Shown in pieces: positions 1-43,625 of a DNA stretch of 43,625 nt. Under the pieces are notes generated by a model. That model saw nothing but the letters and a program-made list of their open reading frames with translations. It was not told where the DNA came from and did not search any database. Within the stretch, counting starts at the first letter, position 1, and each line of letters starts with the position of its first letter. Origin of the DNA: Rhodospirillales bacterium (lineage in GTDB: Bacteria; Pseudomonadota; Alphaproteobacteria; Rhodospirillales; Magnetospirillaceae); assembly GCA_014380005.1 (NCBI GenBank), contig JACMKT010000062.1, forward strand, positions 1 through 43,625, read 5' to 3'. The position numbers were made by a program, and so were the translations under genes.

Positions 1-1029
1 CTTCGGTTCCTCGGTAACCCTCAGGCAGTAGGGCACCTTGATGACGCAGATGCGGTCGATGAAGGCTTCGTTGGTCTTGATGTACTGGAAGGTCTGCCAC
101 TCCTACTCGTTGTAAAGGGCCAGCACGATGCCCTGGAACGGGATGGCGCCGATGTTTTCCGAGCCCGCGTAATTGCCTTCCTGCGTGGCGGTCAGCAGGG
201 GGTGCAGCATCTTGATGGGGGCCTTGAACATCTCGACGAATTCCAGCAGGCCCTGGCTGCAACGGTTCAGCCCGCCCGAGAAGGAATAAGCGTCGGGGTC
301 GTTCTGGCTGAACATCTCCAGCTTGCGGATGTCCACCTTGCCCACCAGGGTCGAGATGTCCTGATTGTTCTCGTCGCCCGGCTCGCATTTGGCGACGGCG
401 ATCTGCTTCAGGCGCGACGGGTAGATTTTCACCACCTTGAAGCGCGAGATGTCGCCGCCGAATTCCTCCAGCCGCTTGACCGCCCAGGGGCTCATGAGCG
501 ACGGCAGCCGGCGGCGCGGAATGCCGTATTTATCTTCCAGCACCTCGCCCATGGTGTCGGGATCGAACAGGCCCAGCGGGCTTTCGAACAGGGGCGAGAC
601 TTCCTTGCCGGCCTTCAGCACATAGATGGGATGACGCTCCATCAGCGCCTTCAGCCGTTCGGCCAGCGACGATTTGCCGCCGCCCACCGGCCCCAGCAGA
701 TAGAGAATCTGCTTGCGCTCCTCCAGCCCTTGGGCGGAGTGGCGGAAATAGCCGACGATGCGTTCGATCGTCTCTTCCATGCCGAAGAAATCGGCGAAGG
801 CCGGGTACACCTTGATGGTGCGGTTCATAAAGACGCGCGACAGGCGCACGTCCTTGGCGGTGTCGATGATCTCGGGCTCGCCGATGGCGGCGATCATCCG
901 CTCGGAGGCCGAGGCATACATCATGAGGTCGTCGCGGCAGCCCTCAAGGTATTCGAGGAGGGTCATCTCGACGTCCTTACGACCCTCGTAGGTGCGCGCG
1001 TATCGGGTGAAGATATCGTCGGCGTACAT
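1..1029 (-). pseudogene. prkA: PrkA-family protein kinase/AAA+ protein, interrupted by an in-frame TAG; 3' part outside the window
   Basis: From the ATG at 1029 the frame encodes a close relative of the N-terminal half of PrkA (YeaG), a ~640-residue AAA+/serine kinase-like cytosolic protein linked to stress and stationary phase. The Walker A sequence GPVGGGKS lies at about residues 113-120, and the family blocks around 'SPWA.KRL.EFGGDI' and 'PGDENNQDIS' follow. Codon 309 (bases 103-105) is TAG. The same frame then stays open for all 34 codons left to the window edge and keeps encoding PrkA (EWQTF...TNEAFIDRI...KVPYCLR.TEE). The stop falls where E. coli PrkA has Ser in 'SNESEW'. Two residues just before it (Leu-Tyr for His-Ser) also look altered. 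A GGAGTGAGCG ribosome site precedes the ATG. A real nonsense mutation, a sequencing error or readthrough cannot be told apart here. Confidence 0.9.
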
Positions 1030-1647
1030 CGCTCACTCCATATACAGGGTCGTTGGCCACAGGCCCGTTGCGGGGCATCCGGCGAAGGGCATGAAACCAC
1101 CCCTTCTACTCAGATGTTCACGGTCAACGCCCAATTCATCGGGTGGCACCAATGATTCCGCGAGAACAGTCCACTCGCCCGATTTCCCCGGCAAACTGGG
1201 GGAGGCCGAGCCGTAAGTCTGGTGCCTGCCGTTCGGTGCGGGGCATAAGCCTTCAGCGTGGTAATGGCGGAAAGGCGTGACCATGGGGCCTTGCTTTCGG
1301 CTGATGCGGTTGCTTCTTATTATTACCATGTGGACCTTCACCATTCGCTTAGCCGCCTTGGGCCTAAGCATTTTGGGGGACCTATGCGTTTCGGTCGCCT
1401 CTGCCGCGCAAGCGGCACAAGACAGTGCGTTAGGAGCGACAAGAAGACTGCGCCCGGCGTTGCCGTTGGCGCATGGGAAGTCGGAACCATTCTCATGGTC
1501 GCCCCTGTGGAAGTGATGTTGGTCCGAAGGGATCAGGAAACAACCCACCTTCCGTACACGCATGGCGCTTACCCAAGCCCCCACCCCAGGGCTTTCCTCC
1601 TTGGTCAGATGGCGATAGGCTATTTGGCGCGCATGAGGGGGAATCCC
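1030..1647. other. Intergenic region between divergent prkA and the COG4091 gene
   Basis: This 618-base stretch separates prkA (leftward) from the oxidoreductase gene (rightward), so it should hold both promoters. The frame of the downstream gene stays open back to 1258, but that extension has no family-like sequence. I saw no clear tRNA, terminator or riboswitch. The only coding candidate is a short frame at 1283-1516, listed separately. Confidence 0.6.
1283..1516 (+). CDS. Possible small exported or membrane protein (77 residues), weak call
   Basis: An ATG at 1283 is preceded by GGAAAGG at a workable distance and opens a 77-codon frame. The first ~45 residues are hydrophobic with scattered basic residues (RLMRLLLIITMWTF, then IRLAALGLSIL and an Ala-rich 'VASAAQAAQD'), like a signal peptide or one membrane segment. 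The rest is Arg/Pro/Leu-rich. Third-position GC looks lower than in neighbouring genes, which argues against a well-expressed resident gene. I recognise no family. It could be a real small gene or chance in the prkA upstream region. Confidence 0.25.
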   Translation: MGPCFRLMRLLLIITMWTFTIRLAALGLSILGDLCVSVASAAQAAQDSALGATRRLRPALPLAHGKSEPFSWSPLWK

Positions 1648-2988
1648 ATGAATTTGAGCGTTCTGCTGGCTGAGCGCGCGTCCTCGGGCCAACCGGTCCG
1701 GGTCGGCCTGATCGGTGCCGGTAAATTCGGCACCATGTTCCTGGCCCAGGCCCGCCATACGCCCGGCCTGCACGTGGCCGCCGTGGCCGATGACGAGCCC
1801 GAGCGCGGCCCCACCGCCCTGGCCCTGGCCCATTGGCCGCCGGCCAAAGCGGTGGCGCGCTCGCTGTCCGACGCCTTGACCACCGGCGGCACCTGGGTCA
1901 CCACCGAGCCGTTGGCGCTGACCGCCCAAGCCGGCCTGGACGTGGTCATCGAGGCCACCGGCAACCCCGCCTTGGGCATCCGCCACGCTTTGGCCGCCAT
2001 GGATGCCGGTATCCATGTGGTCATGGTCAATCTGGCCGCCGACGCCCTGGCCGGGCCATTGCTGGCCGCCCGCGCCCGCGAAAAGGGCGTGGTCTATTCC
2101 CTGGCCTATGGCGACCAGCCGGCGCTGATCTGCGAGTTGGTGGATTGGGCGCGCACCTGCGGCTTCGAGGTCGCCGCCGCCGGCAAGGGCGCCAAATGGC
2201 TGCCGGGCCAACAGGCGACCACGCCGGAAACCGTGTGGCAGCATTGGGGCATGACGCCCGAGCGCGCCCGTGCCGGCGGCCTGAGCGCGCGGGTGTTCAC
2301 CTCGCTGGTGGACGGCACCCGGTCGGCCTTGGAACTGGCGGCGGTGTGCAATGCCACCGGATTGCTGCCCCCCGCCGACGGCTTACAGGCGCCGCCCTGC
2401 GGTGCCCACGACCTGCCCCGCATCTTCAAGCCCACCTGGGATGGCGGCCGCATGGAAGCCATGGGTCAGGTGGAAGTGGTGTCGTCCCTGGAACGCGATG
2501 GCCGCGCCGTCGCCAACGATCTGCGCTGGGGCGTCTATGTCACCTACCGCACCCCCGCCCATTACTCGACCCTATGCTTCGACGAATACGGCCTGCTGAC
2601 CGATGACAGCGGCTGTTATGCCGCACGCTGGCGGCCCAACCATCTGCTGGGCATGGAACTGGGCGTGTCGGTGGCCTCCGCCGCCTTGCTGCACATGCCC
2701 ACCGGCAGCCCGCGGGATTTCTCCGCCGACGTGGTGGCGGTGGCAAAGCGCGATCTGCCCGCCGGGACCGAGTTGGACGGCGCCGGCGGCTTCACCGTAT
2801 GGGGCAAGCTGATGCCCGCCGCCCATGCGGTCGCCCATGAGTGCCTGCCCATCGGCCTGACCCACGGCACGGTCTTGGCCCGCCCGGTGGCCGCCGGCCA
2901 GATGCTGAGCTGGGCCGACATCGCCCCGCCCGAAGCCAGCGACATCGTGGAACTGCGCCGCGAGATGGAGCGGATGGCCCGGTTTTAG
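1648..2988 (+). CDS. COG4091-type NAD(P)-dependent oxidoreductase, homoserine-dehydrogenase-like with C-terminal SAF domain
   Basis: 446 residues. The start at 1648 is chosen because GAGGGGGAA lies just upstream and the Rossmann fold begins soon after (VRVGLIGAGKFGTMF, about residues 17-31). The N-terminal half continues with 'VVIEATGNP' typical of the homoserine dehydrogenase-like NAD domain. The C-terminal ~90 residues ('VVAVAKRDLPAGTELDGAGG...') match an SAF domain, as in sialic acid synthase and altronate dehydratase. COG4091 proteins are annotated as predicted homoserine dehydrogenases, but the substrate is uncertain. The gene lies 55 bases upstream of the agmatinase-family gene on the same strand, so cotranscription is likely and a role in amino-acid or polyamine metabolism is possible. 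The fold is confident and the reaction is not. Confidence 0.85.
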   Translation: MNLSVLLAERASSGQPVRVGLIGAGKFGTMFLAQARHTPGLHVAAVADDEPERGPTALALAHWPPAKAVARSLSDALTTGGTWVTTEPLALTAQAGLDVVIEATGNPALGIRHALAAMDAGIHVVMVNLAADALAGPLLAARAREKGVVYSLAYGDQPALICELVDWARTCGFEVAAAGKGAKWLPGQQATTPETVWQHWGMTPERARAGGLSARVFTSLVDGTRSALELAAVCNATGLLPPADGLQAPPCGAHDLPRIFKPTWDGGRMEAMGQVEVVSSLERDGRAVANDLRWGVYVTYRTPAHYSTLCFDEYGLLTDDSGCYAARWRPNHLLGMELGVSVASAALLHMPTGSPRDFSADVVAVAKRDLPAGTELDGAGGFTVWGKLMPAAHAVAHECLPIGLTHGTVLARPVAAGQMLSWADIAPPEASDIVELRREMERMARF

Positions 2989-3043
2989 CGCGCCTATGCC
3001 AAGCATCCGTTTATACTAAGGCGTCCCCCGCCGGAGTTCACCC

Positions 3044-3931
3044 ATGGCCGTCACGCCCACCTTCGCCCTGCCGCCCACCTTCCTGGGCACCAGCAACCGC
3101 GACCCCAATTCCCGCTTTGCCGTGGCTGGGGTGCCGTTCGATCTGGGCACCACCAACCGGCCTGGGGCGCGGCTTGCCCCCAATGCCATCCGGGCTGCCA
3201 GCCGCATGCTGGTGGATGGCGAGAACCCGGCCAATTGGCGCGATCCTTCGGCCATGGGCGTGGCGGATATGGGCGATTTCGCCATTGCCTTGGGCGATAT
3301 CCCGGCCTCGCTGGATTTGATCGAGGCCCAGGCGGCGGCGTTCAACCATCTGATCACCCTGGGCGGCGACCACACCATCACCCTGCCCTTGCTGCGCGCC
3401 TTGACCAAGCGCCTGGGCGGGCCGGTGGGGCTGGTGCATTTCGATGCCCATGTGGACACGTGGCCGGATAATTTCGGCCAAGTCTTGGCCCATGGCTCGG
3501 TGCTGTGGCATGTGCTGGAAGAAGGCTTGGTGGACCCCGCCCGCATGGTCCAGATCGGCATCCGCAGCCCGGTGCAGCGGGCCATTTCCGACTGGGCGCC
3601 GGCCAAGGGCGTCACCGTCATCACTGCCGAAGACGTGCATCTGTCGTCACCCGCCGCCGTGGCCGAGCGCATCAAGACCATCGTCGGCGGCGGCCCCACC
3701 TATCTGTCCTTCGACATCGACGCCCTGGACCCGTCCTGCGCACCCGGCACCGGCACGCCCGAGGTGGGCGGCCTGTTCACCTGGCAGAGCATGGGCATCC
3801 TGAAACGCCTAGGCGGCATCAACTGGGCCGGCATGGACGTGGTCGAAGTGGCGCCCCCCTTCGACCACGCCGAGATCACCGCCTTGGCCGCCGCCTCGGT
3901 GGCGTGGGCGTATCTGTCGCTATTCGAATAG
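3044..3931 (+). CDS. speB: Agmatinase/arginase-family ureohydrolase
   Basis: 295 residues, usual for bacterial agmatinases, with a CCGGAG ribosome site before the ATG. The binuclear manganese motifs are all present: GGDHT (about residue 107), FDAHVDTW (about 133) and SFDIDALDPSCAPGTGTPEVGG (in the C-terminal third). A His-Gly in 'VLAHGSVLWHVLEEGL' matches the family's substrate-side loop. Agmatinase hydrolyses agmatine to putrescine and urea in the cytosol. That product would join the putrescine made by the decarboxylase downstream and be used by homospermidine synthase. No arginine decarboxylase is visible here, so guanidinobutyrase or another ureohydrolase specificity remains possible. Confidence 0.88.
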   Translation: MAVTPTFALPPTFLGTSNRDPNSRFAVAGVPFDLGTTNRPGARLAPNAIRAASRMLVDGENPANWRDPSAMGVADMGDFAIALGDIPASLDLIEAQAAAFNHLITLGGDHTITLPLLRALTKRLGGPVGLVHFDAHVDTWPDNFGQVLAHGSVLWHVLEEGLVDPARMVQIGIRSPVQRAISDWAPAKGVTVITAEDVHLSSPAAVAERIKTIVGGGPTYLSFDIDALDPSCAPGTGTPEVGGLFTWQSMGILKRLGGINWAGMDVVEVAPPFDHAEITALAAASVAWAYLSLFE

Positions 3932-4046
3932 CAATAAAGAGTCTGGCCTTGGCAGCCGCCCCCGGATTCAGCAATTGGCAACCCCCGCACCCTATCAATC
4001 GCCCCTTAGCGGGACGCCAAGTCGGTTGTGCGTGGGCCAATGGTGC

Positions 4047-4075
4047 TTGATTGGCGGGGGCGGTCAGCGTATATA
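4047..4075 (+). promoter_or_regulatory. Predicted sigma-70-type promoter for the ornithine decarboxylase leader
   Basis: TTGATT at 4047-4052 is followed after exactly 17 bases by TATATA at 4070-4075. This is the best promoter match in the 505-base gap before the decarboxylase. Initiation would fall near 4082 and give an untranslated leader of about 355 bases, the size expected of a speF-type leader. Confidence 0.55.
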
Positions 4076-4082
4076 GACCGCA

Positions 4083-4436
4083 GACGCATAACGCACGTGC
4101 CCATGGCCCTTGCGGCGCAAGCCGCGATCCAGTGGGCTGGCAGGGACAGTTTTCCCTAGCCAGAAGGGTCAAGCAACGACGGACGCGTCCTTTTTGGCGG
4201 AGAGTCGGTCTAGTGGGCCGGCAGCCCCTTAAGGGAGGTGGACATGGTCGTTTCGACCCGTGGGATTACCCGATTCCTCGAAAGTAAAGCCAGTATGTAG
4301 CGGCAGCCCGCCGGCGCCTTTCCGCGCGCCGTGCTGGAGCTGTCGTTACCTTCGCCGGGCACGCGCCTTTGGTGGTATAATGCCACCCAGGGAAGCGCGC
4401 CCCGTCGTTGACTCGCATTCGCGAGGAGAGTTGGCC
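4083..4436 (+). ncRNA. Candidate speF-type RNA leader of the ornithine decarboxylase gene
   Basis: Alphaproteobacterial ornithine decarboxylase genes are known to carry a large structured 5' leader, the speF motif described by comparative genomics. This gap lies directly upstream of such a gene in an alphaproteobacterial setting and has the right length. Visible local pairings include GGCGC 4313-4317 with GCGCC 4326-4330, CGTGC 4330-4334 with GCACG 4359-4363, and GGTGG 4371-4375 with CCACC 4383-4387 around TATAATG. The first two share base 4330 and so may be alternatives. A short upstream ORF lies inside (4244-4300). I assign the motif from position and gene context; a covariance-model match was not run. 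Confidence 0.6.
4244..4300 (+). CDS. Candidate leader peptide (upstream ORF, 18 residues) in the decarboxylase leader
   Basis: An AAGGGAGG Shine-Dalgarno, with GGAGG at 4234-4238 five bases before the ATG, is the strongest ribosome site in this part of the window. It drives an 18-codon frame, MVVSTRGITRFLESKASM, closed by TAG at 4298-4300. Such a good site in front of so short a frame inside a regulated leader suggests translation-coupled control. Enterobacterial speF is regulated by an arrest peptide (SpeFL) that senses ornithine. Whether this peptide is related or merely analogous cannot be judged by eye. No sequence likeness to SpeFL is evident. Confidence 0.5.
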   Translation: MVVSTRGITRFLESKASM

Positions 4437-5693
4437 ATGAGCCATATGCGTTTCCGTTCCGCCGTTACCCCCATCCGCCGCTCGTTCGAGTCGCGCCGTG
4501 ACCGCGACATGCGCCGCAATCAATTGCCGGGCGTGGTCGAAACCGTGCTGGCGGAACGTCCCAGCGTGCCCATGCATTGCCTGCGCCCCACTGTCCTGAC
4601 CCAGGCCGCCGAGCGCTTCCTGGGCCTGTTCCCCGGCCAAGTGCTGTACGCCGTCAAATGCAACCCCGCGCCGGCTGTGCTGCGCGCCCTGTGGGCCGGC
4701 GGCGTGCGCCATTTCGATTGCGCTTCGGCGGGCGAAGTCCGTCTGGTGCGCCAGATGTTCCCCGACGCCCGCATCCATTTCATGCACCCGGTCAAGGCCC
4801 GCCCGGCCATCCGCGAGGCATGGGAATGGCACGGCGTGCGCGACTTTGTCTTCGATTCCATGGACGAGCTGGCGAAGATTTTGGAAGAGACCTCGGGCGC
4901 CTTCGGTGATTTGGGGCTGGTGGTGCGGCTGGCCTTGCCCAAGGGCGGTGCCGTCTATGATCTGTCGGGCAAGTTCGGCGCCGAACCGGATGAGGCCGTG
5001 CGCCTGCTGCGCGCCGCCCGTGCCGTGGCCGGACGCGTGGGCCTGTGCTTCCATGTGGGCAGCCAGTGCCTGGACCCCGCTGCGTGGGAACGCGCGCTGG
5101 ACCGGGTCGGCCAAGTGATTGCTCGGGCCGGCGTGCCCCTGGACATTCTGGATGTGGGCGGCGGTTTCCCGGTCAGTTACCCCGACGTCACCCCGCCGCC
5201 GCTGGAAGACTTCATCGCCGCCATCGCCCATGGGCTGACACGGCTGAACCTGCCGGCCTTCACCGAAGTGTGGTGCGAACCGGGCCGTGCCCTGGTCGCC
5301 CCCGCCCAATCGCTGGTGGTGCGCATCGAAGGCCGGCGCGGCGACCATCTGTTCATCAATGACGGCATCTATGGCACCTTGTCCGATGCCGGCGTGCCCG
5401 GTTTCCGCTTCCCCTGCCGGTTGATCCGCGCGGGAGAAGTGGCACCAATCAATGAGTTGGTTCCTTTCTCTTTCTTCGGCCCTACCTGTGATTCGGCCGA
5501 TCGAATGAAGGGACCGTTTCTGCTGCCCGCCGATGCCCGCGAGGGGGATTGGATCGAAATCGGGCAGCTGGGTGCCTATGGCACCTGCCTGCGAACCGCG
5601 TTCAATGGGTTTGATCAGGCGGTCATGGTCGATGTAAGCGACCGCCCGCTGTTGGAAACCCCCGGCTATCAGCCGGTTGAACAGGCGGCCTGA
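4437..5693 (+). CDS. odc: Ornithine decarboxylase, PLP-dependent fold III (eukaryotic ODC/alanine racemase type)
   Basis: 418 residues. The ATG at 4437 is preceded by GAGGAGAG six bases upstream; the frame is open further left but without family sequence. Lys74 in YAVKCNP is the PLP Schiff-base lysine. GGGFP (241-245) and EPGR (281-284) bind the cofactor phosphate, and Cys351 in FFGPTCDSADRM is the ODC active-site cysteine. The size and the absence of extra domains separate it from the large biosynthetic arginine decarboxylases. It converts ornithine to putrescine in the cytosol. It follows a long structured leader and is followed by a terminator, so it appears to be transcribed and controlled on its own. 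Lysine/ornithine dual specificity is possible. Confidence 0.92.
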   Translation: MSHMRFRSAVTPIRRSFESRRDRDMRRNQLPGVVETVLAERPSVPMHCLRPTVLTQAAERFLGLFPGQVLYAVKCNPAPAVLRALWAGGVRHFDCASAGEVRLVRQMFPDARIHFMHPVKARPAIREAWEWHGVRDFVFDSMDELAKILEETSGAFGDLGLVVRLALPKGGAVYDLSGKFGAEPDEAVRLLRAARAVAGRVGLCFHVGSQCLDPAAWERALDRVGQVIARAGVPLDILDVGGGFPVSYPDVTPPPLEDFIAAIAHGLTRLNLPAFTEVWCEPGRALVAPAQSLVVRIEGRRGDHLFINDGIYGTLSDAGVPGFRFPCRLIRAGEVAPINELVPFSFFGPTCDSADRMKGPFLLPADAREGDWIEIGQLGAYGTCLRTAFNGFDQAVMVDVSDRPLLETPGYQPVEQAA

Positions 5694-5718
5694 CAAGAAC
5701 GGTCGGAACAAAGAGAAC

Positions 5719-5754
5719 GGGCCTCTGGTGGAGCGATCCGCCAGAGCCCCTTTT
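5719..5754 (+). terminator. Rho-independent terminator after ornithine decarboxylase
   Basis: GGGCCTCTGGTGGA pairs with TCCGCCAGAGCCC across a GCGA loop, and TTTT follows at 5751-5754. It sits 25 bases after the decarboxylase stop and separates that gene from homospermidine synthase. Confidence 0.85.
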
Positions 5755-5795
5755 CCGCGTTACCGGCGGGAAGTGCTTATGAGGGGAGTTTTTTA

Positions 5796-7205
5796 ATGAA
5801 CAAACATGCCAGCTTTGCCGGCCGTTTGGTCTTCGTCGGATTCGGCAGCATCGGTCAGGGAGTCCTGCCCCTGATCCTGCGCCATTTCGCTATCGACCCG
5901 TCCCGGATCACCATCGTCACCGCCGACGAGCGCGGTCATGATGTCGCTGATGAATATGGCATCAAGTTCCTTAACCACCCCTTGACGCGCGACAATTTCC
6001 GCGACGTTTTGACTCCCATGCTGGGGGCGGGCGACTTCCTGCTGAACGTGTCGGTGGACGTGTCCTCGCTGGCCTTGGTCGAGCTGTGCTGGGAGCTGGG
6101 CGCCCTGTACCTGGACACCTGCATCGAGCCCTGGGCCGGCGGCTATACCGACCCGGCCCTGTCGCCCAGCTTGCGGTCCAATTACGCCCTGCGCGAACAA
6201 GCGCTGAAGCTGAAGGCCGCAGGCAGCGGCCTACCCACCGCCATCATGACCCACGGCGCCAATCCCGGCCTTGTCAGCCACTTCATCAAGCAGGCGCTGC
6301 TAAACATCGCCCGCGACACCGGATTGGAAGCCCCTGCCCCCACCGACCGCGAGGGCTGGGCCGGTTTGGCCGAACAATTGTCCATCAAGGTCATCCACGT
6401 GGCCGAGCGCGACACCCAGGCCTCACCCACGCTCAAGCAGGTGGGCGAGTTCGTCAACACTTGGTCCATCGACGGCTTCGTGGGCGAAGGCTGCCAGCCC
6501 GCCGAACTGGGCTGGGGCAGCCATGAACGCCATTGGCCGGTGGATGCCATGCGCCACGATTTCGGCACGGGCTCCGCCATCTTCCTGCTGCGGCCCGGCG
6601 CCAGCACGCGGGTGCGCACCTGGACGCCCAAGGAAGGCCCGTTCCACGGCTTCCTGGTCACCCATTCCGAAGCCATCTCCACCTCAGACTACTATACCGT
6701 GCGGGACATGGGCGGCGTGCGCTATCGCCCCACCTGCCACTATGCCTATCACCCGTGCGACGACGCGGTGGCGTCCGTGCACGAATTGGCCGGCAAGAAC
6801 TGGCGCATGCAGCCGAAAGTCCGGTTGATGTCCCATGAGATCACCGCCGGCATGGACGAATTGGGCGTGCTGCTGGCCGGCCATAAGAAGGGCGCCTATT
6901 GGTTCGGCTCGCAATTGTCCATCGGCGAGGCCCGCCGCCTCGCCCCCCACAACAACGCCACCAGCCTGCAGGTCACCGCTACCGTGCTGGCCGGCATGGT
7001 ATGGGCGCTGGAGAACCCCCGCCGGGGCGTGGTCGAGCCTGAGGAATTGGACTTCCACCGCATCCTGGAAATCGCCACGCCCTATCTGGGGCCGCTGGGG
7101 GGCACCTATACGGACTGGACCCCGCTGGAGGCCCGTGGAGCCCTGTTCCCGGAGGATGTGGACCGCGACGACCCGTGGCAGTTCAAGAATGTCCGCGTGG
7201 TGTGA
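5796..7205 (+). CDS. hss: Homospermidine synthase
   Basis: 469 residues, close to the usual ~477 of bacterial Hss. A GAGGGGAG ribosome site precedes the ATG. The N-terminus is a saccharopine-dehydrogenase-like Rossmann fold (FVGFGSIGQGVLPLILRHF). Family blocks include 'LYLDTCIEPWAGGYTD', 'MTHGANPGLVSHF', 'HVAERDTQ' and 'PTCHYAYHPCDDA'. The enzyme joins two putrescines, or putrescine and spermidine, to form homospermidine in an NAD-dependent cytosolic reaction. sym-Homospermidine is a main polyamine of many alphaproteobacteria. The upstream decarboxylase and agmatinase would supply putrescine, so the genes form a short pathway even though a terminator separates decarboxylase from synthase. Confidence 0.96.
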   Translation: MNKHASFAGRLVFVGFGSIGQGVLPLILRHFAIDPSRITIVTADERGHDVADEYGIKFLNHPLTRDNFRDVLTPMLGAGDFLLNVSVDVSSLALVELCWELGALYLDTCIEPWAGGYTDPALSPSLRSNYALREQALKLKAAGSGLPTAIMTHGANPGLVSHFIKQALLNIARDTGLEAPAPTDREGWAGLAEQLSIKVIHVAERDTQASPTLKQVGEFVNTWSIDGFVGEGCQPAELGWGSHERHWPVDAMRHDFGTGSAIFLLRPGASTRVRTWTPKEGPFHGFLVTHSEAISTSDYYTVRDMGGVRYRPTCHYAYHPCDDAVASVHELAGKNWRMQPKVRLMSHEITAGMDELGVLLAGHKKGAYWFGSQLSIGEARRLAPHNNATSLQVTATVLAGMVWALENPRRGVVEPEELDFHRILEIATPYLGPLGGTYTDWTPLEARGALFPEDVDRDDPWQFKNVRVV

Positions 7206-7364
7206 TCCCCACCACCCCATACCTCAGGCCATCAGGTATCGACCTTGCTTAACGGGCAAAAACCGGAGTTACGCACTTAAAAAGCGCAAATCGTAAGGTG
7301 AGCACCTGATTGTTCCATGCCCGGTAATGGCGCATTCCTTCGTCCACGGACAGGGAGACAGACC

Positions 7365-7565
7365 ATGCAGATTACCTGGAACAACGATCGCGCCGCCCCG
7401 AGCTTCGACATTGTTGCCCCGCGCTTCGTTGAAAGCGCCCGCCGCTTGGTGGTGGATGTCATCAGCCGTCTGAAGGCCGCGACCGCCATGGACCCCATGC
7501 AGTCCATGGTCGAGCTGACCGTCGAGCAGGAAAACGAGCTGGAAATGCTGGCCTGCTGGAACTGA
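7365..7565 (+). CDS. Small hypothetical protein (66 residues)
   Basis: An ATG at 7365 with GGGAG eight bases upstream opens a 66-codon frame that begins MQITWNNDRAAPSFDIVAP and ends in an acidic helix-like stretch (VELTVEQENELEMLACWN). It has no signal peptide or membrane segment. The middle, about residues 20-40 (SARRLVVDVISRLKAATA), would form an amphipathic helix. Codon use resembles its neighbours, and a strong two-way terminator follows at 7613-7649, which supports a real transcribed gene. I do not recognise a family. It sits between homospermidine synthase and the ferredoxin, which reads toward it. Confidence 0.6.
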   Translation: MQITWNNDRAAPSFDIVAPRFVESARRLVVDVISRLKAATAMDPMQSMVELTVEQENELEMLACWN

Positions 7566-7612
7566 GTTTTTTCTGGGCGGCTTAGACAAGCCCCCCTCTT
7601 CGACCGCAAACA

Positions 7613-7649
7613 AAAAGCCCCCGGCGCGGACGAACGCGCCAGGGGCTTT
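7613..7649. terminator. Two-way rho-independent terminator between the small gene and ferredoxin
   Basis: AAAAGCCCCCGGCGCG pairs with CGCGCCAGGGGCTTT across a GACGAA loop. An A-rich left side and T-run right side allow it to work in both directions. It closes the plus-strand small gene and the minus-strand ferredoxin gene. Confidence 0.88.
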
Positions 7650-7670
7650 CCCATTGTCAGACGCTAAGCC

Positions 7671-7910
7671 TTAGGCGTGCAGGCCCTTGTACTTGGCCAT
7701 CAGCTGATCGTGGCTTTCCACGGCACCGGCAACGATGCAATCGGCCGGGCAAACCAGCTGGCATTGCGGGCTGTCTTCGGCACCGACGCATTCGGTGCAG
7801 CGGGCGGCATCGATCACGTGGATCACGTCACCGGCGGCGATGGCTTGGTTCGGGCACACGGACACGCAGGCGTCACAGCTAGTGCAGTCATCGTTGATAA
7901 TGAGCGACAT
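7671..7910 (-). CDS. fdx: 2[4Fe-4S] ferredoxin, Chromatium (Allochromatium) type
   Basis: 79 residues with GAGGAA upstream of the ATG at 7910. The first cluster motif is CTSCDACVSVCP (residues 9-20). The second is CTECVGAEDSPQCQLVCP, in which the spacing between second and third cysteines is widened to eight residues, and a C-terminal helix-like tail of about 20 residues follows. That insertion and tail mark the Chromatium-type ferredoxins, which have one very low-potential cluster. It is divergent from korA across a 285-base gap, so it is a likely electron acceptor of KorAB. In aromatic-degrading relatives such a pair feeds benzoyl-CoA reductase; no such reductase is in this window. Confidence 0.93.
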   Translation of the reverse strand: MSLIINDDCTSCDACVSVCPNQAIAAGDVIHVIDAARCTECVGAEDSPQCQLVCPADCIVAGAVESHDQLMAKYKGLHA

Positions 7911-7977
7911 TCGTCGAATTTCCTCTATTTGGAATCCCCCCTCGGGGACCGCCGGTGGCGGTGCACCGATGCCCCTG

Positions 7978-8029
7978 CGTATATCCCTCAGAGGGGCGCG
8001 TTGACAACGACAATTCACCATTTTCTGAA
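7978..8029. promoter_or_regulatory. Possible overlapping divergent promoters, ferredoxin and korA
   Basis: On the minus strand TTGTCA (8002-8007) and TATACG (7978-7983) are 18 bases apart and point toward the ferredoxin. On the plus strand TTGACA (8001-8006) is 17 bases before TCTGAA (8024-8029), a poor -10. The two -35 boxes overlap in GTTGACAAC, a near palindrome, which would couple the two transcription units. This is a pattern reading only. Confidence 0.35.
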
Positions 8030-8195
8030 ATGCCTCCAAGCCCCTGGCCTGCCCGCATTTCCCACGTGCGCCCATGCGAACTTCATGTATGATTCGTGAC
8101 AGCCGACCGGACCCCCAATCTCCGTTCGGCCCTCGCGTGAGGCACGTCCACCAATGGTCAGGCCCGTCCGAAGCGGGCCTTCGGGGGTAGCGAAC

Positions 8196-9938
8196 ATGAC
8201 ACGACGTTCGGGAATGCCCGGTTCCGTCTCCATCGCCCTTTGCGGCAGTGGCGGTGCCGGGGTGATGACGGCTGCCAACATGCTGTTGGATGCCGCCGCC
8301 GATGCCGGCTATTACGCGCTGTTCGGACGGTCCTCGGGGCCGCAGATCCGGGGCGGCGAGGCGGCAGCGCTGGTGCGGCTGAGCGTTGAGCCGGTGACAT
8401 CCGTGGACGACACCACGGAAATCCTGCTGGCGGTGGATTGGCAGAACGTGCACCGCTTCGCCGCCGAACTGCCGCTGGACGGCAGAAGCGTCATCATCAC
8501 CGACCCGGAACAGGGCGACATTCCCGAAATTCTGGCCAAATCGGGCGCGCGCGTCGTCGCCCTGCCCATGAAGGCCCTCGCCAAGGAAATCCCCGGCGGG
8601 CGGGCCAACATGATCGCCCTGGGTGCCATCTGCCAATTGATCGGCCTGCCCATTGATACGGTCACCGAAGTGCTGGGCAAATCCCTGAAGAAAAAGCGCG
8701 CCGATGCCTATGAGGCATCCGTGGCGGCTGTCGAAAAAGGGGCCGTGGCGGCAGCCACCATGGGCACCACCAAGCGCCTGGGCGTTTTGTCCGGCGACAA
8801 GCCTAAGCGTTGGACCATCACCGGCAACCAGGCCGCGGGCCTGGGCGCCGTGCGCGGCGGCATCCGCTTCTGCGCCGCCTATCCCATCACCCCGGCCACC
8901 GAAATCCTGGAATGGCTGAGCAATGCCCTGCCCAAGGTGGGCGGAGCATTTGTCCAGGCCGAGGACGAATTGGCCTCCATCAACATGTGCATCGGCGCGT
9001 CGTACGGCGGTGCGCCCTCCATCACCGCGACCTCCGGCCCCGGCCTGTCGTTGATGATCGAGGGCCTGGGCATGGCGACGGCGTCCGAGACCCCGGTGGT
9101 GGTGGTGAACGTCCAACGCGGCGGCCCCAGCACCGGTATCCCGACGAAATCCGAGCAATCGGATTTAAACATCGCGCTCTACGGCCTGCATGGCGACGCG
9201 CCCCATCTGGTGGTCGCGCCCAATTCCATCGGCGATTGCCTGTTCACCACCCAATGGGCGGTGCATCTGGCGGAAACCCTGCAAGCGCCCTGCATCGTGC
9301 TGTCCGATCAAGCTTTGGGCCAAAGCCGCTCCATCATTCCGGCCCCGGCGGAACTGGCCTTCGTCGGCAAGCGCTTGGTGGCGGAAACTCCGGCTGAGGA
9401 AGGCGTGGCCTATAAACGCTATGCCCTGACCAATACGGGGGTGTCGCCCATGGCCATCCCCGGCACGCCGGGCTGCCAATACACCGCCGACGGGCTGGAG
9501 CACACCGAGACCGGCCTGCCCTCCTCCCAATCCAGCGACCACTTTGCCCAAACCGACAAGCGCCTGGGCAAGCTGATGGCCCATGATTACGGCGACCATT
9601 GGGCCGCCATTGAAGGCGACGGCGACATCGCCGTGGTCACCTGGGGCTCGTGCACCGGCGCCGCCCGCGAAGCCATCGAGCGCGCCCGCGCCGACGGAAT
9701 CCACGCCAAGCTGATCTCGCCCCGCCTGCTTTACCCCATCCGCCCCGAGCACATGGCAAAGGCCCTGGCCGGCGTAAAGAAAGTGCTGGTGGTCGAGTTG
9801 TCCCATCTGGGCCAGTTCCGCCGCTACCTGCGCGGCGAATACGACCATTTCCCCGAAACCCAGTCGCTGAACCGCCCCGGACCGCTGCCCATCCGTCCGG
9901 CGGAAATTCACAAGCGTCTTCTTGCCATGGGGAAATGA
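8196..9938 (+). CDS. korA: 2-oxoacid (2-oxoglutarate):ferredoxin oxidoreductase, fused gamma/alpha subunit
   Basis: 580 residues. The N-terminal ~190 residues are the gamma-type domain (SIALCGSGGAGVMTAANMLLDAA, 'SSGPQIRGGEAAA'). The rest is the alpha-type pyrimidine-binding domain ('AAYPITPATEILEWL', 'VQAEDELASINMCIGASYGG', 'TSGPGLSLM'). The fused order is that of KorA in two-subunit enzymes. The start at 8196 gives the usual short basic N-terminus before the Rossmann segment; 8214 is an alternative. With KorB it oxidatively decarboxylates 2-oxoglutarate (or a related 2-oxoacid) to the CoA thioester while reducing ferredoxin. korB follows after three bases, so the two are one operon. Confidence 0.93.
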   Translation: MTRRSGMPGSVSIALCGSGGAGVMTAANMLLDAAADAGYYALFGRSSGPQIRGGEAAALVRLSVEPVTSVDDTTEILLAVDWQNVHRFAAELPLDGRSVIITDPEQGDIPEILAKSGARVVALPMKALAKEIPGGRANMIALGAICQLIGLPIDTVTEVLGKSLKKKRADAYEASVAAVEKGAVAAATMGTTKRLGVLSGDKPKRWTITGNQAAGLGAVRGGIRFCAAYPITPATEILEWLSNALPKVGGAFVQAEDELASINMCIGASYGGAPSITATSGPGLSLMIEGLGMATASETPVVVVNVQRGGPSTGIPTKSEQSDLNIALYGLHGDAPHLVVAPNSIGDCLFTTQWAVHLAETLQAPCIVLSDQALGQSRSIIPAPAELAFVGKRLVAETPAEEGVAYKRYALTNTGVSPMAIPGTPGCQYTADGLEHTETGLPSSQSSDHFAQTDKRLGKLMAHDYGDHWAAIEGDGDIAVVTWGSCTGAAREAIERARADGIHAKLISPRLLYPIRPEHMAKALAGVKKVLVVELSHLGQFRRYLRGEYDHFPETQSLNRPGPLPIRPAEIHKRLLAMGK

Positions 9939-9941
9939 GCC

Positions 9942-10775
9942 ATGACCGATAGCTGCGCAGTCTCATACTCGGCCAAGGACTTCAAGTCAGACGTCAAGCC
10001 GGTCTGGTGCCCGGGCTGCGGCGATTACGCCGTGCTGTCCTCCATCACCAAGGCCTTCGCCGATCTGGGGCTGGAGCCCCACAAGACCTCCGTCATCTCG
10101 GGCATCGGCTGTTCGTCGCGCATCCCCGCCTATACCAAGACCTACGGCTTCCACACCATCCATGGCCGCTCGCTGGTGGTGGCCGCCGGGCTGAAGCTGG
10201 CCCGGCCCGACATGACCGTGCTGGTGGCGGGCGGTGACGGCGACGGCTTTTCCATCGGCGGCAACCACTTCATGCATGCCTGCCGGCGCAACGTGGACAT
10301 GACTTACGTGGTCATGGACAACCGGGTCTACGGCATGACCAAGGGCCAGCCCAGCCCCACCACCGAGGCCGATTGGGATGCCTCCGCCATGGCCCCGCCC
10401 GGCGGCACAGGATTGACACCCTTCAATCCGCTGGCCATCGCCTTGGCAGCCGGCGCCAACTTCATCGCGCGGGCCTTTTCCGGCGATCCCAACGGCACGG
10501 CGGCCACCATCGCCGAAGCCATCCGCCACCCCGGCTTTTCCTTCGTGCTGGTCATGAGCCCCTGCGTCACCTTCCGCGAGGAACAGCGCGAGTGGAAAAA
10601 CATCGTCCGCCCCTCGGCGGTGGAAACTACGGATTCCGCCATTGCGGCCAAGCGGCTGATGACCGATGACGGCTTCAACATCGGCATCCTGTTCAAAGGC
10701 GACCGCGCCCCCTATGTCCCGGTCACCACCGACGTCACCAGCGTGGCGGATTTGGATGGGGAGTTCGCGTTGTAA
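9942..10775 (+). CDS. korB: 2-oxoacid (2-oxoglutarate):ferredoxin oxidoreductase, TPP-binding beta subunit
   Basis: 277 residues. CPGCG (Cys23, Cys26) with Cys57 in 'SGIGCSSR' marks the [4Fe-4S] site. GGDGDG (97-102) followed by the Asn-containing 'NHFMHACRRN' and 'DNRVYGMTKGQPSPT' is the TPP/Mg site. The C-terminal part contains 'SPCVTF', as in KorB. It begins three bases after the korA stop. The enzyme gives low-potential reduced ferredoxin, probably carried by the ferredoxin encoded divergently at 7671-7910. The 2-oxoglutarate specificity follows from overall likeness to two-subunit Kor enzymes and is not proven by a motif. Confidence 0.93.
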   Translation: MTDSCAVSYSAKDFKSDVKPVWCPGCGDYAVLSSITKAFADLGLEPHKTSVISGIGCSSRIPAYTKTYGFHTIHGRSLVVAAGLKLARPDMTVLVAGGDGDGFSIGGNHFMHACRRNVDMTYVVMDNRVYGMTKGQPSPTTEADWDASAMAPPGGTGLTPFNPLAIALAAGANFIARAFSGDPNGTAATIAEAIRHPGFSFVLVMSPCVTFREEQREWKNIVRPSAVETTDSAIAAKRLMTDDGFNIGILFKGDRAPYVPVTTDVTSVADLDGEFAL

Positions 10776-10788
10776 GGGAACCATCGCC

Positions 10789-10960
10789 ATGTTCGCCTGG
10801 GATGACCCGCTGCTGCTGCTGCTGGGGCCGCCCGGCGTCGGCAAGTCGCATCTCGCCATCGCCCTGGGCCGCGAGGCGATCCGCCAGAACCACGTCATGA
10901 CCATCGACAGGGATCAGTTCTTCGTGTCGCCAGGGGATCAGTTCCTGGTGTCGCTTGACA
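10789..10960 (+). mobile_element. IS21-family remnant: istB fragment plus right-end repeats
   Basis: Just after korB, a frame from 10789 reads a P-loop piece, LLLLGPPGVGKSHLAIALGR followed by EAIRQ, the signature of IstB, the ATPase helper of IS21 transposases. The similarity ends near 10900. Two imperfect copies of a GGGATCAGTTC.T.GTGTCGC unit follow in tandem (10911-10931 and 10935-10955), and the second runs into TTGACA ending at 10960. IS21-family ends carry such multiple GATCAGTT-type repeats and terminate in CA. The istA gene, most of istB and the left end are missing, so this is a dead relic. Confidence 0.75.
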
Positions 10961-10996
10961 GACCACAAGTGCCTGTTATGCCAAGGGTTCCGGTTG

Positions 10997-11064
10997 GGCC
11001 GGTCAGGGCAGGTCTCGCCTTGACATGGAAGGGGCCACAAGTTCGATCCTTGTACCGCCCACCA
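10997..11064 (+). pseudogene. tRNA-Val(GAC) remnant, 3' part intact; possible attachment-site scar
   Basis: From about 11017 to 11064 the sequence reads as the 3' part of a bacterial tRNA-Val(GAC). There is an anticodon loop TTGACAT, a T arm ACAAGTTCGATCCTTGT (11036-11052), the acceptor strand ACCGCCC, the discriminator A and an encoded CCA. Upstream, GGGCCGGT (10997-11004) resembles the matching acceptor strand with one extra base. No D arm can be formed, and two anticodon-stem pairs are lost (GCC on one side, GGAAG on the other). It is therefore not a working tRNA. Similarity covering the anticodon arm to CCA is what tRNA-targeting integrases leave behind at the far end of an island. Confidence 0.72.
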
Positions 11065-11201
11065 TTTTCTCTCAAAAACAAATGGCATGATGGCTGAAAG
11101 CAGACGCTTTCGGCCAATCTATCCTTTCAGTTGCGCAGGCGTCATTGCCCCCTGCCCTATTGATGACCTAGGATGCTTCGGCGCGGATTAGCGGAGCTTC
11201 C
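11065..11201 (+). other. Upstream region of the recQ-like gene
   Basis: The remainder of the korB-recQ gap is AT-richer at first (TTTTCTCTCAAAAAC). The short pair CTGAAAG at 11093-11099 and CTTTCAG at 11125-11131 is an inverted repeat of seven bases. A GGAG ribosome site lies at about 11192 before the helicase ATG. I see no coding frame of note. Confidence 0.4.
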
Positions 11202-13316
11202 ATGACAGAAAATCAATTATTGGCGGTGCTTTCTCAACGGTCCCATGGGCGGATCACGGCTTTTATGCCCGATCAATGGCCCGCCATTGATGCCGTCATC
11301 AACCGGCGCCAGCGTCTGTTGTTGGTGCAACGCACTGGCTGGGGCAAAAGCTTGGTCTATTTTGGCGCGACCATCGCCCTGCGCGCCCAAGGCGCCGGCC
11401 CAACCTTACTGATCTCGCCGTTGATTGCCTTGATGCGCGATCAGCAGCTAGCGGCAGAAGGACTGGGCCTACGCGCGGCCTCCATAAACAGCGAAAATGG
11501 CGATGAATGGGACGATGTGAGTGCCGCCCTGGGGCGCAACGAAGTCGATATCCTGTTCCTGTCGCCCGAAAAGCTGGCCAATGACGATTTCATGCGCGAG
11601 CGGCTGATGCCTCATCTGGGTGCGGTCCGCCTGTTCGTGGTTGACGAGGCCCACTGCATTTCAGATTGGGGCCATGATTTCCGCCCGGACTACCAGCGTA
11701 TCCGCCGTCTGCTCACCGGTCTATTACCCGCCAACGTGGCCGTGCTTGCCACGACCGCGACGGCGAATGATAGGGTGGTGGAGGACGTCCAGCAGCAGTT
11801 GGGCCAGGGCACAATGGTGCTACGCGGCCCGCTCAGCCGCGATTCGTTGCGCCTTCAGGCTGTCAACATGCCGTCATCGGCAGAGCGCTTTGCTTGGCTG
11901 GCCGATACGCTGCCGACCCTGCCGGGCAACGGCATCATCTATACTCTGACCACCAAATCCGCCGACCGCTTAGCAGCATGGCTTCGCAGCCGCGGCTTGG
12001 CCGTCGAAGCCTATCACAGCCGGATTGAGGAAGAGGAAGGGGCCGAAAAAGGCACCGCCCGCCGGACTTTGGAAGCCCGTCTGCGCGCCAACGAGCTGAA
12101 AGCGCTGATATCAACTTCCGCACTCGGCATGGGCTTCGACAAGCCCGACCTCGCCTTTGTCATCCATTTCCAGGCCGCACAATCCATCATCCAGTATTAC
12201 CAGCAGGTTGGCCGTGCCGGGCGTGCTCTGGACAGTGCCTATGGCATTTTACTGTGCGGCGACGATGACGAACAGATCGTCAAATCCTTCATCGATAATG
12301 CTTTTCCCCCACATGAGGATGTCATCCAAGTGCTAACGGCTTTGGAAGAAGCCGAAGGCGGGCTGAAGGTTAGCGAACTGAAGCGTTTAGTGGATCTGCC
12401 GGAAGGGCGGATCAAACATATCCTCAAGCTGATGGCCATTCGGGACCAGGCACCGATCTTCAAGGATCGCACCAAGTGGCACCGTTCTCCCCACCCTTAT
12501 GAACCTGATCACCAAACCATGGAAACGGTTCTGGCCACCCGCCGCCACGAATGGGCGCGCATGAAGGAATACGTGCGCACGCCTGATTGCCGCATGCGTT
12601 TTTTGGTCACGGAACTTGATGATCACACGGCAGCGGATTGCGGCCGTTGCGCCAGTTGCCGAGGCGAAAACCTGCTGGACATGTCGGTCGATCCCCGAAC
12701 CGTCCAAGAAGCGGTACGCTGGGTCCGTGGCCATGGTTTCGAAATCCTGGAACCAAGGAAAGTCTGGCCGTCATGCAATCCCTTCCCCCAATACGGCTGG
12801 GAGGGAAAAATCCGCACCCCTCTGGAAACCGGACGGGCGTTATCGGTCTGGGGTGATCCCGGATGGGCGAAGCTGGTCAAGGAGGGCAAGAAAGCTGGGC
12901 GTTTCGACGACGAATTGGTGGACGCGTGCGCGGACTTCATTTCCCAGCGCTGGAAGCCCGAACCGGCCCCCCTTTGGGTCACCTGCATCCCATCCCTGCG
13001 GTGCCCAGAACTGGTTCCCGACTTCGCTCGGCGGTTGGCCGACAAGTTGGGCTTGACGTTCTCTGCCGCCCTGACAAAGATCAAGGATACCCCACCGCAA
13101 AAAACCATGCAGAACTCCTGGCATCAGGCGCGCAACCTGGATGGGGCGTTCGAGGTGGTCGAGGGTGCCGTGTTGGAGGGTCCGGTCTTGCTGGTCGATG
13201 ATATCGCCGATTCCGCGTGGTCGCTTACTGTCGGCGGTGTTCTGCTGCGGGACGCGGGAGTTGAGGCCGTCCATCCCCTGGTGCTTGCACTCGCCAAATC
13301 CGCCAGCCCCGATTGA
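11202..13316 (+). CDS. RecQ-like superfamily 2 helicase with C-terminal phosphoribosyltransferase-like domain
   Basis: 704 residues. The helicase core is clear: Walker A RTGWGKS (44-50), DEAH followed by the RecQ-typical CISDWGHDFRPDY (148-164), 'ATTATAN' (motif III) and QQVGRAGRA (motif VI, about 334-342). Cys463, Cys480, Cys483 and Cys486 form the RecQ zinc site. Instead of a standard HRDC end, residues ~585-700 read as a type I phosphoribosyltransferase (ComF/PyrE-like) with the PRPP loop VLLVDDIADSAWSLT (662-676). The stop touches the start of the DprA-like gene, so the two are translationally coupled. Differences from housekeeping RecQ and the scar just upstream suggest an accessory DNA-processing or defence role, which is inference. 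Confidence 0.87.
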   Translation: MTENQLLAVLSQRSHGRITAFMPDQWPAIDAVINRRQRLLLVQRTGWGKSLVYFGATIALRAQGAGPTLLISPLIALMRDQQLAAEGLGLRAASINSENGDEWDDVSAALGRNEVDILFLSPEKLANDDFMRERLMPHLGAVRLFVVDEAHCISDWGHDFRPDYQRIRRLLTGLLPANVAVLATTATANDRVVEDVQQQLGQGTMVLRGPLSRDSLRLQAVNMPSSAERFAWLADTLPTLPGNGIIYTLTTKSADRLAAWLRSRGLAVEAYHSRIEEEEGAEKGTARRTLEARLRANELKALISTSALGMGFDKPDLAFVIHFQAAQSIIQYYQQVGRAGRALDSAYGILLCGDDDEQIVKSFIDNAFPPHEDVIQVLTALEEAEGGLKVSELKRLVDLPEGRIKHILKLMAIRDQAPIFKDRTKWHRSPHPYEPDHQTMETVLATRRHEWARMKEYVRTPDCRMRFLVTELDDHTAADCGRCASCRGENLLDMSVDPRTVQEAVRWVRGHGFEILEPRKVWPSCNPFPQYGWEGKIRTPLETGRALSVWGDPGWAKLVKEGKKAGRFDDELVDACADFISQRWKPEPAPLWVTCIPSLRCPELVPDFARRLADKLGLTFSAALTKIKDTPPQKTMQNSWHQARNLDGAFEVVEGAVLEGPVLLVDDIADSAWSLTVGGVLLRDAGVEAVHPLVLALAKSASPD

Positions 13317-13321
13317 GGCAA

Positions 13322-14542
13322 ATGACAGTCGCCAGTGCCCCCATAAGCCCCGACACACAAGCGACCTTGCTGTTGTTTTCCCCACTTGTGGGGAATGGCG
13401 ACGTCAAGACGCTGACCCTGGGCGAATACAATGCGCTGGCAAAATGGCTCGCGTCCCGTTCGCTGCGTCCGGGCGACCTTCTTTCCGACGGTTCGCTTCT
13501 AGACCGGCCCGAACTGCTGGAAGCGGGCATTGAGCCCCAGCGGCTCGGCCGATTGATAGAACGCGGTTTGGCTTTAGCCATGGAATCGGACCGGTGGAAC
13601 CAGCGCGGCCTGTGGGTCCTGGGGCGTGGCGACGAAGGCTATCCCAAGCGCCTGCGTAATGCTCTGCGCCATGCGGCCCCGCCCATCCTATTCGGCATCG
13701 GTCGACGTGACCTGCTGCATCAGGACGGGCTGTGCATCGTCGGCTCACGCGATGCCTCACCCGAGGCCATGGCTTTCACCCGCCGTCTGGCCGAAAGCTG
13801 CGCACAATCTGGTTTGACAGTTATCTCCGGCGGTGCGCGGGGAGTCGATCAGGAGGCCATGAACGGGGCACTGGAAGATGGCGGAACCGTCATCGGGGTC
13901 ATGGCAGAGGGCTTGGCTAAAGCCGTACCAAAAGCATTGCGTGAACCGGTGATGGACGGGCGCCTATGCCTAGTTTCCCCATTTCCGGCGGATGCGCGAT
14001 GGACCCCGGCGCGGGCCATGGAACGCAATAAGTATATTTATGGCCTGTCCAAGGCAGCCGCCATCGCCGAAAGCGATATCAAGGGCGGAACCTGGACGGG
14101 GGCGCAGGAAAACTTGCGTCAGCGTTGGGTTCCCGCAGGGATCCGCAGCGAACCGAACGGGACAACCGGCAACCGCAAATTGGAAGAGATGGGGTTGCTG
14201 CCCATACGCGACGCCGACGTGGCTGATGCATCGGCTTTGTGCGCGTGGCTGGACAAAGCCATGGCCCGTTTCGCCGAGCCCGCCCATAGCGACTTGTTCA
14301 CGCCACGGCAGTCGAACGTAACCACGCCCCCTGCCCTTGCGGCGGATTTATTCGAACTGTTCTGCACATTGTTGGTCGCGCAAATCCAGAAAGCACCGCT
14401 TACCGCATCGGAAGTTGCAGAACAATTAGACCTCCAGCCTGCTCAGGCCAAAATTTGGCTGAAGCGTGCGGAGGAAGAAGGCATTGTGATCCTTGGCAAT
14501 AAGCCGAAGAAATACACTTTGCCGACACCGGGGCTCCTCTAA
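13322..14542 (+). CDS. DprA/Smf-like DNA-processing protein
   Basis: 406 residues from the ATG at 13322; a TTG at 13313 overlapping the helicase stop is an alternative start. The central Rossmann-like domain is DprA type: 'CIVGSRDAS', 'VISGGARGVDQEAMNGALEDGG' and 'RNKYIYGLSKAAAIAESD.KGGTWTGA'. An N-terminal ~100-residue extension and a C-terminal winged-helix-like segment ('LTASEVAEQLDLQPAQAKIWLKRAEEEG') flank it. DprA normally loads RecA on incoming single-stranded DNA in transformation. This copy is paired with a helicase-phosphoribosyltransferase fusion and departs from the typical motifs (SGGARGVD for SGLARGID), so it is probably a specialised paralogue. Its stop overlaps the stop of the convergent M50-HlyD gene. 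Confidence 0.85.
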   Translation: MTVASAPISPDTQATLLLFSPLVGNGDVKTLTLGEYNALAKWLASRSLRPGDLLSDGSLLDRPELLEAGIEPQRLGRLIERGLALAMESDRWNQRGLWVLGRGDEGYPKRLRNALRHAAPPILFGIGRRDLLHQDGLCIVGSRDASPEAMAFTRRLAESCAQSGLTVISGGARGVDQEAMNGALEDGGTVIGVMAEGLAKAVPKALREPVMDGRLCLVSPFPADARWTPARAMERNKYIYGLSKAAAIAESDIKGGTWTGAQENLRQRWVPAGIRSEPNGTTGNRKLEEMGLLPIRDADVADASALCAWLDKAMARFAEPAHSDLFTPRQSNVTTPPALAADLFELFCTLLVAQIQKAPLTASEVAEQLDLQPAQAKIWLKRAEEEGIVILGNKPKKYTLPTPGLL

Positions 14543-16650
14543 AACCCACTCTCCCGCACCACCACCGCCACCACCACATCCACAATGCGGCCCAATGGCG
14601 AGCGCCAATGGCCGTCGGCCACCACCACTCCCCGAGTGGCTTTTTCGTAATCGGGGCGGTCGGCGTCGAAGGTGAGATCGACGCGGTAGATGCCCTTGGC
14701 CGGGATCAGCCGGCCCTCGGCATCCTTGCGCACGGCGATGGGGCCGTTATTGGTGGAAGACAGGGCCGGCACGTCCAGCACGTCCGCGTTCAGATCGGCG
14801 ATGGCGGCGACCACGCAGGGGTAGGACGCCAGACTGGGGTCGTCGGGGATGAAGCGGGCGCGGGCGCCGGGTTGCAGGCGGCGCAAATCTTCCTCGGACA
14901 GGAAGGCGATCACGGCGGGGCGAGAGCGGTCGGCCACATAGGCCAACGGGGTGGTCTCGTTCACCCACAAGCCGGGGCGCAGCAGGGGCGACATGTCCAC
15001 CACAGTGCCGTCCATGGGCGAGCGCACCACCAGCCGGGCCATGGCTTGGCGCAGGCCCAATTCCTCGCGTTCATAGGCGGCAAGCTGGCTGCGCAGCACG
15101 TGCACCGATTGGCGGGCCTTGGTGTCGGCGGCCTCGCGCATCAGCAACGCCCGTTGTGCGGCCACCTTGATCTGGACCTGACGCAGCTTGTTGTCCAAAT
15201 CGGGCGAGGACAATTCCGCCAGCACGTCGCCCGCCGCCACCCGATGGCCGCGTTTGACCACGATGGTGTCCAGCCGCGCCGCCACCGGCGAGAAGATGGC
15301 GGAATAGGCCGAGGCACGCACCAGCGCCGGCATGTCCACGCTGCCCTTCCACGGCACCACCAGCAACGCCAGCGCCACGGCACCCAGCATCATGGACAAG
15401 CGCAGGCGCCCGGCCTGGATGTCGTCGCGCCGGTCCCACCAATGGCGCCATTCGGACAGGACCGGCTTGGCGATGAACCAGCCCAGTTCCACCGCGAACA
15501 GCAACAGGCCCAGCAGCTTGAAGAACATGTGGTAGACCAGCAGGGCGATGCCCAGGAACAGCACCAGCCGGTACACCCAGGTGCCGTAGCAATAGGTCAG
15601 CAGCAGCAGCCTCAGCCGGGGCGGGAAATGTTCGGGCGGCGGTTCGCGCAGGCCCAGCAACGCGCGCCGCATGCGCCAGCGGCCCAGGGCGAAGGCGCGT
15701 TCCTGCAGGTTTTCCATGCCCAGGGCATCGGCCAGCAGGTAATAGCCATCGAAGCGCATGAATGGGCTGGCGTTCAGCGCCACCGTCGCCACCAAGGTCA
15801 CCGTGACCATGGCGAAGGCGGCGGAGCGCGCCGGGCCGTCGGGCAGGAAGCTCCAGGCCAGCAGGGCCACGGATGCCAGGATCATCTCGGATATCATGCC
15901 GGCGGCGGCCACCGCCATGCGCTGGCGCCGCGACACCAGCCGCCACACGTCCGAGGTGTCGGTGTACAGCACCGGCATCAGCACCAGGAACGCCACCCCC
16001 ATGGTCGGCACCCGGCAGCCCAGCCGCTTGGCGGTGAAGGCATGGCCCAATTCGTGGATCGTCTTGGACAGGCCCAAGGCGGCGCCGAACCATGCCGCCC
16101 CCTGCCAGGAAAAGAAATGGGGGAAAGTGGACAGGAACACGTCCCATTGCCGCGCCACCAGGAACAGGCCCAACAAGGCCGCCACCAGCACGGCCAGCAG
16201 GAAGTTGCGGGTATAAAGCGGCCGCACCAGCGGCAGCGCCGCCGCCAGGAAACGGTCGGGCCGCACCAGCGGCAGACGGAAGAACAGGTAATTGTGCAGC
16301 AGCCATTTGTACCACACCGGGCGAGCGGCCTTGGCCCAGCCGGACAGCATGGCGACGCCCTTGGCGTCGGAACGCTGGATCAAATGGTTGGTGTCGAGGA
16401 AGTGCACCATGTCGTCCAGATCGTCTTCATCCACGGACAGGCCGGTTTCCGCCTGGGTGCGGGCCAGCAAAGCTGCGGGATCGCCCATGTTCCAACGCGC
16501 CAGCAGCTCGAAGGCGGCGCGGCCGATGCGGAAATAGCGGTTCCGCGCGGGGTCATGGATGGTCCAGGTGGGCGTGCCGTCGGTTCCCTCCGGCCCGGGA
16601 AACAGACGAAGGTCGTCGCGCAGCGGTGGCAAGCCGGATGTGTCTGTCAT
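14539..16650 (-). CDS. PqqD-like / site-2 protease (M50) / HlyD fusion membrane protein
   Basis: 703 residues in three parts. Residues ~10-95 resemble a PqqD-like winged-helix domain ('WTIHDPARNRYFRIGRAAFELLARW'). Residues ~150-430 form a multi-pass membrane site-2 protease with HELGH at 199-203 and the second metal motif 'NASPFMRFDGYYLLAD' (Asp302). Residues ~435-700 form a HlyD-type adaptor with lipoyl-like halves ('PVAARLDTIVVKRGHRVAAGD', 'VRSPMDGTVVDMSPLLRPG') and a short coiled coil. It is the last gene of a five-gene operon, overlapping the previous gene by four bases (ATGA). It likely spans inner membrane and periplasm and docks to the TolC-like protein encoded upstream. The family is annotated as 'putative peptide zinc metalloprotease'; its substrate is unknown. 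Confidence 0.88.
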   Translation of the reverse strand: MTDTSGLPPLRDDLRLFPGPEGTDGTPTWTIHDPARNRYFRIGRAAFELLARWNMGDPAALLARTQAETGLSVDEDDLDDMVHFLDTNHLIQRSDAKGVAMLSGWAKAARPVWYKWLLHNYLFFRLPLVRPDRFLAAALPLVRPLYTRNFLLAVLVAALLGLFLVARQWDVFLSTFPHFFSWQGAAWFGAALGLSKTIHELGHAFTAKRLGCRVPTMGVAFLVLMPVLYTDTSDVWRLVSRRQRMAVAAAGMISEMILASVALLAWSFLPDGPARSAAFAMVTVTLVATVALNASPFMRFDGYYLLADALGMENLQERAFALGRWRMRRALLGLREPPPEHFPPRLRLLLLTYCYGTWVYRLVLFLGIALLVYHMFFKLLGLLLFAVELGWFIAKPVLSEWRHWWDRRDDIQAGRLRLSMMLGAVALALLVVPWKGSVDMPALVRASAYSAIFSPVAARLDTIVVKRGHRVAAGDVLAELSSPDLDNKLRQVQIKVAAQRALLMREAADTKARQSVHVLRSQLAAYEREELGLRQAMARLVVRSPMDGTVVDMSPLLRPGLWVNETTPLAYVADRSRPAVIAFLSEEDLRRLQPGARARFIPDDPSLASYPCVVAAIADLNADVLDVPALSSTNNGPIAVRKDAEGRLIPAKGIYRVDLTFDADRPDYEKATRGVVVADGHWRSPLGRIVDVVVAVVVRESGF

Positions 16651-17999
16651 AGACCCAGCATATGGCGCACCGCCGCGATGGGGCGGCGGAACAGGTACAG
16701 GAACAGCGGCACGCGCGGGCCGTCGATGCGGATGGTGCCGCGCAGGCCGATACGGGGCGCCGCCTCGCCGGGATCCAGCTTTCCACGCACGCGATAGGCC
16801 AAGATGCCCTCGTCGCTCATGGCGGCTTCGTAGGAGGCCTCGGCCAAGCGGGCGGAGACCGGGCGCAGCGGGTCGGCGTCCAGGAACATGACCATGGCAT
16901 TGCCCTGGTCCAGCACCAATGCGTCGGCCACGGGCAAATGGGCTTCAATCATCACCCGGCTGGAATCGGCCAGGGTGATGATGCGTTCGCCCGTGCGCAC
17001 CGGTTTGCCGATCCAATCATTGGCATTGCGGAACACCGCCACCCCTGCCTGCTCGGCCTTGACCGTCGACCGCGCCAGCAAGCCGGACGCGTGGCTGAGT
17101 TCCGCCGTCTTCAAATCCACCTGGGCGCGGGCCAGCGCCACCTGGGCGGCGCTTTGAATGTCGGACATGGCGCCCTGCTCCGCCTTGCGCAGCTCGGCTT
17201 GGGCCACCGCCAATTCTTCCGCCGCCACCTGGGCGCGGGAGGTCAAATCGGTGTCGTCGAAGGCCAACAGCTTTTGGCCTTCGGTCACAATTTCATTGGG
17301 ACGCACGAAAAAACGGGCGACAACGCCGTCCAGGGGTGCCGCCACCACGAAGGGGTCGTCCGCCGCCACCTCGCCCGGCGCCAGGGCCGATTGGCGCACC
17401 GGCAACAGCAGCAGCACCAGCAGCGCCACCACCGCCCCGGCCCACAGCTTGCGGCTTTTGACCCAGGCCGGCAACGGCCGTTTCGGCCCCACCAGGGCGC
17501 CCCAGGCATGGGCATAGGTCTCGGCCAGCCGTTCGGCCAGGACCAGTTCCTCGTCGGCGAAGGGCTCTGCCCGGCTAAGCCACAACACGCCCACCGGCTG
17601 GCCGTCGGGCTTGACCAACGGCACCCACACCACATGGGCGGCGGACCATTCGGCCCATTCGGCGCGCTCGCGTTCACTCACCGCTTCGCGTTCGACCCGA
17701 TGTAGGCGGCGGCTGTCTTCGTGGAGCGACAATTGGCGGGCACAGGCGGTGACCCAGCGCAATTGGGGCGCGTTGACGTCGGGCGCCGGAACGTCGGACA
17801 CCGCCGCCACACTGGCCGCCTGATCCTCGGACCATGCCAGCACCATGGCTTGGCGGTATGGCAGCAGCATGCGGGTGCGGTTGGCGATGACGAAACGCAG
17901 GCCTTCCAGGCTTTGCGCGTGGCGGGCCTCGCGCTCCAACTGCAACAGTGTCAGCAGCGGACTTGCGGCGGGAGCCGCAGCTTTGGGAACAGCCGCCAT
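16647..17999 (-). CDS. HlyD-family adaptor with N-terminal GAF-like cytoplasmic domain
   Basis: 450 residues. The N-terminal ~175 residues look like a cytoplasmic GAF-type domain ('RFVIANRTRMLLPYRQAMVLAW', 'VVWVPLVKPDGQPVGVLWLSRAEPFADEELVLAERLAETYAHAW'). One membrane segment follows at about 185-203 (LWAGAVVALLVLLLLPV). The rest is a HlyD adaptor: lipoyl half ('APLDGVVARFFVRPNEIVTEGQ'), a ~70-residue coiled coil rich in Ala/Gln/Glu, a second lipoyl half and a beta-barrel segment. Its ATG overlaps the preceding stop as TAATG. The GAF-like part could sense a ligand inside the cell and act on the periplasmic assembly, but no ligand residues are recognisable. Confidence 0.83.
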   Translation of the reverse strand: MAAVPKAAAPAASPLLTLLQLEREARHAQSLEGLRFVIANRTRMLLPYRQAMVLAWSEDQAASVAAVSDVPAPDVNAPQLRWVTACARQLSLHEDSRRLHRVEREAVSERERAEWAEWSAAHVVWVPLVKPDGQPVGVLWLSRAEPFADEELVLAERLAETYAHAWGALVGPKRPLPAWVKSRKLWAGAVVALLVLLLLPVRQSALAPGEVAADDPFVVAAPLDGVVARFFVRPNEIVTEGQKLLAFDDTDLTSRAQVAAEELAVAQAELRKAEQGAMSDIQSAAQVALARAQVDLKTAELSHASGLLARSTVKAEQAGVAVFRNANDWIGKPVRTGERIITLADSSRVMIEAHLPVADALVLDQGNAMVMFLDADPLRPVSARLAEASYEAAMSDEGILAYRVRGKLDPGEAAPRIGLRGTIRIDGPRVPLFLYLFRRPIAAVRHMLGL

Positions 18000-18748
18000 T
18001 ATTGCGGCGGCGGAGTGAAGGTGGCGCTGCCGCTCATGCCGGCAATGACGCCCTCGGAATGCTTGTCCAGCAGGCCGACCACGGCCACCGATTGGCTGAC
18101 TGCGTCGATGCGGGCGCCCAGGCGGGTGACCTTGCCATTATAGGTCAGGCCGGTTTCGTCCACCTTGAGACCAAAGGTCACGCCCGGCTTCAGCCATTTC
18201 AGCCAACCCGACGGCGCCACCATGCGCACTTCGATCTGGCTGTCATCCAGGATGGCAAGCAGCGGCTGGCCCGGCGGCACGCTTTCATGGGGCTGCGCCC
18301 GGCGTTCCACCACCCGGCCCGAGAACGGTGCGCGGATGACGCAACGATCCACCGGCACGCGGGCGGAATCCACCCGGGCGCGCTGTTTCTCCACCTCGGA
18401 TTCAGCCAGTTGCAGTTCAAGCTGGCCGGCGGATTTCAGCCGGGCCAGTTCGCGCACATTGGCCACCGATTGATCGGCTGCCTTCAGCGAGGCACGGGCC
18501 TCGGCCAAAGCTGCGCGATAGGCGGCGCAATCGAACGACACCAGGGTGTCACCCTTCTTGAACCGCTCGCCATTCTGGAACGGCAGGGCTTCGATGCGGG
18601 CGGCCAGTTCACCGGCCAGCACCGCTTCGTTCACCGGCGCCAGCATGGCGCGCACGCTGGTTCCCCCCGATTGAGCACCAACCGATTGGGCAAAAACCGG
18701 CGACGCCGCAAGCAGCGCCGCCGCCAGAACCGTTCCGCGCAGCCTCAT
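17999..18748 (-). CDS. Periplasmic HlyD/RND-type adaptor (membrane fusion protein), short
   Basis: 249 residues from the ATG at 18748, which overlaps the TolC-like stop by four bases (ATGA) and begins a clean signal peptide (MRLRGTVLAAALLAASPVFAQS). The frame is open further upstream, but that would skip the signal peptide. The mature part has a lipoyl half ('AMLAPVNEAVLAGELAARIEALPFQNGERFKKGD'), a helical hairpin (~70-140), the second half ('CVIRAPFSGRVVERRAQPHESVPPGQPLLAILDD') and a beta-barrel piece. No inner-membrane anchor is visible beyond the signal. It is the second adaptor in this operon and would bridge to the outer-membrane channel. Confidence 0.86.
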   Translation of the reverse strand: MRLRGTVLAAALLAASPVFAQSVGAQSGGTSVRAMLAPVNEAVLAGELAARIEALPFQNGERFKKGDTLVSFDCAAYRAALAEARASLKAADQSVANVRELARLKSAGQLELQLAESEVEKQRARVDSARVPVDRCVIRAPFSGRVVERRAQPHESVPPGQPLLAILDDSQIEVRMVAPSGWLKWLKPGVTFGLKVDETGLTYNGKVTRLGARIDAVSQSVAVVGLLDKHSEGVIAGMSGSATFTPPPQ

Positions 18749-20643
18749 CGGCCCTTCGCCTGCATCAGCCCCAGACCGACATCTTCCCACCACGACGATA
18801 CGGCGCTCAAGGCCTGGGCGTTGGCGGGACGCTCCTCCGCCGCCGCCACGATAAGGGCGTCCAGAGTCTCGCCACGGCTTACCGCCGGTGCAGGACTCTG
18901 CATGGCCAGCAAACGGGCACTGGGCTGGGGAACCGGCGGGGCGGACGCAGCCGCAGCCACAGGCACGGGCACGGCCACCGGAGTGAAAGCAGGCACAGCC
19001 ACCGGGGTTTCGGCGTTCAGCGGGGCGGTTTCCACCTCAACCTTCTGCGAAGCCTTATCCTGGCGCTCGGCCTCCAAATCCTCGGCGGTGGCCGAGACCA
19101 GCTTGCCTTCACGCCAGCGTTCCATGCTGGTCTTGATGGCGCGGGCCAAGGTCGGGATGTCGTGCCCATCCACCTGAGCCGGCAGCGGATCGGCACCGGC
19201 GGTCAGGAAGACACGGCCCATGGCGTTGGTCACATCGGCAAAGGCCATGTCACGGCGCAATTCAGCCAACACGGAATTGACCTCGGCACTGATCAGCTCC
19301 ATCTCGCTGGACCGTTCGGTCCGTTGCGCCGCCGAGGTCTGGTCCAGGATGGCGCTTTCCACTTGGTTCAGTTCAGTGGCGGTACGGAACTCGCTGACCG
19401 CCTGCTGATAGCCCCGCCAGGACACGTGAACCTGGGACATGACGGCGATGGACAAAGCCAGACGCCGGGTGTGCGCCACGTCCTTGGCCCCCTCGCTCTC
19501 ACGGATACGGGCGGGGCCGTTCAGGAAGGTGTCGAACAGGTTGAAATTGACCTTGGCGACATAGCTCCACCAATGGTTCGATTCGGTATAAGAATTGCTG
19601 TCGTAATTGTAGCGGCCATCCAGGGTGATGCCGGGCAGCATCTGCAGCATGGCCCGCTTGATGTCCTTTTCGGCAATGCGGCCCTGATAGGTTTCCTCGC
19701 GCAGCTCGGGACGGCTTAGCATGGCTGCGCGTTCCAGATCGGGAAGGGCAATGCCCACCTGGGGCTCCTGGAAGGCGCCCTCGTCCACCGCCAATTGGAA
19801 TTCCTGGCCCGGCTTCAGGCCCATGAGCGCGGCTAGCTGAATCTTGGCACCCACCAGTTCGCGGCGGATCTGCTTGACCTGACGCAGCATCTCCAACAAC
19901 TGGCGGCGATAGACCAGCGCGTCCAACGGCCGCTTCAAACCCTGGGTCTCAATGGTGCGCGAGGACGCCAAGGCCTGATCGATACGGGCCTGCAAGGGAT
20001 CCAGGCGCTTGAGCAGCCGCTCGGCCGCCACCGCCTGCCAATAGGAACTGCGCACGTCTTGAACGATATTGTGGACGACCTTGCGGCGGCGTTCTTCGAC
20101 AATCAGGCCGCGATCGGCTTCCTGCTGGGCGCGCACGTAGGACACGCCGAAATCCAGCACGTTCCACGACAGACCGTAATCATAGACCGCGCGCTCGCGG
20201 TCCTGCGACATGGAGGTTTCCAGCGACTGGATATTGGTCAGCGACGAGCGCGATGAACTGGCCGACTGGTTGTTGCGGCCCTCATAGCCGGCCTTGGCGG
20301 TCAGCGCCGGCAGCATGGACAGGTTGGAGGTGGTCAATTGGCGCTCGGACAGCGCCGCCTCCATCAGCTTCAGCCGATGATCCATGTTGTATTTCACGCC
20401 CCGGGCCATGGCCTCGTACAGACCCAAGGGGGCAGTCAGCGGCTCCTGGTCGCCGAACAAAGCGGCCATGTCCTGCTTGGCCCGATCGGCATTTTCGTCA
20501 GCGGTCAGCGGCTCGCGCACCACGGCGCAACCGGCCAGAACCACAACGGCCACCGAAGCCACCAGCCACGAGCGAAAGCGCGAAACTTGGCCTCGCCGTC
20601 CAGCGAGCCCCTTGTCATTCAACTTGGACACACAGCCCCCCAT
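18745..20643 (-). CDS. TolC-like outer-membrane efflux lipoprotein with Ala/Pro-rich C-terminal tail
   Basis: 632 residues, longer than the ~470-500 of most TolC proteins. A basic N-terminus and hydrophobic segment end in the lipobox LAGC (Cys at about 39), so the protein is probably lipidated. Residues ~70-500 show the outer-membrane efflux pattern of long amphipathic helices in two repeats ('NMDHRLKLMEAALSERQL..', 'RPELREETYQGRIAEKDIKRAMLQMLPGI') and short beta segments ('YGLSWNVLDFGVS', 'VAKVNFNLFDTF'). The last ~130 residues are an Ala/Pro/Val-rich linker ending in a Trp-Trp helix-like piece, not typical for the family. It lies 44 bases after the giant surface protein gene and overlaps the following adaptor. 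Confidence 0.88.
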   Translation of the reverse strand: MGGCVSKLNDKGLAGRRGQVSRFRSWLVASVAVVVLAGCAVVREPLTADENADRAKQDMAALFGDQEPLTAPLGLYEAMARGVKYNMDHRLKLMEAALSERQLTTSNLSMLPALTAKAGYEGRNNQSASSSRSSLTNIQSLETSMSQDRERAVYDYGLSWNVLDFGVSYVRAQQEADRGLIVEERRRKVVHNIVQDVRSSYWQAVAAERLLKRLDPLQARIDQALASSRTIETQGLKRPLDALVYRRQLLEMLRQVKQIRRELVGAKIQLAALMGLKPGQEFQLAVDEGAFQEPQVGIALPDLERAAMLSRPELREETYQGRIAEKDIKRAMLQMLPGITLDGRYNYDSNSYTESNHWWSYVAKVNFNLFDTFLNGPARIRESEGAKDVAHTRRLALSIAVMSQVHVSWRGYQQAVSEFRTATELNQVESAILDQTSAAQRTERSSEMELISAEVNSVLAELRRDMAFADVTNAMGRVFLTAGADPLPAQVDGHDIPTLARAIKTSMERWREGKLVSATAEDLEAERQDKASQKVEVETAPLNAETPVAVPAFTPVAVPVPVAAAASAPPVPQPSARLLAMQSPAPAVSRGETLDALIVAAAEERPANAQALSAVSSWWEDVGLGLMQAKGR

Positions 20644-20687
20644 ACTCAGTGATCGCTCATTATCATTTGCATTACGCCGACGGCCCG

Positions 20688-23600
20688 TCAGGCCGCCAAA
20701 TCATCACCCAGCGCGGTCAAGGCCGAAGCCAGACGGGCCAGATCGGCCGCCCAGCCATGGGCAGCTTGGGCCGCCAATTGATCGGCAAAGCCGGTATTGC
20801 CCTCGGCTGCCAACCCGCCATCCTCGGACTCGGACCGCCCTTGCTGCTTGCCCTTGGGCTGCGGTTCGCCCTGAGGTGCGTTGCCTTGGGGCGCATTGCC
20901 CTGGGGCAGGCCCTCGCTATTGCCCGCAGGCTGGTTGCCATTGCCGGGTTGGGGGTTGCCTTGGCCGTTGTTGCGCAAGCCGTTGTTACCTTGGCCGTCG
21001 TTGCCTTGGCCGCTATTGCCTTGGCCCTCACCATTTCCACGACCACCGCCTTGGCCCTGACCAAAACCGCCGCCGGTGCCCCCCGTTCCGCCGCCGGTCC
21101 CAAGACCACCACCGGTGCCACCGCCAAAGCCGCCGCCCAGACCGCTACCGAGGCCGCCGCCAGTGCCTCCACCAAAGCCACTGCTCGATCCGCCATTGGA
21201 CGAGCCGTTGCCCGAACCTGTACCAAGCGAGCTGCCGGTGTTGTAGATGGCATCAAGACCGCCGCTCAATCCGGGCTTCACCATCAGGCCGGGCGTCTGC
21301 GGCGTGCCGCCGACGAAGCCGCCAGCGCCCGAATCCATGGCCTTGACCGGAGGTGCCGGAATGGGAACGGCCGGAGCCGGCACGTTGACGCTCGGGGGCG
21401 GCGCAGGCGGAAGTGGTGCGGAAACAACGGTATTGTTGTTCGTACTCGGGTTAATCTGATCAATATTTGTGTTGTTATTTTCCACTTTGGCATTGACGGT
21501 CACATTCGCCACCCCCGATGCCACGCCCTGGTTTCCCGCCGCATCGGTAGCCTTGGCGGTGATGATCAGCGTGCCCACCGGCAAGGTCGTGGTGCTCAGC
21601 GTCCACGCACCGGCACCATCCGCCGTGGCGGTGCCCACCGACACGCCATTGGCGTAAATGGTGACGGTGCTATCGGCCTCGGCGCTGCCGGAGACCTGCA
21701 CCGCACCGCCCGCCGTCACCGTCGGGACCGACAGCGTCAACCCGGTAGGCGCATTGGGTGCGGTGGTGTCGATGGTGACCGACAACCCGGTAGAAGCCGA
21801 CGAGGTATTGCCCGCCGTGTCGGTCTGCTTGGCGGTAACGGTATGAGCGCCCGCCCCCAGCGCCGAGCTGGTGATGGACCAGTTGCCCGAACCATCAGCA
21901 GTGGCCGTGCCGATCTGAGTGGTGCCGTCGGTGTCATACAGCCTGATGGTGCTGTTGGCCTCGGCCGTGCCGGTGAAGGTGGGGGTGGTGACGTTGGTGA
22001 TGGTGTCAGATGTGCTGCCGCTGTTGGAAGCGGTAGCCAGGGCCAGCCCCGAGGGCGCCGCCACCGCGGTGTCGATGGTAACCGCCAGCCCGCTCGACAC
22101 CGTCGAGGTATTGCCAAGCGTATCGACCTGCTTGGCAGTAAGGGTATGGGCGCCCACCCCCAGCGCCGAAGTGGTGATGGACCAAATACCCGAACCATCA
22201 ACGATGGCAGTGCCCAGGGAGGTCGTGCCGTCGGTGTCGTACAGGGTTACCGTCGCGCCCACTTCGGCCCCGCCGCCGCTGATGACCGGGGTGGTGGTGC
22301 TGGTGATATTGTCAGTGTTCGACGGCCCGCTGTCGCTGCCCGCATCCATGTCCGGCGTCGAAAGCGCGTTTGCGGTGTTGTCCAGCGTATAGGTCTGACC
22401 GGCGGTATAGCCGCCACCAATGGCGGTGGTGCCATTGCTGCTGGCAACGATGCCGGTGCTGCTGGCGTTCATATCCAGTTCGACGACGCCGTCACCCGAC
22501 AGCCCTGCCACATGCACCGTATAGGCGTTGTCGCCGGGGTTGCCGGCGGTGACGGTGATGGTCGCAGTGCCGCTGACCCCCGCCCCCTTGACTACGCTGA
22601 AGTCGGACGCATCGACCCCATCCACCGTCTGATTGAAGGTGACGGTATAGTCCAGACCGCCAGTGCCCTTGGTCGCGGCGGCGGCGGCGGCAGTGCGATT
22701 GATGGAACTGACCACCGGAATATCGACGGCGGTGATAGTGTACGGCTTGTCATAGGTGTTGCCAGCCGCGTCGGTCACCCGGACATTGACCTTGTAGGTC
22801 CCGACGGTGATGGCGCTTCCGCCCACCTGCAGCGTGCCGCCGACGATGGTGAAGCTGCCGTTATTGGCGCTGTTGGCCGGCGTTCCAGTATCATTGACCA
22901 GCGAATAGGTGAAGGTGTCCCCGCCCGTGGCGTCGGTGGCGGAAAGCGTCCCCACCGTCGCGCCCGAAGCCAGCGCCGTGGTGGAGGAGGACAGCGCCAT
23001 ATCGGTGGGCACAAGGGTGTCGATGGTAACCGACAGCCCGGTGGAAACCACCGAGGTATTGCCCGCCGCATCGCTCGCCTTGGCGGTAACGGTATGGGCG
23101 CCATTGCTCAGCGCCGAGGTGGTGATGGACCAATTGCCCGAACCGTCGGCGGTGCCGCTGCCGATCTCGGTGGTGCCGTCAGTGTCGTACAGCTTGACGG
23201 TGCTGTTTGCTTCGGCGGTGCCGGTGAAGGTGGGGGTGGTGTCGTTGGTCTTGTTGTCGGTGTTGACGCCACTGTCGGTGCCCGCCGTCATGTCCGGCGC
23301 CGAGGGGGCGCTGGGCGCCGTGGCATCCACGGTGACCGACAAAGAGGACGATGCCACCGAGACGTTGCCCGCAATATCGGTCTGCTTGGTGGTCAGCGTA
23401 TGGGTCCCAGCCGACAGGGTCGAGCTGGTGATGGACCAATTGCCCGAACCGTCAGCGGTGGCGCTGCCCAGGGCGGTGGTGCCGTCGCTGTCGTACAGGG
23501 TCACCGTTGCACCCGACTCCGCCCCGCCGCCGTTGATGACGGGAGTGGTGACGCTGGTGATGTTGTCGGTATTGGTGGCTGTGTCCGAAGCGGCGGCCAG

Positions 23601-26093
23601 ATCCAACCCGGTCGGCGCAGACGCCGAAGTGTCGATGGTGATCGCCAGCCCGGTGGAGGCCGACGAGGTGTTGCCCGCCGTATCGGTGGCCTTGACGGTG
23701 ACGGTATGGGCACCCACCCCCAGCGCCGAGGTGGTGATGGACCAATTGCCCGAGCCATCGGCGGTGCCGCTGCCGATCTCGGTGGTGCCATCGGTGTCGT
23801 ACAGCTTGACGGTGCTGTTGGCCTCGGCGGTGCCGGTGAAGGTGGGTGTGGTGTCGTTGGTGGTATTGTCGGTGTTGACGCCACTGTCGGTGCCCGCACT
23901 CATGTCCGGCGCCGAGGGCGCGCTGGGCGCGGTGGCGTCGATGGTGATCGCCAACCCGGTGGATGCCGCCGAAACGTTGCCCGCCGGGTCGGTCTGCTTG
24001 GCGGTGACGGTATGGGCGCCGGCGCTCAGCGCCGAAGTGGTGATGGACCAATTGCCCGAACCGTCGGCGGTGCCGCTGCCGATCTCGGTGGTGCCGTCGG
24101 TGTCGTACAGCCTGACGGTGCTGTTGGCCTCGGCGGTGCCGGTGAAGATGGGCGTATTGGTGCTGGTGATATTGTCGGTGCTGGAGCTGCCAAGGTCGGT
24201 GCCCACCGTCATGTCGGGCGCCGAGGGTGCCGCCGCCGAAGTATCCACGGTGACCGACAGAGAGGACGAGGCCGCCGAGACGTTGCCCGCAATATCGGTC
24301 TGCTTGGTGGTCAGCGTATGGGTCCCAGCCGACAGGGTCGAGCTGGTGATGGACCAATTGCCCGATTCATCGGCGGTGGCGCTGCCCAGGGCGGTGGTGC
24401 CATCGCTGTCGTACAGGGTCACCGTCGCCCCCACTTCGGCCCCGCCGCCACTGATGACGGGGGTGGTGACGCTGGTGATGTTGTCGGTATTGGTGGCGGT
24501 GTCCGAAGCGGCGGCCAAATCCAGCCCAGTGGGAGCCGACGCGGTGGCATCGATGGTGATCGCCAGCCCAGTGGAGGCCACCGAGGTGTTGCCAGCGGCA
24601 TCGGTGGCCTTGGCGGTGACGGTATGGGCGCCAGCCCCCAGCACCGAAGTGGTGATGGACCAAACTCCGGTAGTACCATCGGCGGTGCCGCTGCCGATTT
24701 CGGTAGTACCGTTGGTGTCGTACAGCTTGACGGTGCTGTTAGCCTCGGCGGTGCCGGTGAAGGTGGGCGTGGTGTCGTTGGTCAAATTATCGGTATTGAC
24801 GCCGCTGTCGGTGTCCGCCGTCATGTCCGGCGCCGACGGCGCGTTCGGCGCGGTGGTGTCCGAAGCGACCGGCAGCCAGATGAAGCTTTTCAGGGCAAAC
24901 AGCGACGGATTGGGCGTAACTCCATTTACCATGGTGCAACGCAGCTCGAACCGCTTAATGGCAACTCCCGCCAAAGAGGTCACGGCAGCGGCATTGGTGC
25001 CCGGATTATCGCCGATGGTAACTGATTGCTCGCTATCGTCGGCCTTAATGCCAACAAGCTTGAAGCCAGAAAGGGTTGTAGACGTCTCAGACATTGTCGC
25101 AGAGCTGAGAGTGAATAACCCCCCATCTGCTTTCTGAGCAGAAAGATAATAGTACCCGTTTGCCGTTGCCTGAACACTAACAGCAGAAGAATCCATATGC
25201 AGGCCGTTGCTGTCAATAACTGTAAAATATGCATAAGGGTCAGCGACTGAGGTTGCTGTCGCGTACCCCCCCGAAATGTAGTTGAACGTTCCATCCGTGA
25301 CGGACTCACCATAATCGCCAGCAGAAAGAGACAATGCCGTGAGGTCAACCGACGCCAAATCGTGCGCATATTCGTGAACATCGCCGAACGCACCTACCTC
25401 GATGGTGCCGGTGGTGCGTTCCAGCACCCAATCGCCGTGGATGCCGGTGGTGTCGGACGACGCCGCCACGTCGGCACCGCTGAGCGCCCCCACCCGATCG
25501 ATAAAGGCCTGACCATCGGCCCCGGCGGCCACGTCGCAACCGTAGAACAGAATGTCGCCATCCTGGGTCAGCTTGGCGCCGATGGCGGCCAAATCGGCGG
25601 CGCGGGCGTCAATGGTGGCGGAATTCAGCGTGGCGGTTCCAAGGAAAACCTGCCCCTCTGCACCATGGGACACCACGTGGATGGCGTCCACCGTGCCGGA
25701 ATGGGCCTCCAGCGTTTGGCGGATCACCGACAGCCCATCGGCATCGTCGGCCAGAACGACCACCTCCACATCCGACCGCACATTGGTCACTAGGCTTTGC
25801 CAATCGGCGACCGATTGCGAGACGAACAGGATTTCGCTGTGCTGCGGTTCGTCCGGCTGGGCCGCCGGTGCCGACACGGGCGATTCGGCAGCCACAGGGG
25901 CTGCGGCGACGCTTTCGGCGTGATCGGCAGTGGAGCCATCGACCGCAGAGAGATCGGGCACGACCACCGCTTCAACGGCAGTGGCAACCGCCGCGCCGTC
26001 GAACATCATACGTGGCTCCAACGCCAGCATGAGGGACGCGCGGGCACGCGACGAGCGACGCTTGCCAGTTCCACCAAAATTCACAGCGTTCAT
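20688..26093 (-). CDS. Giant LEPR-motif / DUF4347 / bacterial Ig-like repeat surface protein
   Basis: 1801 residues from the ATG at 26093; AGGGGA lies about six bases upstream, and an ATG six bases earlier is possible. The short basic N-terminus leads into LEPRMMFDGAA (25-35), the LEPR-type signature of large exported proteins. Residues ~87-240 are DUF4347, with His143 in 'IHVVSHG' and Cys186 in 'ILFYGCD'. A unique ~160-residue segment is followed by six Ig-like repeats of ~103 residues, two other domains (cadherin-like and one starting 'SSINRTAAAAAATKGTGGLDYTVTFNQTV'), three more Ig-like repeats, a Gly/Asn/Gln-rich region and a helical end. It heads an operon with TolC, adaptors and a protease, so it is the likely cargo. 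Role as adhesin is inferred. Confidence 0.87.
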   Translation of the reverse strand: MNAVNFGGTGKRRSSRARASLMLALEPRMMFDGAAVATAVEAVVVPDLSAVDGSTADHAESVAAAPVAAESPVSAPAAQPDEPQHSEILFVSQSVADWQSLVTNVRSDVEVVVLADDADGLSVIRQTLEAHSGTVDAIHVVSHGAEGQVFLGTATLNSATIDARAADLAAIGAKLTQDGDILFYGCDVAAGADGQAFIDRVGALSGADVAASSDTTGIHGDWVLERTTGTIEVGAFGDVHEYAHDLASVDLTALSLSAGDYGESVTDGTFNYISGGYATATSVADPYAYFTVIDSNGLHMDSSAVSVQATANGYYYLSAQKADGGLFTLSSATMSETSTTLSGFKLVGIKADDSEQSVTIGDNPGTNAAAVTSLAGVAIKRFELRCTMVNGVTPNPSLFALKSFIWLPVASDTTAPNAPSAPDMTADTDSGVNTDNLTNDTTPTFTGTAEANSTVKLYDTNGTTEIGSGTADGTTGVWSITTSVLGAGAHTVTAKATDAAGNTSVASTGLAITIDATASAPTGLDLAAASDTATNTDNITSVTTPVISGGGAEVGATVTLYDSDGTTALGSATADESGNWSITSSTLSAGTHTLTTKQTDIAGNVSAASSSLSVTVDTSAAAPSAPDMTVGTDLGSSSTDNITSTNTPIFTGTAEANSTVRLYDTDGTTEIGSGTADGSGNWSITTSALSAGAHTVTAKQTDPAGNVSAASTGLAITIDATAPSAPSAPDMSAGTDSGVNTDNTTNDTTPTFTGTAEANSTVKLYDTDGTTEIGSGTADGSGNWSITTSALGVGAHTVTVKATDTAGNTSSASTGLAITIDTSASAPTGLDLAAASDTATNTDNITSVTTPVINGGGAESGATVTLYDSDGTTALGSATADGSGNWSITSSTLSAGTHTLTTKQTDIAGNVSVASSSLSVTVDATAPSAPSAPDMTAGTDSGVNTDNKTNDTTPTFTGTAEANSTVKLYDTDGTTEIGSGTADGSGNWSITTSALSNGAHTVTAKASDAAGNTSVVSTGLSVTIDTLVPTDMALSSSTTALASGATVGTLSATDATGGDTFTYSLVNDTGTPANSANNGSFTIVGGTLQVGGSAITVGTYKVNVRVTDAAGNTYDKPYTITAVDIPVVSSINRTAAAAAATKGTGGLDYTVTFNQTVDGVDASDFSVVKGAGVSGTATITVTAGNPGDNAYTVHVAGLSGDGVVELDMNASSTGIVASSNGTTAIGGGYTAGQTYTLDNTANALSTPDMDAGSDSGPSNTDNITSTTTPVISGGGAEVGATVTLYDTDGTTSLGTAIVDGSGIWSITTSALGVGAHTLTAKQVDTLGNTSTVSSGLAVTIDTAVAAPSGLALATASNSGSTSDTITNVTTPTFTGTAEANSTIRLYDTDGTTQIGTATADGSGNWSITSSALGAGAHTVTAKQTDTAGNTSSASTGLSVTIDTTAPNAPTGLTLSVPTVTAGGAVQVSGSAEADSTVTIYANGVSVGTATADGAGAWTLSTTTLPVGTLIITAKATDAAGNQGVASGVANVTVNAKVENNNTNIDQINPSTNNNTVVSAPLPPAPPPSVNVPAPAVPIPAPPVKAMDSGAGGFVGGTPQTPGLMVKPGLSGGLDAIYNTGSSLGTGSGNGSSNGGSSSGFGGGTGGGLGSGLGGGFGGGTGGGLGTGGGTGGTGGGFGQGQGGGRGNGEGQGNSGQGNDGQGNNGLRNNGQGNPQPGNGNQPAGNSEGLPQGNAPQGNAPQGEPQPKGKQQGRSESEDGGLAAEGNTGFADQLAAQAAHGWAADLARLASALTALGDDLAA
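20830..21245 (-). repeat. Low-complexity Gly/Asn/Gln-rich coding tract
   Basis: This segment of the giant protein gene encodes Gly-rich runs (GGG with F, L, T), then N/Q/G/P-rich runs such as GQGNDGQGNNG and PQGNAPQGNAPQGEPQ. The two GNAPQ copies are near-exact tandem repeats. It separates the Ig-like part from a terminal helical segment (GFADQLAAQAAHGWAADLAR and on) and probably acts as a flexible, cell-wall- or channel-spanning linker. Confidence 0.7.
21490..24860 (-). repeat. Tandem Ig-like coding repeats, ~309-base period, in two blocks
   Basis: Within the giant protein gene, units of about 103 codons recur. Six are consecutive at about 23020-24860 and three more at about 21490-22370, with two unrelated domains between. 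Two unit types alternate in the first block: one with 'TPTFTGTAEANSTVKLYDTDGTTEIGSGTADG' and one with 'TPVISGGGAEVGATVTLYDSDGTTALGSATADG'. DNA identity between same-type units is very high over long runs, which points to recent duplication or gene conversion and makes assembly errors and repeat-number variation likely. Confidence 0.85.
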
Positions 26094-26562
26094 GACCATT
26101 CCCCTAGCGCCCAATGAGGTCAGCACACCACATCCCAGGGACAATATCCCCAATTGAACGCCATAAAGCAACCTTTGGATGATATTCAGATAGACCTAAA
26201 CTCAGGCATTGCAGCTACGCACAACGCATCGGCCAAGGGCATTCATTGATTGGCAATGCCGCCCCCACCAGTCGCTATCTCTTTCTGAATACGGGAATTT
26301 CAACCTGAATACAATCCGATTGGACGCGAACGGCCATCGCCACGCCGACAGCCGCAGCCCACGGAGACCAAACGCCACGACAACCTTGGCGATAGCTAAT
26401 TGTTAAGACATGCGATTGTATGCACCAAAAACGCGAAGATTTAGAATCTTTTGGTGGTGCATCATGGGAATTTAAATTATCTCTGATGGCACAGGGCGAT
26501 GACTGAGTATTGTATGCGAGTATGCAGTCAGCCCTACACATGCCATTCAGGGAGGGGCTCTT
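26094..26562. promoter_or_regulatory. Divergent regulatory region with nested palindrome at 26423-26456
   Basis: About 470 AT-richer bases separate the giant-protein operon (leftward) from the Tail-Collar genes (rightward). The most regular element is CACCAAAA (26423-26430) facing TTTTGGTG (26449-26456). Inside it are AAGATT (26436-26441) and AATCTT (26445-26450) around TAG, so the two dyads overlap at 26449-26450. Close by is the perfect palindrome AATTTAAATT (26469-26478). These are candidate operators or a transcript hairpin about 110 bases before the first collar gene. I see no convincing -35/-10 pair and no coding frame. Confidence 0.45.
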
Positions 26563-27153
26563 ATGACGCCTTACATGGGAAGTATCTTGCCATTCGCCGG
26601 GACGTACGCACCCCAAGACTGGCATTTCTGCGATGGGACCCTGCTGTCCGTCAGCCAGTATGAAGCACTGTTTTCGCTGTTCGGCACCACCTATGGCGGC
26701 GACGGCGTCAACACGTTCGGCATCCCGGATCTGCGCGCTCGCATGCCGGTGGGCGCCTATATGAACGTTTCAAATGGCGACATTTATCCCCTGGGCAGCA
26801 AGGGCGGCCAAGCCTACACCACGCTGACCTCGGCCAACATGCCACTGCACAGCCATACGGCGCCGCCGATTACCACCCAGGCGAGCGGCACCTACAAAAT
26901 TTCCAACGCAACCGCCACTACCACCAGTCCCACCGCAGGGTCCCTGCTGGCCGCGGGACCGGTTACTACCTCAACGACCGCCCCCTACACCACCACCCCG
27001 GCCACGATCCCGCTGGCGTCCAGCATGGCGAATTTCACCGTGCCCGTGGGGACGGCCGGCTTCGGCGCGACGCAAACAGTGCCGAGTGTGCCGCCTTACG
27101 TGGGCGTCAGCTTCATCGTGGCGCTGGTTGGCCTGTATCCGGTGCGCCCCTGA
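26563..27153 (+). CDS. Tail Collar domain protein 1 (microcystin-dependent-protein-like)
   Basis: 196 residues, preceded by GGGAGGGG. The N-terminal ~60 residues are a phage Tail Collar domain (MTPYMGSILPFAGTYAPQDW, then FCDGTLLSVSQYEALFSLFGTTYGGDGVNTFGIPDLRARMPVG). The middle is Thr/Ala/Ser-rich, and the end 'VPPYVGVSFIVALVGLYPVRP' matches the conserved C-terminus of this family. No signal peptide is present. These proteins are often annotated as microcystin-dependent protein or phage tail protein, yet no other tail genes are nearby. It is the first of three tandem paralogues, 22 bases before the next. It may be a trimeric tip or receptor-binding module used by the neighbouring export locus, which is inference. 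Confidence 0.88.
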   Translation: MTPYMGSILPFAGTYAPQDWHFCDGTLLSVSQYEALFSLFGTTYGGDGVNTFGIPDLRARMPVGAYMNVSNGDIYPLGSKGGQAYTTLTSANMPLHSHTAPPITTQASGTYKISNATATTTSPTAGSLLAAGPVTTSTTAPYTTTPATIPLASSMANFTVPVGTAGFGATQTVPSVPPYVGVSFIVALVGLYPVRP

Positions 27154-27174
27154 TTTTCGAAGGGATTAAAAATA

Positions 27175-27759
27175 ATGGACGAATCTTATCTCGGCTGTGT
27201 CCTTCCGTGGGCGCTGAGCTACGCACCGGATGGCTGGGCATTCTGCAACGGCCAGACCATGCAGATCCAGGGCAACCAGGCGCTGTACAGCATCCTGGGG
27301 ACCGCTTTCGGCGGCAACGGGCAAACCACTTTCCTGCTGCCCAATCTGACTGGGCGCTTGATCCGCGGCATGAACTATGCGGGTGCCGACGTCCGGGGTG
27401 CGGTGGGTGGCGCCAAATCGGTGACCCTGAGCGTGGCCAACCTTCCGCAGCACAACCATTCGCTGGGTGCGTTGACCGGAACCATGCCGACCACTCTGGC
27501 ATCGGCGACTACTACGCCTACGCCTACGATTACCACTCATCCGATACCGGTTGCGAACGACAAGTTCGCCGTGACCGCCCCCACAAAAGTGTATGCCCCC
27601 CCCGGTGCCACGGCCAACACGGCCATCGCCGGACTGACGGTGACCACCACGAGCGCCATAAGCACCACGGGTAGCGCCGCGGCACTCCCCGTTCTTCCGC
27701 CCTATCAGGCGCTGACCTTCATCATCTGCATCGCGGGCATCTACCCAAACCGCTGGTAA
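27175..27759 (+). CDS. Tail Collar domain protein 2
   Basis: 194 residues with AAGGGA upstream. It shares the collar N-terminus of its neighbours (YLGCVLPWALSYAPDGWAFC then NGQTMQIQGNQALYSILGTAFGGNGQTTFLLPNLTGRLIRG) and the C-terminal 'LPPYQALTFIICIAGIYPNRW'. The middle, about residues 75-170, is Thr/Ala/Pro-rich and differs from the other two, so the three copies are diverged paralogues rather than recent duplicates. It is cotranscribed with copies 1 and 3 by spacing (21 bases on each side). Its exact partner is unknown. Confidence 0.88.
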   Translation: MDESYLGCVLPWALSYAPDGWAFCNGQTMQIQGNQALYSILGTAFGGNGQTTFLLPNLTGRLIRGMNYAGADVRGAVGGAKSVTLSVANLPQHNHSLGALTGTMPTTLASATTTPTPTITTHPIPVANDKFAVTAPTKVYAPPGATANTAIAGLTVTTTSAISTTGSAAALPVLPPYQALTFIICIAGIYPNRW

Positions 27760-27780
27760 TCACCCACGAGGAGTAAAGCC

Positions 27781-28392
27781 ATGTACTATGGTTATATTGG
27801 TTCCATCGTCCCGTGGGCGGGAGGTTTCGAGCCCGAGGACTGGTTTTTCTGCGATGGCCGGCTGCTGCAGATCAACCAATATCCTGCGCTCGCCTCCATT
27901 CTCGGCACCCGGTTTGGCGGCAATGGCCAAACCACGTTCGCCCTGCCGAATTTGTCGCAAAAATTCCTGTTGGGCCAAGGCACCTCGACCGTGCCGAACA
28001 TGCCCACCATTAACGTGGGCGCCACCGGCGGCACCGCCACCGGTCAGTTGAGCGGCCTACCGTCCCACAGCCACGCCTTCTCGGGCACCGTGACGGCCAC
28101 CCTGTCGGCATCCATCATCAATGGGACCCAGGCCGCCCCCACGTCTGCCACCTCCGCCGGCGTGTTAACCCGCATCACAAGTAGCAGCACATCATCTGTT
28201 GCCATGTACGCCTCCACGGTGACCGGGCCCACTGACATCGGCAGTTTGACGGTCACCCCGCCGATCTTCGACACCACTGCCGGCACCGGCATTACCGGCG
28301 TGCCCGCGCCGACCGCGTTCAGCACCCTGCCGCCTTATCAGACGCTGAACTACATCATCGCCGTAAACGGCGACTACCCCATGCGCCCCTAA
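27781..28392 (+). CDS. Tail Collar domain protein 3
   Basis: 203 residues with a GAGGAG ribosome site. The N-terminus (YYGYIGSIVPWAGGFEPEDW, FFCDGRLLQINQYPALASILGTRFGGNGQTTFALPNLSQKFLLG) and C-terminus ('LPPYQTLNYIIAVNGDYPMRP') are those of the collar family. The central region is Thr/Ser-rich with beta-prone stretches, suiting a fibrous trimer. A DUF6916-like gene starts 15 bases later, which completes a four-gene operon closed by a terminator at 28782-28818. Confidence 0.88.
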   Translation: MYYGYIGSIVPWAGGFEPEDWFFCDGRLLQINQYPALASILGTRFGGNGQTTFALPNLSQKFLLGQGTSTVPNMPTINVGATGGTATGQLSGLPSHSHAFSGTVTATLSASIINGTQAAPTSATSAGVLTRITSSSTSSVAMYASTVTGPTDIGSLTVTPPIFDTTAGTGITGVPAPTAFSTLPPYQTLNYIIAVNGDYPMRP

Positions 28393-28407
28393 TCAAGGAG
28401 AGTCACC

Positions 28408-28773
28408 GTGAGCGAATCCAACAAGGACTTCAACCCTGCTGACAACACTCCTCCGGCTCTTGAGGATGCGGTGGTCACGTCCCCCGTGGTCATGGCCTAC
28501 GCCGCCAAAGTGGGCGAGACCTTCCGCACCAACGGCACCACCGAGCTGAAGTTGCTCAAGGCCGAGCCGTCGGTCAAGTTCAAGGTGGCCCCCGGCCAGC
28601 AGCCCCCCGACGTGCCGGTGGGCGTCAAGCTGGTGTTCGAAGGCCCCGATGCCAGCGAACTGCCGGAAGGAACGTATGTGGTGGAAGCGGGCGATCAACA
28701 GTGCCACCTGCACTTGATTCCCATCCAAAGCCCTGTGGGCATGCAGCTTTATCAGGCTGTCCACGACGAGTGA
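28408..28773 (+). CDS. DUF6916-like small protein associated with Tail Collar genes
   Basis: 121 residues from a GTG start with AAGGAG at seven bases. The pattern 'YAAKVGETFRTNGTTELKLLKAEP....VPVGVKLVFEGPDASELPEGTYVVEAGDQQCHLHLIPIQSP.GMQLYQAVHDE' fits my memory of the DUF6916 family, in which an F.G/GETF strand, a 'F.GP...LPQGTY' turn and an 'LFLVP....G..YEAVF' end recur and which often sits beside Tail Collar genes. The function is unknown; a small beta-rich cytosolic or assembly factor is plausible. It is the last gene before a strong terminator. Confidence 0.65.
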   Translation: MSESNKDFNPADNTPPALEDAVVTSPVVMAYAAKVGETFRTNGTTELKLLKAEPSVKFKVAPGQQPPDVPVGVKLVFEGPDASELPEGTYVVEAGDQQCHLHLIPIQSPVGMQLYQAVHDE

Positions 28774-28781
28774 TCCGTCCA

Positions 28782-28818
28782 GGCGGGTGCCCATGCGCGG
28801 GCACCCGCCGTCCTTTTC
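28782..28818 (+). terminator. Rho-independent terminator after the Tail Collar operon
   Basis: GGCGGGTGCCC (28782-28792) pairs perfectly with GGGCACCCGCC (28799-28809) around ATGCGC, and GTCCTTTTCC follows. It lies eight bases beyond the DUF6916-like stop and separates this operon from the GNAT gene. Confidence 0.9.
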
Positions 28819-28837
28819 CTTCCCATCGGTTGCGCCC

Positions 28838-29311
28838 ATGAATATCTCGCTCCGCCCCGTCGAAGCCGAGGACACCCCCTTTCTGCGTCGGCTGTTCCAT
28901 TCCTGGAAGGCCACGGAATTGGGCTTGGCCACCCTGCCCCCCGCCATGCTGGCCAGCTTGATGGACATGCAGTGGCACGCCCACCATGACGGCCTGCAGG
29001 CCGCCTATCCCCTGGCCGACAAACGCATGGTCCTAGTGGACGGAGAGACCGCCGGAGTGCTGGTGCTGGCTGCCGAAACCGGCGCCCTGCACATATGCGA
29101 AATCGCCCTGATGCCCCAATGGCAAGGGCACGGCTTGGGCACTCATCTGCTGCGCCACGCGCAAGACCTTGCCCGCGCCGCCGGCGGCGAACTGCGCCTT
29201 CACGTCAATCGGCTGAACCCGGCGCAGAACCTGTACCGCCGCCTGGGCTTCGTGGATTGCGACGATCACGGCGCCACATTGCCCATGGTGTGGAGCGGCG
29301 CGAACAGGTAG
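28838..29311 (+). CDS. GNAT-family N-acetyltransferase
   Basis: 157 residues from the ATG at 28838; the open frame upstream runs through the terminator and is not coding. The acetyl-CoA motif is 'ICEIALMPQWQGHGLGTHLL' (Q..G.G, about residues 91-104), and the C-terminal 'HVNRLNPAQNLYRRLGF' is the usual GNAT end. A single GNAT domain would transfer an acetyl group to an amine of unknown identity in the cytosol. The gene sits 13 bases before the nuclease gene yhaO but also follows the collar operon. Because a terminator stands before it, I place it with the downstream genes with low certainty. Confidence 0.87.
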   Translation: MNISLRPVEAEDTPFLRRLFHSWKATELGLATLPPAMLASLMDMQWHAHHDGLQAAYPLADKRMVLVDGETAGVLVLAAETGALHICEIALMPQWQGHGLGTHLLRHAQDLARAAGGELRLHVNRLNPAQNLYRRLGFVDCDDHGATLPMVWSGANR

Positions 29312-29324
29312 CCTGCGCCTCACC

Positions 29325-30581
29325 ATGAGCGGGTTCCGATTCCTTCACTGTGCCGACATCCATCTGGACAGCCCCTTGCGCGGCTTGTCCGCCTATATGG
29401 GCGCGCCGGTCGAGGAAGTCCGCTCCGCCACCCGCCGCGCTTTGGAAAACCTGACCCGGCTGGCGATGGATGAGGCGGTGGATTTCGTCGTCATCGCCGG
29501 CGACCTGTATGACGGCGATTGGAAGGACTTCCAGACCGGCCTGTTCTTCACCCAGCAGATGGCGCGGCTGGGCCGGGCGGGCATCCGCGTCTATATGGTG
29601 CTGGGCAATCACGACGCCGCCGCCATCATCACCAAATCCCTGCCCCGCCAGGACCACGTGCGCATCCTGTCCACTAAACGCCCCGAATCGGTGGCGGTGG
29701 ACGGGCTGGACGTCACCATTCACGGCCAAAGCTTCGCCACCCGCGTGGTAAGCGACGATCTGGCCGCGCGCTATCCGGCGCCCATGGCCGGCTTCAACAT
29801 CGGTTTGCTGCACACCTCGCTATCGGGGCGGCCGCCCCACGATCCCTATGCGCCGTGCCGGTTGGAGCAATTGGTCAATCACGGTTACGATTATTGGGCG
29901 CTGGGCCATGTGCACGCCCGCGAGATCGTCCACGAAGGCCCGCACATCGTCTTCCCCGGCAATCTGCAAGGCCGCAATATCCGCGAGACCGGAGCCAAGG
30001 GCGCCACGCTGGTGAGTGTCGCCGACGGCGCGGTTCAGTCCCTGGAGCACCGCCCGCTGGACGTGCTCCGCTGGGCCCTGGTCAGTGCCGACGTGTCCGA
30101 ATGCGACGACCGCACGGCGGCGCTGTCGTGCCTGCGGGTGGCGCTGGAAGGGGCAGTGGACGAAGCCGATGGCCGCATCCTGGCCGCCCGCATCCGCCTG
30201 ACCGGGGCCTCGCCCGCCCATGCCCAATTGGTGCGCGACCGCTTGGTATTGCGCGAGGAAGTGCGCGCCGTGGCCATCGATGTCAGCGATGCCGTGTGGA
30301 TCGAAAAGCTGGACCTCGCCACCCGCCCCGCTTTGGACCGCGCCGCGTTGCGCGGCCAAGACGACGCCGTGGGCGAGTTGCTGGCCTTGCTGGACAGCTT
30401 GAGTGCCGACCCGGAGGCCGGCCAAGCCCTGCTGCGTGATCTTACGCCGCTGTGGGACAAGCTGCCGCCCGATCTGCGCGAAGAACTGCCCAATTTGGCC
30501 GAGCCCGAAGCCTTCCGCGCCTGCCTGTCCGAGGTGGAAGACCTGCTGGTCAGCGCCCTGACCGAGGTTGCCGGGGCATGA
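29325..30581 (+). CDS. yhaO: YhaO-type (SbcD/Mre11-like) DNA repair exonuclease
   Basis: 418 residues. The metallophosphoesterase motifs are complete: DIHLD (11-15), GDLYD (59-63), GNHD (94-97), 'LLHTS' (161-165) and GHVHA (194-198). A capping domain and a C-terminal helical part follow. In SbcCD/Mre11-Rad50 complexes the phosphoesterase subunit cuts DNA ends and hairpins with the help of the ATPase partner. The ATPase gene starts within the stop codon (ATGA at 30578-30581), so the two are translationally coupled and made together. Length and arrangement fit the YhaO/YhaN subgroup better than classical SbcD. Confidence 0.92.
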   Translation: MSGFRFLHCADIHLDSPLRGLSAYMGAPVEEVRSATRRALENLTRLAMDEAVDFVVIAGDLYDGDWKDFQTGLFFTQQMARLGRAGIRVYMVLGNHDAAAIITKSLPRQDHVRILSTKRPESVAVDGLDVTIHGQSFATRVVSDDLAARYPAPMAGFNIGLLHTSLSGRPPHDPYAPCRLEQLVNHGYDYWALGHVHAREIVHEGPHIVFPGNLQGRNIRETGAKGATLVSVADGAVQSLEHRPLDVLRWALVSADVSECDDRTAALSCLRVALEGAVDEADGRILAARIRLTGASPAHAQLVRDRLVLREEVRAVAIDVSDAVWIEKLDLATRPALDRAALRGQDDAVGELLALLDSLSADPEAGQALLRDLTPLWDKLPPDLREELPNLAEPEAFRACLSEVEDLLVSALTEVAGA

Positions 30582-33500
30582 GGTTCGAACGCCTGACCCT
30601 GTCGGCCTTCGGCCACTTCACCGAACGCACCCTGGAATTCGGCGCCCAGGAAGACTACGTTTCCGCCCCCGATTTCCACCTGCTGTTCGGCCCCAACGAA
30701 GCGGGCAAGAGTACCACTTTAGCCGCCATCACCGATCTGCTGTTCGGCATCGAGAAGTCCAGCCGCTACCGCTTCCTGCACGAAAACGATCCCCGTCTAG
30801 CCGCCACCATCACCGGCAACGGCACCAGCCTAAACTTTCGCCGTCGCAAGGGTGAGAAGTACGCCCTGCTGGACGAAGCCGGCAGCCCCATGGACGAAGC
30901 CAAGCTGACCGCCCTGCGCGGCCCAGGCGATGCCAGCGCGCGCGCCTTCTTCACCGGCATGTTCGGCCTGGACCATGTGCGCCTGCGCCAGGGTGGCGAG
31001 GAAATCCACTCGGCCAAGGGCGATCTGGGCCAAAGCCTGTTCCAGGCCGGCGCCGCCATCCGCGATTTGCACGCCGTGCTGGGCAAGCTGGAAGCGGATT
31101 CGGCCCAGCTGTTCTCGCCCCAAGGCCGCAACCCGCGCATCAATGCCGGCATCTCGCAATATAAAGACGCCCGGTCCGAGATGACCAAGGGCGCCCTGAA
31201 AGGCGATGCCTGGACCCAGGCGCGCGACGAGATGACGCGGCTGGAGGGGGTGTTGGCAGAGCTGCGCGACCAAATGAAGGATTTGCGCGGCCAACGCTCC
31301 AAACTGGAACGCATCCGCCGGGTGCTGCCCCTGCTGGCCCGTCATCAGGAACTGGCCTGCGAAGGAACGGATTTGGCGACAGTGCCCCTGCTGTCCGCCG
31401 ATGCCGCCCGCCAACGGCGCGAGGCTCAAGAGGCGCAGTCCCGTTTCCGCCACGCCTTGCGCGACGCTGAAGGCCAGATGGAACGCCTGGGCGAACGGCT
31501 GGCGCATTTGTCCGTGGACCCGCGCCTGCTGCTCCTGCACGACAGTGTTGGCCGCTTGCAGAAACGGCACGGCGAAATCGCCAAAGACCTGCTGGACATT
31601 CCCGCCCGCCGGGGCGAACGGGCGCAACTGGCCGCGCAGATCACCGCCGCTTTGCGTGAGCTTGGCCGGGACGTGAACGATTTGCGCTCCATCCTGCCGG
31701 CCCGCCCCCTGGTGGCGCACATCCGCGCGCTGATGACCGAGGAAGCGGAACTGGCCGCCGAAATCCGCCAGACCCGCAAGAGTGCCGAGGACAACGAGAG
31801 CCGCATTGCCCGGCTGGAAGCCGAACTGGCGCAGGTGCCGCCCGGCGCCCCGTCCCAGCCGCTGAAGGATGCCCTCAAGGACGTCGCCCGCCATTCGGAT
31901 GATGCGCTGCGCGAGGCCGAAGCGGAACTGGCCCATCATCGTCACGCCATCACCGCCGCCTTGGCCGAACTGCCGCTGTGGCGGGGCGATGCGAGCGCCC
32001 TCGCCCGGCTGAACGTGCCCGGCACCGCCGCCCTGCGTGCCACCGACGACGCCCGCCGCATGGCTGCTCAGCGGGTGCAGGATGCCGAAGCCGCCCTGAA
32101 AGCCGCCCGCGACCATCACCAGCGTTGCGAGGCCGAACTGGCCGGGCTGTCCGTGGCGGGCTCGCTGGCGACGGAGGCGGCGGTCAGCATGGCCCGGCGC
32201 CAGCGCGACGACGGCTGGCGCCTGATCCGCCGCCGCTTCACCGAGGGCACCCCGGTGGACAATGCCGACGCCTATGAACAAGCGGTGGCCGAGGCGGATT
32301 CCCTGGCCGACCGGGTCAAGGGCGAGGCTCAGCGGGTGACCCGGCTGGAGGAAGCCACCAAGCAAATGCGGCTGGCCGACCATCGGTTGACCCATGCGGA
32401 AACCGAAGCGGCGGAAGCGGCCAAGGCTTTGGCAACGGCGGATCAGGCTTGGGCCGGTCTGTGGCAGGACAGCGGCATGGCCGCCGCACCGGCGCCGGTC
32501 ATGCTGGCGTTTCTGGACAGCCGCGCCAAGGTACTGGTCAAGCTGGAGCAGCAAGCCGCCGCCGAACAGAATGTGACCCGTCTGCGCCAAGGGATCACCG
32601 ACGGCAGCGCAAGACTGCGCACCGCCTTGGGCGAAGACTGCGCCGGGCTGGACTTTGCCGCTTTGCTGGCCCGCGCCGAAAGCCTGTGCCAGCGCCTGGA
32701 CCAGATCGACACTCAGCGCCGTAGCCTGGAAAGCCGTCTGGCCGCCGACCGCACCGACGCCAAGACCGCCGGCCAACGTCACCGCGCCGCACTGGACGCC
32801 TTGACCCAATGGCGCCAGCGCTGGGGGACGGCGTTGCAGCCGCTGAACCTGCCGCCCGAAGCCGGAACCGCTCAGGTGGAAGAGGTTCTGACCATTCTGG
32901 ACTCCCTGGCCGATCTGGTGCGCCGAACCGACGACCTTGACCATCGCATCCACTCCATGGAAACCGATGTGGCCGCCTTCGATGCCGAGGTGACCACGCT
33001 GATGGGCGGCGACCTAAAGGGCCAAGCCCCGCTGGACGCCCTGTCAGCCCTGGCCGCCCGCGTGGATGCCGCCCGCAACGACGACCGCATTGCCCGCGAC
33101 CTGCGCCAGCAATTGACTGAAGCGCAGGAGTCCCACCGCATGGCCAAGGACGGTCTGGCCGAAGCGGATTCTGTGCTGGCCCGCCTGTGCCAACAGGCCG
33201 GATGTGCCACGCCCGAGGAATTGGAAGAGGCCGAGCGCCGCTCTGCCCGCCGCCAGCAAGCCGAACACGACAAGGCGGTTCAGGAACGCCTGCTGCTAGA
33301 CAGCGGTGACGGACTGGGATTGACGGAACTGGCCGCTGAAGCCGCCGCCATGGACCGCGACCAGATTGCCGCCGCCATGCAATCCCTGGACGATCAGCTT
33401 GCCCAATTGGAAGAAGACGGCGGCGCGTTGCGCGACCAATTGGCCCAGCACAAGGCGGCGCAGGAGGCCATGAACGGTGACAGTGCCGCCGCCCAAGCCG

Positions 33501-34027
33501 CCCAGGAAGCCGAACGCCTAGCCGCCGACATCCGCGAGGATGCCAGCCAATACATCCGCCTGCGCCTGGGCCATGCCCTGCTGCGCCAAGCGGTGGAGAA
33601 CTACCGGCAACGCCACCAAGGCCCGCTCATGGCCCGCGCCGCCGAACTGTTCCGCCGCCTGACCCTGGGCGCCTTTGCTGGGCTGGATACCGGCTTCGAC
33701 AAATCCGACCAGCCCATCCTGCTGGCGGTGCGCGACGACGGCAAGACCGTGGAAATCCAGGGCCTGAGCGAAGGCACCCGCGACCAATTGTTCCTGGCCC
33801 TGCGGCTGGCGGCGGTGGAGCAGCATTTGGATTCGGGCCGCCGCCTGCCCTTCATCGCCGACGATCTGCTGATCCATTTCGACGACGACCGCGCCGCGAG
33901 CGCGTTGTCCATCCTGGCCGAACTGGCGACCAAGACCCAGGTGCTGTTCTTCACCCATAACCGCCACATGGTGGATTTGGCGCAACGCACCCTGGCCGCC
34001 GATGCGGTTCGCATGATGACGTTATAG
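30578..34027 (+). CDS. yhaN: YhaN-type (SbcC/Rad50-like) AAA ATPase with long coiled coils
   Basis: 1149 residues from the ATG overlapping the yhaO stop. Walker A is GPNEAGKST (38-46). The terminal ABC-type half carries the signature-like 'GLSEGTRDQLFLALRLAA' and Walker B 'LPFIADDLLIHFDDDRA', both in the last ~100 residues. Between them lies about 900 residues of Ala/Glu/Arg/Leu-rich coiled coil, as in Rad50/SbcC. It is expected to bind DNA ends, tether them and regulate YhaO by ATP hydrolysis. The family's cellular job is less clear than that of SbcC; a role in end processing or repair is the conservative reading. Confidence 0.92.
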   Translation: MRFERLTLSAFGHFTERTLEFGAQEDYVSAPDFHLLFGPNEAGKSTTLAAITDLLFGIEKSSRYRFLHENDPRLAATITGNGTSLNFRRRKGEKYALLDEAGSPMDEAKLTALRGPGDASARAFFTGMFGLDHVRLRQGGEEIHSAKGDLGQSLFQAGAAIRDLHAVLGKLEADSAQLFSPQGRNPRINAGISQYKDARSEMTKGALKGDAWTQARDEMTRLEGVLAELRDQMKDLRGQRSKLERIRRVLPLLARHQELACEGTDLATVPLLSADAARQRREAQEAQSRFRHALRDAEGQMERLGERLAHLSVDPRLLLLHDSVGRLQKRHGEIAKDLLDIPARRGERAQLAAQITAALRELGRDVNDLRSILPARPLVAHIRALMTEEAELAAEIRQTRKSAEDNESRIARLEAELAQVPPGAPSQPLKDALKDVARHSDDALREAEAELAHHRHAITAALAELPLWRGDASALARLNVPGTAALRATDDARRMAAQRVQDAEAALKAARDHHQRCEAELAGLSVAGSLATEAAVSMARRQRDDGWRLIRRRFTEGTPVDNADAYEQAVAEADSLADRVKGEAQRVTRLEEATKQMRLADHRLTHAETEAAEAAKALATADQAWAGLWQDSGMAAAPAPVMLAFLDSRAKVLVKLEQQAAAEQNVTRLRQGITDGSARLRTALGEDCAGLDFAALLARAESLCQRLDQIDTQRRSLESRLAADRTDAKTAGQRHRAALDALTQWRQRWGTALQPLNLPPEAGTAQVEEVLTILDSLADLVRRTDDLDHRIHSMETDVAAFDAEVTTLMGGDLKGQAPLDALSALAARVDAARNDDRIARDLRQQLTEAQESHRMAKDGLAEADSVLARLCQQAGCATPEELEEAERRSARRQQAEHDKAVQERLLLDSGDGLGLTELAAEAAAMDRDQIAAAMQSLDDQLAQLEEDGGALRDQLAQHKAAQEAMNGDSAAAQAAQEAERLAADIREDASQYIRLRLGHALLRQAVENYRQRHQGPLMARAAELFRRLTLGAFAGLDTGFDKSDQPILLAVRDDGKTVEIQGLSEGTRDQLFLALRLAAVEQHLDSGRRLPFIADDLLIHFDDDRAASALSILAELATKTQVLFFTHNRHMVDLAQRTLAADAVRMMTL

Positions 34028-34107
34028 CCGGGCCCTTCCCCGTTCGCTCACGTTGAACCCCTGCCATCCATTCCCACCTCCCTGGTCTGACCTGGGAGGC
34101 CTATGCC

Positions 34108-34290
34108 ATGCGGATCACGCTTATGCTGTTGGTGCTGACCCTGTCGGCCTGCAACGGGTATCACTCGTCGCCCAGTGCCGGTGAGCAAAGCAGTTACGCC
34201 CCCGGCGGCGGCTATTTGCGCGACGGGTTCTATGACGGCGGCATCTACGACCCCGACCAGAACTCGCGCGCCATGTGGTTACCGGAATGA
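34108..34290 (+). CDS. Small lipoprotein (60 residues)
   Basis: The ATG at 34108 follows GGGAGG. The first 15 residues form a lipoprotein signal peptide with lipobox LSAC (MRITLMLLVLTLSACNGYHS), then a Ser/Gly/Tyr-rich chain ending 'YDPDQNSRAMWLPE'. The mature protein would be about 45 residues anchored to a membrane. Its stop overlaps the start of a second tiny lipoprotein gene (ATGA), so the two are coupled. I recognise no family and can suggest no function beyond envelope location. Confidence 0.75.
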   Translation: MRITLMLLVLTLSACNGYHSSPSAGEQSSYAPGGGYLRDGFYDGGIYDPDQNSRAMWLPE

Positions 34291-34451
34291 GGGCGCTGAT
34301 TTTCGCCACGCTGGTGCTGCTGGCCGGCTGCGCCAGCCCCTACCAGCACGCACTGGACAATCCCAAGCCGGAACGCCCGCAACCGCCCCTGACGGCGGCG
34401 GATTTGCGCGCGCTGGCGCCGTACCAGAATTCGCGGCTGTTTCCCAATTAA
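34287..34451 (+). CDS. Second small lipoprotein (54 residues)
   Basis: Starting in the stop codon of the previous gene, this 54-codon frame begins MRALIFATLVLLAGCASPYQ, a clear lipoprotein signal with lipobox LAGC. The mature remainder is Pro/Ala-rich with the helical stretch 'LTAADLRALAPYQNSRLFPN'. The overlap and the shared architecture (two consecutive lipidated micro-proteins) make both more believable than either alone. The function is unknown; a pair of interacting envelope lipoproteins, as in entericidin-like arrangements, is only an analogy. Confidence 0.7.
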   Translation: MRALIFATLVLLAGCASPYQHALDNPKPERPQPPLTAADLRALAPYQNSRLFPN

Positions 34452-34557
34452 CGACGCGACACAGCACGGCTAGCTGAACGATCCCCGTATTCAAGTGCAC
34501 GCTGGTTAAGGCAGCGTAGCTGTTGTATGACGTCTCGTGATTTTTGGAGGACGGGCC

Positions 34558-35622
34558 ATGGCCCAGGACGAACAATACGACCGAGAACTACAACTTCTGT
34601 TCGGTGGGAAGCCGACAGATGGCCACGTGGTTCCTACGTCAGTCCTCACTCAGGCACTCCAATCGCTGCAGCGTGCCGTCCATATCCTCGGGATGCGCCA
34701 CGAGGGTAAGGACGTGCGTCAGCGGATGCGCATATCAGCCGATGTTGAGCTGCGCTATGCCGTGCTCTGCAAACTTCCCGAACCAGGCAGCTATATCTCC
34801 CCGATCATTATCGGCGACACCTCCCAGACCTTGTTCGATGGCGCGGCAATCATGGCTGTCACCAAGGAATTCAAAGACCTCCTGGCGGCAGTGAATGAAC
34901 AAGATGCCGTCAAGGTCCGGTCGATCCTGCCCGACCCCGTCTATCGCACCCCTGTGCTGTCTGCCCTGGCGAAAATGGCACCGCCAAAACGATCCGGCAT
35001 CGTTGTTGATCTACAGACTCGTGGGGGCAGGAGCTTATTCGCCCCTGCAAAGGCATCTAAGTTCGTCGAGCATGTGCTTGAGCGACCAATTACTGATGCA
35101 ACGGTCACCACCGTAACCGGGCGGCTCATTGGCATAGATTTTTCGGGCAGAGCACTACGGCTACATTATCCGCCGACGAGGCGCGAACTCACCTGCTACT
35201 ACCACGAAGCGGTCGAGGAAATGCTCCTCGATAACCCCCGTGAGTTCATCCAAGTGGTTGGACAGGTCGTCCTTGACCGGGACGGCGAGCCCGAGAAGAT
35301 CATTGAGGTCGAACGAATCTTAGAAGTCGACCTCTCACCCTTCATTGTCACTAATTTCATCAGCGGCAACAAAGTGCTTCGCGCTCGTCGCCCCATCACC
35401 TTCAGCGTCACACTCGATGAAAGCGTCCAATACCACTGCATTGAGAGCGGTGAGTTTGGCATCGACATAATCGCCAGCACGCGGGAAGAACTCGAGCACG
35501 ATATGCAGCAGGAATTGGACATGCTGTGGCGCCAATATGCTCAGGAACAGGACGATAAACTTACGGAGAGCGCGAGAACCTTGAAACTGGCGATGCTTGA
35601 AGCATTCGAGGTCGCACAATGA
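34558..35622 (+). CDS. Uncharacterised 354-residue protein, partner of a HicA-like small protein
   Basis: The start at 34558 follows a strong TTTTTGGAGG site; a more upstream in-frame start at 34537 would bury that site in the coding region. There is no signal peptide or membrane segment. The N-terminal part has mixed alpha/beta pattern, about residues 180-260 ('TVTTVTGRLIGIDFSGRALRLHYPP', 'FIQVVGQVVLDRDGEPEKIIEVERI') read like OB-fold or other small beta-barrel strands, and the C-terminus is acidic and helical ('REELEHDMQQELDMLWRQYAQEQ'). I recognise no family. Third positions are visibly richer in A/T than in flanking genes, which suggests transfer. It overlaps the next gene by four bases. 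Confidence 0.8.
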   Translation: MAQDEQYDRELQLLFGGKPTDGHVVPTSVLTQALQSLQRAVHILGMRHEGKDVRQRMRISADVELRYAVLCKLPEPGSYISPIIIGDTSQTLFDGAAIMAVTKEFKDLLAAVNEQDAVKVRSILPDPVYRTPVLSALAKMAPPKRSGIVVDLQTRGGRSLFAPAKASKFVEHVLERPITDATVTTVTGRLIGIDFSGRALRLHYPPTRRELTCYYHEAVEEMLLDNPREFIQVVGQVVLDRDGEPEKIIEVERILEVDLSPFIVTNFISGNKVLRARRPITFSVTLDESVQYHCIESGEFGIDIIASTREELEHDMQQELDMLWRQYAQEQDDKLTESARTLKLAMLEAFEVAQ

Positions 35623-35891
35623 CGACCAGAGACCGCAAAGAAGTGGAAGCGGCTCTGGAACGTAAAGGTTTCACCCGCGAAGAAACCCACCATCACTTTT
35701 TCATATACTGGAATTCGGATGGCAAGAAAACGCCAATTCGAACAAGAACCAGCCACAGCCATAAAACGCTCGGCGACCCGCTACTGTCTCAAATGGCCAA
35801 ACAGATTAAGTTGACCAACAAGAAGTTCCTGGAACTCGTTGACTGTACGCTCGACCAAGCGGGATATGAGCAAGAGGTTGATTGTAAATAA
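35619..35891 (+). CDS. HicA-like small protein (90 residues)
   Basis: The ATG overlaps the previous stop (ATGA). The layout matches the HicA/YcfA double-stranded RNA-binding-like fold: a first helix 'KEVEAALERKGFTREE', a strand with His residues 'THHHFFIYWNSDGKK', 'PIRTRTSHSHKTLGDPLL' and a last helix 'MAKQIKLTNKKFLELVD'. HicA toxins cleave mRNA through a His in the first strand; the His cluster at about 24-26 is a candidate. A normal HicB antitoxin does not follow. The upstream 354-residue gene is the only partner, so this may be an atypical toxin-antitoxin or defence pair. Confidence 0.65.
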   Translation: MTTRDRKEVEAALERKGFTREETHHHFFIYWNSDGKKTPIRTRTSHSHKTLGDPLLSQMAKQIKLTNKKFLELVDCTLDQAGYEQEVDCK

Positions 35892-35909
35892 TCCGAGCAA
35901 CGTGTTTAT

Positions 35910-36623
35910 TTACCGCGCCTCCGCCACCTCGGTCCAGCTCTCCCGCAACGCATCCAGATCGGCTTGCAGCTTGCCCTGCTCCACGCTCCAGCCGCTGTCA
36001 TCCGCCTGGGTCAGGCGTTCCCAGCGGTCGCGGGCGGCGCCGTAGGCGAGGCGGAGTTGGCGCAGGCCGGTGTCGCGTTTATCCAAGACACGGGATTGAT
36101 CTTCGACACGGTCGCGCCATTGGTCCAATTCCGCCGCCGCCTGCTGCTGGTAGGCCTCGCGTTCGGGCAAAGGCGGTGCGGCTTGGGCAACGGTTTGGCG
36201 CGAGCGCCCGGGCGCAGTCAACCATGCCACCAAAGCAGGATTCCACGGCACCACCAAAGTGGGCGCGTCCAATTGGCTGCGTATCCAAGTCCACGGCACC
36301 GCCAAATTGGCCTGATCGGGGTCCAGCGCGGCATCCACCTGAATGACCACATTGGTGACCCGTTGATCGGCCGCCACCACGATGTCGCTGACTTGACCGA
36401 TGCGGCCCGAGCCCATGCCATGAACCGTTTTTCCCACCAGCAGCTCGCGCAATTGGTCCTGCTCCTGCGGGGTCGAGGGCATGGGCGCCGGCCCGGCCAG
36501 CGGCGGCGGCACGATGTCTTCAGGGTCGTTACTGCCCAACGGCGCGCCAACCACTGGATTGCCCTGCGCCAAGGCACCCACCGGCATGACCAGGACCAAC
36601 AAAACAAGCAGCAGGCGCGTCAT
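35910..36623 (-). CDS. Exported protein with PRC-barrel-like domain and C-terminal coiled coil
   Basis: 237 residues. The N-terminus is a signal peptide (MTRLLLVLLVLVMPVGALAQ). Residues ~60-125 resemble a PRC-barrel: 'LRELLVGKTVHGMGSGRIGQVSDIVVAADQRVTNVVIQVDAALD...LAVPWTWI'. Residues ~155-237 are Gln/Arg/Glu-rich and likely helical, with many predicted heptads. PRC-barrel proteins have varied roles in RNA processing and in the envelope; this exported version with a coiled coil is typical of alphaproteobacterial periplasmic proteins of unknown function. It ends 18 bases from the HicA-like gene, with which it converges. Confidence 0.8.
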   Translation of the reverse strand: MTRLLLVLLVLVMPVGALAQGNPVVGAPLGSNDPEDIVPPPLAGPAPMPSTPQEQDQLRELLVGKTVHGMGSGRIGQVSDIVVAADQRVTNVVIQVDAALDPDQANLAVPWTWIRSQLDAPTLVVPWNPALVAWLTAPGRSRQTVAQAAPPLPEREAYQQQAAAELDQWRDRVEDQSRVLDKRDTGLRQLRLAYGAARDRWERLTQADDSGWSVEQGKLQADLDALRESWTEVAEAR

Positions 36624-36744
36624 GGCTTCCCCTCCGATGCTCTCGGCTGAGATGGCGGCGGCGCCCTTATGGGTTCAAGCAGGCGGAAGGGCTATCGACG
36701 CTGCCACCGCCGTTTGTTAACGTCCCCAATCCGCCGCCCGAGGT

Positions 36745-37662
36745 ATGCCCTTGTCCATTTACCTTCCCATCGCCGGCCTGTCCGTGGACGTCTATACCCT
36801 GCTGGTACTGGGCTGTGGCGTCGGCTTCCTGTCGGGCCTGTTCGGCGTCGGCGGCGGCTTTCTGCTGACCCCGTTCCTCATGTTCATGGGCATTCCGCCG
36901 GCGGTGGCGGTGGCGACCGGGGCCAATCAGGTGGTGGGGGCCTCCATGTCCGGGCTGATCGCCCATTGGCGGCGCAAGAATGTGGATTTGCGCATGGGCA
37001 CGGTGCTGCTGGTGGGCGGCGTCGCCGGGTCGTCCGTGGGTGTGTTCCTGTTCGGCTGGCTGAAGAATTTGGGCCAGATCGATCTGGTCATCGCGCTCAG
37101 CTACGTCTTCTTCCTGGGCTTCATCGGCCTGACCATGGGCTGGGAATCCCTGTCCACCATCCGCAAGGGCGCCAGCTCGGTGATCCCGCGCAAGCGCCAC
37201 CGCCACCCCTGGCCCAGCCTGCCGCTGAAGATGCGGTTTCCCCGCTCGGGCCTGTATATCAGCGTGCTCATGCCGCTGAGCGTCGGCACCTTCGGCGGCG
37301 TGCTGTCGGCCATCATGGGTGTGGGCGGCGGCTTCGTCATGGTGCCGCTGATGATCTATGTGCTGGAAATGCCCACGACCGTGGTGGTGGGCACCTCGCT
37401 TTTCCAGATCATCTTCGTGACCGCCAACATCACCCTGCTTCAGGCGGTGCACACCCAGACGGTGGACGCGGTGCTGATGCTGACGCTGCTCATGGGCGGT
37501 GTGGTCGGCGCCCAGATGGGAGCCCGCTTCGGAGCCCGCCTGCGCGCCGAGCAGTTACGCCTGCTGCTGGCGGTCATCGTGCTGCTGGTGTGCCTGCGCC
37601 TGGGCATGGATCTGGTGCTGACGCCCGGTGACACCTACAGCCTGCAAGAGCACTTACAGTAG
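36745..37662 (+). CDS. TauE/SafE-family membrane transporter (sulfite exporter-like)
   Basis: 305 residues with about eight hydrophobic segments. The family's internal duplication is plain: 'GFLSGLFGVGGGFLLTPFLMFMGIPPAVAVATGANQV' near the N-terminus and 'GVLSAIMGVGGGFVMVPLMIYVLEMPTTVVVGTSLFQ' after a ~60-residue cytoplasmic loop with a basic PRKRHRHP patch. Family members move sulfite, sulfoacetate or other organic anions across the inner membrane. A rhodanese lies next to it on the other strand, which hints at sulfur metabolism. Substrate is not determinable. Divergent from the PRC-barrel gene. Confidence 0.9.
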   Translation: MPLSIYLPIAGLSVDVYTLLVLGCGVGFLSGLFGVGGGFLLTPFLMFMGIPPAVAVATGANQVVGASMSGLIAHWRRKNVDLRMGTVLLVGGVAGSSVGVFLFGWLKNLGQIDLVIALSYVFFLGFIGLTMGWESLSTIRKGASSVIPRKRHRHPWPSLPLKMRFPRSGLYISVLMPLSVGTFGGVLSAIMGVGGGFVMVPLMIYVLEMPTTVVVGTSLFQIIFVTANITLLQAVHTQTVDAVLMLTLLMGGVVGAQMGARFGARLRAEQLRLLLAVIVLLVCLRLGMDLVLTPGDTYSLQEHLQ

Positions 37663-37682
37663 GGGGCACTCAGGCGCCGTGC

Positions 37683-37761
37683 GGGTTTCTCCGAAACCCT
37701 TGGCTCACGCGCCATAAGACGCGCGGCGCAGTCGCGCCTAACCCAATCCCCAACGGGATTG
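37683..37761. terminator. Two hairpins between convergent TauE/SafE and rhodanese genes
   Basis: GGGTTTC (37683-37689) pairs with GAAACCC (37693-37699) over a three-base loop, and CAATCCC (37744-37750) pairs with GGGATTG (37755-37761) over CAAC. They lie in the 103-base gap where the two genes converge. Neither has a long T-run, so they may be weak or bidirectional terminators. Confidence 0.45.
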
Positions 37762-37765
37762 AGTC

Positions 37766-38095
37766 TTAGACAGTCGCCCCGCCCGCCGCTTTCCAGCCGA
37801 AGATCCCGCCATCCAGGCGGAAGATGTCGCCGCCCTGATAGCCCTGCAACATGGCCTGTTCAGCGGCGGTGCCACAGCGTACGCCCGAGCGGCAGTGGAA
37901 CACCAGCTTCTTGCCTTCCGAGACCGCCGGCAATTGGGACGGATGGAAGCTGGACAGCGGCAGATTCAGAGCGCCGGGAATGGATTCGGCGGCGTGTTCG
38001 TTGACTTCACGCACATCAATCAGGACCACGTCACCGGCCTCGACCCAGCGCTTGATGTCGGCGGCGGAGACGATCTGTATCTGGCCTCTGGGCAT
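37766..38095 (-). CDS. Single-domain rhodanese (sulfurtransferase-like)
   Basis: 109 residues, one rhodanese domain. 'VVLIDVREVNEHAAESIPGALNLPLSSF' is the N-terminal half motif, and the active-site loop CRSGVRCG carries the catalytic cysteine (about residue 69). The domain would transfer sulfane sulfur from thiosulfate or a persulfide donor to cyanide, protein or another acceptor in the cytosol. No Shine-Dalgarno is obvious before the ATG at 38095. It converges on the TauE/SafE gene and is divergent from the subtilase gene. Confidence 0.9.
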   Translation of the reverse strand: MPRGQIQIVSAADIKRWVEAGDVVLIDVREVNEHAAESIPGALNLPLSSFHPSQLPAVSEGKKLVFHCRSGVRCGTAAEQAMLQGYQGGDIFRLDGGIFGWKAAGGATV

Positions 38096-38271
38096 GGAAT
38101 CGGTCCGTTCGTGAAACTTAAGGTCCGCCTAATTTATAGCAGGTTTCCCCGCGTTCAAGGGCCAACTACCCCCTATTCGCGAAACGTTCTCAACTTCATT
38201 TCCGCTTAAGCGCTGAACCCGATTCTACGGGTCCCCCAATGGGGCAACTCCTAGAAAATCGGAGCGCGGGC

Positions 38272-40584
38272 ATGCGTATGGTGTGGTCGTCGTTCATCGC
38301 CCTGGCAACAGCCGGAACGCTTGCCGGCTGTGGCGGCGGAGGCGGTGGTGGCGGTGGCGGCGGAAGCGGTAGCGGGACCGCCGGACGCGACGGATTGATA
38401 ACGTCGACGGTGCGTTCCGGAGCGGCGGATTTCACCGCCGAGGCGGCGCGTAATTACGGGCTGGCCCAAGTGGGCGCACTGGGTCCCTTTGCGGCCAACC
38501 GGGCCGGCGCCGGCGTTACGGTGGGCATCATCGACACCGGCATCGATTTAGAGCATCAGGATTTCATTGGAGCCATCGACCCCAACAGCACCGACATCAT
38601 TTCCGGCATCAACGCCAATGTGGATGACCATGGCGGCCATGGCACCGCCGTGGCCGGTGTCATCGGCGCCCGTGCGGACGGCTATGACGCCCGCGGCATA
38701 GCCCCCGAATCCACCTTGCTGGCGGTACGGTCCGAGTATGCATGCTCGCCCGGTTGCGGCTTTTACCATTCCGATTTGGCGCGGGCGACCACCTATGCCG
38801 CCGACCACGGCGCCAAGGTGTTGAACTTCTCTTTGGGCGGCAACGGCGTCGATCCCGATTGGCAAACGGCACTGACCAACGCGCTGACTCCCGGAATGCT
38901 GGCCGACGGCATCACCTTCGACCCGGCCAAGGAACGCGTCATCGTCGCCGCCGCCGGCAATAGTGGCGGCGCCAATCCCATCGACCCCGCCGCCTGGCTG
39001 GCCAGTGCCAGCGGACAAGGGCGCGGCTTGGCCGTGGGCGCGGTGGGCACCGATGGCGTCACCCTGGCGTCGTTCTCCAACAAGGCCGGCACCGCCAAGG
39101 ATTACTTCCTGGTGGCGCCCGGCGTCAGCATCGTCAGTTCGGCCAATGGCGGCGGCACCCGCGCGGTCAGCGGCACCTCGTTCTCCGCACCCGCCGTCAG
39201 CGGCGCGGCGGCGGTGGTGTGGGGCGCCTCGCCCTTCCTGACCGGCAAGCAGGTGGTGGACATCCTGCTCAACTCCGCCACCGATCTGGGCGCCGCGGGC
39301 GTGGACGACACCTACGGCCACGGTCTGCTGAACCTGGACGCAGCCTTGCAGCCCCTGGGCCTTGCCAGCATCCCCACCGGCAGCACGGTCAGTTCCGGCG
39401 GCGCGGCGTTGGCCTCCACCTCGCTCAGCCTGGGCGGGGCCTTCGGCGATGCGCTCAGCAAAGGCGGGCCGCTCAGCCAAGCCATGTTCCTGGATGCCTA
39501 TGGCCGCCCGTTCAACGCCGATCTGACCGGCACCGTGCGCACCCAAGCCAAAAGCGACCCGCTCGCCGGCTGGCTGGGGCCGAATAAAAGCGAAATCACC
39601 ACCACCACCCTGGCCCAAGGCACCTCCGTGACCCTGGCGGCGCCCCCGGTTCTGGAACCGCAATTCGACGTCAGCGGCCAACCCGGCGAAGCATCCCGCG
39701 CCCCCCGCTTCGCCTTGTCCACCAACGTGGGCGGCAACCGCCTGGGGCTGGCGCGCGGCTTCGGCCTGGACCAGATGACCGGCCTTGCCGCCGCCCAGCC
39801 CGAACTGGCCGGCACCGGCATGAGCGGCAGCCTGTTGTCCTCGCCCTATCTGGCCCTGTCGGGCGACGGCACCGCCATGTCGGCGGGACGCGATCTGGGC
39901 GACGGCGTGTCCCTGACCTTGGGCTTGAGCCAGGACGGCGGCACCCGCTCGGGCCAGGAAGAAGCCGAACCCGACCGCAAGGCCGCCCTGGCCGAGGCGA
40001 CCAAGCGGTTCCAGGACGGCAGCGTGCTGGGTGCCCAATTGGGCAGCCTGACCGAGGCATCGGGGCCGTTGAACTCCAACTCGCACGGCGCCTTCGATTT
40101 CGACCGCCAAGCCGACACCCTGTTCCTGGGCTTCTTCGGTGCCACTCCGCTGAACGACCGGGTCACCCTGTTCGGGCGGTGGGGCCTGGGCATGACCGAT
40201 GGCGCTGCCTTGCGCTCGGCCCTGGTGCAGGATTCCACCGATGTCACCAGCCAATCCTTCGCCCTGGGCGCCTCGGTCCGTGATGTGGGGATGGACGGTG
40301 ACCGCCTGACCTTCACCACGTCGAAGCCGCTACGGGTCAGTTCGGGTTCGGCCTCGCTGGCGGTGCCGGTGGGACGCACCATGGACGGCACCGTGCTGTA
40401 CCGCGACGAGCGGGTGCGGCTGTCGCCCAGCGGCTCCGAGACCGATTTCGAGCTGTCTTGGGCGGTGCCGGTGGGCGAACGGCAGCATCTGGTGTTGGGC
40501 GGTCTGGTGGCGCTGGAGCCCGGCCATGATGCCAGCGCAGCCCCCGCTTTCGCCGGAGGTGCCAAATACCGCCTGACTTGGTGA
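38272..40584 (+). CDS. Lipidated subtilisin-like (S8) serine protease with beta-rich C-terminal region
   Basis: 770 residues. The start at 38272 has GGAG seven bases upstream and gives a lipoprotein signal ending LAGC (Cys20), at once followed by eleven consecutive glycines. The S8 triad is Asp88 (IIDTGID), His123 (GGHGTAVAG) and Ser303 (GTSFSAP). The catalytic domain ends near residue 365. The remaining ~400 residues are Gly/Thr/Ser-rich and beta-prone, with alternating hydrophobic strands and a terminal aromatic residue ('AGGAKYRLTW'), as expected of an outer-membrane barrel. Lipobox plus subtilase plus barrel is the layout of the Neisseria autotransporter NalP. Whether the barrel forms is not provable by eye. 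Confidence 0.87.
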   Translation: MRMVWSSFIALATAGTLAGCGGGGGGGGGGGSGSGTAGRDGLITSTVRSGAADFTAEAARNYGLAQVGALGPFAANRAGAGVTVGIIDTGIDLEHQDFIGAIDPNSTDIISGINANVDDHGGHGTAVAGVIGARADGYDARGIAPESTLLAVRSEYACSPGCGFYHSDLARATTYAADHGAKVLNFSLGGNGVDPDWQTALTNALTPGMLADGITFDPAKERVIVAAAGNSGGANPIDPAAWLASASGQGRGLAVGAVGTDGVTLASFSNKAGTAKDYFLVAPGVSIVSSANGGGTRAVSGTSFSAPAVSGAAAVVWGASPFLTGKQVVDILLNSATDLGAAGVDDTYGHGLLNLDAALQPLGLASIPTGSTVSSGGAALASTSLSLGGAFGDALSKGGPLSQAMFLDAYGRPFNADLTGTVRTQAKSDPLAGWLGPNKSEITTTTLAQGTSVTLAAPPVLEPQFDVSGQPGEASRAPRFALSTNVGGNRLGLARGFGLDQMTGLAAAQPELAGTGMSGSLLSSPYLALSGDGTAMSAGRDLGDGVSLTLGLSQDGGTRSGQEEAEPDRKAALAEATKRFQDGSVLGAQLGSLTEASGPLNSNSHGAFDFDRQADTLFLGFFGATPLNDRVTLFGRWGLGMTDGAALRSALVQDSTDVTSQSFALGASVRDVGMDGDRLTFTTSKPLRVSSGSASLAVPVGRTMDGTVLYRDERVRLSPSGSETDFELSWAVPVGERQHLVLGGLVALEPGHDASAAPAFAGGAKYRLTW

Positions 40585-40646
40585 TGACGAACGGGGGAAG
40601 CTCTGGCATTCTCCTCCACCGGGGATAATCCTTGGTGGAGGGGAAC

Positions 40647-41738
40647 ATGGCCGCCGGAACAAGCTTCGCTGACGCCACTGCTAGCTATGAAACTTGGATG
40701 GCGAGCCGTTTTTCCCCCGTGGACAAGGCGCTCGCCTTTCGCCGTGAGGCCCTGTCCGCCGATCCGTTTTCCTTCCTGCGCGGCACCTTCTATTGGTGGC
40801 TAGTGCGCTGGGACGCCCTGATGCCGGCGCCGGTGCGCGATGCGCCCGCTATCCTGGCGGTGGGCGATTTGCACATGGAAAATTTCGGCACCTGGCGCGA
40901 CCGCGAGGGCCGGCTGGTGTGGGGCATCAACGATTTCGACGAATGCCACACCTTCCCCATCACCCTGGATTTCGTGCGTTTGGCCACCAGCATCCTGCTG
41001 GCCATCAACGAAGGCTATCTCAAGTTCAACCGCCGCGAAGCCTGCGCGTCGCTGCTTGCCGGCTATAACGCCAATCTGATCAAGCGCGAGGGGCGCCCGG
41101 TGATCCTAGAGGGCGACGCCGCCTGGATACTGCCCGCCGCCACCCCGCACTGGTCCAAGACCGCGCGCTACTGGCGCAAGGAATTCGGCAAGTTGGAAGC
41201 CGCCCACGGCATGGACGACCTCAGGGAGTTGCTGGCCGAGCGCATGCCCGAAGGTGTTCCCATCGACGAATTTCTGGACCGTTGGAACGCCGGCAAGGGC
41301 TCGCTAGGGCGGCCGCGCGCCGTGGCCCTGGGCAAGTGGCGCGGCGGGCCGGTAGCGCGCGAAGGCAAACGCACGCTGCCGTCTGCCGGTGTGTGGCACG
41401 CGGGCGGCGATGCCTTGGGCGACGCCATCCTGGATTACAGCATGATCCTGGCCTCGTCCTATCGGGCCTTCGATCCCTGCTTCATGCTGACCCCCGACTG
41501 GGTGATCCGCCGCTTGTCGCCGGAAAATCACAAGATCAACATGGACCAGCTTAAAGGCCATGTGGAAGCCGAAGCGCTGATCCGCTGGATGGGCTGGGAA
41601 TTGGCCAACATCCATCGCGGCCAAGCCGGCCGCCACGACATCGAAGACTGGCTGGCCGCCCTGCCCCCCGGCTGGCTATACGATTCCGCCCGGACCATGG
41701 CGGAGGCCACGAAAAAGGATTGGAAGGCGTTTAAGTAA
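40647..41738 (+). CDS. DUF2252 family protein
   Basis: 363 residues from the ATG at 40647, which follows GGAGGGGAAC; a GTG at 40632 within that site is rejected as start. The family blocks 'DPFSFLRGTFYWW', 'VGDLHMENFGTW' (72-83) and 'GINDFDEC' (93-100) are clear. 'GDLH..N' and 'DFD' recall the catalytic and metal motifs of aminoglycoside-phosphotransferase-like kinases, so a kinase-like activity on a small substrate is a fair guess, though DUF2252 has no established reaction known to me. It follows the protease gene by 62 bases on the same strand. Confidence 0.85.
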   Translation: MAAGTSFADATASYETWMASRFSPVDKALAFRREALSADPFSFLRGTFYWWLVRWDALMPAPVRDAPAILAVGDLHMENFGTWRDREGRLVWGINDFDECHTFPITLDFVRLATSILLAINEGYLKFNRREACASLLAGYNANLIKREGRPVILEGDAAWILPAATPHWSKTARYWRKEFGKLEAAHGMDDLRELLAERMPEGVPIDEFLDRWNAGKGSLGRPRAVALGKWRGGPVAREGKRTLPSAGVWHAGGDALGDAILDYSMILASSYRAFDPCFMLTPDWVIRRLSPENHKINMDQLKGHVEAEALIRWMGWELANIHRGQAGRHDIEDWLAALPPGWLYDSARTMAEATKKDWKAFK

Positions 41739-41743
41739 AGCGG

Positions 41744-42157
41744 TCAAAACGGCCGACCGTCCCCGTATCTGCCGGTGCCCAGGTGCAGGTCGCGTTCATT
41801 GACTAGGCAGGTGGCACCATCGCCGCGCAACCTGCCGCCCAGCGGCTTGGCCACCGCGTTGACCATGCAGGTCTGCGCGCAGGCTGACGCGCAAATTTCG
41901 ATCTGATTGTCGTGTCTCTCACTGGCGCCCACATCCACATAGCCGTGCATGGCCTTGATCTCGGCGTCGGAATACAGGCCGGCCACGGCGCGGGGGTATT
42001 CGGCCAGCATGCGTTGGGGGGTGATGTCGGAACAGCCGCAGCTGGCGACCAGCCCGAGAAAACGCCCCATGCGATTGGGCGAGGCCGGCTGGTCGGCGGA
42101 TGGCAGGGTGCAGGACGACAGAAATGCAGCCAGCGCCAGGATCGAAAGGGCTTTCAT
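41744..42157 (-). CDS. Cysteine-rich lipoprotein of unknown function
   Basis: 137 residues from the ATG at 42157, preceded by GGAGG. The signal peptide ends in a lipobox (LSSC, MKALSILALAAFLSSC). The mature part has seven further cysteines in the patterns SCGCSD, ICASACAQTCM and TCL, which could form disulfides or bind a metal or heme; no CxxCH is present. It is preceded on the same strand by the small membrane protein and sppA genes. It converges with DUF2252 with only five bases between stops. No family recognised. Confidence 0.75.
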   Translation of the reverse strand: MKALSILALAAFLSSCTLPSADQPASPNRMGRFLGLVASCGCSDITPQRMLAEYPRAVAGLYSDAEIKAMHGYVDVGASERHDNQIEICASACAQTCMVNAVAKPLGGRLRGDGATCLVNERDLHLGTGRYGDGRPF

Positions 42158-42178
42158 GGGGGAAGCCTCCATCGGTAC

Positions 42179-42421
42179 TCAATATGGGCAGTTAACGCGC
42201 CCGCACGGCCCCAATTTCGGCGAACGGAAGGTGTTGCAGATGGAGCATTTTTCCAGATCCTGCACGCTCTCGCCATCGGCCACCGGCTCGAAGCGGGGCT
42301 TGTCACCTGCCGGTGCGCGCGCGTCACGGCGCTCACGCAACTCGGTCACGCGCTGAAGATATTTGAAGCCGAACCAAACGATGGCGACGGCGACGATGGT
42401 GAGCAGGATTTTTGCGAACAT
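42179..42421 (-). CDS. Small single-pass membrane protein with paired cysteines (80 residues)
   Basis: From the ATG at 42421 the frame begins with one membrane segment (MFAKILLTIVAVAIVWFGFKY), then a charged stretch (LRERRDARAPAGDKPRFEPV) and a C-terminal Cys-rich end, 'CSICNTFRSPKLGPCGRVNCPY', with spacing C-x2-C-x10-C-x4-C. This suggests a small zinc-ribbon-like or metal site facing the cytosol or periplasm. It lies 40 bases after sppA and 21 bases before the Cys-rich lipoprotein. Longer readings that start inside sppA in another frame are shadows. Similar PP0621-like small Cys proteins occur in proteobacteria; I am unsure of that match. Confidence 0.75.
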   Translation of the reverse strand: MFAKILLTIVAVAIVWFGFKYLQRVTELRERRDARAPAGDKPRFEPVADGESVQDLEKCSICNTFRSPKLGPCGRVNCPY

Positions 42422-42461
42422 GGCCGGGAGTTTGGACTCAGGTTGTCGGGTGGTCAATAAC

Positions 42462-43298
42462 CTACAAACCCCAGCGCCCCCAGGCCATGCGCTCCTCCAC
42501 CGCCGCCAGCAGATCGGGCGCGAGGCTCGACGGCCCAAACCAGCGGCGCCATGGCGGGCGGCGCTGACCCACCAGACGCAGGCGGACCTTTTCGCCGAAG
42601 CGGGCGCGCATGGTGGAACGCAGATCGCCCAAGCCGTCCACCAATCCGTTGTCCAGCGCTTGGCGCCCAGTCCAGATATCGCCGTTGAACAGGGCCTCGT
42701 CCGCCCCCACCAGCTTGCCCTGGCGGCGGTCGCGCACCCAGGATTTGAAGCCGTCATGGATATCGGCCTGCAACGCCTCCAGCCGGGCCACATCCTCGGG
42801 CCGCTCGGGCAGGAACGGGTCCAGCAGGCGTTTGCGTTCGCCCTGAGTGTGGACGCGGCGTTCGATGCCCAAGCGCTCAATGGCCTCGGTGAAGCCGAAG
42901 CCGGCGGAGACCACGCCGATGGAGCCGACGATGGAACTGGGATCGGCGATGATCTCGTCCGCCGCCGCCGCCAGCCAATAACCGCCCGAGGCCGCCACGT
43001 CCTCGACGAAGGCGATCACCGGGATTTTCTTTTCCTCGGCATGCTGACGGATGCGCTTGCCGATGAGCGAGCTTTGCACCGGCGACCCGCCGGGCGAATT
43101 CACCACCAGCGCCACCGCCGCCAACCGCTTGGGCGCAAAGGCGGCCTTAAGGATGCCGGCTTGATTGGCAAGGTTGATGCCGCCCCGCAGCATCCCCCCG
43201 CCAGCGGCGATCAAGCCGGACAACCGAACCACGCTGACCAGGGGCGGCGGGTTGGTGATGCGTTCGACCAGATCGTTGAAGCTGTCTGCGATGTCCAT
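42462..43298 (-). CDS. sppA: Signal peptide peptidase SppA-type serine protease (S49), short form
   Basis: 278 residues. The S49 core is present: 'VALVVNSPGGSPVQSS', then 'VIAFVEDVAASGGYWLAAAADEIIADPSSIVGSIGV' with nucleophile Ser104, and 'TQGERKRLLDPF' with general base Lys156. The spacing of 52 residues equals that of the Bacillus SppA Ser-Lys dyad. The protein lacks the duplicated N-terminal half of E. coli SppA and shows no obvious membrane anchor; residues 20-35 (LVSVVRLSGLIAAGGG) are only weakly hydrophobic. It would degrade remnant signal peptides or small membrane proteins. No Shine-Dalgarno is visible before the ATG at 43298. Confidence 0.92.
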   Translation of the reverse strand: MDIADSFNDLVERITNPPPLVSVVRLSGLIAAGGGMLRGGINLANQAGILKAAFAPKRLAAVALVVNSPGGSPVQSSLIGKRIRQHAEEKKIPVIAFVEDVAASGGYWLAAAADEIIADPSSIVGSIGVVSAGFGFTEAIERLGIERRVHTQGERKRLLDPFLPERPEDVARLEALQADIHDGFKSWVRDRRQGKLVGADEALFNGDIWTGRQALDNGLVDGLGDLRSTMRARFGEKVRLRLVGQRRPPWRRWFGPSSLAPDLLAAVEERMAWGRWGL

Positions 43299-43625
43299 GG
43301 GGAGAAGATAAAGCGCTTATGCGGCGGTGCAAGGGGTCTAACGGTTGGTCAACCACAGCGCCCTCGCCGTCATGGCCAAGCTTGACCCACGACTGTCCGG
43401 TTTAAATTTAACGTGAACGATATGGCGGCAGTGAGCGCGGCTTCTGCTTTGAAACTGGACACGAATGAACGCGAATAAGAACGAATGGGTCAGGACAAGC
43501 GACCCAGGCGGTGCGCCTAAAATTCGTTCTTATTCGTGTTCATTCGTGTCCAACCTTCCTATGCATGACACCGAATAAGCTTCTCCTTCAGGCACTTACG
43601 CTTTAACAAGCGCCCTTAGGTTCAC
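43299..43625. other. Non-coding end of the window
   Basis: Upstream of sppA, 327 bases without a credible gene. Besides the inverted-repeat element listed separately, the stretch is AT-richer than the genome around it, with GTTTAAATTTAAC at 43399-43411. No promoter for sppA stood out. Confidence 0.6.
43456..43552. repeat. Large inverted-repeat element (31-base arms) with two inner hairpins
   Basis: Bases 43456-43486 and 43522-43552 are reverse complements over 31 positions with a single mismatch, which would be a G-T pair in one strand's transcript. The 35-base centre holds GGGTC/GACCC (43487-43491 with 43501-43505) and GGCG/CGCC (43507-43510 with 43514-43517). The arms contain three spaced CGAAT units. 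The whole folds into a long stem with a forked head, as in repetitive palindromic elements or small non-autonomous mobile elements. Confidence 0.85.

Follow-up and report, generated by a model that had tools for sequence, protein, structure and literature searches.

A recurrent M50-HlyD/TolC gene set as a candidate export and display route for giant LEPR-leader proteins

The window, a stretch of 43,625 nucleotides from a Rhodospirillales bacterium (contig JACMKT010000062.1) that was analysed as a whole, encodes a giant repeat protein next to a TolC-like channel and HlyD-type adaptors. No ABC gene was found in the operon, and none was conserved among 115 loci. This raises the question of how the giant could reach the cell surface. 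Based on comparative sequence analysis, we lean towards the view that the M50-HlyD/TolC set exports giant surface proteins and displays them.

Gene content and the search for an ABC exporter

The preliminary description had reported a minus-strand operon facing genes on the opposite strand. All nine of its genes were found in place and matched the named families in Pfam. At its low-coordinate end the operon encodes a fusion of an M50 site-2 protease and HlyD (14539-16650, minus strand, 703 aa; Pfam M50 and HlyD), the proposed inner-membrane hub. Next to it on the same strand is a 450-aa protein with a GAF-like domain, one likely transmembrane segment and an HlyD adaptor (16647-17999; HlyD_3, HlyD_D23). 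A periplasmic RND-type adaptor (17999-18793; HlyD_3) has its likely start near 18748 and reached 113.6 bits with TIGR01730 (cut-off 94.9); a signal peptide of its own was read from the sequence. The TolC/OEP-family outer-membrane lipoprotein (18745-20643, minus strand, 632 aa; PF02321, E = 8e-28) carries the lipobox LAGC, and its homologues showed the LLSAC type. The gene at the high-coordinate end encodes the giant putative substrate of about 1800 aa (20688-26093, minus strand; DUF4347, Big_13). Its open frame reaches 26171, but 26093 is the probable start, with AGGGG 7 nt upstream of that ATG. Two separate HlyD-type adaptors had been counted and are present, but the total is three once the M50 fusion is included. 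The GAF label of the 450-aa protein is weak and its transmembrane segment was read from sequence. GAF was detected in six and GAF_2 in three of 33 GAF-like/HlyD homologues (best E = 1.3e-4); neither matched the window's own protein.

The plus strand holds accessory genes for three Tail-collar proteins (26563-27153, 27175-27759 and 27781-28392; PF07484, E = 2e-25, 5e-24 and 4e-25, respectively) and a DUF6916 protein (28408-28773; PF21880, E = 2e-9). A GNAT acetyltransferase gene (28787-29311, plus strand; PF00583, E = 9e-13), overlooked in the preliminary inventory of nine, is part of this accessory set.

A motif check found no Walker A in any of the five operon proteins. Among the genes listed between 14 and 35 kb, the sole carrier was an AAA_27 (SbcC-like) protein at 30452-34027. 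The five-gene set itself contained neither an ATPase nor a proton channel nor any translocon of a known kind, which counts against the export reading. Alternatively, the giant might be driven through the TolC/adaptor set by a standard type I ABC exporter whose gene lies elsewhere, M50-HlyD merely processing or anchoring the protein. Giant, channel and adaptors otherwise resemble type I parts, and the type I ABC model TIGR03375 matched at E <= 0.001 in 41/41 genomes, comprising the window's own and 40 relatives. At this threshold the model is unspecific, since all 14 control genomes matched as well, and it was not taken as proof of the absence of an ABC exporter. Against this explanation, the 115 loci shared no conserved ABC gene near the module. 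Motif searches returned 21 ABC-like ORFs in these loci, several of them false (giants, a GAF-HlyD protein), and one was an AAA ATPase as read from its sequence. The giant-adhesin ABC subtype (LapB/LssB-type, TIGR03375) scored over the cut-off in 0/18 module genomes and in 2/23 others, which on its own is too slight a contrast to carry weight. RTX repeats near the C-terminal end of the substrate are usual, though not universal, in type I secretion. Two or more GGxGxD repeats occurred in only 6/69 LEPR giants, and in these six never within the final 300 residues, many frames ending at the locus edge, whereas five or more were found in 2/6 DUF4347 giants of genomes without M50-HlyD. We consider an exporter acting in trans unlikely but arguable. 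The export/display set without an ABC gene is real and recurrent, as had been claimed, but a missing ABC gene in the operon does not amount to a missing ABC exporter in the cell.

The M50-HlyD fusion and the giant protein

The zinc motif HELGH of the M50 fusion lies at residues 199-203 (16042-16056, minus strand), and HExxH was present in 37/37 homologues. Across 57 homologues, H199, E200, H203, N293, P296 and D301 were invariant, and the site-2 protease ligands including the distal Asp were present. The AF2 model had a pLDDT of 88.9; its top Foldseek matches were EmrA/MacA/MexA-type adaptors, covering the HlyD part. In the model, the N-terminal domain (residues 1-95; 16366-16650, minus strand) consists of three strands followed by three helices. 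It is possibly PqqD/RRE-like: the predicted strand and helix order fits the PqqD label given earlier, but sequence support is weak, with a Pfam PqqD match in 1/57 homologues (E = 0.14) and an hhalign probability of 11% (P = 0.0027). These sequence matches were not counted as proof, and no solved chain related to the domain was found.

The best named model for the fusion was the daptide HExxH protease NF041824, with 172.9 bits over residues 31-389, under the cut-off of 300. M50 and HlyD parts occur in RiPP export, and the fusion might be a RiPP-like maturation exporter of a small peptide with the giant as a mere neighbour. Against this, the M50 gene was tied to LEPR giants in the set of 349 genomes and also where the operon is rearranged. 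We hold this reading to be very improbable.

The giant comprises a leader, DUF4347, Ig-like repeats, a Gly/Gln/Asn-rich linker and a C-terminal tail. The LEPR leader motif ALEPRMMFDGAA (25989-26024, minus strand) follows a basic stretch and is conserved in relatives; the leader as a whole has a basic character and includes a short hydrophobic stretch. The motif is named in the NCBIfam model NF012209 LEPR-8K (LEPR-XLL domain), against which the window's leader scored 16.2 bits with hmmscan and, when whole genomes were scanned, 18.7 bits (cut-off 17). A literature search found no function or partner for LEPR-8K/LEPR-XLL. A leader profile built from giants of the window's order matched 41 of 1032 ORFs in named loci (domain E < 0.01), always inside the first 140 residues and in ORFs of at least 682 aa. 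The giants of E. coli and Kosakonia plasmids carry the leader too.

DUF4347 (25395-25832, minus strand; PF14252, E = 1e-45) is a predicted caspase-like cysteine-protease domain with the predicted dyad His169/Cys212, numbered on the open frame. Its AF2 model matched Tce1, caspases and legumain in Foldseek, with low TM-scores. A profile search retained both His and Cys in 61/65 domains; the profile was built from alignment A2, whose selection required HG...C, so that invariance within A2 is no evidence. We read the domain as a caspase-like protease head with predicted activity. DUF4347 is also mentioned in passages of PMC12322963 and PMC8262886. The conserved tail of about 40 residues (20691-20810, minus strand) is common to many giants. 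Its profile gave 11 matches at domain E < 0.05 in named loci and none from Pseudomonas, where most giants overrun the locus end.

Distribution of the leader, the M50-HlyD gene and DUF4347

Numerous Proteobacteria, Nitrospira and plasmids carried the five-gene set, again with no conserved ABC gene. The similar sets that had been mentioned for other proteobacteria were recovered in relatives, named genomes and plasmids. Full-length M50-HlyD (E < 1e-100) was detected in 18/41 genomes, and all 18 held DUF4347. The LEPR DNA pattern was present in 18/18 of them versus 1/23 others (G015), and a reversed control pattern in 0/41. Among 349 genomes from the phylum of the window, Pseudomonadota as judged by named relatives, strong M50 and DUF4347 occurred together in 68, M50 only in eight, DUF4347 only in 20 and neither in 253; here DUF4347 was counted with the Pfam model, the genome tallies are complete and the counts ignore kinship. 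Including divergent forms, M50-HlyD was present in 87/349 genomes, the split between strong and divergent having been set after the scores were seen. M50-HlyD was found in 51/53 genomes with LEPR-8K, including 11/11 genomes with the divergent M50 type alone. With the curated model, LEPR-8K was detected in 11/15 genomes with M50 and no DUF4347 versus 0/16 with DUF4347 and no M50. Neither LEPR-8K nor DUF4347 matched in any of the 14 control genomes. LEPR-8K was not matched in 36/87 M50 genomes by the curated model, for which the leader variant LEPRxMFDGA scores near the cut-off. A leader without a detected M50 gene was present in G015, G227 (57% complete), G250 (86% complete) and G317 (a 64-aa frame). 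At least 33 of 81 LEPR-8K places shared a contig with an M50 gene and at least 25 lay within 10 kb of one, among the M50 matches listed. The association of M50 with LEPR giants persisted across operon rearrangements. By these genome counts, the leader was shown to track the M50-HlyD gene and not DUF4347. Gene calls were simple open-frame picks that missed or mis-started some genes, and locus presence counts are therefore lower bounds. Many contigs stop inside the module. The DUF4347 search profile spans the leader, so that locus DUF4347 flags on leader-bearing proteins (e.g. L202, L203) may reflect the leader.

Six DUF4347 giants from genomes without M50-HlyD were read, and each began with either a different end or a Sec-like signal. 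An export-tag role for DUF4347 was ruled out, as the domain was found without the module and the leader was then missing. Three of the six had a Sec-like start, which bears on the possibility that Sec or a general route carries the giant over the inner membrane, the module serving quality control, anchoring or release while M50 cuts a membrane-inserted leader. The leader's basic and short hydrophobic stretches would suit this, and site-2 proteases normally cleave transmembrane or signal-like segments. The Sec-like hydrophobicity threshold was also reached by 5/63 LEPR giants, versus 71/84 adaptors and 65/76 TolCs of the same loci; the other 58 leaders were less hydrophobic than most of these adaptors and TolCs, and none of the three Sec-like starts came with a LEPR leader. 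Passage by Sec or another general route appears quite unlikely.

The two facing operons had been taken as one system. They co-occur in other genomes: collar genes were present in 34/76 strong-M50 genomes versus 51/273 others, and on a Kosakonia plasmid the five genes are accompanied by three 'tail fiber protein' genes. DUF6916 adjoins collars in G090 and at three loci of Pseudomonas, and GNAT adjoins collar/DUF6916 genes in L142 and L195. However, collars were counted near only 9/36 and 23/79 M50 loci, both lower bounds. Three genomes that lack M50-HlyD also have collar genes next to DUF4347 giants, and in one of these DUF6916 and GNAT are there as well. Collars and DUF6916 were ruled out as core exporter parts, and together with GNAT they are classed as accessory because they also stand beside DUF4347 giants without the exporter. 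No literature bearing on DUF6916 in this context was found.

Proposed route and comparison with known systems

In our reading, the LEPR leader marks the giant for entry into an export and display route built on M50-HlyD and TolC. The leader would be recognised at the inner membrane by M50-HlyD, perhaps through the N-terminal domain of the fusion. A single adaptor ring on the TolC-like channel might be made up of the three HlyD-type proteins, and the protease would be its base in the inner membrane. The chain would exit through TolC, and Ig repeats folding outside could help to pull it. Cleavage of the leader region by the M50 site may complete the substrate or set it free. The caspase-like DUF4347 head may plug the channel by remaining close to it, and may then cut itself to release the fibre. 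Collar, DUF6916 and GNAT proteins could interact with the DUF4347 giant or modify it, without being exporter parts. More tentatively, the set may constitute a secretion system of its own kind that crosses both membranes without an ABC, RND or MFS pump, with LEPR as address tag and the M50 and DUF4347 proteases controlling processing and release; we hold this as possible rather than probable. The system had been called undescribed, and a full-text literature search indeed found no description of this gene set.

If the export reading is true, roughly one in four of the genomes sampled from the window's phylum (87/349) carry a route for surface giants of which the literature search found no description, and the role of the LEPR-XLL motif can be put to the test. 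Genes annotated as efflux adaptors would be reinterpreted as protein-export parts, and a TolC machine would have a site-2 protease as its base and a cargo headed by a caspase-like domain.

Type I secretion (HlyB/HlyD/TolC) and LapA/LapBCE are similar in their TolC-family channel, HlyD-type adaptors and a very long repeat protein as cargo, mostly without a Sec-like signal. They differ in that an M50-HlyD fusion stands here where the ABC exporter would be, along with two further adaptors, and the giants carry an N-terminal LEPR leader and rarely RTX repeats. Tripartite efflux pumps (AcrAB-TolC, MacAB-TolC, EmrAB-TolC) have adaptor and outer-membrane channel families in common with the five-gene set, which lacks their RND, ABC or MFS pump and whose inferred cargo is a protein, with frame sizes that range from about 1,000 to >10,000 residues. 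M50 proteases of RiPP maturation (daptide HExxH, YydH/LiaK) share the M50 core; here an HlyD adaptor is fused to it, the partner protein is a giant and the score lies under the family cut-off. A section of PMC13323088 describes Tce1 (PA0256) of P. aeruginosa as a DUF4347 protein of 310 residues and type VI cargo. Its DUF4347 fold and His/Cys dyad are common to the giant's domain, but here DUF4347 heads a giant repeat protein.

Operon and recurrence of the module

The minus-strand operon (26093-14539) began with a giant and an OEP/TolC-family lipoprotein. Next came a periplasmic adaptor of the RND type, which bears a signal peptide, then a GAF-like/HlyD protein and finally an M50-HlyD fusion. 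The giant of about 1800 residues held a LEPR leader, DUF4347, nine Big_13 matches, a Gly/Gln/Asn-rich linker and a C-terminal tail. Its gene was separated from the TolC gene by 44 nt and the later genes overlapped. On the plus strand, a divergent set (26563-29311) consisted of three tail-collar genes followed by one each for DUF6916 and GNAT proteins. The preliminary description of an export or display operon lacking an ABC gene held: all named genes were present, and the sole Walker A gene among those listed at 14-35 kb encoded an SbcC-like AAA_27 protein (30452-34027). With the adjoining metallophosphatase it appears to form an SbcCD-like pair (29325-34027), which is probably unrelated to export. 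Further downstream on the plus strand lay an S8 subtilase gene (38239-40584, 781 aa). The window's genome also carried a second, partial module copy on an 8.4-kb contig (G000:C142, locus L074), with two M50 pieces, an adaptor and a TolC-like gene.

The gene set was also claimed to recur in other proteobacteria, which was borne out by relatives, a wider collection and plasmids. In protein searches of 41 genomes (the window's own and 40 relatives), 18 had full-length M50-HlyD relatives at E<1e-100, often several each. The usual order was giant, TolC, adaptor, GAF/HlyD and M50, with differing giants; at some loci TolC came first or recognisable members were absent. The named loci, the best 80 of at least 593 M50-HlyD relatives in a collection scan, came from Pseudomonas, Azospirillum, Pectobacterium, Serratia, Methylomonas, Nitrospira and others. 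In Nitrospira, M50 preceded the giant. The Pseudomonas order was adaptor, GAF/HlyD, M50, GNAT, DUF6916, collar, giant and TolC; a Pfam check covered the families in locus L142 and, for DUF6916, L128 and L179 too. Neighbours were counted at two sets of M50 loci, 36 among relatives of the window and 79 named; as contigs often end, all counts are lower bounds. GAF/HlyD was seen at at least 27/36 and 70/79 loci, respectively, the adaptor at at least 19/36 and 62/79, TolC at at least 27/36 and 43/79, and a giant, by similarity, at at least 23/36 and 47/79.

Of 72,556 plasmid records, 53 carried the set as well. An E. coli plasmid carried all five genes, including an Ig protein of 4459 residues with the leader ALESRQLFDGAA at its N-terminus; on a Kosakonia cowanii plasmid the five genes were accompanied by three 'tail fiber protein' genes, and the leader read SLEPRMLFDGA. 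Matches to the E. coli M50 gene occurred in 24 of 5,426 genomes of this species (22 at ≥80% coverage), and 21 of 25 places of this gene (module loci L186, L189) were on plasmids. The single-contig genome G007 (C1) held two highly alike module copies at about 2.02 and 2.54 Mb (L052, L053). Its M50 genes numbered five at full length plus one fragment, against nine LEPR/DUF4347 giants; two of these giants, at about 305 and 618 kb, were >100 kb from the nearest M50 gene.

Leader and M50-HlyD

A DNA pattern for LEPRx(L/M)FD was found in 19/41 genomes, the 18 module genomes and G015, and its reversed control in 0/41. DUF4347 was found in the same 19 genomes; it followed the pattern in 41/43 matches, and the pattern lay near 44/50 domains. 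Of 349 genomes sampled from the window's phylum, M50-HlyD was present at E≤1e-40 in 87, 76 strongly (best E≤1.5e-113) and 11 with a divergent form only (best E 5e-90 to 2.6e-53). Strong M50 and DUF4347 were both present in 68 genomes, M50 only in 8, DUF4347 only in 20 and neither in 253.

The curated model LEPR-8K (NF012209) matched 53/349 genomes at E≤0.01 and 0/14 control genomes. M50-HlyD was present in 51 of the 53; the others were G250 (86% complete) and G317 (64-aa frame). By M50 form, LEPR-8K was detected in 11/11 divergent-only genomes, but in 40/76 strong genomes. It matched 11/15 M50-positive, DUF4347-negative genomes and 0/16 DUF4347-positive, M50-negative genomes. In the latter 16, our own leader profile matched one of 32 DUF4347 frames (two counted twice), in G227, which is 57% complete. 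At least 33/81 LEPR-8K places shared a contig with an M50 gene, at least 25 within 10 kb. Fisher tests on genome and locus counts ignore relatedness and were not relied on. By these sequence distributions, the leader follows the putative exporter, M50-HlyD.

At locus L217, a divergent M50-HlyD lay near a giant with a canonical LEPR-XLL leader and GAF/HlyD-like neighbours, which extends the pairing to a second subfamily. Leader frames reached ≥5,000 residues in 28/81 cases, and one open frame (G101:C115:112865) had 19,427 residues.

The giant and the proposed cargo side

A leader profile based on giants from the order to which the window belongs matched 41 of 1032 ORFs in named loci (domain E<0.01). 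Each match lay no further than residue 140 in an ORF at least 682 residues long. A C-tail profile gave 11 matches at domain E<0.05, all ≤15 residues from the C-end of the locus's first ORF, a large one. None fell in Pseudomonas named loci, in which giants are mostly cut by the locus boundary; the few complete tails there look alike by eye. Mean hydropathy over 11 residues reached 2.0, a threshold that is no signal-peptide predictor, in 5/63 giants vs 71/84 adaptors and 65/76 TolCs of the same loci. A Sec-like core thus appears mostly absent from the leader region. LEPR giants had almost no Cys (median 0.75 per 1000 residues, n=53); in the window's giant it occurred at Cys212 of the dyad, at one other site and once before the likely start. 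In Pseudomonas L142 (13857-16425), PMT-like glycosyltransferase and sulfotransferase genes directly preceded the giant, suggesting that it may be modified.

The AF2 model of DUF4347 (37 sequences, mean pLDDT 80, high across the domain) predicted an alpha/beta fold with conserved His and Cys, each after a different strand. Both residues were kept in 61/65 domains. The best Foldseek match was Tce1 (PA0256; 9qpe; E 1e-5), followed by caspase-7/-3 and legumain with low TM-scores of ~0.3-0.4; a dehydrogenase (3ucf) stood among these at a similar E-value. Excerpts of PMC13323088 match Tce1 His186/Cys240 to a known cysteine-protease dyad by alignment and describe Tce1 as a putative protease; these excerpts report no toxicity in yeast and no demonstrated cleavage. 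The DUF4347 head may cleave itself. Locus L043 held a tandem DUF4347, the first domain having lost both catalytic residues and the second retaining the Cys motif.

Six DUF4347 giants from genomes without M50-HlyD were read, their C-end types being judged by eye. L195, L196 and L200 had neither leader nor Sec-like start; the C-end was RTX-rich in L196 and L200 and of another type in L195. L197, L198 and L199 had a Sec-like start; one C-end resembled an autotransporter barrel, one was a terminal membrane segment and L199 ran off the stretch.

Collars were near at least 9/36 relative and 23/79 named M50 loci. That both operons form one system was supported in so far as collars were commoner with strong M50 (at least 34/76 genomes vs at least 51/273 others), but collars also stood beside DUF4347 giants without M50. 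In G090, which lacks M50-HlyD, collar, DUF6916 and GNAT genes adjoined such a giant, as did collars in G248 and G341, with GNAT also in G248. The collar, DUF6916 and GNAT genes were therefore placed on the cargo side.

Fusion protein and proposed export route

The M50-HlyD AF2 model (57 sequences, pLDDT 88.9) opened with an N-terminal domain built from three strands and three helices, continued into a helical membrane part with HELGH and ended in a C-terminal adaptor. The N-terminal domain may be PqqD-like. The adaptor part best matched EmrA, MacA and MexA in Foldseek, and the M50 part reached by sequence the solved site-2 proteases MJ0392 (E 4e-4) and RseP (E 1e-3). Zinc ligands and the NxxP...DG motif were invariant in the 57 sequences, suggesting that the fusion is probably an active protease.

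Conservation of the module and its leader-M50 link are established from sequence comparison. We lean slightly towards a leader-addressed M50-HlyD/adaptor/TolC route, for which we infer substrate recognition, passage, cutting and energy. The main rival is export driven by an ABC exporter in trans. TIGR03375 indeed matched in 41/41 genomes, unspecifically, as 14/14 controls match as well; its family cut-off was exceeded only in G028 and G034 of the 41, both without the module. Motif searches in 115 loci yielded 21 ABC-like ORFs, several of them false (giants, a GAF-HlyD protein); one was an AAA ATPase by sequence and the rest lay at varying distances.

No description of the module was found in the full-text literature searched, which was mostly without subscription papers and preprints. 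The module was filed as a variant of TolC-based export; a categorically new reading is possible but less likely than not. The module was kept out of type I secretion because the defining ABC exporter is absent from its gene set, although it may still work alike.
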